Positions 1 to 38,005 of a stretch of 38,005 bases of DNA are shown here, piece after piece. Under the pieces are notes generated by a model. The model saw only the letters and a program-made list of their open reading frames with translations. It was not told the DNA's origin and searched no databases. This DNA is from Verrucomicrobiota bacterium (lineage in GTDB: Bacteria; Verrucomicrobiota; Verrucomicrobiia; Limisphaerales; UBA9464). Every line of letters begins with the position of its first letter. Position 1 is the stretch's first letter. The stretch covers positions 1 to 38,005 of the forward strand of contig JAFLEF010000062.1 of NCBI GenBank assembly GCA_017309115.1, read 5' to 3'. Position numbers and translations under genes: made by a program.

Positions 1-189
1 AGGGAAAGAACCGGTCATAGCTCGCCGAGGGCGCCCCCAGTCAACTCAGTACCGCCACTTCGCACTCCAAGCCAGTTTCTTTCACCATTAGCCTCCTCAC
101 AGGAGGTGGGCGCTGTTTTCCAGATTCGCCTCTATCCCCCGCGGCGTGGAGTGATTGACGCGTCTGCACCCTCGCTTGTGTGCTGCGCC
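1..189. other. Window edge, no gene seen
   Basis: I see no supported gene here. A short hairpin (CCTCCT, loop CAC, AGGAGG at 92-106) lies downstream of the minus-strand gene that ends at 190. It has no T-run after it on either strand, so it is at best a weak terminator. Confidence 0.4.
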
Positions 190-1191
190 CTACTCCACGA
201 CTGCTTGGAAGAAGAGACCGGGGACTGCGGCCCAGAGAATGGGCTCAAAGGTCAGCTGTCCGGTGAAGGTCAGATTGGTGGTGAGCGGTGTCCACTGGGA
301 CTGGGTCAGAAAGGAGGATCGGTTGAGAACGTAGCGTCCGGGTGTTCCGACGAGTTGCAGGCGACCCTGGCCTTCCAGGGTGGGCTGCAACTCCAGGGTG
401 GGCGGTGTTTCCACGGCGGCGGTCCGATTGGCGGCTTCCACCAAGTCGACCTGAGCCTCCCAGTAGGTCGGAAGACGATCCCAAGGATTGGGCAGCAAAT
501 CGTCGGTGACAAAGAGGAATCCCGCGTTGCGTCGTTGAGCCAAGGTAACAGCGTTGGTGAAGGCGCCGGTATTGGTGATGCTGTGCAGCAAGTGACAGAA
601 CTGATGCGCGGGATACTTCCGGTTCCACGCGGCCGGGGTGTATCCGGGGTATCCCGTGCCCTGCTCGAAGGTCACCACGGTGTCCACGGTGGAGCGGCTC
701 AGATACACTTCGGCGGTTTGCGTGCCCGGATTGCCGGTGACGTGGTAGCCGGGTTTCAGTCGAGTGATGTAGTCCTTCAGTTCGGCGTAGTAGTTGACGG
801 TGGCGGTGCCCCCGTCGTTGGCCATTTCGTCGAGGAAGAATCCGTCGAGCGGATAAAGTTCATGGTATCGCTGGAGATCGGCCTTCACGTCCGCCAAAGG
901 GCGGCGTCCATACTGGGTGTAGACGTATCCGGTGACCCGGCCACCGGCAGTGCGAACGGAGCGAATGGCCTGGAGATACCGGGGGTCGGCGCTGGCACTT
1001 CCGGGTCCGCTGTTGGGATTCATGATGGCCACGAGCGGAACTCGGGCGGCGGCGGCGGCGAGGCGGTTCCAGTCGCTGCCCGTGGAGGGGTAGAAGTAGG
1101 CGGGAACCATCAGCGACAATCCGGCCGCGGCGAGCGGTCCCGGCGATAGCGTCAACACGCCGAGCAGAAGTGAGCGGAGCAGTGGAGGCAT
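190..1191 (-). CDS. Secreted spherulation-specific family 4 (spherulin-4-like) protein
   Basis: The product is 333 aa. An N-terminal signal peptide (about residues 1-22, LLRSLLLGVLTL then PLAAAG) is followed by a domain with the spherulin-4 hallmarks: MVPAYFYP near the start, IMNPNSGPG, GYVYTQYGRR and GFFLDEM. The family (Pfam Spherulin4) is a TIM-barrel related to fungal Sph3 (GH135), which cleaves galactosaminogalactan, and the acidic DE pair in GFFLDEM fits a glycosidase active site. The last ~80 residues look like a small beta-rich tail (LQLVGTPGRYVLNRSS), similar to C-terminal regions common in verrucomicrobial exported proteins. The reading frame stays open upstream for 133 codons, but that stretch runs through heptamer repeats and is not protein-like, so the ATG before the signal peptide is chosen. 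Substrate is unknown. Confidence 0.8.
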   Translation of the reverse strand: MPPLLRSLLLGVLTLSPGPLAAAGLSLMVPAYFYPSTGSDWNRLAAAAARVPLVAIMNPNSGPGSASADPRYLQAIRSVRTAGGRVTGYVYTQYGRRPLADVKADLQRYHELYPLDGFFLDEMANDGGTATVNYYAELKDYITRLKPGYHVTGNPGTQTAEVYLSRSTVDTVVTFEQGTGYPGYTPAAWNRKYPAHQFCHLLHSITNTGAFTNAVTLAQRRNAGFLFVTDDLLPNPWDRLPTYWEAQVDLVEAANRTAAVETPPTLELQPTLEGQGRLQLVGTPGRYVLNRSSFLTQSQWTPLTTNLTFTGQLTFEPILWAAVPGLFFQAVVE

Positions 1192-1340
1192 TAGCGGGGG
1201 GCGCGAGATCGAGCGCGATCCTGGAACGCGCTGGCGTTGGAGTTGGAGTCGGTCATGAATCCCAAGGCGCCCAAGGTGCGCGAACCGGCTGTGCTTGTCA
1301 TCCTGCAGTCGGGGCGGTGGGGAAACTGAGGGGAAGGAAA

Positions 1341-1403
1341 GGGTAAGGGGTAAGGGGTAAGGGGTAAGCGGGAAGCGGGAAGCGGGAAGCGGGAAGCGGG
1401 AAG
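1341..1403. repeat. Heptanucleotide tandem array (4x GGGTAAG, 5x CGGGAAG)
   Basis: Nine perfect 7-bp units stand head to tail: four GGGTAAG (1341-1368) then five CGGGAAG (1369-1403). On the minus strand they read CTTCCCG and CTTACCC, the same CCGCTTM theme as the arrays at 7347-7373 and 36594-36618. The array lies between the pseudopilin and spherulin-4-like genes. Confidence 0.9.
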
Positions 1404-1434
1404 CGGGGGGCAGGCTCGAAACGTCACTCGCCGG

Positions 1435-1482
1435 GACCGAAAGCGGTAGCTTCGCTACCGCAGTCAGGACGCGTCGCGAGCC
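1435..1482. repeat. Palindromic repeat family III, copy 1
   Basis: The hairpin GCGGTAGC-TTC-GCTACCGC (1443-1461) is followed by the tail AGTCAGGACGCGTCGCGA. A second copy of hairpin plus tail, in the opposite orientation, lies at 11407-11453. The two stems differ by a compensatory pair (T-A here, C-G there), so the fold rather than the exact sequence appears to be kept. Confidence 0.7.
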
Positions 1483-1501
1483 GCTTACCCCTTCCCATAG
1501 G

Positions 1502-2149
1502 CTAGGGGTTGGCCGTGGGACTTCCGGCGAGCGGGGCGACGTGACCGTCCATGAAGACGACATTCTTGCCGAGCTTGGGCGGTTGTGCATGAACCGATTC
1601 GTAGTCGAGCAGGAGGGGAATGGTGGCGGGAGGATAGGACATGAAGAAGTTGGTCACCCCACCGGAGAAGTCTCCTTTCTTGAGCAGCAGGAAGGCGCTG
1701 TCGGTTCGGGTCTCATCGAGGCGTTCGCCGTTCAGATCGTGGTTCCACTCGTAACTGGACCCTTCAGCCGCAAACCGGCCGCGACGCTCCGCCGGACACT
1801 TGAAGACCGTGGCCGCGGTGGCATTGGTGCCGCCCTGCTTGCCCACGTACGGCGCCAAGACGTCGCAGATCCGTGGCAACGGCTTCTGGGGATCGATGGG
1901 TTGCGACGGCAGGATCTCGGCGGAGGGCAAACGATCCTGGTGATCGCTGGCATAGGCGCGGGTGGCGATTCCCAGTTGGCGAAGGTTGCCGACACAGGCG
2001 GCCTCGTAAGCCTTGGCCTTCGAGCGACCCAGCGCGGGCAGCGCCAGGGCTGCGAGAACGGCGATAATGGCGACTACAACCAGCAGTTCGACCAAGGTGA
2101 AGCCGAAGCCGTGGTGGCGAGAGTTCGAGGAATTCTGCAAGGGATTCAT
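1502..2149 (-). CDS. Pseudopilin-like protein with prepilin N-terminal methylation domain
   Basis: The product is 215 aa. Residues 15-40 carry a class III prepilin signal, [18 protein letters not shown], with the conserved Glu at +5 of the mature protein. A long hydrophobic helix follows, then the usual ALPALGRSKAKA and CVGNLRQLG segment. The C-terminal part ends with FMDGHV, the aspartate-glycine-histidine tail typical of the PVC pseudopilin (DUF1559/H-X9-DG-like) family. Such proteins are cut by prepilin peptidase and anchored in the inner membrane by the N-terminal helix, and are highly expanded in Planctomycetes and Verrucomicrobia; individual roles are mostly unknown. It lies 43 bp downstream of the small gene at 2193-2453 on the same strand. 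Two paralogues occur here at 8994 and 22269. Confidence 0.88.
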   Translation of the reverse strand: MNPLQNSSNSRHHGFGFTLVELLVVVAIIAVLAALALPALGRSKAKAYEAACVGNLRQLGIATRAYASDHQDRLPSAEILPSQPIDPQKPLPRICDVLAPYVGKQGGTNATAATVFKCPAERRGRFAAEGSSYEWNHDLNGERLDETRTDSAFLLLKKGDFSGGVTNFFMSYPPATIPLLLDYESVHAQPPKLGKNVVFMDGHVAPLAGSPTANP

Positions 2150-2192
2150 GAGGAGAACGGAAGCGAAGGATGGGAACGGTGGAGACGGGTGA

Positions 2193-2453
2193 TTAGCCGC
2201 CGATCGGACCGCGGCGGGCCAGCTTGACTCTTTGCTCAGGCGTGAGTTCCCGGAACTTCCGATCCGGGTCGGGGGGACGAAGCTGCTTTCCGGGATCGTT
2301 TGGGCCGGCTGTCTTTGAGGAACCGGAGATAGTCCCGGAGGGGGAGACTGAAGTATCCGTCAACGGGGTGCGAAAACGATCGCGGTTGGCGAGCCAAACA
2401 CCCCCGACGGCAATCAGCGCCGCCAGGGCCAGGAGAAGGCGTTTTGTTTTCAT
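2193..2453 (-). CDS. Small membrane-anchored protein, function unknown
   Basis: The product is 86 aa. One N-terminal hydrophobic segment (residues 5-22, LLLALAALIAVGGVWLA) is preceded by KTKR, which fits a signal anchor. The rest is polar and Pro/Ser-rich, ending with a basic KLARRGPIGG tail. It contains RELTPEQRVKLAR, a short helical motif that resembles [13 protein letters not shown] in the protein at 8362, so both may belong to one loose family of small periplasmic helical proteins found beside pseudopilins. An upstream in-frame extension of 24 codons exists, but the ATG before the hydrophobic segment is more plausible. No family is recognised. Confidence 0.55.
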   Translation of the reverse strand: MKTKRLLLALAALIAVGGVWLANRDRFRTPLTDTSVSPSGTISGSSKTAGPNDPGKQLRPPDPDRKFRELTPEQRVKLARRGPIGG

Positions 2454-2597
2454 GGAGTGAATCAAACTTCGTCGCCAGAATTCGCGCTTTCGCTGACGAG
2501 GCGATGAGGATGTGACCAAGTCCACGCGCGTCCGGGATGAACTCAGTGGAACCGGGGACGAAGATCAGGCCTGCTCACCCAGCGGCATTGATCCCGC

Positions 2598-3323
2598 TCA
2601 GACGGCCCCGAGGCGCGCCTGCAGTTCCGTCAGGCTACAGGTCATGTCGAGTCGCGTGCCGGTCTTGAGTAGCAGCGAGTAGCGTCCCGATCCCGCCGGC
2701 TGGATTTCACGAATGCACGCCAGGTTCACCACGACCGAGCGGCTCACGCGCATGAAGCCAGCTTGCGCGAGCCGAGCTTCCATGGCCGAAATGGTTTCCC
2801 GCAGGATGTGCTGGTCCTTGCCGGCGTGCAGGACGACGTAATTGCCCGCCGCTTCGACCCGCGAGATTTCTTCGGGCTTGAGGAACAGAATTCGTTCGGC
2901 GGAGCGCACGAAAATCCGGCCACCAGCAGAACCGGATTCCGCGGGACGCGCAGCCATTTCGAGTCGGCTTCGGGCCTTTTGCAGGGAGATCTTGAAGCGG
3001 GCTTCGCTGAAGGGCTTCAGCAAGTAATCCAGGGCACTGAATTCGAACGCGCGAATCGCATGTGCATCATGGGCTGTGGTGAAAATGACGACTGGCACAG
3101 TCCCGGGTGCCAGCGCCTCGAGGACTTCGAATCCGTTGAGCCGCGGCATCTGCACATCGAGAAAGAGCAGGTCCGGCTGATGCCTCTGACTTTCCTTGAG
3201 GGTTTCCGCGCCATCCCGGCACTCCGCCACGAGTTCGACGTCGGATTCCTCGGCCAGGAACGAACGGATTCGTTCCCGCGCCAGGGGTTCGTCATCGGCG
3301 ATAATGGTGCGGATCTTTTTCAA
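2598..3323 (-). CDS. LytTR-family response regulator
   Basis: The product is 241 aa. The receiver domain (residues 3-120) has the acidic pair D10/D11, phospho-acceptor D56 in LLFLDVQMP and conserved K103 in LLKPF. The C-terminal LytTR DNA-binding domain spans about 135-240 (IFVRSAERILFLKPEEISRVEA, then MRVSRSVVVNL and the closing MTCSLTELQARL). The start is TTG and overlaps the TGA stop of the kinase gene (TTGA, 3320-3323), giving translational coupling. Proteins of this type bind direct repeats upstream of genes for extracellular products, biofilm or transport. The partner is the kinase at 3320-4693. The target is unknown; the divergent LRR gene at 4937 is one candidate by proximity only. 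Confidence 0.92.
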   Translation of the reverse strand: MKKIRTIIADDEPLARERIRSFLAEESDVELVAECRDGAETLKESQRHQPDLLFLDVQMPRLNGFEVLEALAPGTVPVVIFTTAHDAHAIRAFEFSALDYLLKPFSEARFKISLQKARSRLEMAARPAESGSAGGRIFVRSAERILFLKPEEISRVEAAGNYVVLHAGKDQHILRETISAMEARLAQAGFMRVSRSVVVNLACIREIQPAGSGRYSLLLKTGTRLDMTCSLTELQARLGAV

Positions 3324-4693
3324 GCGTCCGATTTCGGGTTGGCGTCGTTAGCCTCGGCGGATTGCCAGGGAATTTCCACGCGGACCAGAACGCCTCCGGT
3401 GGGTCGGGCCGAAAGTTCCAGCTTCTGGCGGTCACCGTAAAGGGTCTGCAAGCGGTCCCGCAGATTCGAGAGACCGATTCCGGTTCCCGGATTGGCGGGA
3501 GAATTCGGGAACTTCGGAACCAAATCGGGGGACATTGTGGGGAGTCCCAGACCGTCGTCCTCCACGGTGAGCACCAGTTTTTCGCCCACGCGGGTCGCGG
3601 TCAACCGCACGGTGCCGGGCTTATCAGCCGGCTCGATTCCATGGCGCAGGGCATTCTCGACCAGGGGTTGCAGTACCAGGGTCGGGACCCGGCACTCCCA
3701 GGTGGCGGGTGGAAAATCCTGTTCCACGCGTAGTTTGTCGCCGAAGCGAGTTTGTTGGATTTCCAGGTAGCGTTGGACGAACTCCAATTCTTCGCGCAGG
3801 GAAGTCTCCTGACGTTCGGATTGGCTAAGGGCCAGCCGGAGCAGTTCGCTCAGGGAAACCAGTGTGGCTTCGGCCAGGCGGGGATCGCGCCGCAGCAGCG
3901 TCGTGATCGCATTGAGACTGTTGAACAGGAAATGGGGCTGCAGCTGGGCCTTCAGCGTGTTGAGGCGAGCGCGGGCCAGATGGGACTCCAGCACGAGCGT
4001 TCGCCGCTCCCGTTCCCGGAGGCGGCGATGGAAGTACACGGAATGAACCAGGCCAGTGATGGCGCCATAAGCCAGGAGATCCAGAATGGTGGAGCGCACG
4101 ACCGCATTCAGGGAAGGCGAACGGGGAGACTCGAAATCGATCGACCTGGGCGGGGATGAGCCGACGGGTTCCATCGGCGGTCCGGGCGATGGGCGCGGAG
4201 TGAGCCCGGTTGATTCCAACGGAGGCGGTCCCGGAGGCGTCGATAACCTAGGGCTGCGAAAGGCGACTTCATGACAAGCCCACGCGAAGGTCAGGCAGGC
4301 GACGAAGTTGAGCGGGAGGTTCTGGTGGAGACGAGTTCGTTCCAGAGGAAAGAACCAGGCGACCCAAATCAGATAGGGGCCGAACAGCACCCACGGGTAG
4401 ATTCGTTGCAGTCGAAGGGTGAAGCCGACGAGTTCGTGAACCGTTTGAGTAAAACCCGCCTCGTGGGGATTCCGTTCGTGAAGGATCCACAAAGAAGGAC
4501 CTCCGTTGTGGAGGCCCAACCAGTCGAGGACGAAAGCGACGAGGGCGGTCCATCCGACGATCGTCAGCCAGAGGACCGGCCGACGCCACGCTGGTTGCGG
4601 CGTCTGCTCTTCCGTACCGCGAACGGCGCCGTTGCCGAACGGGGCGCCCGCAGCGCCGTTGGTTTCAAGCCCCACCCGGGGAACCCAAGTCAC
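3320..4693 (-). CDS. LytS-like membrane sensor histidine kinase
   Basis: The product is 457 aa with a GTG start. Four likely membrane helices lie at about 39-60, 97-115, 127-146 and 201-222. A proline-rich linker (about 147-200) separates the third and fourth. A His_kinase domain (Pfam PF06580 type) follows with the phospho-acceptor in QPHFLFNSLN (His254), then an HATPase domain: N-box LVENALRHGI near 345, G1 box VEDDGLGLP and G2 box GTGIGLSNLRDRL. There is no recognisable extracellular sensing domain, so the membrane helices themselves probably sense the signal. It precedes the response regulator with a 4-bp overlap. The start is uncertain because there is no internal ATG near the N terminus. 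Confidence 0.9.
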   Translation of the reverse strand: MTWVPRVGLETNGAAGAPFGNGAVRGTEEQTPQPAWRRPVLWLTIVGWTALVAFVLDWLGLHNGGPSLWILHERNPHEAGFTQTVHELVGFTLRLQRIYPWVLFGPYLIWVAWFFPLERTRLHQNLPLNFVACLTFAWACHEVAFRSPRLSTPPGPPPLESTGLTPRPSPGPPMEPVGSSPPRSIDFESPRSPSLNAVVRSTILDLLAYGAITGLVHSVYFHRRLRERERRTLVLESHLARARLNTLKAQLQPHFLFNSLNAITTLLRRDPRLAEATLVSLSELLRLALSQSERQETSLREELEFVQRYLEIQQTRFGDKLRVEQDFPPATWECRVPTLVLQPLVENALRHGIEPADKPGTVRLTATRVGEKLVLTVEDDGLGLPTMSPDLVPKFPNSPANPGTGIGLSNLRDRLQTLYGDRQKLELSARPTGGVLVRVEIPWQSAEANDANPKSDA

Positions 4694-4936
4694 TTCAACC
4701 CCAAAAGCAATCCCCCAGGGATCAATCCTGAGAAAAGTGGGACGAATGTTGTGAACTGGGGGACGAAGGGCAGGGGGATTGCGGTTCGCATGGGAGGGTT
4801 TCGCCGCAGCGGTCCGTTTGTCTTCCGGGTGTCATCCGCTGGCGTTGGATGGGGCCAGCTTTGTTCGCCGACCGAAATTTGGCCGTGCGTCGGCCGGGCT
4901 TCGTGAGTATGGGGTGCAGGACATCAGAACCATCAG

Positions 4937-7186
4937 ATGAAGACTTTATCGCGGCTCACCTTCCTCCTCCTTGGGCTGTTCGCCTGGATTCCGATGCTTC
5001 TGGGGCAGGGAACCTTCAACGCGAGCAACAATTACACTCCCGCCGGTAGTTCCACGAAGGCGTTCATCTTTGACTTTGGGAACGCTCCCTACCCCAAAGC
5101 CAAAGGTCGGGTGGCCATTCGCGATCAGCAGAATCGCTACCTCAGTCCCAACGGAGATCGAGGTGTCGGCCTGACCCTGGACGGGCTGTTCTTTATCAAT
5201 GGTCTGGTCCTGCCCGGAGTGCCGGCCGGTTCCCCCGGGTCGGTTATCTTGTACTTCTGGGATGTCACGACGGGCGAAACCTACGATACGGCCTCGATTC
5301 GCGCCTTCGCGTTGGTGAATTTGAATGTCTTGGGAGGTGGTGAAACTCCGGCTTCGACCTTTGCGGTTAATTCCGACTTCAAGGGATTGCGGGTCAACTG
5401 GGACCCACCTCCCACCTCGTTTTCCTTTCGGTTGGAGAATGGGGCGGCCGTTTTGGAACGGGTGGCGGGAAGCCGCGAGGGAATTCTCCGTGTGCCCGAT
5501 CAGTATCAAGGATTTCCGGTGACCAAGATCGATGATCAGGCCATTTCAAATTCTTCCTTCTACCAGATTCACCTGCCCGCGACGCTCCGGGAGATCGGTG
5601 CCCGGGCTTTCTCAAGGTGTTCGGGGCTGATGGGAATCGTCATTCCGGAGGGGGTCACGAATCTGGGGGTCGGTGCCTTTGAGTATTGCCGTAACCTCAC
5701 GACCGTCGTTTTGCCAACGGACCTCAGGATTCTGCCGAGCGAACTCTTTAGCCAGTGCGTCCAGTTGCAGGTTCTTTCGCTTCCGCCCGGCCTCACGACG
5801 ATTCAGCCGCGAGCCTTCAGTGGGACGAGTCTGAAGTCCCTGACACTACCCTCACGGGTCCGGGAGATCGGCCGGGAGGCCTTCGAGGGCTGTCTGTCGT
5901 TGGAAGCAATTGGGGTCGCTGAGGGGCATCCCACGCTGGCGTCGGTGGACGGAGTGTTGTTGGCCCGTTCGCTGAATCGCATTGTGCACTATCCGCCCGC
6001 TCGTCGCGGACTGTTCTCGATTCCCTGGGGACTGGAGAACATTGAGTCACACACGTTCGCTGGAGTCGCTGGGCTTTCGGAGATCGAGATTCCGCCGAGC
6101 GTGACCAATATCTCGGTGGAAGCGTTTGTCGGATGTCCGCTCACCTATGTCAGTATTCCCGGATCGGTCACTACCGTGGGAGCGGGAGCCTTTCGGGGTT
6201 GCCCGTTGAAAGGCATCGAACTTCAGGAAGGGATCCAAACATTGGGGCGCCGCGCCCTGTTCGAGTGCCCGCAACTAACCGAAGTCCGATTTCCAGCCTC
6301 GCTCGTGACACTGGATCACGAAGCGTTGGCCGGATGTACGTCGCTTCGCCGGGCGGACTTTCGGGGAGGTCGAGCCATTGGGACGGGCGCCTTCCAAGGC
6401 TGCACCCGTTTGGCTGAGGTTCAATTCCCGGAGACTCTGAGGAGTGTGGGAGCCTTGGCCTTTGCCGAATGCCCGGCGATGCGACGCGTGGTTTTTCCCG
6501 CGGAAACGCAGACGTTGGGGGCCCTCTTGTTTCGGGGCTGTACCCAGCTTTCCGAGATTATCCTTCCCAGATCTCTCACTCGTGTCCCCTCGTTTCTCTT
6601 GGCAGGATGTACGGGGCTCACCCGGATCGATCTTCCGGATCCGGTGGCTACGATTGAAGCTTCGGCGTTTGCAGGCTGCGTGAATCTCCGGGAGGTTGGC
6701 TTGCACGCTGTAAAGGAGATCTCTTCCTGGGCCTTCGTTGACTGCGTTTCGCTGACCGAAGTGCACCTGCCGGCAACCTTGGAGCGGATCGAACGAGACG
6801 CCTTCCAAGGATGTGAACAGCTAACCAGCATCTTCTTTGAAGGCTCTCCTCCCAGTGGCGCCGTGGACCTCCGGATTCCCGATACGACCGCGCTGTATCG
6901 GCTTTTTGATTCCCCTTCGTGGGGCTCGTTTCGTCACCCCAATGGGACTCGAGATTGGTCGCCTGCCGTGGCGGTCGAATTGGACCCGGGAGGAAATGGC
7001 GCGTTGACTCTACGAGCCCACTGGGCGGAGGGGAAACGGGTGGTCTGGCAGACGTCCCAGCGGTTGGAGGCCGAACAATGGGAACCGGTCTCGACCAACC
7101 AGATGGTGCTCCGAACCTCCACGCTCGTGGACACCAGTCCAGCCCAAGCCAAGCGTTGGTATCGCGTTGTCTCGGCTGATCCCTGA
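4937..7186 (+). CDS. Secreted BspA-type leucine-rich-repeat protein
   Basis: The product is 749 aa. A signal peptide (about 1-24, LTFLLLGLFAWIPMLLGQ) is followed by a ~130-residue beta-rich N-terminal region. A long run of LRR_5 (BspA/Treponema pallidum-type) repeats spans about residues 180-650. Each unit is about 23 residues and follows the pattern IxIPxxVTxIGxxAFxxCxxL, for example VIPEGVTNLGVGAFEYC and LPSRVREIGREAFEGC. The last ~75 residues form a small domain ending in AKRWYRVVSADP. BspA-like proteins are extracellular and bind host or polymer surfaces. The 243 bp separating it from the divergent sensor kinase probably hold both promoters, though none could be drawn with confidence. Ligand is unknown. 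Confidence 0.88.
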   Translation: MKTLSRLTFLLLGLFAWIPMLLGQGTFNASNNYTPAGSSTKAFIFDFGNAPYPKAKGRVAIRDQQNRYLSPNGDRGVGLTLDGLFFINGLVLPGVPAGSPGSVILYFWDVTTGETYDTASIRAFALVNLNVLGGGETPASTFAVNSDFKGLRVNWDPPPTSFSFRLENGAAVLERVAGSREGILRVPDQYQGFPVTKIDDQAISNSSFYQIHLPATLREIGARAFSRCSGLMGIVIPEGVTNLGVGAFEYCRNLTTVVLPTDLRILPSELFSQCVQLQVLSLPPGLTTIQPRAFSGTSLKSLTLPSRVREIGREAFEGCLSLEAIGVAEGHPTLASVDGVLLARSLNRIVHYPPARRGLFSIPWGLENIESHTFAGVAGLSEIEIPPSVTNISVEAFVGCPLTYVSIPGSVTTVGAGAFRGCPLKGIELQEGIQTLGRRALFECPQLTEVRFPASLVTLDHEALAGCTSLRRADFRGGRAIGTGAFQGCTRLAEVQFPETLRSVGALAFAECPAMRRVVFPAETQTLGALLFRGCTQLSEIILPRSLTRVPSFLLAGCTGLTRIDLPDPVATIEASAFAGCVNLREVGLHAVKEISSWAFVDCVSLTEVHLPATLERIERDAFQGCEQLTSIFFEGSPPSGAVDLRIPDTTALYRLFDSPSWGSFRHPNGTRDWSPAVAVELDPGGNGALTLRAHWAEGKRVVWQTSQRLEAEQWEPVSTNQMVLRTSTLVDTSPAQAKRWYRVVSADP

Positions 7187-7208
7187 GAAGTGGGTCGACT
7201 GGGAGCGC

Positions 7209-7275
7209 TGGCGTCTCGCCGGCGAGTGGGAGACGCTGGGAGGAACAGGAAAAGGAACTGGCCGGCGAGACGCCA
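7209..7275. repeat. 15-bp perfect inverted repeat after the LRR gene
   Basis: TGGCGTCTCGCCGGC (7209-7223) is repeated as its exact reverse complement at 7261-7275, with a 37-nt spacer. It could form a long stem between the convergent LRR and transglutaminase genes. No T-run follows on either strand, so it is not a standard terminator. It may be another palindromic repeat element. Confidence 0.7.
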
Positions 7276-7346
7276 CCTCTCCCGGGTGGGAAGCGGCCAG
7301 AGGGGAGACTTGGGGAGACGGAGGTGCCCCATGCTTTGCCCCTTCC

Positions 7347-7373
7347 TTACCGCTTACCGCTTACCGCTTACCC
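7347..7373. repeat. Heptanucleotide tandem array (TTACCGC x3 plus TTACCC)
   Basis: Three perfect TTACCGC units are followed by TTACCC, ending just before the stop codon of the minus-strand transglutaminase gene. The unit is a phase-shifted CCGCTTA, matching the arrays at 1341 and 36594. Confidence 0.85.
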
Positions 7374-7377
7374 ACCG

Positions 7378-8211
7378 TCAGGCTTCCGCCAGCGGGGTGA
7401 TGACGACTTCGACTTCCATCTGACGCTCGGTGGTTCCGCGGTAGTGGCCGCGGACCGGGGTGACGTCGGCGTAGTCGCGGCCTACTGCGATTTTCACGTA
7501 GGTCTCGTCAGGCGCGCGATTGTGCGTGGGATCCAGGGCGCACCAGCCTTGACCAGGGACAAACACCTCCACCCACGCATGGGTGGCGCTGGCGCATTCC
7601 GTGGCCAGATAACCGCTGACGTACAAGGCCGGAATTTTCACCGCCCGACACATGCCCAGCATCACGTGCGCGAAGTCCTGACAAACCCCGGCGCGCTGCT
7701 CGAGCACTTCGCTCATGTGGGTGTGCACATGGGTGCTGTTGGAGACGTACTTCAGATGGCCGTACAGGAAGCGCATGATGGCCACTGACGCCTGCCAGAT
7801 GTCGGTTTGCCCGGCCGTCGCGTCCAGTGCCAGTCGCCAGGTCGCGGGATCGAGATCCACATATCGGCTGGGTTGCAGATAGTCGAAGCACCGCTCCGAG
7901 CGGGCGGCTTCGACCAGGCGGGACATCGGGGCCGGCGTTAGGTCGAGCGAAAGCGCCTGGGGCCGCGTGCTGATGCGCGTCAGCGCTTCGATGGACAGGT
8001 GCGAATGGGCTTCGGGAATCTCAAAGTGGTGCACCCAGTTCTTGTAGAAATCCTCGTAGTGCTTGAGGCGTCCTGGGGGCAGGACTTTCAAGAGGAACGA
8101 CTCAACCGTTTGATGCTCGTTGGTGACCGGTTTGAGTCGGACTTCGTTGAAGCTCTCGCGGACGGGCGAGGCGTAGCTATAGCGGGTCCGGTGGAGAATT
8201 TCGAAACGCAT
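7378..8211 (-). CDS. Transglutaminase-like cysteine protease family protein
   Basis: The product is 277 aa. An N-terminal bacterial transglutaminase-like region (MRFEILHRTRYSYASPVRESFNEVRL is its typical beginning, residues 1-90) precedes the catalytic transglutaminase core at about 150-232. The triad is visible: C177 in GVCQDFAHVM, H211 in HAWVEVFVPGQGW and D227 in LDPTHN. Family members are cytoplasmic or periplasmic proteases/amidases, often associated with proteasome-like or peptide-linked clusters, but no such genes are adjacent here. The ATG at 8211 is chosen because family members begin at this motif; an ATG five codons upstream (8226) is equally possible. The gene is convergent with the LRR gene. 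Confidence 0.88.
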   Translation of the reverse strand: MRFEILHRTRYSYASPVRESFNEVRLKPVTNEHQTVESFLLKVLPPGRLKHYEDFYKNWVHHFEIPEAHSHLSIEALTRISTRPQALSLDLTPAPMSRLVEAARSERCFDYLQPSRYVDLDPATWRLALDATAGQTDIWQASVAIMRFLYGHLKYVSNSTHVHTHMSEVLEQRAGVCQDFAHVMLGMCRAVKIPALYVSGYLATECASATHAWVEVFVPGQGWCALDPTHNRAPDETYVKIAVGRDYADVTPVRGHYRGTTERQMEVEVVITPLAEA

Positions 8212-8326
8212 CGACGGACTCACCATGACGAATCGAAGAGCGTGATGTCGAACTGCGAGTGGCGGAAGATTGGCTTGGCGGTTCAATTTCGTGCGCCCTG
8301 TTCATAACCCTTCAGGCTGTTGGGAA

Positions 8327-8355
8327 TTGGCCAAATTAACTTCCGACCTTAGGAT
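8327..8355 (+). promoter_or_regulatory. Putative sigma-70 promoter of the 8362 operon
   Basis: TTGGCC (8327-8332) lies 17 bp from TAGGAT (8350-8355). The hexamers match the -35 and -10 consensus at 4/6 (TTG plus C at position 5) and 4/6. The -10 ends 6 nt before the ATG at 8362, so transcription would start at or beside the start codon, implying a leaderless mRNA. Confidence 0.5.
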
Positions 8356-8361
8356 CGCTCC

Positions 8362-8997
8362 ATGTCGCCTCGTCGCCGTCTGCTTCTGCTCGCCTCGCTC
8401 GCTCTGGTGTTGGCGTGGGGATTGGCGTTCGGCGGATTCGCCTGGGCCCGCGCGACCCGTGTGACGCCGGAACGGATCAGCCGCTATGTGCAGTCGGTGG
8501 ACTGGGCGCGGCTGACTCCGGAACAACGGGAAAAAGCCCTGCGCAAACTGGCCGATCTCCTGAACCGATTGTCTCCCGAAGACCGTCGCACGGCCCGAAT
8601 GGATGCCGCCTTCCGCGGGCTTTTTCCGCAACTCACCACGGCCGAGAAGGAACTGTTCCTGGAACTCACCGTTCCCACCGGTTTCAATCAAATGCTGGTG
8701 GCCTTTGAACAGATGCCGGAGGACCGGCGACGGCGCGCCATTGGCGAATCGGTGCGCCGTCTGCGGGAGGCCCGGGAACGGGCGGCCGAGGAACCCCGGG
8801 CCGAAGGTGACACCAACGCCCCACCCGAACTAGCGCCGGAGCTGCAGGAGAAGGTGGTGCAACTGGGGTTGAAGAGCTTTTACGAGAGCGGATCGCCGGA
8901 TGTGAAGGCCGAGGTGGCGCCGCTACTGGAGGAGTTGCAACGGAACATGGAGAGCGGTCGGAGCTTTCGGCAGCGGCGGGGCCCGCCCGGACTATGA
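8362..8997 (+). CDS. Membrane-anchored helical protein, function unknown
   Basis: The product is 211 aa. One N-terminal membrane anchor (residues 5-29, [23 protein letters not shown]) follows a basic start (MSPRRR). The remainder is highly charged and predicted helical, with repeated [13 protein letters not shown] and [11 protein letters not shown] segments, then a Glu/Ala/Arg-rich stretch and a basic tail (RQRRGPPGL). It probably sits in the inner membrane with its bulk in the periplasm. It is the first gene of a four-gene operon: its TGA overlaps the ATG of the pseudopilin (ATGA, 8994-8997). No family is recognised. The helical segment echoes the small protein at 2193-2453, which also neighbours a pseudopilin. 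Confidence 0.75.
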
Positions 8998-9527
8998 AGC
9001 GACGTCAGGCCTTCACCTTGGTAGAACTTTTGGTGGTGATCGCGATCATCGGGGTACTGGCTGGGTTGATGTTGCCGGCTCTCTCGAAGTCCAGTGAACG
9101 GGCGCGGGTCACCGTCTGCCGCTCCAACCTGAGTCAATTGGGCGTGGCCTTGCGGGTGTATCTCGACGAAAATCGGAACCGGTTTCCGACGATGCACAAT
9201 CGGGTTCGCGGGACCAATGACGCCGGACTGCGGACGCCGGACGTCGTCCTTCAACCTCAACTGGGTGTCTCCCGGGTCTGGCAATGTCCGTCGGATCGGG
9301 TCCGCTTGTTCGAGGAGACCGGCTCCAGCTACTTCTGGAACAATCTGCTCAATGGCCAGACGGCGGATCAGGTGCGTTTGCTGGGATTGCCGATGAAGGA
9401 CTCGCGATTTCCCCTCTTTAGCGACAAGTCGGGATTTCATTCCGCGATGGGAAGCGGAAGGATGCAGAATCACCTCTACGCCGACGGACAGGTGAAAGAC
9501 TTCTTTCTTCTGGAGCCCGACAAATGA
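8994..9527 (+). CDS. Pseudopilin-like protein in an ABC-transporter operon
   Basis: The product is 177 aa. The prepilin signal is at the very N terminus ([23 protein letters not shown]), with Ala rather than Gly before the mature Phe and the conserved Glu at +5. [22 protein letters not shown] then a compact C-terminal domain follow, ending with [10 protein letters not shown], a variant of the DGHV tail in which His is replaced by Gln. It is expected to be processed by prepilin peptidase and held in the inner membrane. It overlaps both neighbours by ATGA, so translation is coupled to the helical membrane protein upstream and the ABC ATPase downstream, which is an unusual partnership for this family. 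Confidence 0.87.
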
Positions 9528-10456
9528 TTCAGCTGCGTGATCTGAACAAACGCTTTGGGCGACGTCCCGCCGTGATCGGACTGTCCCTGGAGGTGCGTCG
9601 GGGCGATGTGTTTGGTCTGCTCGGACACAACGGCGCCGGCAAGAGCACGACGATTGGGATGTTGTTGGGTCAGGTCTGGCCTTCGAGCGGGACGGCGCTG
9701 ATTCAGGGGCACGATGTGGCCAGCGACCGCGCTCGCGCACTGGCCCGGGTGGGGGCGATCTTTGAGGCGCCAGCGTTTTACGATTATCTGAGCGGCTGGC
9801 GAAATCTGGAGATTCTGTCCGGATACACCGGGCCGACCGCGCCGGCCCGGTTGCGGGAGGTACTGGACTGGGTGGGGCTGTCGGGTCGGGAGGGTCAGGC
9901 CGTCCGGACTTATTCCCACGGAATGCGTGCCCGGTTGGCCTTGGCGCAAGCCTTGGTGCCGAATCCGGAATTGTTGATTCTCGACGAGCCGACCAATGGA
10001 CTCGACCCGGAAGGCATTCACGAAATGCGGGCGACCATTCGGCGGTTACATGCTGAGTTGGGGCTAACGTTGCTATTGTCCTCGCATCTGCTAACGGAGG
10101 TGGAGCAGTTGTGTTCGCGCATCGCTGTGTTGAATCAGGGCCGGAAAGTGTTTGAGGGCGCCCTGGCGGAGGCGCGGCAGGCTCAGGATTGGGTGCGGGT
10201 GGGAACGGATGATTTTCCGGCGGCCGTTCGGATGCTCACGACGGAGGGCTTGGTGACTCGCTCGCAGCCGGAGGGCTTGGTGTCCCTCGCGGCGGGAGTG
10301 CCAGTGAGTGCCGTAACCAAACGGTTGGTGGACGCCGGGTTCGCGGTTCACGAAATTCGCCGCGAAGTGCAGACCCTCGAGCAGTTCTATTTGTCCCTGA
10401 TGAAGGAGCCCGCCCCGCTGGAATCGGTGGCGTCGTTATCCGGTGAGAACCGCTGA
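9524..10456 (+). CDS. ABC transporter ATP-binding protein (CcmA/NatA type)
   Basis: The product is 310 aa. The ATPase domain (about 1-215) has Walker [10 protein letters not shown] (near 34-42), a signature loop of the [15 protein letters not shown] type used by NatA/CcmA-like exporters, Walker B LLILDEPT and the switch His in [12 protein letters not shown] ~90-residue C-terminal accessory domain ([17 protein letters not shown] onward) follows, as in DUF4162-type ABC-2 ATPases. It powers the ABC-2 permease encoded 12 bp downstream. Its ATG overlaps the pseudopilin stop. The substrate is unknown; family members move drugs, lipids, polysaccharides or act in gliding-type systems. Confidence 0.93.
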
Positions 10457-10468
10457 ATTCTGGCTCGC

Positions 10469-11305
10469 ATGTTTCTAACCCAACTCCGGCACGAACTCTG
10501 GAAGCTGTTTGGCAAGCAGCGCACCTATCTGGGTTTCGGCATGTTCTTCCTGGCGCAGGTGGTGATCCTGATGGTGTTTCGGTTCTCGCGGGCTTCCCGC
10601 GGCATGGGAGATCTGCTGGAGAACAACGGCTACTCCTTCACGGATTTTCTTTCTCCGCTCACGGCGGCGGCTTTCACCAACTTCTGGTTGGCGTACCTGC
10701 TGTTGCCGCTCTACGGCTCGCTCATTGGCGGCGACCTGGTGGCGAAGGAAGCAGAGGATGGAACACTCCGCATGATTCTGGCGCGACCGGTGTCGCGGGT
10801 CCGGTTGCTGGCGCTGAAGTGGGTCGCGGGCGCGGTCTTCTCGCTGATTCTGACCCTGGTGCTGGGTCTGACGGGACTGGCGTTGGGGATGATGTTCTTT
10901 CCCTGGGGAGGGCTGTTCGTCTTTGTTCCGGGCGAATTGTTCGGGGTGTTCTCCGCGGGCGACGGACTCGTGCGCTATGCCGGGGCGCATCTGCTGATGA
11001 TGGTTAAGGCCACGACGGTGATGGGGTTGGCCTTCTTCTTCGGATGTCTACCGGTGAAGCCGGCGGCGGCGACCATTCTCGCGCTGTCGTTCATCTTTCT
11101 GAATTTCATCCTGATGAACATCCCGTGGTTTGCCGATCTGAAGCCGTGGTTTCTGACGTACCATTTGAATCTCTGGCAGCAGCTTTACGAGCAACCGGTG
11201 CCGTGGTCTCGGGTGGGTGAGTCCCTGAGTCTGCTGGCCGGTTTCAACGCGACTTTCTTCGCCGCCGGTGCGGCGGTGTTCGGTCTGCGCGATTTGAAGT
11301 CGTGA
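10469..11305 (+). CDS. ABC-2 type transporter permease
   Basis: The product is 278 aa with about six membrane helices: near 20-40, 70-90, 110-145 (two), 165-215 and 250-272. The layout and the segment LLPLYGSLIGGDLVAKEAEDGTLRMILARPVSR match ABC-2 permeases of the NosY/GldF-like class, where a conserved EDGTL motif sits in the first cytoplasmic loop. It is the membrane partner of the ATPase ending at 10456 and closes the operon that starts at 8362. No terminator is visible; a repeat-rich gap follows. Confidence 0.9.
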   Translation: MFLTQLRHELWKLFGKQRTYLGFGMFFLAQVVILMVFRFSRASRGMGDLLENNGYSFTDFLSPLTAAAFTNFWLAYLLLPLYGSLIGGDLVAKEAEDGTLRMILARPVSRVRLLALKWVAGAVFSLILTLVLGLTGLALGMMFFPWGGLFVFVPGELFGVFSAGDGLVRYAGAHLLMMVKATTVMGLAFFFGCLPVKPAAATILALSFIFLNFILMNIPWFADLKPWFLTYHLNLWQQLYEQPVPWSRVGESLSLLAGFNATFFAAGAAVFGLRDLKS

Positions 11306-11406
11306 GGTGGGACTTCCGTGACCGAAGAGGGGAATGAATCTGGAAAGCCGGAAAGGGAGCGGGAGAGGGGGGAAAGTGGGAGGGGGAGACTTGGAGAGAC
11401 GGTGAA

Positions 11407-11453
11407 GGAGTCGCGAAGCGTTTGGAGTGCGGCAGCCCTCTGCCGCTTTGGGG
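11407..11453. repeat. Palindromic repeat family III, copy 2
   Basis: GCGGCAG-CCCT-CTGCCGC (11429-11446) lies beside the tail TCGCGAAGCGTTTGGAGTG, the reverse complement layout of the copy at 1435-1482. Stem bases differ from that copy by a compensatory C-G/T-A exchange. Confidence 0.65.
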
Positions 11454-11540
11454 CGCGTCGATGCCAGGTGGCCGCCAGAGTTACCCAATTTCCAGTCGCC
11501 TGGACGAAAAGCAGTCAACTACTAGGTGGGAGTGGGAGTC

Positions 11541-11570
11541 CGCAGATTGACGCCGATTCTCGCAGATTTT
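11541..11570. repeat. 10-bp tandem repeat CGCAGATTGA, three degenerate copies
   Basis: CGCAGATTGA, CGCCGATTCT and CGCAGATTTT follow one another with a strict 10-bp period. The same unit recurs three times perfectly at 14789-14818 and once at 15929. Confidence 0.7.
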
Positions 11571-11606
11571 CGGAGGGGCGTGGTAGCCGGGCGCGGTCTT
11601 CGGTAT

Positions 11607-11711
11607 GTAGTACCGGCTTTAGCCGGTGGAGCTGTAGAACAAGCTGGGCGTTTAAGGACTCCATAGGCGTGAGCTCGAGGCGACGGCTCCGCCGCCTGAA
11701 GGCGGGACTCC
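11607..11711. repeat. 105-bp inverted-end element (family I), copy A
   Basis: The left end carries hairpin CCGGC-TTTA-GCCGG and the right end CCGCC-TGAA-GGCGG then GGACTCC. The core has GAACAAGCTGGGC. The left head is degraded (GTAGTACC instead of GGAGTCCC). Both this copy and copy B are preceded by GGCGCGGTCTTCGGTATG, showing that the flank was duplicated with the element. A 14-bp unit (CGAACGGGGAACTC) repeats two to three times directly after it. Confidence 0.85.
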
Positions 11712-11771
11712 GAACGGGGAACTCCGAACGGGGAACTCCGAGCGGGGGGAACCCGGCGCGGTCTTCGGTAT

Positions 11772-11876
11772 GGAGTCCCGGCTTCAGCCGGTGGAGCTGT
11801 AGAACAAGTTGGGTGTTTAGGGACTCCACGGGCGTGAGATCGAGGCGATGGCTCCGCCGCCTGAAGGCGGGACTCC
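11772..11876. repeat. 105-bp inverted-end element (family I), copy B
   Basis: It starts GGAGTCCCGGCTTCAGCCGG and ends with CCGCCTGAAGGCGGGACTCC, which are 18/20 identical as inverted repeats; the two differences are a compensatory pair in the hairpin stem. It is same-oriented as copy A, 165 bp downstream, and exactly the same length. Confidence 0.9.
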
Positions 11877-12004
11877 GAACAAAAAGGCGGGACTCGGATC
11901 GATGGGGAGCGGATTTGCGCTCGTCGGGCGGGGATGCGGGCGGCAGTGTTCGGGCAACCAATTCAGTCGATTTTGCCATTTCACCATCAACCCCTGTTCC
12001 TGCC

Positions 12005-12505
12005 ATGCGTTATGTGATGAAGGAGAAGTTCTGGACGCTGACCAATCAGTTCGACATTCGGGACGATACCGGGAAGGTCGTGTTCCTGGTCAAAGGTCAG
12101 TTCTTCAGTTTGGGCGACAAGTTGTCGTTTCAGGACCCGTCCGGAAACGAACTCCTGTTCATCCGGCAGAAGATGCTTTCGTTGGGACACACGTTTCTGC
12201 TGGAACGAAAGGGTGAGGTCATTGCCCGAGTGTACCGGCATTTGTTCACGCTGATCCGGTATCGGTTCACCGTGGATGTTCCGGGTCCCAATGACCTCGA
12301 GGCGGCCGGAGACTTTCTCAACCACGAGTACACCTTTACCCGGCCTGGCGCCGCTGGGCCGGTGGCGACGGCGAGCAAGCGATGGTTTTCCTGGGTGGAT
12401 ACCTACGGCATCGACATCGCGCCCGGGGAAGATGACGTGATGCTGCTGGCGTGCGCCGTCGTGATCGACCTGGTGATGCATCCTTCCGACGGACGGTTGT
12501 CCTGA
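12005..12505 (+). CDS. LURP-one-related (LOR/tubby-like) protein
   Basis: The product is 166 aa, the normal length for the bacterial LURP-one-related family (Pfam LOR, PF04525). The opening RYVMKEKFWTLTNQFDIRDDTGKVVF and the repeated beta-strand/turn layout (VKGQFFSLGDKLSFQDPSGNELLFIRQK) are characteristic; the fold is a 12-stranded tubby-like barrel around a hydrophobic helix, here near residues 145-158 (DDVMLLACAVVIDLVM). The function of bacterial members is not established; relation to phospholipid scramblases suggests membrane or lipid contact. The reading frame is open far upstream through repeats, but the ATG at 12005 matches the family start. It is convergent with the cupin gene, 39 bp apart. 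Confidence 0.87.
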   Translation: MRYVMKEKFWTLTNQFDIRDDTGKVVFLVKGQFFSLGDKLSFQDPSGNELLFIRQKMLSLGHTFLLERKGEVIARVYRHLFTLIRYRFTVDVPGPNDLEAAGDFLNHEYTFTRPGAAGPVATASKRWFSWVDTYGIDIAPGEDDVMLLACAVVIDLVMHPSDGRLS

Positions 12506-12544
12506 ACCGGACAGCATCAACTGAGCATTTCGACAGACTCAGCC

Positions 12545-13021
12545 CTACTCCTCGCCGTCGTAGTATTCCGTAAACACGGGGCGGAATGTCTTGGCTAAGG
12601 TGGTCATGGCGACTTTGCCGCTGTCCGGATAGTGGCAATCATCGGCGATGGGGTTGTCGGAGATGACCCAGAATTCGAGGGGCTCCGTTCCGGTGTTGGT
12701 CACCGAGTGGGCCTCGCCGGGGGGTGTCAGGAAGGCGTCGCCAGCACGGATCGGGGTGTTGCCTTCGGGAGTCCGAACTTCTCCGGTGCCTTGAGTCACT
12801 AAATAGAATTCCCATTGGGCGGAGTGGCTGTGGAACGGGTAGTTGATGGCACCGGGCGGGACGCGGAATTGGTCCAATTCGAAGGGCCAACCTCCGCCCC
12901 AGGTACCGGTGTCAGGCTTGGAGCCCATCGCCTGGCTGGGACGGCGGAAGCTGCGGGCGAATTTGCCTTTGGGCGAACGTTGCTCGGTCCAAGGCAGGTC
13001 GGGAACGTGGATCTTGGTCAT
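12545..13021 (-). CDS. Cupin-domain protein
   Basis: The product is 158 aa with a single cupin barrel at about 50-130. Metal-binding residues are visible in motif 1, H64 and H66 in PFHSHSAQWEFYLV with E71, and H105 in motif 2 (GDAFLTPPGEAHSVTN). Small single-domain cupins of this type act as isomerases, dioxygenases or sugar-binding proteins; the residues alone do not decide which. The C terminus is acidic (YYDGEE). The gene is divergent from IMP dehydrogenase with 167 bp between them. No substrate can be inferred. Confidence 0.87.
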   Translation of the reverse strand: MTKIHVPDLPWTEQRSPKGKFARSFRRPSQAMGSKPDTGTWGGGWPFELDQFRVPPGAINYPFHSHSAQWEFYLVTQGTGEVRTPEGNTPIRAGDAFLTPPGEAHSVTNTGTEPLEFWVISDNPIADDCHYPDSGKVAMTTLAKTFRPVFTEYYDGEE

Positions 13022-13153
13022 GCGCGGAAATCCTGCGAATTCGGGGCCGGCGCGTCAGGAGAATTCCCGATTTTCCGGCGCAGAATCAGTTCTTTCGAGG
13101 GAACCGCCTCCGGTCTGGGTCGGGACAGCCATCCGGGTGTCGTGGCATTCCCC

Positions 13154-13182
13154 TTGCCAAGGACCGGGTGCTTCCCTGATTT
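13154..13182 (+). promoter_or_regulatory. Possible promoter of the IMP dehydrogenase gene
   Basis: TTGCCA (13154-13159, 5/6 to the -35 consensus) is followed after 17 bp by TGATTT (13177-13182), a poor -10 that nonetheless ends exactly 6 nt before the ATG, as for the 8362 gene. Confidence 0.3.
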
Positions 13183-13188
13183 TCGCTC

Positions 13189-14769
13189 ATGGCAACACCG
13201 GTTGACCCCGCGGAGATCGATTCCGCGTTCTACCAGCCCGCCGACGAGTTTTTCCCGAGTCAGCGCGGCGTGGCTCTCACTTACGACGACGTCACTCTGG
13301 CGACGCTCTATTCGGACGTCCTGCCGCGGGAGACTCAGCTGGACACCACCCTGGCGGAAGGGTTGGAACTGCACGTCCCCATTGTGTCGGCCGACATGGA
13401 CACGGTGACTGAATCCCGGATGGCCATCGCTTTGGCGCAACATGGCGGTCTGGGACTGATCCACTACAACATGACCGAACGCGACCAGCTTTCGGAGGTC
13501 AGCCGGGTCAAGAATCACGTTCACGGGCTGATTCAGGATCCCATCAAGGTTCAGGCGGACCAGGAGATCGGCGAGGTTCTGGCCCTTATTGAGAAGAAGA
13601 AGTTTTCGTTCAGCACCTTTCCGGTCGTGGACTCCGGGAATCGGTTGCTGGGCCTGTTGCCGGGCCACGTGGTGAAGCCGCGCTATGCCAAGCGGAAGGT
13701 GCATGAAGCGCTGACTCCCCGGGCGGAAGTGCGGACCATTCACGAGCGGGAGCTGGCGAGCGATCCCATTGGTCGGGCGGATCGGTTCTTCACGGAGAAT
13801 CCGGGCATTCACAAGCTGTTGGTGGTGGATGATGACGATCGGCTGCGCGGACTGTTCACGATGAGCGACATCGAGCGCATCACCCAGGAACGCAGTGCGC
13901 AGCTGAAGCCAGCTCGGGACAGTCGGTTTCGACTGGTGTGCGGGGCGGCGATTGCCACGAGCCGGAAAGCGGATGGCACGTTGGATCGGGACCGAATCGT
14001 GGCCCACGTGGGAGCCTTGGTGGAACGCGGGCTGGATGTGGTCGCGGTCTCCACCGCCCACGGACACAGCCGCGGCGTAGGAGAAACCGTGCGCCTAGTG
14101 CGCGACGCGTTCCCGCGGTTGCCGATCATTGCCGGCAACGTGACGAGTGCGGCGGGCGTGGACTTCCTCGCGGAAGCGGGCGCCAATGTCATCAAGGTGG
14201 GGCAGGGTCCGGGATCCATTTGCACCACTCGGATTGTGGCGGGGGTGGGTATTCCGCAGTTCACGGCGCTCTATGTGGCGTCTCGCGCGGCCCGGCGGCG
14301 CGGAGTCACGGTTCTCGCTGATGGTGGGATTTCCAAGTCCGGGGACATCGTGAAGGCATTGACCCTGGCGCAGGGTGTGGTGTGCGGCGGACTCTTTGCC
14401 GGATGTCCGGAAGCGCCGGGTCAGATCATTGAGATCAACGGGAAGCTGTATAAGCAGTACCGCGGCATGGGCAGCATGGCGGCGATGAAGGCCGGGTCCG
14501 CAGCGCGCTACGGCCATTCCACTTCGGACACCAGCCGCAAAGTGGCGGCCGAAGGGATTGAGGCGCTCAAGGAAGCGTCGGCTGGATTGGATCAGGTGCT
14601 GTCCCAGTTGGTCGGTGGCTTGCAGTCCGGCCTCGGGTACTTGGGGGCGCAGAATCTGGCTCAGTTGCGCGAGAAGGCCCGGTACATCCGGATCACGACA
14701 GCGGGCTTGCGGGAAGCAGCGCCGCATGACGTCGTGGAAGTGAAGACGACCACGACGTCAGCCAATTGA
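13189..14769 (+). CDS. guaB: IMP dehydrogenase-family protein, divergent
   Basis: The product is 526 aa. The IMPDH/GMPR TIM barrel is split by two CBS domains (about 113-235), the IMPDH layout. The catalytic loop [18 protein letters not shown] holds C345. The flap [15 protein letters not shown] and the R440-Y441 pair are kept, and the C terminus ([32 protein letters not shown]) matches IMPDH. The enzyme oxidises IMP to XMP with NAD in guanine synthesis. Three sites differ from what I recall of the consensus: Ser288 replaces the Asp of the DxxHGHS loop, Gly401 replaces the phosphate-binding Ser of VGSMLAG, and GQGPG replaces GIGPG. So the family is clear but IMP dehydrogenase activity is less sure than usual. 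GMP reductase is unlikely because CBS domains are present. Confidence 0.85.
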
Positions 14770-14788
14770 ACTGGGGGAGTTTTGAACC

Positions 14789-14818
14789 GCAGATTGACGC
14801 AGATTGACGCAGATTGAT
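14789..14818. repeat. 10-bp tandem repeat CGCAGATTGA, three perfect copies
   Basis: Three perfect direct CGCAGATTGA units follow the leader TTTTGAAC in the gap after the IMPDH gene. The 10-bp period is close to one helical turn. Confidence 0.85.
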
Positions 14819-14822
14819 TCCG

Positions 14823-14916
14823 TGGTGGGGCGACGTTCCCCGGAGCCGTGCGTGGGTGGACTGGTGATGCGTCATTCGCCGGGACGTGAACGGCTCGGCG
14901 GAGCCTCGCCCCACCA
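14823..14916. repeat. 94-bp palindromic element with 27-bp inverted ends (family II)
   Basis: The left end 14823-14849 starts TGGTGGGGCGACG and the right end 14890-14916 is its inverted repeat, 23 of 27 positions identical. The right arm itself folds (GGCTC-CGCC-GAGCC). The element fills the gap between the convergent IMPDH and DNA-repair genes. The segment CGTCATTCGCCGGGAC in its centre resembles CGTCACTCGCCGGGAC at 1422-1437. Confidence 0.75.
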
Positions 14917-14930
14917 GGAATTACGCGCGC

Positions 14931-15806
14931 TCAGGCGGCGCGCTGGCGTAGGTCGAGGGCTTGGCGGTTGCCCTTCTTAGCGGGATGGCGCAGGGCGTGG
15001 CGGATGAGCCAGCGGCGTTCGGCGGAGGCTTGCTTCAACCACCGTTCGCACTGTTCGAAGACCAGATCGGGATGGTCCTTGGCGACGTCGCCCAAGTGAT
15101 TGGCGACACTCCGGCGAACGTAGAGGTCAGGATCGTCCTTCAATGCCTCGAGAATGGGCAGCGTGGGTCGGGGATCGCGGATGAACTGGGGAATTCGGGG
15201 AGCCCACGGCAGTCGGGGTCGGGTGCCCTCGGAGCAGAGCCGGCGGACATGCGGATCGGGATCGCGAGTCCACTCCATTAGGCGCGCCAGAGTTCGCTCC
15301 GGCCAGCGAATCAGGAACGGTCGGATACAGAACTCGGCGCTGAAGCGGCGGGTGATTTCGTATTGGGCGGCCAGGGAGGCTTCGAAGGGATCCTCGCCCT
15401 CGTTGTAAGCGGGATCGGTTCCGAATTGGGCGACGAAGCTGACGTGCGGCAGGTAGAAGAAGGGCGCGAGGCCGAGGTCATCGGTGTCCTTCAGCGGCGG
15501 TCCCAGGGAAGTGACCAGGAGTTTCACCGCGGTTTCGTAGCGGGGCGGCAAATGGGAGCGGAGGGCTCGCGCGAGATGGTTGCCGCGCTCCAGGATTCCC
15601 AGCGGAGCGAGACCGTCCAGGGCGGTTCGGGTGAATCCAGGGGAATCGAACGGGGGATGGACGCGTCGAACGTTGTAGGCCAGACACTCCACGGCATCCC
15701 GATCCAGAAGGTCTTTCAGGGTGCTGCCCTTGGCGATAAATCCCGGGGCTTTGGGCAGTCGGGGTCCGGAGTCGGCGGCCTGAGAATTTTTCCGGGAAGC
15801 GGTCAT
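14931..15806 (-). CDS. DNA alkylation repair protein (AlkC/AlkD-like, HEAT-like repeats)
   Basis: The product is 291 aa. The C-terminal half has HEAT-like helical pairs: ARLMEWTRDPDPHVRRLCSEGTRPR, PILEALKDDPDLYVRRSVANHLGDVAKDHPDLV and RWLIRHALRHPAKKG. This arrangement and the ARPFLIRWPERTL-type helix are those of the AlkC branch (COG4335), DNA glycosylases that remove N3- and N7-alkylated purines without base flipping. Residues 1-60 are basic and less conserved. It acts on chromosomal DNA in the cytoplasm. It is convergent with the IMPDH gene and appears to be monocistronic. The start at 15806 is an ATG; the next Met in frame is too far inside. Confidence 0.8.
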   Translation of the reverse strand: MTASRKNSQAADSGPRLPKAPGFIAKGSTLKDLLDRDAVECLAYNVRRVHPPFDSPGFTRTALDGLAPLGILERGNHLARALRSHLPPRYETAVKLLVTSLGPPLKDTDDLGLAPFFYLPHVSFVAQFGTDPAYNEGEDPFEASLAAQYEITRRFSAEFCIRPFLIRWPERTLARLMEWTRDPDPHVRRLCSEGTRPRLPWAPRIPQFIRDPRPTLPILEALKDDPDLYVRRSVANHLGDVAKDHPDLVFEQCERWLKQASAERRWLIRHALRHPAKKGNRQALDLRQRAA

Positions 15807-16030
15807 GACGTCGGGCTAGAGAGTTTCCCGGGTTGGTGCGGGAGGGAAGTTCAACCTCGGGATTTGCGGGCCTCAATTCATCGGGGTTGCCGGGCGTGAC
15901 GGGTTCCTCGTGGGGGAGGTTTTTAACCGCAGATTTAACACTTGAAACTTCCAACTCCTCCACCCCGGCATAGCCTCATCGGCACGATCCCCGTCCATCG
16001 GTGCCATCGTTGGACGGATTCCTGCCGTCC
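15807..16030. other. Divergent intergenic region
   Basis: The gap separates the divergent DNA-repair and secreted-protein genes and should hold both promoters. I could not place a convincing promoter. It contains one copy of the CGCAGATT unit with its usual leader (TTTTTAACCGCAGATTTA, 15919-15938). Confidence 0.5.
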
Positions 16031-17899
16031 ATGAGATCCCGCCATGTCGATGCTGTTGTTCGAGGCCTGCTGGGTTTGCTGACCCTGGCCTCGGCCGAGG
16101 CCGCCTCCATACAGGTGATTCTGGCGACCGACCAGACCCCCGGGGACGCCCAAACCTTCCAGGTCGCCACCGTCAGCGGCGGCATCTGGGATCGGGGAGG
16201 CCGCATCCTCATGTCCGGCCGGTACAAGCCCGGATCACCGGGTGCGATTGATCGCAATGCCACCTGGGTTTCTGATGGGCCGGGCACCACGCGTGAGTTG
16301 TATGCGGACGGTGACAGTGTTCCGTATTTTTCGATGCCCGTGGGCGGACCCGTCATCGCCATCTCTGTGCCGATCATCCAGCCGAGGTTCCGAGGGTACA
16401 TTCCGCCGGCTGACTACTGGGCTTGGCAGAGCGCGGTGGTGACGCGGCTTCCGGAGATTCCGGAGAGCCGAGCATGCTGGGTGGACTGGCTCGAAGGTCC
16501 GCCCGGGCTCCCACCCACGCAGTTCATCATGAACGACCTCGAGGAGCACATCGACGGTGCCGTGCGCTTCCTTCGCCCGTCGATGGAGGGTGCGATCATC
16601 CGCAAGCGCGCTTCGGCGGCCGGGCTGGAATCGGAGGTGACCTTCCGCAGGCCTGATGGCAGCGCGGTGCAGATCTTCGTCAATGGTTCCTACACCGACG
16701 GTGCGACGGGTCGGGGCGGTTCCGTGGTCTGGATCGCGCGTTCCGATCTCGCCCCGGTGGCATCGCAACGGCGCGGAGTGGTTCGGATGATCGCCGCCAG
16801 CGCGGGCATGGGACTGCCGAGCCTTCCCGGTGGTGCCTATTCCTTTCTGCGGGTGATGGGCGTGGATCCTGCCGGCGAGTTGCTGTGGGAAGTGGGCGGG
16901 CCCGAAGGCATCGCTGTGCAGCGCGGGGATCCTGGCAGCTGGAAGTCGGTGCTCGCTCCCGGGATGGAGGCTCCGGCCGTCCGCGGTGGCAGGCCGACGG
17001 CCGCGACCCCGGTGTCGCGATTGTCCACGATCCAGTTGGTCGATCACGGTGCCGGCATCCTGGCCAACGTGCTCTACTCGGAAACCGCCGGTGACCTCGC
17101 CCGTCGCAGCGCTCTGCTGATGCACGATGGCAGTTTCCCCCGGTTGATGGCGTTCACCGAGGAGATCGTCGACGGCACCTCTGCGGGAACCCGGCTCCAG
17201 AATCTGTCGGTGGGAGCCCAGGACGCACCGAATGTCGCGAGCGTCGCCTTCATCGGATCCGTCCGCGGCGGCACCCAGCCCTTCGAAACCCAGGCCCTGC
17301 TCCAAGCCAGCGAGTTCAGTGTCCGGCTTCTAGCCCGCCAATTCGACGCGCTGCCGATCCCCGCCGACGTCGACCGCATCGTGCAGTTCCGACTCCCCGT
17401 GCTTTCCGCTGCGCCCGACGGTCGGGTGGCTTTCGCCGCGGAGGTGGAGTTCATGGACGGAACGCGGCGTGAAATCCTGTACGTTGTCACGCCGGGCCTG
17501 CCCAACCGGTACGAGGTGATGCTGACCTCGGGCGACACCTTTACCGTCCAAACCCCAGACGGCCCCCGGGTGGCAACCGTTCAACGGGTGAACGCGGCCG
17601 TTTGGTGCCCGGGCACCTTTGACAAGCTGCTCGTCAGCGTGGACCTCCAAGTCGCCGGGACCTCCGCTGTTCTTCTCGTCGGACCTCAAGGTGCGACCGA
17701 GGTCCAGCTTGATGCTGCGTTCGTCGGTGATCGGATCCGGCTGCGCTGGCCGCAGATGGCAGAGGGCAGGTTGGAGGTCGCTGGGTCCCTGGATGCGGGC
17801 AGCTGGGTGCCGGTGGAGGTGCCCAGCGTGATCGTCGACGGCCAACGCCAGGTCGACATCTCGACGGAGGGGGTTGCGCGGTTCTTCCGATTCCGGTGA
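16031..17899 (+). CDS. Large secreted protein, function unknown
   Basis: The product is 622 aa. It starts with a signal peptide (about 1-24, GLLGLLTLASAEA), preceded by RSRH. The mature part is Gly/Val/Ser-rich and beta-strand rich with no membrane segment. It has repeats of the form LRVMGVDPAGELLWEVGGPEGI and AYSFLRVMG that resemble beta-propeller or choice-of-anchor exported proteins of Verrucomicrobia, and closes with a small domain ending in VARFFRFR, a tail like that of the LRR protein (AKRWYRVVSADP). No catalytic motif is recognised. Ile codons are mostly ATC, whereas neighbours mix ATT and ATC, so codon use differs. A GTG start at 16001 is possible, but the ATG at 16031 places the signal peptide normally. 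Confidence 0.7.
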   Translation: MRSRHVDAVVRGLLGLLTLASAEAASIQVILATDQTPGDAQTFQVATVSGGIWDRGGRILMSGRYKPGSPGAIDRNATWVSDGPGTTRELYADGDSVPYFSMPVGGPVIAISVPIIQPRFRGYIPPADYWAWQSAVVTRLPEIPESRACWVDWLEGPPGLPPTQFIMNDLEEHIDGAVRFLRPSMEGAIIRKRASAAGLESEVTFRRPDGSAVQIFVNGSYTDGATGRGGSVVWIARSDLAPVASQRRGVVRMIAASAGMGLPSLPGGAYSFLRVMGVDPAGELLWEVGGPEGIAVQRGDPGSWKSVLAPGMEAPAVRGGRPTAATPVSRLSTIQLVDHGAGILANVLYSETAGDLARRSALLMHDGSFPRLMAFTEEIVDGTSAGTRLQNLSVGAQDAPNVASVAFIGSVRGGTQPFETQALLQASEFSVRLLARQFDALPIPADVDRIVQFRLPVLSAAPDGRVAFAAEVEFMDGTRREILYVVTPGLPNRYEVMLTSGDTFTVQTPDGPRVATVQRVNAAVWCPGTFDKLLVSVDLQVAGTSAVLLVGPQGATEVQLDAAFVGDRIRLRWPQMAEGRLEVAGSLDAGSWVPVEVPSVIVDGQRQVDISTEGVARFFRFR

Positions 17900-17996
17900 A
17901 CGCCGCCTGGGTTCCAAATCCGTCTGGACAGGTAAAGGGGGCAGTTTGCCGGGTGTGCATCGGCGTTGAGGCGCGGTTCGTCTGCCTGATTTCGGT

Positions 17997-18734
17997 TTAG
18001 TCCGGGAGGGATTCGCGGAGGTCCTCCAGCAACAGTAGAGCGGCGGCGGTGGCGGCCAGTTGGGCGCGGAGGGGCGCCTCCAGACCGTCCGCCAAGCGCA
18101 CCTGTCCCCCATCGACGACGTCCACAGCGGCCACGTCGCGGCCTTCCGAGGAGAGGATGTATCCGGACGTGGTTCCCAGAGGCAGGGGCGATCCCTGCAA
18201 GCGGTCGGTTCCGGTGACTTGGATGACCCGGGAGCCCCATGTCAGGCTTCCGCTGAGGGGACGCACGCCCTGTTCCTGGAGCACTAAAACTCCACTCCCG
18301 GAAAGCGCCGGGTTCACCGACTGGAATTTCGCTTCAAGACTGGACTGATTCTGCCACTCGAGATCAGCCCCTACTTCCACCGCCTGCCGCTGGAGATTTA
18401 CCTGGGCTTTTGCCGACAGGAGTTCGGTTCCGTTCTCGCTGAGTTGGAACTGGAAGGTTTGTCGTCGCCGATTGCGTTCGTAGACGTCGACTTGGAGATC
18501 GCTTCCGCGCGTCCAGGACCGTTGCACGGCCGTCACCTGAAACGAGCCGAAGCCCAGTGACTCCTTGAGCTTCCAGCCTTGGCGTCCGGAGACGGGCTGG
18601 GCGGGGACCGACGCAAGGCTCGGGGGCACCGCCATCCGGGCCGAGGCACAACCGGTGGTCCCGTACGAGAGGATCAGCAGCAGGACCCCGCTGCGGAACA
18701 GCGTGGACCAACGGAACAGAAGCGGAGCCTTCAT
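17997..18734 (-). CDS. Putative lipoprotein, function unknown
   Basis: The product is 245 aa. The N terminus has a basic/hydrophobic signal (FRWSTLFRSGVLLLILSYG) ending at TTGC, a plausible though atypical lipobox with Cys near residue 29. The mature chain is polar and beta-rich: QVTAVQRSWTRGSDLQVDVYERNRRR, then LLSAKAQVNLQRQAVEVGADLEW. It ends in a hydrophobic helix (QLAATAAALLLLEDL). It is probably attached to a membrane facing the periplasm. It lies 106 bp downstream of the methyltransferase on the same strand. The reading frame extends 46 codons upstream, but the ATG giving a clean signal peptide is preferred. No family is recognised. Confidence 0.6.
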   Translation of the reverse strand: MKAPLLFRWSTLFRSGVLLLILSYGTTGCASARMAVPPSLASVPAQPVSGRQGWKLKESLGFGSFQVTAVQRSWTRGSDLQVDVYERNRRRQTFQFQLSENGTELLSAKAQVNLQRQAVEVGADLEWQNQSSLEAKFQSVNPALSGSGVLVLQEQGVRPLSGSLTWGSRVIQVTGTDRLQGSPLPLGTTSGYILSSEGRDVAAVDVVDGGQVRLADGLEAPLRAQLAATAAALLLLEDLRESLPD

Positions 18735-18840
18735 CGCGCTCAGTGGTAGCCCGGCGATCGCGGGGGAGAAATGGAACCAACGGACCAGTGCCGGGAGCGT
18801 CGAATAGCCCGTTGGCGAAGGGCTGCCACCGTCGGTCCGT

Positions 18841-19650
18841 TTAAGGGCGAGTTCCGGAAACCGTGTAGCCAATGGCGGTGGCGAAGAACTCCCCTTCTTG
18901 GTGTCGGCGTTCGAGTTCCTGGAGAAAATCGTCGGCCTCGAGTGGGGTGATTTCGCCTGCCTCCGTCGCCCGCTGAAGCAGATCCTTCAGGAAGAAGGCC
19001 CGGGAAAAATCGGGGAAGGAGGCCTCCAAGGGATGGGCGGACTGCGTGACTTCCTCCAATCCAGCACGGGTCAATTGGTTGCGCAGTCGAGTGCCGCTGT
19101 GCGGATTGACGATCATTTGCAGCAGGGAACGGCGGGTGGCTTCGAACACTCGGCGGTGCGGCGAGACATCAAGGGACAGGGTCAGCTGGCCGTGGTCCGG
19201 ATCGAAGACGACGATCCTTCCGCCTGGACGGGTGACTCGGACCATTTCGCGCAGGGCCGCCTCCGGCGTTTCCAGATGCTGCAACACCCGTTCTGCGCGA
19301 ACAGCGTCGAAGGTAGCGTCGGCAAACGGCAGTTCATAGGCGGTGCCCACCTGGAATTCGACGGGTCGGCCGGCGCGCTCGGCGGCGGCCCGGGCGGCCT
19401 GGATCATGGTTTCCGAAAGGTCCAGTCCGGCCACCCGTCCGGTCGGACCGACGCGTTCCGCCAGTTCCACGCAGACTTCGCCGGCGCCGCAGCCGACGTC
19501 GAGAACAACCGCGCCGGGCTGGAGTCGGAGTCGGTTGAATCCTACTTGCCGAACCTCGGCCAAGCGGCGAGCGAGCAACGCGAGATAGTCGACCAGCTCG
19601 TGGGCCCGTCCGCTGTCATCGACATTGGAGAATCCGGTGGTGTGGGTCAT
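18841..19650 (-). CDS. SAM-dependent methyltransferase (class I, UbiE/MenG-like)
   Basis: The product is 269 aa. The Rossmann SAM-binding core is clear: motif I VVLDVGCGAGEVCVEL, acidic loop VAGLDLSETMI, motif II LPFADATFDAVRAERVLQHL and motif III MVRVTRPGGRIVVFDPD. A C-terminal extension (LRNQLTRAGLEEVTQSAHPLEASFPDF) may shape the substrate pocket. Related enzymes methylate quinones, small metabolites or tellurite/arsenite; nothing here fixes the substrate. It starts after a strong terminator at 19715-19743, so it has its own promoter. An ATG 15 codons upstream (19695) is an alternative start, but that extension lacks family similarity. Confidence 0.87.
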   Translation of the reverse strand: MTHTTGFSNVDDSGRAHELVDYLALLARRLAEVRQVGFNRLRLQPGAVVLDVGCGAGEVCVELAERVGPTGRVAGLDLSETMIQAARAAAERAGRPVEFQVGTAYELPFADATFDAVRAERVLQHLETPEAALREMVRVTRPGGRIVVFDPDHGQLTLSLDVSPHRRVFEATRRSLLQMIVNPHSGTRLRNQLTRAGLEEVTQSAHPLEASFPDFSRAFFLKDLLQRATEAGEITPLEADDFLQELERRHQEGEFFATAIGYTVSGTRP

Positions 19651-19714
19651 GGGTGCGCTGACGTTGCGATGGCGGACGAAACCCGCCAACGACATTGTCG
19701 GCGGAAAATGAAAA

Positions 19715-19743
19715 AGTCCGGAACGGGGTTTCCGTTCCGGACT
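19715..19743 (-). terminator. Rho-independent terminator of the HAF-repeat gene
   Basis: A perfect 12-bp stem (AGTCCGGAACGG / CCGTTCCGGACT) with a 5-nt loop. Read on the minus strand it is followed by TTTTCATTTT. It lies 41 bp past the stop at 19785. Confidence 0.9.
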
Positions 19744-19784
19744 GGGTTAAGGCTGTCCGAGGGGAAGAACCTTCCTCGCTGCGA

Positions 19785-20993
19785 TCAGGGCCGCAGTTTT
19801 CCCTCCCAACGGGGCTTTAGGATCTCCAATGGCGTGGGCAGGGTCAGGATATAAATCAGGTCCTTGGTGTCGTCTTCCAGATCCAGTTCTTCCGTGATGT
19901 AAGCCGGACGACAGCGACCCGTGATGACGTGTCCGTCGGCGCTAACCGCTTCGGCGGTGATCAGGTTCCACGGCGCCAGTTCAGGGGCGGTGAAGCCTTG
20001 TTGGTAGAGGAATCCAAGAAGGCTCTGAGGCCGGTACTGATCTTTCTCCTGGGCGATCAGGGGGTAAATGGGACGGAAGAGAAGCAGCCGTTGATCGAAT
20101 TCAATCACATTGCCGACGACCACTTTGGCGCCGTTGGAAACCCCGGTGGCTTCGGACGAGGTGCGGGAAAAGGGAATCGAGCCGATGACTCGCCCTTTGC
20201 CCTTGGAGTCCCAGATCATGGCTTCGCTGACCGCGTGACTGCGGGAACTTCCGGCGGCCCACAAGCCATCGCCGGAGATGTCCGCAATTTCCGGGGTCCA
20301 ACGGAACGTGGGCAAGACCTCCACCGGTACGGGAGCACCGCCTTGGACGGGATACAGGTTTCGGCCCTGACCCAGCAGTTCGAGGGAGTCGGATCCCACG
20401 AGGCGGCTGGCGCCGGTCAGGGGTAGGCTCAAGTTGGCAATGCCGCCGGGCTGCCAAACCCCAAACCATTGGAAGGCACTGAAGGTCAGTTGCGCCTGGC
20501 GGCCATTGTCGGTGCCCGCTGACGTGAACCAACCCGAGCCGGCTGCGGTGGGGGTGTAGCCATTCGCCAAGGGGATCCAGGGACCCCCGGCGCGTAGCGG
20601 GATCTGGAACCCGTCGCCGTTGAAATCGATGCCAACGCCGGTGTTGCCGTCCCCGGTGACGCCCAGGATCCAGGCGGATTGACCCCAGGGAGTTCCAGGC
20701 GGATTGGCCACCATCCAGTCGGTTCGACCAAAGTTGCGGTCCCAGTAGACGGGTGCGTTCCAGGAGGGAGTGCCCGGGGCATCGACCTGAAGGTTCATAA
20801 CCAGCATGGAACCGTCAGAAGAAAGCGACGCGGCGAAGGGCGCCACGAAGTGGGAGTACACACCGGGAGATAGAATGGTCAGCGTGCCGCCGGCGGATTT
20901 GACCTGGTAGCCGGACTGGGCCGTGAGTTGAGACGGTGCGACCAGCAGGGCGGCACCGACGAGAGCGAGAGCAGTAATGCGAGTGGGGATCAT
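19785..20993 (-). CDS. Exported HAF-repeat protein
   Basis: The product is 402 aa. A signal peptide (about 1-26, ITALALVGAALLVAPSQLTAQ) precedes a beta-rich domain with Asp/Asn/Gly turns (GDGNTGVGIDFNGDGFQIPL). Three HAF-type repeats follow in the C-terminal half: IADISGDGLWAAGSSRS, ATGVSNGAKVVVGNV and AEAVSADGHVITGRC, each with the SxDGxxxxGxS-like core and an adjacent EAMIWD motif. This repeat (TIGR02913-like) forms extracellular beta-propeller-like folds of unknown function. The frame stays open far upstream across the ADH gene tail, but the ATG at 20993 sits before the signal peptide. An 11-bp inverted repeat lies just upstream and a terminator follows the stop. Confidence 0.75.
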   Translation of the reverse strand: MIPTRITALALVGAALLVAPSQLTAQSGYQVKSAGGTLTILSPGVYSHFVAPFAASLSSDGSMLVMNLQVDAPGTPSWNAPVYWDRNFGRTDWMVANPPGTPWGQSAWILGVTGDGNTGVGIDFNGDGFQIPLRAGGPWIPLANGYTPTAAGSGWFTSAGTDNGRQAQLTFSAFQWFGVWQPGGIANLSLPLTGASRLVGSDSLELLGQGRNLYPVQGGAPVPVEVLPTFRWTPEIADISGDGLWAAGSSRSHAVSEAMIWDSKGKGRVIGSIPFSRTSSEATGVSNGAKVVVGNVIEFDQRLLLFRPIYPLIAQEKDQYRPQSLLGFLYQQGFTAPELAPWNLITAEAVSADGHVITGRCRPAYITEELDLEDDTKDLIYILTLPTPLEILKPRWEGKLRP

Positions 20994-21003
20994 GTTCAGA
21001 GAT

Positions 21004-21034
21004 CCGATCCGCGAGGGTGAGAGTCGCGGATCGG
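21004..21034 (-). promoter_or_regulatory. 11-bp perfect inverted repeat upstream of the HAF-repeat gene
   Basis: CCGATCCGCGA (21004-21014) and TCGCGGATCGG (21024-21034) are exact inverted repeats around a 9-nt loop, ending 10 nt before the ATG at 20993. Either an operator or a 5' untranslated hairpin that could mask the start is possible. No T-run follows, so it is not a terminator. Confidence 0.6.
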
Positions 21035-21100
21035 TGATCCGAGAAACGGAGCCCGGGCAAAACGCATTACGGAGAAACTGAGGCGACCTGAAAACAGAAA

Positions 21101-21127
21101 CGCGCCGCACCTTGAGAGTGCGACGCG
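21101..21127 (-). terminator. Rho-independent terminator of the alcohol dehydrogenase gene
   Basis: On the minus strand CGCGTCGCAC pairs with GTGCGGCGCG (one G-U pair) around a 7-nt loop and is followed by TTTCTGTTTTC. It lies 32 bp past the stop of the gene ending at 21160. Confidence 0.85.
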
Positions 21128-21159
21128 GTTGTCGGAGTAGGAGTAGGAGTCTGGGCAAA

Positions 21160-22176
21160 TCAGCCCAGATCGTTTTGCAGCACCACCCGGTAGCGCGCTT
21201 TGCCGGCGCGCAGATAATCGAGAGCGTCGTTGGCTTGGGACATCGGGAAGGACTGGATCGTGGGAAGGATCTGATGTCGGGTGCAGAATTCCACCATCTT
21301 GGCGGCGGTGGAGGGACTGCCGACCGGCGAGCCGGAAATCGAACGCTGCGCCATGATGAGGCTGAAGGCCGCCACCGGGATCGGTTCCAAGACGGCGCCC
21401 ACGATGTGCAGTCGGCCCTGGGGGGCGAGGCTGTTGATGACGGCGTCCCAGGGCAGGGGGGCATTGACGGTGGACAACACGAAGTTCAACGAACCGGCGA
21501 TGCGGGCGAGCTGGTTGGCGTCCCGGGTGTTGATGACCTGATGCGCTCCCAGGCGCAGAGCTTCATCGCGTTTGGAATCGCTGGTGGTGAAGGCCACGAC
21601 TTCGCATCCCCACTTGTTGAGGAACTGGAGGGCCAGATGTCCGAGTCCGCCGATGCCGATCACCCCCACTCGGTCCGTGGGCAGGACCCCACACTGGAGG
21701 ATGGGGTTGAAAACGGTGATGCCCCCGCAGAAGAGCGGTCCGGCGGCGGCGGCGGAAAGGGCCTCGGGAAGAGGCGTGGCCCACGCCCAGTGGCAACGGA
21801 CCCGATTGGCAAATCCGCCGGGACGATTGACGATCGTGGCTTCCGCCTGGGGACACAGGTTGTGATTGCCGGAAAGGCATTGAGCGCACGAAAGGCAACT
21901 GCCGGAGTACCAGCCTAGGCCCACTCGCTGGCCGACTTTGAGGCCTTTGACTTGGGGACCCGCTTCCACAATTCGGCCGACGACTTCATGTCCCGGAACG
22001 AAGGGGTAGCGGGTCATCATCCATTCGTTGTCCAGCATCGACAAATCGCTGTGACAAAGGCCGCAGAACTCCACCTGGAGTTCCACGTGTTCAGCTCCCA
22101 GCGGCCCGGCATCGAATTCGTAGGGTTGGAGGCGGCCGCCCTTTTCTTGAGCGGCGAAGGATCGGAAGAGGCTCAT
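21160..22176 (-). CDS. Zinc-dependent NAD(P) alcohol dehydrogenase (YahK/CAD-like)
   Basis: The product is 338 aa, normal for medium-chain dehydrogenases. Catalytic zinc ligands are in FCGLCHSDLSML and PGHEVVGRIVEAG; the structural zinc site is the four-Cys lobe SCLSCAQCLSGNHNLC. The cofactor motif GIGGLGHLALQF follows with a T-T-S stretch (AFTTSDSKRDEA) that suits NADP. This pattern (GHEVVG, YSGSCxxC) is that of the YahK/AdhC/cinnamyl-alcohol branch, which reduces aldehydes. The ATG at 22176 is chosen because upstream residues to 22242 are not family-like. A likely promoter lies at 22186-22213. It ends in a terminator and is convergent with no gene. Confidence 0.92.
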   Translation of the reverse strand: MSLFRSFAAQEKGGRLQPYEFDAGPLGAEHVELQVEFCGLCHSDLSMLDNEWMMTRYPFVPGHEVVGRIVEAGPQVKGLKVGQRVGLGWYSGSCLSCAQCLSGNHNLCPQAEATIVNRPGGFANRVRCHWAWATPLPEALSAAAAGPLFCGGITVFNPILQCGVLPTDRVGVIGIGGLGHLALQFLNKWGCEVVAFTTSDSKRDEALRLGAHQVINTRDANQLARIAGSLNFVLSTVNAPLPWDAVINSLAPQGRLHIVGAVLEPIPVAAFSLIMAQRSISGSPVGSPSTAAKMVEFCTRHQILPTIQSFPMSQANDALDYLRAGKARYRVVLQNDLG

Positions 22177-22185
22177 GGCGACTTC

Positions 22186-22213
22186 ATTTAAGCGCCCACG
22201 GCCAATTTGGAAA
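22186..22213 (-). promoter_or_regulatory. Possible promoter of the alcohol dehydrogenase gene
   Basis: On the minus strand TTTCCA (22208-22213) is 16 bp from TTAAAT (22186-22191); both match consensus at 4/6. The -10 lies 9 nt before the ATG. Confidence 0.35.
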
Positions 22214-22268
22214 CCCCCGGAGAGCCGCTTTTGTGAAAACAACTGTCCGGACGAGGCAGGACGGAGGG

Positions 22269-22982
22269 TTAATCGCGTTCCAGAGTGAACAGCCGCTTGG
22301 GCGCATCGCGTCGCGACTCCACGTGCTGGTCCGCAAAGGCGGCGTTGGCGCGGAACTTGGACCGCTTGGCGCCCGTGGTGACGCGTTGGGTTTCGGTGCT
22401 GCGTTCGTTGCCGCCGCTGTGGCGGTAGCAGACGTTGGCGCCTCCTTCCTTATCGGCATACAGACAGGCGTCCCAGCCATCGGTGTCGGCGTAGAGGACG
22501 GTATTGACCGGATCCATTAGGCTGCGCGACCCGACCGTTTGGGAGCCGTTGTTGATGTACGCGTTCTGGGCGTAGGCCAGATAGCCCCAGAATCCGCCGG
22601 CACGCAGGGCGGTACCGATTCGTTCCTCGGGTTGGGCTTTCTGAACGCTGGATGGGCAAATGAAAATCCCGCCGCCCGCGACCGTGGTCTTCTTGCCGAG
22701 GTAGGGCTGCAGCTGACGGTACCAGATGGGCGGAATGCTGCCGGCGGGTACGGGCATCGATCCGGGCCAGCCGACCGGATAAACCCGGTGATCGTCATCA
22801 TACAGGCTGGCGGCCAGCACCAGTTGGCGGACATTGCTTTGGCAGACAGCGGCGCGGCTCTTGTCGCGGGCTCGGGCCAGGGCGGGCAGAAGCATTCCGG
22901 CCAGGACCGCAATGATGGCGATGACCACCAGCAGCTCGATCAGAGTGAACGCGCGGGAAATGGAGTTGCGGTGGACCCTCAT
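22269..22982 (-). CDS. Pseudopilin-like protein with prepilin N-terminal methylation domain
   Basis: The product is 237 aa. The prepilin signal [20 protein letters not shown] begins at about residue 10, with Ala before the mature Phe and Glu at +5. ALARARDKSRAAVCQSNVRQLVLAA follows, then a C-terminal domain with YADTDGWDACLYADKEGGANVCYRHSGGNERS and the tail FADQHVESR, in which the Gly of DGHV is replaced by Gln. The H-S-G-G motif ahead of the tail is the typical subtype signature (RHSGGxN...FxDxHV). It is expected to be processed by prepilin peptidase. It is 92 bp upstream of the ADH start on the same strand. The repeat copy at 23048-23152 lies upstream of it. Confidence 0.87.
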   Translation of the reverse strand: MRVHRNSISRAFTLIELLVVIAIIAVLAGMLLPALARARDKSRAAVCQSNVRQLVLAASLYDDDHRVYPVGWPGSMPVPAGSIPPIWYRQLQPYLGKKTTVAGGGIFICPSSVQKAQPEERIGTALRAGGFWGYLAYAQNAYINNGSQTVGSRSLMDPVNTVLYADTDGWDACLYADKEGGANVCYRHSGGNERSTETQRVTTGAKRSKFRANAAFADQHVESRRDAPKRLFTLERD

Positions 22983-23047
22983 AGCTTCAGCAAGGATATC
23001 TCTTGGAGTTGCTCAGAAGAAGTCAACGCTGGGTCACTTCCCCGTTT

Positions 23048-23152
23048 GGAGTCCCGCCTTTAGGCGGCGGAACCTCCGCGTCGACTTTACGCCAAGGAAC
23101 TTCCCTAGCGCCCCACTGGCTCGAACGCTCCGCCGGATAAAGCCGGGACTCC
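23048..23152. repeat. 105-bp inverted-end element (family I), copy F, reverse orientation
   Basis: It begins GGAGTCCCGCCTTTAGGCGG and ends CCGGATAAAGCCGGGACTCC. It is the reverse-oriented, most diverged copy, but is again exactly 105 bp with recognisable core. It lies between the divergent pseudopilin and TPR-thioredoxin genes. Confidence 0.8.
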
Positions 23153-23238
23153 GTACCGCGGCGGCCCAGATCGGTTCGTGAATTTCTGATCTTCCGGGAA
23201 AAACCTTGGCGGGATGTGGAAGAAACATAACGTCAGGC

Positions 23239-25605
23239 ATGTCTCTCTGGAGTCGATGGGTCCTGCTGTGGCTAGGATGGACCGCTGTGATGGCGGGCTG
23301 GGCCGCGACGAATGACGCGGCGGCAGAAGCCACTCCGGCTCCGGGGCATTCCGTCCATGGCGAAGCCTTCAATGAAGGGCCGCGGCAATCGGCTTACTTG
23401 ATGAAGGGAATGCCGGCGATTCAGTTCCCGGTGACGACGACCAATGACCTGGCCCGCCAGTTCTTCCTGCAAGGGGTGGGCCAGTTGCATGGATTCTGGT
23501 ACTTCGAAGCCGAGCGATCCTTCCGTCAGGCGGTGGTGCACGATCCGAACCTGGCGCTGGCGTACTGGGGCATGGCGATGGCCAACATCAACAACGCCAA
23601 GCGTGCGGAGGAATTCATCCGGGAAGCGGTCAAACTCAAGGTGCCCACCTCGGCGCGTGAGCAGTTGTGGATCGATTCCCTGGCCAAGTATTACGAGGAT
23701 CCGAAGCGCGACGAAAAGGAACGGCGCCGGGATTACGTTCGGGCGCTGGAGAACATCATCTTCGAGTATCCGGACGACGTGGAAGCCAAGGCGTTTCTGG
23801 CCGTTCATTTGTGGGAGAGCTCGCGCAACGGCTGGCCCACCCCCAGCGCGCAGGCGGTGGAGTCGATTCTGAAGGAGGTCTTCGCCCAGCAGCCGATGCA
23901 CCCGGCGCATCACTACCGGATTCATCTGTGGGACAGCGAAAAGGAACCGGCGACTTCGATTCGTGCCCTGCCATCGGCGGCTCGGTGCGGTCAGAGCGGA
24001 CCCGGCATCGCTCACCTCTGGCACATGTCCGGACACACCTTCAACAAGCTGCGCCGATACGAAGACATGGCCTGGCAACAGGAGGCCAGTGTTCGGGTGG
24101 ACAACGCCCAGTTGATGCGGGATGGCATCCTGCCGGACCAGATTCACAACTACGCCCACAACAGCGAATGGCTGGTGCAGACCTACAACTACGTGGGTCG
24201 GGTGCGGGATGCGTTGGCCTTGGCGAAGAACATGATCGAGATGCCGCGGCATCCGAAGTACAACGCGGTGAATCTGGGAACCAATGGCGCGCCGTTCGAC
24301 ACCGGTGGCTATGACACGGCCAATCAGGGACGCCGGCGATTGATCGAGACGTTGTTGCGGTACGAACTCTGGGCCGAAGCGATTCGACTGGGGGACAGCT
24401 TCTATTTGGAACCCACCGAACAAGGTTTTGAGCAGGCCCAGCGCGCCCGGTTGCTGGGAGTCGCGCATTTTTCTCTGGGTCAGATGGAGGAGGGCCGGGC
24501 GCAACTGGAGGCGCTGGCGGCGGCAGGCAAAGTACTACGAGCCGAACGGGCTGCCGTGGTCGATGAAGCGGAAGCGAAGGCCCGGGCAGAGGGCAAATCC
24601 GAGGAGGATCAACGGAAGACCATGAAGGAGATGATCGACCGGTATGCGGAGCCGATCCGCCGATTGGACCAATGGACGGCCGAATTGAAGGTGTACGAGG
24701 CCTTGCCCGACGGGACGCTGGACGGCCTGACGAATGATGTGGCGGCCTTGAAGGGTTTGTCGAAGGAGCGTCTCTCGCAGATCTGGCTGCAACTGGGCGC
24801 CACCAATCGGGCGGAGACGCTGGCTCAGGAGGCGGTCGAGGGGGGGACCAATCAGGTCCAGTTGCTGGCCCATCAGGCGGCGGTCCTCTGGCAGCTCGGC
24901 CAGTTGGACAAGGCTCGCACCGTGTTTGGGCAACTCCGCGAACGTTCGGCCTATTTGGATTTGGATATGCCGGTGTTTCGGCGGTTGGAGCCCTTGGTCG
25001 CGGACCAAAAACTTCCGGCGGACTGGCGGATCGCGCCGGTCGTTCGAGACGATGTCGGGGAACGCCCCGACCTGGCCACGCTGGGACCGTTTCTCTGGGA
25101 GCCCGTTCCAGCGCCGGAGTTCACGTTGCCGGGCGCCAAAGGGACTTCCATCTCGTTGAAGGACTACCGCGGTCGGCCGGTGCTGTTGGTGTTCTATCTG
25201 GGCCACGGATGCGTCCATTGCCTCGATCAATTGAACGCCATTGCACCGCTGTCCGCGGAGTTCAAGGCGGCGGGCATCGATATCCTGGCGGTCAGTGCCG
25301 ATTCGGTCGAAGCCTTGGAAAAAACCCAGGCCAAGGCCCGCACGGAGGGGGGCTTTCCGTTTCCGTTCGTGGCGGATTCCGCGCGCGAGGTGTTTCGGAA
25401 GTACCGCGCCTACGACGGATTTGAAAACGCCCCGTTGCATGGAGTGTTCCTAGTGGATGGGAGCGGACTGATCCGCTGGCAGGACATCAGCTACGAACCG
25501 TTCACCGAAGTGAAGTTCCTCTTGGAAGAAGCTCGGCGCCAGTTGCAGCAGATTGGTGACAAGGCGCGATTGCCGAAGAATCTGGTGACGGCCCAAACGA
25601 AGTGA
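23239..25605 (+). CDS. TPR protein with C-terminal thioredoxin/AhpC-TSA domain
   Basis: The product is 788 aa. A signal peptide (about 1-24, WVLLWLGWTAVMAGWAA) is followed by TPR-like helical repeats over about 40-600, for example FRQAVVHDPNLALAYWGMAMA and LARQFFLQGVGQLHGFWYFEAERS. A redoxin/thioredoxin-like domain spans about 620-770 with active-site C658-V-H-C661 (GHGCVHCLDQL) after VLLVFYLG. The His-bearing motifs MHPAHHYRIHLWD and HLWHMSGHTF recur in this TPR family. It is likely periplasmic and may reduce or fold partner proteins; the haem protein encoded 53 bp downstream is the obvious candidate. ATG 23239 was chosen; a start 11 codons upstream would precede the signal peptide awkwardly. 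Confidence 0.85.
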   Translation: MSLWSRWVLLWLGWTAVMAGWAATNDAAAEATPAPGHSVHGEAFNEGPRQSAYLMKGMPAIQFPVTTTNDLARQFFLQGVGQLHGFWYFEAERSFRQAVVHDPNLALAYWGMAMANINNAKRAEEFIREAVKLKVPTSAREQLWIDSLAKYYEDPKRDEKERRRDYVRALENIIFEYPDDVEAKAFLAVHLWESSRNGWPTPSAQAVESILKEVFAQQPMHPAHHYRIHLWDSEKEPATSIRALPSAARCGQSGPGIAHLWHMSGHTFNKLRRYEDMAWQQEASVRVDNAQLMRDGILPDQIHNYAHNSEWLVQTYNYVGRVRDALALAKNMIEMPRHPKYNAVNLGTNGAPFDTGGYDTANQGRRRLIETLLRYELWAEAIRLGDSFYLEPTEQGFEQAQRARLLGVAHFSLGQMEEGRAQLEALAAAGKVLRAERAAVVDEAEAKARAEGKSEEDQRKTMKEMIDRYAEPIRRLDQWTAELKVYEALPDGTLDGLTNDVAALKGLSKERLSQIWLQLGATNRAETLAQEAVEGGTNQVQLLAHQAAVLWQLGQLDKARTVFGQLRERSAYLDLDMPVFRRLEPLVADQKLPADWRIAPVVRDDVGERPDLATLGPFLWEPVPAPEFTLPGAKGTSISLKDYRGRPVLLVFYLGHGCVHCLDQLNAIAPLSAEFKAAGIDILAVSADSVEALEKTQAKARTEGGFPFPFVADSAREVFRKYRAYDGFENAPLHGVFLVDGSGLIRWQDISYEPFTEVKFLLEEARRQLQQIGDKARLPKNLVTAQTK

Positions 25606-25641
25606 TGACGCTGGCTTGAGCTCCCGGGAGGACGTCGTCAT
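25605..25641. repeat. Short inverted repeat in the TPR/haem protein junction
   Basis: ATGACG (25605-25610) pairs with CGTCAT (25636-25641), with the inner palindrome CTCCCGGGAG (25621-25630). It overlaps the stop codon of the upstream gene and could partly attenuate transcription, but it has no T-run. Confidence 0.35.
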
Positions 25642-25658
25642 GGTGGGGCGTCATCCTG

Positions 25659-28394
25659 ATGAAACGGTCCCCACTTCTGCTTCTCGTCGCCGCCGCCACG
25701 TGCGGTGTGGCCACCTTGCCGGCGGCGGATACTCTCGTTCCCGCCAATTACTTCCGGACGTCCGATCCCAACTTGGAAGTCACGCTGTGGGCCGCGAGTC
25801 CGGAGATCAAGAATCCGACGAACTTTGACACCGATGCCCGCGGTCGATTGTGGGTGGCGGAAGGCGTCAACTATCGACGGCATTACGAACGGCAACCGGA
25901 AGGCGATCGGATCCAAATCCTGGAGGACACGAATGGCGACGGTCGGGCGGACAAGACGTCCACCTTTGTGCAGGAGCCGTTCTTGCGCGCGCCGATGGGC
26001 ATCGCGGTCATCGACAATCAGATTGTGGTGTCGATGGCGCCGGACATCGTGGTGTACACCGATGTGGATCGGAACGGCCGATTCGATCCGGCGGTGGATC
26101 GGCGCACGGTGGTGCTGACCGGATTCAACGGTCGGGTGCATGATCACACCGTTCACAGCGTCAGCGTGGGACCGGACGGGCAGTGGTACTGGAATGCCGG
26201 GAATTGCGGGGCGGTGATCACGGACAAATCGGGCAAGACCTTCCGCATTGGCAGTGCGTATGACCCGACGTATGGCGGGAAAAAGACCGGGGACCTGGGC
26301 TGGAATCCTCGGGATATTGCGGGTCAGGTGTCGGATGACGGCCATGTGTGGATTGGCGGTTTTGCCGCCCGGATGAATCCCGATGGCAGTGGCGTCCGGA
26401 TCATTGGGCACAACTTTCGCAACAGTTACGAACAGACCGTGACGTCGTTTGGGGATGTGTTTCAGAACGACAACGATGACCCCCCGGCCTGTCGCACGTC
26501 CTTCCTGCTGGAGGGAGGCAATGCGGGATTCTGTTCGGCCGACGGACGTCGGTCGTGGCAGGCGGATCGGCGGCCCGGGCAGAGCGTTCCTGTGGCGCAC
26601 TGGCGTCAGGAGGATCCGGGAACGATGCCACCAGGGGACGTTTACGGGGGAGGTTCCCCGACTGGAATTGCCTTCGTCGAAGACAGCGCGCTGGGAGCCA
26701 AGTACCGAGGTCTGTTGTTGAGTGCGGAACCGGGTCGGAACGTGGTGTTCGGCTATCTGCCCAAGCCCGCTGGTGCCGGCTTTGCCCTGGAACGGTTTGA
26801 CTTCGTCACCAGCAACTCCGAGGGCGAATTTGCCGGCGGCGACTTTAAGGGGGGCGACCGAGGGGTTTCGAAGGAGTTGAAGACGTGGTTCCGGCCGAGC
26901 GATGTGGTGGTCGGGGCGGATGGGGCGATCTACGTGGCGGATTTCTTTGATCCGCGGGTGGGTGGACACAACGACATGGACGAGTCGGTTTCCGGCGCCA
27001 TCTATCGGATTGCTCCCAAGGGATTCCGACCGCGGGTGCCGGCGGTGGATTTTACCACCCTCGATGGTGCCATCGCGGGTTTGAAGAGTCCGGCGGTCAA
27101 CGTTCGGGGCGCGGCGTTTTATGCACTCCAAAGGGAGGGCGCCGCGGCGGTGAAGCCCTTGTCCAAGCTGTTGAAGGATGAGAATCCGTTCATCCGGGCT
27201 CGGGCCGTCTGGCTGTTGGCGCTGCAATCGGAGGGTTTGCCGATGGTGGCAAAGCTGTTGCGGAATGAGGATCCCCAGATGCGGGTGGTGGCGTTCCGCG
27301 CCTTGCGTCGGGCCGCCGAAGAGGGACGAGTGGTGACCACTCGGTCGCCGGCGCAAACGCCTGGAACCCGGGAATTCTTCCTCGCGACGGCCGCGCGGTT
27401 GGCCACGGATCCCGACGCGGCGGTTCGCCGGGAAGTGGCCGTTTCCCTGCGGGACCTTCAGGGACCCGACGTGGAAAACATCCTGATAACCCTGGCCAAG
27501 GGTTACGATGGTCAGGATCGCATGTATCTCGAGGCCTGGGGTTCCGGAGCCAAAGGTAAGGAAGCCGCGTTGTACACTCGGCTCAAGGAGGCCTACGTCG
27601 GTGATGCCAATCCAGTCGATTGGCCCCCGGCGTTTGCCCAGTTGGTATGGCGGCTCCATCCGGAAGCGGCGGTACCCGCCTTCGCCGCCCGGGCCAGTTC
27701 AAATCGACTACCGGATGCCCAGCGCAAGGCGGCGCTGACGGCCCTGGCGTTCGTGCCCAGCCGTTCAGCGGCGCAAGCGATGATTGAGACTACAGCAGCG
27801 GCTGATTCGGTGGTGAAGGCCGAGGCCATCTGGTGGCTGCTGAACCGTAAGGATTCCGCCTGGAAGGAATTCGGTGTGAATGAAGCGCTGAAGCAGAGCG
27901 GAATCTACGATCCCGAAGCGGTGGAGCTTATTCCGGCGACCGTTCCAGCCCCGGACGCGCCGAAGTTTGCCGTGGCGGATGTGAAGCTGCTGGCGGGTGA
28001 TGCGACGCAGGGCGCAGCCAAGGCCGCGACCTGTTTCTCCTGCCATCGTATCGGCAATCAAGGAACCGAATACGCGCCGAATCTCACGGGTTGGGCGCAG
28101 CGTCAGCCGTCTGAGGTGCTGATTCAGTCCATCATCAATCCCAGCGCCGACATCGCCCACGGCTACAGCGGCATGGAGTTGAAGCTGAAGGACGGTACCG
28201 AGATTCAGGGCTTGGTCTTGTCGGAAGGCGACCCGGTGATCGTGGCGTCGGCCGGTGGATTGACCCAGATGGTTCCGGCGAGTCGCATTGCTTCCAAGAA
28301 GGGGTTGGGTCGGTCCTTGATGTTGAGCGCGGATCAGCAGGGATTAAGCGCTCAGGATGTCGCGGATCTGGCGGCCTGGCTGAAAACGCAATAA
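25659..28394 (+). CDS. PVC-type membrane-bound dehydrogenase with HEAT repeats and CxxCH haem motif
   Basis: The product is 911 aa. A signal peptide (about 1-23, LLLLVAAATCGVATLPA) leads into a propeller-type dehydrogenase domain (about 35-460), seen in NPTNFDTDARGRLWVAEGVNYRRH, ILEDTNGDGRADKTSTFV and PSDVVVGADGAIYVADFFDPRVGG. HEAT-type repeats cover about 470-760 (KPLSKLLKDENPFIRARAVWLLAL, PDAAVRREVAVSLRD). A C-terminal haem domain has C792-F-S-C-H796 and then DIAHGYSGMELKLKDGTEIQGLVLSEG, the standard PVC signature. The family is a periplasmic putative sugar/alcohol dehydrogenase-cytochrome; substrates are mostly unknown. It follows the TPR-thioredoxin gene by 53 bp, so they are probably one transcript. 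Confidence 0.93.
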   Translation: MKRSPLLLLVAAATCGVATLPAADTLVPANYFRTSDPNLEVTLWAASPEIKNPTNFDTDARGRLWVAEGVNYRRHYERQPEGDRIQILEDTNGDGRADKTSTFVQEPFLRAPMGIAVIDNQIVVSMAPDIVVYTDVDRNGRFDPAVDRRTVVLTGFNGRVHDHTVHSVSVGPDGQWYWNAGNCGAVITDKSGKTFRIGSAYDPTYGGKKTGDLGWNPRDIAGQVSDDGHVWIGGFAARMNPDGSGVRIIGHNFRNSYEQTVTSFGDVFQNDNDDPPACRTSFLLEGGNAGFCSADGRRSWQADRRPGQSVPVAHWRQEDPGTMPPGDVYGGGSPTGIAFVEDSALGAKYRGLLLSAEPGRNVVFGYLPKPAGAGFALERFDFVTSNSEGEFAGGDFKGGDRGVSKELKTWFRPSDVVVGADGAIYVADFFDPRVGGHNDMDESVSGAIYRIAPKGFRPRVPAVDFTTLDGAIAGLKSPAVNVRGAAFYALQREGAAAVKPLSKLLKDENPFIRARAVWLLALQSEGLPMVAKLLRNEDPQMRVVAFRALRRAAEEGRVVTTRSPAQTPGTREFFLATAARLATDPDAAVRREVAVSLRDLQGPDVENILITLAKGYDGQDRMYLEAWGSGAKGKEAALYTRLKEAYVGDANPVDWPPAFAQLVWRLHPEAAVPAFAARASSNRLPDAQRKAALTALAFVPSRSAAQAMIETTAAADSVVKAEAIWWLLNRKDSAWKEFGVNEALKQSGIYDPEAVELIPATVPAPDAPKFAVADVKLLAGDATQGAAKAATCFSCHRIGNQGTEYAPNLTGWAQRQPSEVLIQSIINPSADIAHGYSGMELKLKDGTEIQGLVLSEGDPVIVASAGGLTQMVPASRIASKKGLGRSLMLSADQQGLSAQDVADLAAWLKTQ

Positions 28395-28400
28395 CCCGCC

Positions 28401-29552
28401 TTGATCCTTTTTCTCAGTGCCGACGGGGACGATGCGGGTCTGCTAGCGGAGTTGCAGCGGCTGGGACCCGAGTGGGTCGGCCGGGTGGAACGGCCGGGTT
28501 GGGTCGCGGTGGATCGTCCGCCGGCGTATGCCGCGCCGCCGGTTCTGGCGTTCGCGCGTCAGACGCTTCCGGGAGCCGAGCGGGTGGCGGCGACCTCGGT
28601 TTCGGGCTGGGCGCGAGTTCTGGCTGAACGCATTGGTTCCCAAATTCCCGAGGGTCAGCCGTGGCGCCTTCACGTTTGGCCTCAGTACGGAGAACGGAAG
28701 GTTGAGCGGATGGGCGCCCGAGCGTGGCATTCGGCTCGTCGGCAGGGAGGTCCGGGACCCCGAGTGGAGCCGGCAGGTCGACCGGAGGTGTTGGCGCATG
28801 CTGGGGAAAATCGGTGCCGACTGATTGTTCAAGCCGTTCGGGAGACCCTGAAGGAGCGGCGGCGACATGTTCTGAAAGGATTGGTGGAGTCGACCGACCC
28901 TTGGCGTCCGGAGGAGGGGGCGGTTCAGGTTGTTTTGACCGGGCCGGAGCAGGGGTGGCTATCGGTGGTTCCGGCACCGGGACCGTTTGCCTGGCGGCGC
29001 AGCCTTTGGCCCTGGCCGGCGGGTGAAATCCCCGGCGCCGTGGACAAGGCGGCGCCGAGTCGGGCGTTCGCGAAGTTGGTGGAGGCCGAAGCGCGCTTGG
29101 GACGTCAGCTGGCGGCTGGAGAAACGTGTGTGGATCTGGGGGCGGCCCCGGGCGGATGGACGTATGTGGCGGCTCAACGGGGAGCTCGGGTGGTGGCCGT
29201 GGACCGATCTCCGTTGCGTGGAGATCTGTTGGACCATCCGCGGGTGAGGTTTCAGCCGGGAGATGCCTTTACGTATCGGCCGGAGCGACCAGTGGATTGG
29301 CTGATTTGTGATGTCATTGCCGCTCCGGAGCGGACAGCGGACCTGTTGCTGGATTGGTTGCGTCGGGGGGATCTGCGCTGGTTTGTGGTGACCCTCAAAC
29401 TCAAGGGACCGGCGGATCACGCCAAAATCGAGCGGCTGAAACAGGAGCTACCGAACTGGGCCGACCCGTGGTTTTTGACCCATTTGTCCGCCAACAAGGG
29501 GGAAGTTTGCGCGTTTGGACGTCGGCGGGAGGACCTGGTCCCTTCACGTTAG
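28401..29552 (+). CDS. RlmM-like 23S rRNA 2'-O-methyltransferase (FtsJ family)
   Basis: The product is 383 aa. The C-terminal FtsJ domain matches RlmM: SRAFAKLVEAE, SAM motif I CVDLGAAPGGWTYVAA, VVAVDRSPL, DWLICDV, FVVTLKLKGP and KGEVCAFGRR. The catalytic K-D-K-E tetrad of RrmJ-type 2'-O-methyltransferases appears to be present (Lys in SRAFAKL, Asp in CD, Lys in LKLKG, Glu in KGEVCAF). RlmM methylates C2498 of 23S rRNA in E. coli. The N-terminal ~200 residues resemble the RlmM THUMP-like region only loosely. The start is TTG because no ATG lies near, and it begins 7 nt after the haem-protein stop, which suggests co-transcription. Confidence 0.82.
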   Translation: MILFLSADGDDAGLLAELQRLGPEWVGRVERPGWVAVDRPPAYAAPPVLAFARQTLPGAERVAATSVSGWARVLAERIGSQIPEGQPWRLHVWPQYGERKVERMGARAWHSARRQGGPGPRVEPAGRPEVLAHAGENRCRLIVQAVRETLKERRRHVLKGLVESTDPWRPEEGAVQVVLTGPEQGWLSVVPAPGPFAWRRSLWPWPAGEIPGAVDKAAPSRAFAKLVEAEARLGRQLAAGETCVDLGAAPGGWTYVAAQRGARVVAVDRSPLRGDLLDHPRVRFQPGDAFTYRPERPVDWLICDVIAAPERTADLLLDWLRRGDLRWFVVTLKLKGPADHAKIERLKQELPNWADPWFLTHLSANKGEVCAFGRRREDLVPSR

Positions 29553-29599
29553 TAATTTTTCAGCGTGCACTCTGGCGGGAGACTTCACTAGATTTCGGC

Positions 29600-30988
29600 A
29601 TGCTCATGTGGGTTCTGGCAGTGGTGCTGGTCGGAGGATTTGCCGTCCTGGGTTTTCAAATGGGTGGCGTTCGGGCCGCGGTCGGTTTTGTGGGGGCCAT
29701 GCTGGGGCTCGCCTTGGCCACGGTGATTGGGGGCATTGTGGCCCCGCTGCTTCCTAAATTGGGGGTTCAATCGCTCACCTGGATGCTGATTCTACCGGCG
29801 TTGGTCGGATTTGGTTTGGTCTGGTTGGCGTCGATTGGTGCGAGCTTCGCGGCGCATCGGCCGGTGGAACTTCACTTTAAGTACCGCGAAGACGACACCA
29901 CCCGGCAGGCGTTTGAGCGGATGAACGCGGCCATTGGGATGTTTGTGGGCATGTTGACCGGGGTCATTCTGTTGTTCGCGGTGTCGAAGCCAATTTACAG
30001 CCGGGCGTATCTGACGACCCAGCTGCATTCCGAAACCGAGCCGGCCCCAATTGGGCTCATCAATTCCGTTCGCAACGGGATGGCGCAGACGGGTTGGGAT
30101 CGCACCTTTGCTCCCTTGGACCGGACTTCGCCCAAGTTTATCGAAGTTTCCGATTTGTTGGGTTTGATCTATGCCAACGCGGCGTTGACGAACCGTATCT
30201 ATGAATATCCGCCGTTTCTGGCGCTGGTGGAGACCGCCGAAGTTTCCGACGCCTTGGGTGATCCGGAGTATTTGAAGCTGATTCAGGATCAGGCGGGGTT
30301 CACCGCCTTATTGAGTCACCCGAAGACGCAGGCCATTATGAACAACGGCGATGTGCAGGAGCAGCTTGCGAAGCTGGATCTAGTGGATCTCCGAAAGTTC
30401 CTCGAGACGGGGAAATCCCCAGAATTTGACGAAGAGAAGCTCTTGGGCCGATGGCAGACCGACATGGCGGCCATTGTGACGGATGCTCGGCGGAAACGGG
30501 CGAATTTGGCGTTGGCGGACCTGAAGAACCTGCGGATTGCTCTGAACGCGATTTTGGGTCAGGCCAAGTTGACGGTGTATCCGGATGGCAAGTTTGCGTT
30601 GCGTGTGCCGGCTCCCAGTTTCCCGGCTCCGGTGGCGCCGCCGACGGCGGATGGCACCCCGGCCGCGACCGGCACTGCGGCCAATCCGTATCTGAATCCG
30701 GCGCTGGCCCAGCGTTACGGTCTTCCTCCGCAGGGCGCTCCCGCGGGAGCGGCTCCGGCGGCCCCGGTGAATCCGGGCGAGCAATTCCAAGCTGTGGTGA
30801 ACCGAGTGCTCGGCAAGATTCCAGCTCTGGACACGCAGGGAACCTGGACCCGTAGCGGCGATCGATTCACTCTCACGTTCAACAACGCCCCGGGTGAGAC
30901 TAGGGAGGCGACGCTGCAGGAAAACGGACGCTTTGTGGTGCCGTTTCCGGAAGCCAAGTTGACCTTGGTGTTCATTCCGGCGAGCTGA
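29600..30988 (+). CDS. CvpA-like multi-spanning membrane protein with C-terminal soluble region
   Basis: The product is 462 aa. The N-terminal ~130 residues hold four membrane helices (MLMWVLAVVLVGGFAVLGFQMG, then a Gly/Ala-rich GFVGAMLGLALATVIGGIV, TWMLILPALVGFGLVWLAS and IGMFVGMLTGVILLFAV), the layout of colicin V production (CvpA) family proteins. A long soluble tail follows: a helical segment (YLKLIQDQAGFTALLSHPKTQAIMNN), a Pro/Ala-rich linker (about 355-400) and a small beta-rich end. The tail is not typical of CvpA, so the assignment applies to the membrane part only. A TAGATT hexamer lies 5 nt before the ATG. The upstream open frame overlaps the RlmM-like gene and is a shadow. Confidence 0.65.
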   Translation: MLMWVLAVVLVGGFAVLGFQMGGVRAAVGFVGAMLGLALATVIGGIVAPLLPKLGVQSLTWMLILPALVGFGLVWLASIGASFAAHRPVELHFKYREDDTTRQAFERMNAAIGMFVGMLTGVILLFAVSKPIYSRAYLTTQLHSETEPAPIGLINSVRNGMAQTGWDRTFAPLDRTSPKFIEVSDLLGLIYANAALTNRIYEYPPFLALVETAEVSDALGDPEYLKLIQDQAGFTALLSHPKTQAIMNNGDVQEQLAKLDLVDLRKFLETGKSPEFDEEKLLGRWQTDMAAIVTDARRKRANLALADLKNLRIALNAILGQAKLTVYPDGKFALRVPAPSFPAPVAPPTADGTPAATGTAANPYLNPALAQRYGLPPQGAPAGAAPAAPVNPGEQFQAVVNRVLGKIPALDTQGTWTRSGDRFTLTFNNAPGETREATLQENGRFVVPFPEAKLTLVFIPAS

Positions 30989-31193
30989 GTTGCCTGCGGG
31001 AGCGGGAGGGCGGTAGGAACTGCGGTCCCAGCGACAGGCTTGGGGACCGAAGGAGATTCAGGAAGTCGCCTTTAAGGGGGCTCCGTCTCCACCCGCTTTA
31101 CGGCTTTTTCTTCAATCGCCGTTGGCCAACATTCGGCTTCGTTCGCGGCTGGTCAGACAGGAACCGGCCTGGGGGACATTAAGTCACGAAAAA
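30989..31193. other. Convergent intergenic region
   Basis: I see no gene. It holds the tail after the CvpA-like gene and the T-run side (GAAAAA on plus) of the minus-strand terminator that follows. No plus-strand terminator is apparent. Confidence 0.4.
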
Positions 31194-31226
31194 GGGGCCG
31201 ACTGGAGTCCCCGTCCAGTCGGCCCC
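31194..31226 (-). terminator. Strong rho-independent terminator of the prenyl synthase/sigma operon
   Basis: A perfect 13-bp stem (GGGGCCGACTGGA / TCCAGTCGGCCCC) with a 7-nt loop. Read on the minus strand it is followed by TTTTTCGTGACTTA. It lies 18 bp past the stop at 31244. Confidence 0.92.
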
Positions 31227-31243
31227 GTGCGTCTCTATCTCCG

Positions 31244-31795
31244 TTACTTTTGGTCTCGATCGCTAGCAAGAATGAACCCGGGACTGGAAATCGAAGGTGT
31301 ATTGAACAGCCATTTAGGAACCGAATCCGTTTTGGCCGCAGGTGTGGGCGGCAGACTAAACGTCGCCGAAACGGGGGCCGAAACGCCGCTGGAAGGGAGG
31401 AGGCGGTAGTTGGACGGAAGTTCGTTGGAAGCGACGAGGCTTTCCTCCTCGTGAGTTCCGGGGTCCCGCACCGGAAGAGGGAGCGCCGCATAAACCTGAA
31501 CTTCCAAATCTTCGTTAGCCACCGAGTGGGCTACTTGAAACGTGGCCGCTGCTAGAAACGCGACCCCGGCGAACGCTAAGGTGTTGACCGCCCACATGCC
31601 GCGTTGCCACGTCACTTCCTCAAAGAGTCGGCTCCACCACGGACGGGCCGCCTGTTCGCGCTCAGCGGCGATGGCTCTCATAACCCGGCCCCGCAGATAA
31701 TCAGGGAAGCCCGGGGGAGGAGTCTCGTAGCGTTTGAGCGCCAGAAGTTGGGCAATCCGGGGATCGAAGGATGGGTCGTTCTCCATGGGATTCAT
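31244..31795 (-). CDS. Small membrane protein, possible anti-sigma factor
   Basis: The product is 183 aa. One membrane helix lies near 68-90 (GMWAVNTLAFAGVAFLAAATF). The N-terminal cytoplasmic part (residues 1-65) begins MNPMENDPSFDPRIAQLLALKRYETPPPGFPDYLRGRVMRAI, and the C-terminal part is Pro/Ser-rich and probably periplasmic. This orientation, and an ATGA overlap with the ECF sigma gene upstream, are the usual features of an anti-sigma factor. No HxxxCxxC zinc motif is present, so the assignment rests on position and topology. A strong terminator follows. Confidence 0.6.
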   Translation of the reverse strand: MNPMENDPSFDPRIAQLLALKRYETPPPGFPDYLRGRVMRAIAAEREQAARPWWSRLFEEVTWQRGMWAVNTLAFAGVAFLAAATFQVAHSVANEDLEVQVYAALPLPVRDPGTHEEESLVASNELPSNYRLLPSSGVSAPVSATFSLPPTPAAKTDSVPKWLFNTPSISSPGFILASDRDQK

Positions 31796-32421
31796 TTCAG
31801 AAAGTCAGCCAACAGGCCTTGCAACTGCTGTCGTGCGTAAAAGAGGCGGGAACGTACGGTGCCGGGATTGCAGTGCATGATGGTCGCGATCTCGTCGTGC
31901 GGCAGGCCCTGAATGTCATGCAGGGTGACCACCGCCCGATGTTCATCGGACAGCTTGAGCATGGCCTCGTTCAACCTTTTCTGAAGTTCGGCCAAACTGA
32001 CGTCGCGGCGGGGGGTAATTTGCGAAATCAGCTCAACCAGTTCCGGGGTGTGCTCGGCATTGAAATCGAGGTCATCCAGACTGAGATGCGGCGTCCGATT
32101 CCGGCGCTGCTTCAGATGATTGAGGACGTTGTTGTAGGCGATGCGATAGACCCAGGTGTAGAAGCTGGAGTCGCCCTTGAACGATCGAAGCGCCTTCCAG
32201 GCCTTGACGAAGGCCTCCTGAGTCAAGTCGCTGGCGTCCTCGTGATTGGACGTCAGGTGGTAACACAGCCCGTAAATTCGCTGCTGATACCGTCGGACCA
32301 ACTCCTCGTAGCAATCATCATCCCCAGCTTTGGCGCGGGCGACCAAGGTACGGTCATCTGGCCCCTCGGGTGCAGCCGGGACTGCAGCGGGCGAAACTGG
32401 TGGGGTTGGGTTCGACTCCAT
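31792..32421 (-). CDS. ECF-family RNA polymerase sigma factor
   Basis: The product is 209 aa. After a Pro/Ala-rich start, region 2 is at about 40-110: DDCYEELVRRYQQRIYGLCYHL, DASDLTQEAFVKAWKAL and TWVYRIAYNNVLNHLKQRRNR. Region 4 covers about 145-205 with ELQKRLNEAMLKLSDEHRAVVTL and the helix-turn-helix LPHDEIATIMHCNPGTVRSRLFYARQQLQ. It redirects RNA polymerase to stress or envelope genes. It overlaps the downstream candidate anti-sigma gene by ATGA, so the two are translationally coupled, and follows the prenyl synthase gene by 25 bp. The ATG 32421 starts just before the conserved region; a longer open frame upstream overlaps the prenyl synthase. Confidence 0.92.
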   Translation of the reverse strand: MESNPTPPVSPAAVPAAPEGPDDRTLVARAKAGDDDCYEELVRRYQQRIYGLCYHLTSNHEDASDLTQEAFVKAWKALRSFKGDSSFYTWVYRIAYNNVLNHLKQRRNRTPHLSLDDLDFNAEHTPELVELISQITPRRDVSLAELQKRLNEAMLKLSDEHRAVVTLHDIQGLPHDEIATIMHCNPGTVRSRLFYARQQLQGLLADFLK

Positions 32422-32446
32422 GTTCGCCCCGGGAGCAAGTGCTCGC

Positions 32447-33484
32447 TCATCGGGCGAGCGAGGCAGTCTGGCGGGCGATGAAGCGGGTGAAGACATCGAG
32501 CGCATGCCGTTCGGCGCTGGCGGGCAAGGGATCCAAAGCCCGGCGTGCGCGTTGGAGAAGACTCTCGATGACGGCCGAGCTTTCCGCCAGTGCTCCATGC
32601 GACTCGAGGAGCGCTTGAAGTCCCACTAGGTAACTGGGGTTCCACTGATTCAGCCATCCCGTGATCTCCGCGGCATCGCTCGCGGAGGCTCGTTCAAGCA
32701 AAACAATGACTGGCAGCGTCAATTTCCCGGTCGCCAGATCGGTCCCGAGGGATTTCCCGGCCACGGCTTCCTGGCCATACAGGTCCAGGCAATCGTCATA
32801 AATCTGGTAGGCCGTTCCGGCAGCCAAGGCGAACTCTCGGAGTGCCTGGACCTCGGATTTGGTGGCTCCCGCGTGACGAGCCCCCAATTCGGCGGCCACC
32901 GCGAACAGTTCCGCCGTCTTCATTTCCACCATGCGCAGATATTCGGCCCGGGGCAGATCCCAACGGCGTCGACGATTGCTCTGCAAAATCTCGCCGGTGC
33001 AGACTGCGCTGGTGGCCATCGCGATGGAGCGGAAGATATCTTCGGCCGACAGCGTGGCCGCCACCTTCATGGCATGGGCGAACAGGCAATCTCCCAATAA
33101 AACCGCCAAATGATTACCCCAACGAGCGCCGACGGTTGGTCGCGCCCGGCGAACCTGGGCTCCGTCCATAATGTCGTCATGAACGAGGGTCGCCAGATGC
33201 ACCATCTCGACCAAAACAGCAATGGTGACGTGTTCTTCGCGGACTTGGCCAACGGCTCCGGCACAGAGTCCCACGAAGGCAGGACGGAGCTGTTTGCCCC
33301 GGCTATCGAGCGCATATCGAGCATGTTCTGCAATCTCAGGCTCGAACTGATCTACTTGGGCTTCAAGTTTTTGAGAAACCTTGCTCAGGAAGATCTGCGC
33401 CGGGCCGAGGATGGATTCCCAGGACACTTCCGGCGTGGTTGAGGACGCAAGCAGGTCAGGAATTTCTGGAACGGTCACCGGCAT
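32447..33484 (-). CDS. Polyprenyl diphosphate synthase (trans-isoprenyl, long chain)
   Basis: The product is 345 aa. Both aspartate-rich motifs are visible: DDIMD at 103-107 (with HDD) and DDCLD at 230-234, and GKQLRP near 63-68 binds substrate. The enzyme condenses isopentenyl diphosphate onto an allylic primer at the cytoplasmic membrane face. Small residues Ala and Thr stand 5 and 4 positions before the first DDxxD, fitting a long-chain product such as the C35-C50 tail of menaquinone or ubiquinone. The ATG at 33484 is chosen; a TTG 13 codons upstream is in frame. It leads a minus-strand unit with the ECF sigma and its neighbour, and is divergent from the HemX-like gene. Confidence 0.92.
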   Translation of the reverse strand: MPVTVPEIPDLLASSTTPEVSWESILGPAQIFLSKVSQKLEAQVDQFEPEIAEHARYALDSRGKQLRPAFVGLCAGAVGQVREEHVTIAVLVEMVHLATLVHDDIMDGAQVRRARPTVGARWGNHLAVLLGDCLFAHAMKVAATLSAEDIFRSIAMATSAVCTGEILQSNRRRRWDLPRAEYLRMVEMKTAELFAVAAELGARHAGATKSEVQALREFALAAGTAYQIYDDCLDLYGQEAVAGKSLGTDLATGKLTLPVIVLLERASASDAAEITGWLNQWNPSYLVGLQALLESHGALAESSAVIESLLQRARRALDPLPASAERHALDVFTRFIARQTASLAR

Positions 33485-33599
33485 TGGCGTGCGCACAGTA
33501 TGGGCGACCGCACCTAGGGTCAACCGAGCGGAAGGTTGCGGAGCAAGTTTGCCCCATGGACCGCATGGACATCAGGCGCCCGATCCGTAAGCTCGTCGG

Positions 33600-34421
33600 G
33601 TGTTCGGACTGACCGACCGCAATTGGTTCTCGCTCGCCGTAGTCCTTTACGGGATCGGGGCTGTGTACTCCGTGCTGCTGTGGCGGCGCGGATTTCGGCG
33701 AGACGACTGGGTTTTGTACGGATTGCTCGCGGCGGGTGCTGGAGCGCACATGACGGCCATGTTTTTGCGGGGTTTCTCGGTGGACCGGTGTCCGATCAAC
33801 AACTTGTTTGAAGCCACCATGTTCATCTCCTGGACCATGGTGGCGAGTTTGCTGGTCTTGGGAACCTGGCAGCGGTTGCGGTTTTTGGGAGCATTTGCCT
33901 CACCCCTGTTGTTCGCCCTGGGGGTGTTCGCCTTGTTTCCGATGCTTGATGAACGCGGTCCCAAGCCGGCCTTTGTCCATGGCTGGGAAAGTCTGCATGC
34001 CGCCCTCGTCTTGCTGGCCTACGGCGCGTTTGGCCTGAGTGCGCTCGCGGCCCTGATGTACCTCTCCCAGGAGCATCATCTGAAGTTCAACAAACCCCGG
34101 GCCGTCCTGTCGTTGCTGCCGCCCATCCAGCGTTTGGAAAAAGTGACGACGGTTTTGTTGTGGGTGGGCTTTTCCTTGCTTACGGCCGGATTGATGGTGG
34201 GCGCTTGGTGGTTGCAGCAGCAACACGGGTATTTTGTGTCCGGTGATCCCAAAGTGGTCTGGTCCGTCGCGGTTTGGATCGCCTATCTTGGCTTGCTGGT
34301 CTTGCACTGGCGTCCGTTGGCGGGAGGCAAGCAGTTCGCCTACGGCGTTATCGCAACCTTCGCCTTTGTGTTGCTGACCTTTTGGGGCACCAACCTTCCC
34401 TCGGCCATCCATAACCCGTGA
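33600..34421 (+). CDS. HemX/CcsA-like cytochrome c assembly family membrane protein
   Basis: The product is 273 aa with a GTG start. Eight hydrophobic helices are seen, including WFSLAVVLYGIGAVYSVLLW (about 9-28), MFISWTMVASLLVLGTW, LLFALGVFALFPML, LHAALVLLAYGAFGLSALAALMYL and VIATFAFVLLTFWG. The His-bearing loop GWESLHAAL and YLSQEHHLKF match the CcsA/HemX family, whose members move haem or regulate haem synthesis. The TGA stop overlaps the GTG of hemA (34418-34421), so it is coupled to glutamyl-tRNA reductase, the classic hemX-hemA order. A TAAGCT hexamer at 33588-33593 ends 6 nt before the start. Confidence 0.88.
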   Translation: MFGLTDRNWFSLAVVLYGIGAVYSVLLWRRGFRRDDWVLYGLLAAGAGAHMTAMFLRGFSVDRCPINNLFEATMFISWTMVASLLVLGTWQRLRFLGAFASPLLFALGVFALFPMLDERGPKPAFVHGWESLHAALVLLAYGAFGLSALAALMYLSQEHHLKFNKPRAVLSLLPPIQRLEKVTTVLLWVGFSLLTAGLMVGAWWLQQQHGYFVSGDPKVVWSVAVWIAYLGLLVLHWRPLAGGKQFAYGVIATFAFVLLTFWGTNLPSAIHNP

Positions 34422-35476
34422 ATTCGATGAGGTTGCTGGTCCTTGGCTTGAGTCATCATTCAGCCCCGGTGGAACTCCGGGAACAGTTTGCCTACGCCGA
34501 AGCCGATGTGCCGGGGTTCCTGAATCGCCTAAAGGCCGCCGGTTTGGCGCGGGAAGGGGTCTTGTTGTCGACCTGCAATCGAGTCGAGTTGTATGTCGGC
34601 ACGGATCGATCGGGTACGGAAGTCAGTCAGGCGCTGCGAGAGTTTGTTGCTCGGGACCGCGGGGTAACTGGTCCAATGGATCGGGCGTGGTACGTGCATT
34701 CCGATGCCCAGGGAGCGGAACACCTGTTTCGGGTCGCCTGCGGTCTGGAGTCGCTGGTGCTCGGTGAAACCGAAATTCTAGGTCAGTTAAAACGGGCGTA
34801 CGACCTGGCGCTGCAACACGGCTGCACGGGCCGGTTGCTCAATAAACTCTTTCAGGCGGCCTTCAGCACGGCCAAGCGGGTCCGGAGCGAAACCGGAATT
34901 CAACGGGGCAACACCAGTGTGGCTTCCGTGGCCGTGGAACTGGCGGAAAAGATTTTCGATGGTCTTCAGGGACGGGAGGTAATGGTCATCGGTGCGGGGG
35001 ATACCTCCGAAAAGACCGCCCGGGCGCTGCTCAGTCGCGGGGCTCACTCGGTGATTGTGAGCAACCGGTCTTTCGATCGAGCAGCAACCCTGGCTGAGGA
35101 ATTGGGCGGTCGGGCGATCCATTTTGATGATTGGAGCCGGGAGTTTGGCCGACTGGACATCATCATCAGCAGCACCAGCGCCCCACATTATATTTTGGAT
35201 CGTCCCCGCTTGTCCGGGTTGCTGCAGCAGCGCACGTCGCGACCATTGTTGCTGATCGATCTGGCCGTGCCGCGTGACATCGATCCGGAGGTGAAGCTGC
35301 TCAACAATATCTTCCTGGCGAACGTCGATGACCTGCAGGCGATTGCGACCGAGCACGTTCGCGCGCGTCAGGAGGAACGAATCCGGTGCGAACAAATCAT
35401 CCGCGAACGTTCCCTGCGCTGGGCGGGTGAAGTTTCCAGCCACCCCCTGCCGGAACGTCGGCTGGCGTTCGAGTAG
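34418..35476 (+). CDS. hemA: Glutamyl-tRNA reductase, short form
   Basis: The product is 352 aa against about 420-450 for typical enzymes. The catalytic N-terminal domain is intact: GLSHHSAPVELRE, nucleophile C53 in STCNRVELYV and GLESLVLGETEILGQLKRA. The NADPH domain follows (VMVIGAGDTSEKTARALL, IVSNRSFDRAATLAEEL, IDLAVPRDIDPEV). The spinal helix starts (ARQEERIRCEQIIRERS) but the C-terminal dimerisation domain is missing; the chain ends PERRLAFE and hemC begins 23 bp later, so nothing has been lost to a nearby frameshift. The enzyme makes glutamate-1-semialdehyde from Glu-tRNA, the first step of C5 haem synthesis. An ATG at 34427 is an alternative start. Confidence 0.93.
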   Translation: MNSMRLLVLGLSHHSAPVELREQFAYAEADVPGFLNRLKAAGLAREGVLLSTCNRVELYVGTDRSGTEVSQALREFVARDRGVTGPMDRAWYVHSDAQGAEHLFRVACGLESLVLGETEILGQLKRAYDLALQHGCTGRLLNKLFQAAFSTAKRVRSETGIQRGNTSVASVAVELAEKIFDGLQGREVMVIGAGDTSEKTARALLSRGAHSVIVSNRSFDRAATLAEELGGRAIHFDDWSREFGRLDIIISSTSAPHYILDRPRLSGLLQQRTSRPLLLIDLAVPRDIDPEVKLLNNIFLANVDDLQAIATEHVRARQEERIRCEQIIRERSLRWAGEVSSHPLPERRLAFE

Positions 35477-35499
35477 CGTCCGATTTCTGCCGTTTGTTC

Positions 35500-36564
35500 A
35501 TGGATTCCCGTCCCCGTTCCCCGGTTCGTCTGGCCACTCGTGGCTCAGCCCTCGCTTTGGCTCAATCTCGACGCATTCGCGACGCTTTGGCAGCGTGCTT
35601 CCCAGAGCGGGAGTTTGAGCTGGTGATTATCAAGACCACCGGCGACCGCCTACCCACCGCGAGCCTCGCCAATGCCGAGTCCGGTCTACCTCGAGGATTG
35701 TTCACCAAGGAGCTCGAGACGGCGTTGCTGGAGCGGGAAGCTGATTTGGCGGTACATAGCCTGAAGGATTTGCCGACGGAATTGCCCGCCGGACTCGTTT
35801 TGGCTTCGATCCCGCCGCGGGAGGATGTCCGCGAGGTCTTGCTTTATCGCAGTGAGAGTTTGCGGAAGGCGGTGCCGGAAGGGGCGGCGGATTGGTCGCC
35901 CGGCCGACGGGAACCGTGGTTCGGTCAGCCCGGGCGGCACCTAAAGCATCTGCCCCAGCGATCCGTCCTCGCCACCAGCAGTACCCGTCGGGCGGCGGCG
36001 GTTCGGTGTGCCAGGCCGGACCTGGAGGTGGTTCCGATTCGGGGCAATGTCGGAACCCGGTTGCGCAAACTGCGGGAAGGCTGGGATCTGGATGCCACAC
36101 TTCTCGCTGCGGCGGGCCTGGTGCGCTTGAACTGGGATATCAGTCCCCAGGGCATTCTGCGGGTGGATCCCCGGTTGCCCGCCACGGTTCGAGCCACGGT
36201 GGAACCTCCGGCGGAGGGGCTTCAGGCCACCCTAATCGAGCCGGAACAGTTTTTGCCGGCGGTGGGGCAGGGAGCACTGGGCTTGGAAACCCGATCCGAC
36301 GACGAGGAGACCCGGAACCTGTGTCTTGCGCTGAATCATTTCAACACGCAGGCCGCCGTAACTGCCGAACGGTCCTTGCTGGCGGCCATGGGTGGCGGCT
36401 GTCAGGCCCCCGTCGCCGCGTGGGGTCGGGTGCTGGGACATCAGGTAGTGCTGTCCGCCGAATGGTATCGGGACGGGAAGCGGTTTGCGGGCGAGGCACG
36501 GCGGTCGGTCCGGGAGGCGGAACGGTTGGGACAGGAACTGGCGGCCCAGTTGTTGCAGGCCTGA
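35500..36564 (+). CDS. hemC: Hydroxymethylbilane synthase (porphobilinogen deaminase) with two insertions
   Basis: The product is 354 aa against about 310 usually. The fold is clear: RLATRGSALALAQS, the catalytic Asp in EADLAVHSLKDLP (D82), TSSTRRAA, RGNVGTRLRKL, and the dipyrromethane-cofactor Cys at 301 in GGGCQAPVA. It polymerises four porphobilinogen molecules to hydroxymethylbilane in the cytoplasm. Two extra segments are visible: about 126-152 (GAADWSPGRREPW to HLKHLPQ), between PEG and VLATSS, and about 212-247 before FLPAVGQGALG. It follows hemA by 23 bp; ATG 35500 is used rather than the in-frame TTG at 35494. Confidence 0.93.
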   Translation: MDSRPRSPVRLATRGSALALAQSRRIRDALAACFPEREFELVIIKTTGDRLPTASLANAESGLPRGLFTKELETALLEREADLAVHSLKDLPTELPAGLVLASIPPREDVREVLLYRSESLRKAVPEGAADWSPGRREPWFGQPGRHLKHLPQRSVLATSSTRRAAAVRCARPDLEVVPIRGNVGTRLRKLREGWDLDATLLAAAGLVRLNWDISPQGILRVDPRLPATVRATVEPPAEGLQATLIEPEQFLPAVGQGALGLETRSDDEETRNLCLALNHFNTQAAVTAERSLLAAMGGGCQAPVAAWGRVLGHQVVLSAEWYRDGKRFAGEARRSVREAERLGQELAAQLLQA

Positions 36565-36593
36565 TCCTGATTCCCGATCCGCATTCCCCTTTT

Positions 36594-36618
36594 GCGGTTT
36601 CCGCTTCCCGCTTAGGCT
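36594..36618. repeat. Degenerate CCGCTTM heptamer stretch, -10-like TAGGCT, before nadA
   Basis: GCGGTTT, CCGCTTC, CCGCTTA and GGCTTTG follow in 7-bp register. TAGGCT (36613-36618) is a possible -10 element and ends 6 nt before the nadA ATG, as at three other genes here. A convincing -35 is not visible. Confidence 0.5.
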
Positions 36619-36624
36619 TTGCCC

Positions 36625-37608
36625 ATGTTCAACGCGCCGGAGGTGCAGCCGTTCGTGACGGCCCGACCCGCTCCTGAAATTGTCGATTCGTTGTCCCGGG
36701 AAATCCTGGAGCTCAAACGCCGTCATCGGGCGGTGATTCTGGCGCACAATTATCAGGTCTCGGAGATTCAGGAGATTGCCGACTACGTCGGGGACTCCCT
36801 CGGCCTGGCCCAACAAGCGGCCCAGACGTCTGCGGAAGTGATCGTGTTCTGCGGGGTCCACTTCATGGCCGAGACCGCCAAGATCCTGAATCCGCACAAG
36901 ATTGTGGTGCTGCCGGACCGGGACGCCGGCTGTTCCTTGGAAGAGAGTTGTCCGGCGGACCGGCTTGCGGCTCTGCAGAAGACCAATCCGAACTTCTACA
37001 CGATTGCCTACATCAACTGCAGCGCCGCCGTGAAAGCGCTTAGTGATGTGATTTGCACCAGCGGCAATGCCCGCAAGATCGTCGAGCACGCGCCGGCCGA
37101 TCGGGATTTGCTGTTTGTTCCGGACGAAAACCTGGGCGGCTGGGTGATGGAGCAGACTGGTCGGCCGATGACCCTGTGGAAGGGCAACTGCTACGTGCAC
37201 GTGGAGTGGACTCATGCGGCCATTCAGCGCATCCGGCGGGAACATCCCGGGGCGCCGATTGTGGCGCATCCGGAGTGCACCAAAGCGGTACGCATGTTGG
37301 CCGATGAAGTGTGTTCCACCGAGAAGATGGTGACCTACTGCCGGAAGAATCCGGCCCCGGCGCTCATCATCGCGACGGAAGCCGGCATGCTGCATCGGTT
37401 GCGGCGGGAATGTCCGGACAAGATTTTCATTCCCGCGCCCACCGAGCGGTGCGCCTGCAACGAATGTCGGTTCATGAAGATGAACACCCTGGAGAAGCTC
37501 CGGGATTGCCTGGCCAACTTGTCGCCGCAGGTCGAGTTGCCGGCCGACATCCTGGAGCGCGCGCGTCGGCCGATTGAGCGCATGCTCGAGATTTCGGCCC
37601 TGCCTTAA
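36625..37608 (+). CDS. nadA: Quinolinate synthase A
   Basis: The product is 327 aa. Family blocks are in order: ILAHNYQVSEIQEIADYVGDS near the start, IVFCGVHFMAETAKIL, CSLEESCPADRL, YINCSAAVKALSDVICTS, a mid-chain HPECTKAV (Cys218) and the C-terminal cluster TERCACNECRFMKMNT (Cys 276, 278 and 281). The cysteines in CSLEESC, HPEC and CACNEC supply the [4Fe-4S] cluster ligands. The enzyme condenses iminoaspartate with dihydroxyacetone phosphate to form quinolinate for NAD synthesis. It lies 60 bp after hemC and probably has its own promoter. ATG 36625 is used; a TTG two codons upstream is in frame. Two 105-bp repeat elements and a partial copy follow. Confidence 0.95.
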   Translation: MFNAPEVQPFVTARPAPEIVDSLSREILELKRRHRAVILAHNYQVSEIQEIADYVGDSLGLAQQAAQTSAEVIVFCGVHFMAETAKILNPHKIVVLPDRDAGCSLEESCPADRLAALQKTNPNFYTIAYINCSAAVKALSDVICTSGNARKIVEHAPADRDLLFVPDENLGGWVMEQTGRPMTLWKGNCYVHVEWTHAAIQRIRREHPGAPIVAHPECTKAVRMLADEVCSTEKMVTYCRKNPAPALIIATEAGMLHRLRRECPDKIFIPAPTERCACNECRFMKMNTLEKLRDCLANLSPQVELPADILERARRPIERMLEISALP

Positions 37609-37621
37609 AGCCTCTCGGTAC

Positions 37622-37726
37622 GGAGTCCCGGCTTCAGCCGGTGCCGTTCCAGAAAAAGCTGGGCTGTATGGAACTCCTGACGCGTCGATGGCGGGTGAAG
37701 GCTCCACCGCCTGAAGGCGGGACTCC
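37622..37726. repeat. 105-bp inverted-end element (family I), copy C
   Basis: It starts GGAGTCCCGGCTTCAGCCGG and ends CCGCCTGAAGGCGGGACTCC, core GAAAAAGCTGGGCTG. It is tandem with copy D, 122 bp apart; the 17-bp spacer contains CTTCGAAAAGG. Confidence 0.9.
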
Positions 37727-37743
37727 GAACTTCGAAAAGGTAC

Positions 37744-37848
37744 GGAGTCCCGGCTTCAGCCGGTGCCATTCCAGAAAAAGCTGGGCTGTATGGAACTCCT
37801 CCCGCGTCGCTGGCGGGTGAAGGCTCCGCCGCCTGAAGGCGGGACTCC
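37744..37848. repeat. 105-bp inverted-end element (family I), copy D
   Basis: This near-identical neighbour of copy C is again 105 bp. A few point differences lie in the core (CGTTCC becomes CATTCC, TGACGCG becomes TCCCGCG, CTCCACC becomes CTCCGCC), showing the pair is not a recent assembly duplicate. Confidence 0.9.
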
Positions 37849-37865
37849 GAACTTCGAAAAGGCAC

Positions 37866-37884
37866 GGAGTCCCGGCTTTAGCCC
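37866..37884. repeat. Partial family I element, copy E
   Basis: A third left end (GGAGTCCCGGCTTTAGCCC) follows in exact 122-bp register with copies C and D, then the sequence leaves the element. Confidence 0.75.
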
Positions 37885-38005
37885 GACTTCCGCTACTGGG
37901 GGTAGTTGAAGAATGAGAGGGGTGGTTTTGTGGGGGTTTGGAAGGGTGGCGGGCCCAAAGTCGCCACTACAATGGCTGGATTGGGCGAGGGTGATCAGTT
38001 CGGTT
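37885..38005. other. Window edge, no gene seen
   Basis: No feature is supported here. The sequence is G-rich on the plus strand after the partial repeat and no reading frame of useful length crosses it. Confidence 0.4.

Follow-up and report, generated by a model that had tools for sequence, protein, structure and literature searches.

The 105-bp repeat that occurs five times in the window (the whole 38,005-nt stretch of DNA analysed, from a Verrucomicrobiota bacterium) is very probably a non-autonomous REPIN, i.e., a pair of inverted group-3-type REPs that would depend for its mobility on the RAYT (TnpA_REP) encoded on contig C97 of the same genome, acting in trans. The original prediction had proposed five full copies of exactly 105 bp and had offered a REPIN or a short MITE as their identity. 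All five were recovered with this length, and the REPIN reading agrees with the inverted REPs, the tetranucleotide 2 nt from each stem-loop, the dispersed copies and arrays, and the RAYT gene beside an array. The features in the window are listed below.

11603-11715, plus strand: REPIN copy 1, 105-bp core 11607-11711 between 4-nt outer boxes; its left REP (GTAGTACC) is degenerate
11768-11880, plus strand: REPIN copy 2, core 11772-11876; arranged in tandem with copy 1
23044-23156, minus strand: REPIN copy 3, core 23048-23152; reverse orientation
37618-37730, plus strand: REPIN copy 4, core 37622-37726; directly downstream of nadA
37622-37625, plus strand: GGAG guide-type tetranucleotide, left REP of copy 4, corresponding in position to the GTAG tag of REPMb (PMC8266576, section cited)
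37628-37641, plus strand: left hairpin of copy 4, CCGGC TTCA GCCGG
37670-37677, no strand assigned: central dyad of copy 4, GGAACTCC, midpoint 37674
37707-37720, minus strand: right hairpin of copy 4, read outward-in CCGCC TTCA GGCGG
37723-37726, minus strand: GGAG guide-type tetranucleotide, right REP of copy 4
37740-37852, plus strand: REPIN copy 5, core 37744-37848; arranged in tandem with copy 4 at a spacing of 122 bp
37862-37885, plus strand: sixth copy, truncated to its outer box and left REP (37866-37885)

Copies 1 and 2 belong to a 134-nt repeat (11582-11715 and 11747-11880) whose two units are 90% alike, and copy 3 has a prepilin-like gene (N_methyl) on one side and an AhpC/TSA-domain gene on the other. 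The ends are inverted as predicted, although the copy at 11607 starts with GTAGTACC instead of GGAGTCCC. Both predicted stem types are present, but the left-type stem of the copy at 23048 is broken (TTATCCGG), and the core block GAAMAAGCTGGGC, described as conserved, is exact in only three of the five copies (11607, 37622 and 37744). A search of Rfam at gathering thresholds returned 0 matches in the window.

Copies also occur outside the window. We found 109 sites matching the half-site GGAGTCCCGSCTTYAGSCGG with at most one mismatch in the 7.5-Mb source genome, compared to 0 for the reversed control, therefore the repeat does not reflect chance. The genome harbors at least 45 full copies as well as single ends, and the many copies by which a REPIN is recognized are both dispersed and arranged in tandem arrays. 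The count of 45, which covers the window and the sites retrieved from the rest of the genome, is a lower bound, with C30:98986, C34:75821 and C54:60382 lying outside it. The length, thought to be fixed, is 103 bp in 8, 104 bp in 15 and 105 bp in 14 full copies, i.e., 103-105 bp in 37 of the 45, but 111-120 bp in the other 8.

Each end of the element is a 20-nt REP consisting of GGAG, 2 nt, and a 5-bp stem with a TTYA loop. The tag is GGAG in 43 of the 45 left ends and 42 of the 45 right ends, and GTAG in one left and one right end. A 4-nt GYWY box (read outward-in) adjoins the left end in 41 of the 45 copies, 24 of them with GTAC; at the right end it is present in 43, with GAAC on the plus reading in 37. 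Since these boxes extend both ends beyond the 105 bp at which the element had been taken to end, conservation spans about 113 bp. As in a REPIN, the two REPs of the 45 full copies are inverted and enclose a spacer that is near-constant in length and variable in sequence, the identity among copies being 94-95% in the ends and 53% in the core. The folds of the element are predicted to be stable, and the fold model gives a long hairpin pairing the left with the right end more stability than a clover form.

A dyad, GGA-N0-3-TCC, lies at the midpoint in 26 of the 45 copies. The shuffles run for this motif mixed single core letters and ignored the kinship of copies. For the relatives, 40 dimers were used, found by a search that admitted only GGAG tags and lengths of 76-106; they come from ten of 14 further genomes in which it gave a match (G007 7 of 7, G014 5 of 6, G028 5 of 5, G040 1 of 2, G043 4 of 13, G045 6 of 6, G049 4 of 4, G055 1 of 2, G061 1 of 1 and G086 6 of 17), leaving out G009, G021, G058 and G074, whose dimers are 76-87 bp long. 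We rejected the idea that the core is a full palindrome, as the signal is weak in both the own copies (0.373 versus 0.346 shuffled, maximum 0.366) and the relatives (0.403 versus 0.348 shuffled, maximum 0.366).

The cognate RAYT is a 206-aa protein encoded on contig C97 with a three-copy REPIN array directly downstream, so that on this side the gene is flanked by the same REPs, as expected for a REPIN; no REP was found in the 3.5 kb searched upstream. The nearest relatives of the protein point to Verrucomicrobiota as the source. The protein scores 25.9 and 24.7 bits against PF01797 (Y1_Tnp), above the cut-off of 23, and 71.1 bits (E-value 8.9e-20) against NCBIfam NF047646 (REP_Tyr_transpos), below the cut-off of 80 bits, which we treat as a limit of the model and not as a defining RAYT feature. 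A profile of 18 RAYT homologues matches the PDB entry 4er8 ('TnpArep') at 2e-9; phmmer with the single C97 sequence returned nothing from PDB at 0.001. In the RAYT alignment, H91 and H93 of the HUH motif are conserved in 60 and 59 of the 60 sequences, respectively, and Y151 in 59 of 60; from the family motif, we take Y151 of the C97 protein to be the catalytic tyrosine. A RAYT or an IS with matching ends is what the original prediction had proposed to look for, and its statement that the window lacks a transposase holds for the PF01797 type, with 0 of the genome's five matches on the window's contig. A further weak RAYT-like match is located on contig C38.

We also considered whether a second core subfamily is mobilised by a Y1 transposase encoded on C50, a long protein of 356 aa. 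This gene is bracketed by copies of that subfamily (C50:4575 and C50:6224), and all four local copies are alike in core type and in their 103-bp length. However, fourteen homologous loci in relatives (L143 and L150-L162) have 0 REP hairpins, the homologues on C22 and C33 of the source genome (L016 and L017) have no REPs within 3.5 kb, and the protein has a long C-terminal part, as in TnpA_REP subclasses reported without REPs in the sections cited of PMC6006769. Such a role is thus improbable, and given the 14 relatives without REPs we set this transposase aside as a second partner.

The link between the C97-type RAYT and the REPs extends to other genomes, as the same tagged hairpins are found at RAYT loci of several phyla. 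The motif GKAGT-N6-TTYA with a stem of at least four of five pairs lies less than 1 kb from 61 of the 80 RAYT-homologue loci; no tagged hairpin was found within 1 kb at the other 19, some of which have short flanks, or at any of the seven loci of weaker RAYT homologues (L163-L169). There are 329 anchor matches in 148 kb near RAYT genes versus 25 in 244 kb more than 2 kb away, and since 22 of these 25 also have at least four pairs, the distant matches are mostly outlying REPs. The stem is perfect in 292 of the 329 near matches, which the search did not demand, with a mean of 4.82 pairs versus 3.39 when the arms were re-dealt. The motifs at RAYT loci carry GGAG in 190 cases and GTAG in 139, and the RAYT tree forces at least seven switches between the two tags; 0 of the 15 best RAYT columns changes with the tag in all six sister contrasts. 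Furthermore, 19 or more half sites occur in eight of the nine genomes with a strong RAYT homologue (source included) versus four of the 88 others (Fisher 3e-8). Half sites number 26-85 in G004, G028, G045 and G049 although none of these has a strong RAYT match, and only 2 in G021, where the match is strong.

These results weigh heavily against a DDE insertion sequence with terminal inverted repeats starting GGAGTCCC as the parent of a short MITE. Terminal inverted repeats, a non-coding core and dispersed copies would suit such an element, but the ends found here are tagged hairpins that also occur at RAYT loci of several phyla, and the flanks contain a conserved box with no target duplication visible by eye, making this origin extremely unlikely; the search for transposases with matching ends covered the Y1 type. 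We likewise think it very unlikely that the repeats are immobile and kept as host RNA or DNA structures, such as terminators, mRNA stabilisers or gyrase/nucleoid sites. The stable folds, the two copies directly after nadA and the roles of this kind credited to REPs elsewhere (PMC3733652, PMC8266576 and PMC6006769, sections cited) are in line with it; against it stand the patchy distribution (36 of 97 genomes), the tandem arrays, the coupling to RAYT presence, and the finding of no REP hairpin 3' of nadA in four congeners by an anchor search of the loci retrieved. A host-structure role could, however, be compatible with mobility. The element is also absent beside the homologues, in two congeners (L137 and L140), of the gene adjoining the copy at 23048. 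Since the neighboring genes differ or synteny is broken or unknown, neither of these is a clean empty site, and no such site was found among the four congeners. An array near nadA in G004 was dropped as a candidate for the same site, for it lies upstream of nadA.

The two ends of the REPIN differ at stem pair 4, where 42 of the 45 copies score as heterodimers and 0 as homodimers. The compensatory G-C to C-G exchange claimed earlier is real, but it is one fixed difference between left and right ends: among 17 representative copies of the source genome, 0 of the 16 stem pairs changed on both sides, and 0 of 21 predicted pairs covary between copies. The covariation that had been expected is instead strong across species, in the hairpins near RAYT-homologue loci. 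Because of this covariation and of the copies outside the window, the REPIN reading stands despite the length variation and the non-covariation within the genome, two outcomes that count in part against the original prediction. A dimer of two perfect stems is present at 38 of the 80 RAYT loci, to which the heterodimer count is confined (the other 42 being outside it), and stem pair 4 distinguishes the ends in 21 of the 26 heterodimeric loci. Among the dimers listed in relatives, 44 of 70 are 102-104 bp long. Helical phasing of the REPIN length gave no signal (R(10.5) = 0.146 versus a median of 0.154 over periods, with about one or two lengths per RAYT locus).

The closest known system is the group 3 (subclass 2.5) REPtron Mb of Marinomonas sp. 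MWYL1, which has the same layout of a tetranucleotide, 2 nt, a perfect 5-bp stem and a TTTA-type loop. Its loop needs T12, T13 and A15 with N14 free, matching the TTYA found here, and its stem position 4 influences cleavage, which positions 2 and 3 do not (PMC8266576, sections cited). It differs in its GTAG tag, as opposed to GGAG, and in its phylum, and the present element is a fixed heterodimer of about 104 bp with a midpoint dyad. The REPINs of P. fluorescens SBW25 are alike in the inverted doublet, conserved ends, tandem arrays and genomic RAYT, and in a set-length, poorly conserved, hairpin-capable spacer with compensatory changes; hairpin and 'clover' forms have been proposed for them. 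However, the GI doublet is described as symmetrical, the first residues of its two 16-mers being separated by 71 bp, and the cited description includes no fixed left/right stem difference (PMC3116915). The GTAG-tagged REP families, with Verrucomicrobia (O. terrae) among their hosts, include head-head dimers, heterodimers with different stems and conserved spacers, and escape from cleavage of hairpins has been put forward as a reason; the sections cited describe no stem-4 bias, outer box or midpoint dyad (PMC3733652). The tag here is mostly GGAG, which a word-start search finds 0 times in the main text of that paper. Thus, REPINs are a known kind of element whose heterodimers, fixed spacers and arrays have been described; comparatively unexpected are the pair-4 heterodimer bias, the midpoint dyad and the 102-104-bp dimers in relatives. 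Among the titles and abstract openings listed for REPIN end asymmetry, for RAYTs and REPINs in Verrucomicrobia, Planctomycetes and Opitutus terrae, and for RAYT groups, none describes this element.

The mobility of the REPINs is most likely due to a small enzyme that cuts single strands and whose gene lies at another place in the genome. By analogy with the biochemistry of TnpA_REP from E. coli, Stenotrophomonas and Marinomonas, each REP would fold its own hairpin when the region becomes single-stranded (the clover form), and the HUH-tyrosine center of the RAYT would recognize the tag together with the TTYA loop. A nick at a dinucleotide close to the REP would follow, the doublet being copied or moved in one piece, and arrays would arise through local tandem duplication. 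The pair-4 difference would leave the local hairpins perfect and put two mismatches into the long left-right hairpin, which might favor the form that the RAYT can bind.

The fixed one-base-pair difference may distinguish a left from a right side of the element. It is conceivable, though we hold this only tentatively, that group-3-type REPINs are polar, pair 4 marking the ends so that the RAYT treats them unequally and/or the long hairpin is avoided, and that the dyad and the GYWY box are working parts of a machine of about 104 bp. If so, these two would be functional and not filler. How REPINs move and why heterodimeric REP dimers abound are unsolved questions, and PMC3733652 states that the heterodimer preference lacks an obvious explanation. 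The many RAYT loci of the same layout, with their pair-4 differences, homodimeric relatives as controls and tag switches, amount to a natural experiment by which end recognition becomes directly testable with short oligonucleotides. Within the REP stem, pair 4 adjoins the loop-side pair.

All five copies of the 105-bp element that the original prediction placed at 11607, 11772, 23048 (reverse), 37622 and 37744 of the window are present there, and an extra, incomplete left end occupies 37866-37885. Across the whole genome, the half site GGAGTCCCGSCTTYAGSCGG has 109 matches with at most one mismatch (55 and 54 by strand), whereas its reversed control has 0. At least 45 full copies were gathered from extracted loci and the window, with lengths of 103 bp (n = 8), 104 bp (n = 15), 105 bp (n = 14) and 111-120 bp (n = 8), so the claimed fixed length of 105 bp holds for all five window copies but not for the family (103-120 bp). 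The ends of these copies are 94-95% identical and the cores, which form two subfamilies, 53%; Pseudomonas REPINs (doublets of two inverted REPs) likewise vary in the core while keeping their length constant, at other lengths, according to passages of PMC3116915. Each end is a 20-nt REP composed of the tag GGAG, 2 bases, and a 5-bp stem with a TTYA loop. This layout is that of the group-3 REP of the Marinomonas REPtron Mb as described in parts of PMC8266576, where the tetranucleotide is the guide for the cleavage site, the loop requires T12, T13 and A15 but leaves N14 free, and cleavage is reduced by mutation of stem position 4 but not of 2 or 3; we number stem positions from the tag side and assume that PMC8266576 numbers alike. 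Subclass 2.5 REPs, in the sections of PMC6006769 that treat them, have a short stem with the tag 1-2 nt away.

The proposed search for a RAYT (TnpA_REP, the REP-associated Y1 transposase; PF01797) returned five PF01797 matches in the window's genome and a candidate partner on contig C97, a 206-aa RAYT gene about 20 bp past which a three-copy REPIN array starts. Its product lies above the PF01797 cut-off and scores 71 bits against the NCBIfam REP_Tyr_transpos model (cut-off 80). A profile from 18 RAYT homologues matches the solved TnpArep structure 4er8 (2e-9), and in a 60-row RAYT alignment H91 is conserved in 60/60, H93 in 59/60 and Y151 in 59/60. The reading of the window elements as REPINs is supported: they are REPINs with their RAYT in the same genome, a kind already known, although the members are new and the clade is little studied.

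Taken as GKAGTNCCGNCTTYAGNCGG, the half site was found in 36 of 97 genomes, the window's genome counted. A strong RAYT match (E under 1e-40) is present in nine genomes, including the window's own; 8 of these 9 hold at least 19 half sites, versus 4 of the 88 others (Fisher 3e-8). With the window's genome excluded and the threshold set at 10 half sites, the figures are 7/8 versus 7/88. G021 has 2 half sites despite a strong RAYT match, and four genomes (G004, G028, G045 and G049) hold 26-85 half sites each without a strong C97-type match; their partner may be lost, unassembled or different, and because assemblies are incomplete, we do not regard these four as decisive.

For comparison we used the best 80 of 89 loci encoding a homologue of the C97 RAYT, of which 39 are from Verrucomicrobiota, including all 16 top-ranked, and the remainder from Planctomycetota, Acidobacteriota, KSB1 and others; the nearest relatives of this RAYT suggest Verrucomicrobiota as the phylum of the window's genome. 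The anchor GKAGT-N6-TTYA, searched without requiring a stem, has 329 matches in the 148 kb lying no more than 1 kb from the RAYT gene versus 25 in the 244 kb more than 2 kb away. Five stem pairs form in 292 of the near matches and at least four in 318, and 61 of the 80 loci have a match with at least four pairs within 1 kb of the gene. Pairing at near anchors averages 4.82 pairs, compared with 3.39 when the 3' arms are re-dealt. REP stems therefore covary strongly between species. Among 17 representative copies from the window's genome, no two-sided change was found at any of 16 stem pairs; the claimed covariation holds from species to species and from one end to the other, but not among copies within this genome. 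When mapped onto a 60-RAYT tree, the tag (GGAG or GTAG) requires 12 changes, at least seven of them forced by well-supported branches, and its clustering is above all 500 shuffles; no single residue accounting for the tag was found in the 60-RAYT alignment.

Nucleotides 10 and 17 never pair between the two ends (dyad agreement 0.00 at both; 45/45 copies). In 42 of the 45 copies, stem pair 4 scores cleanly as G-C in the left end and as C-G in the right end; three copies have a damaged end, and none is left-left or right-right; stems are wholly intact in 40/45 left and 40/45 right ends. Among 38 RAYT loci with perfect-stem dimers, 26 carry mainly heterodimers and 12 homodimers. In the 26 heterodimer loci, the two ends most often differ at position 4 (21 loci), followed by position 5 (8), position 3 (4) and position 1 (1), and never at position 2. 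From one locus to another, by contrast, it is mainly positions 2 and 3 that vary. One stem combination is common to 9 of the 26, and position 4 differs in 10 of the 14 distinct combinations; since related loci share combinations, independent heterodimer events are fewer than 26. Dimers of 102-104 bp listed from G014, G040, G043, G045 and G049 mostly have identical stems at both ends, which speaks against the heterodimer being necessary. Passages of PMC3733652 report REP heterodimers without obvious explanation and suggest protection from hairpin cleavage, and hairpin and clover forms of REPINs are proposed in part of PMC3116915. In a fold model with DNA parameters (23 intact-end copies), the natural left-right dimer loses about 7 kcal/mol of the long-hairpin advantage compared with left-left or right-right dimers, with local hairpins unchanged among the three. 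The long hairpin remains the more stable form in this model, and therefore the stem difference would be a bias only.

A GGA-N0-3-TCC motif sits no more than 5 bp from the exact midpoint in 26/45 copies, against a mean of 0.56 and a maximum of 3 for shuffled cores. The same holds for 15 of 40 dimers taken from ten relatives (mean 0.51, maximum 3), and these 15 belong to six of the ten genomes; the counts are not independent, since the copies are kin. The motif is absent from the 13 dimers of G028, G040, G061 and G086. Listing in relatives, limited to GGAG tags and lengths of 76-106, gave 70 dimers from 14 other genomes, with lengths of 102-104 bp (n = 44), 99-101 bp (n = 16) and 76-87 bp (n = 10). 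The idea that helical turns underlie the 104-bp length found no support when tested.

Directly outside the 105 bp, the left tetranucleotide is GTAC in 24/45 copies and GYWY-compatible in 41/45, and the right is GAAC in 37/45 and, read outward-in, GYWY-compatible in 43/45. As these boxes abut both ends, the conserved unit is about 113 bp; sequence farther out is little conserved except between array neighbours. A like box precedes GKAG near RAYT genes elsewhere, with information of 1.08, 0.75, 0.50 and 0.60 bits at GGAG loci (n = 35) and 1.19, 0.70, 1.40 and 0.67 bits at GTAG loci (n = 29). In the 40 dimers (80 ends) taken from ten relatives, it reads G (78), T (69), A (48) or T (29), and C (46) or T (30). 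The outer box, the midpoint dyad and the possible end polarity of stem pair 4 are three features worth testing at the bench.

Neighbouring window copies have flanks in common and are closer to each other than across arrays: the similarity of 11582-11715 to 11747-11880 is 90% over 134 nt, versus 66% to the 37.6-kb pair. This pattern fits tandem duplication after insertion. The second core subfamily also brackets a 356-aa Y1 transposase gene on contig C50; we considered this transposase as its partner, but no REPs were found at 14 homologues in relatives, and the bracketing was taken as incidental. This long type (~350 aa) has 11-21 matches per genome in G007, G015, G021 and G062, and no REPs were found at the one locus examined from each of G007, G021 and G062; in this it resembles a multi-copy insertion sequence rather than a single-copy RAYT.

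The window's genome also holds a second, GTAG-tagged REPIN-like family, at locus L043:375-651 (G000:C48:62574-62850) as four copies of 68-69 bp spaced 85-86 bp, whose two ends are unlike (one stem CCGCC, the other CGGGA), and at L034 and L042. In the congener G004, a three-copy tandem array of period 100 upstream of nadA (L145:2577-2854) belongs to a different GTAG REP family, again with two dissimilar ends. The final 127 bp of the window (37879-38005) have 98-100% identical copies on contigs C89 (1-127), C101 and C7, and contig C71 may end, beyond nadA, at an assembly repeat. At 22869-22958 on the minus strand, a prepilin-like gene start (N_methyl motif) has dozens of matches in this genome and its congeners.
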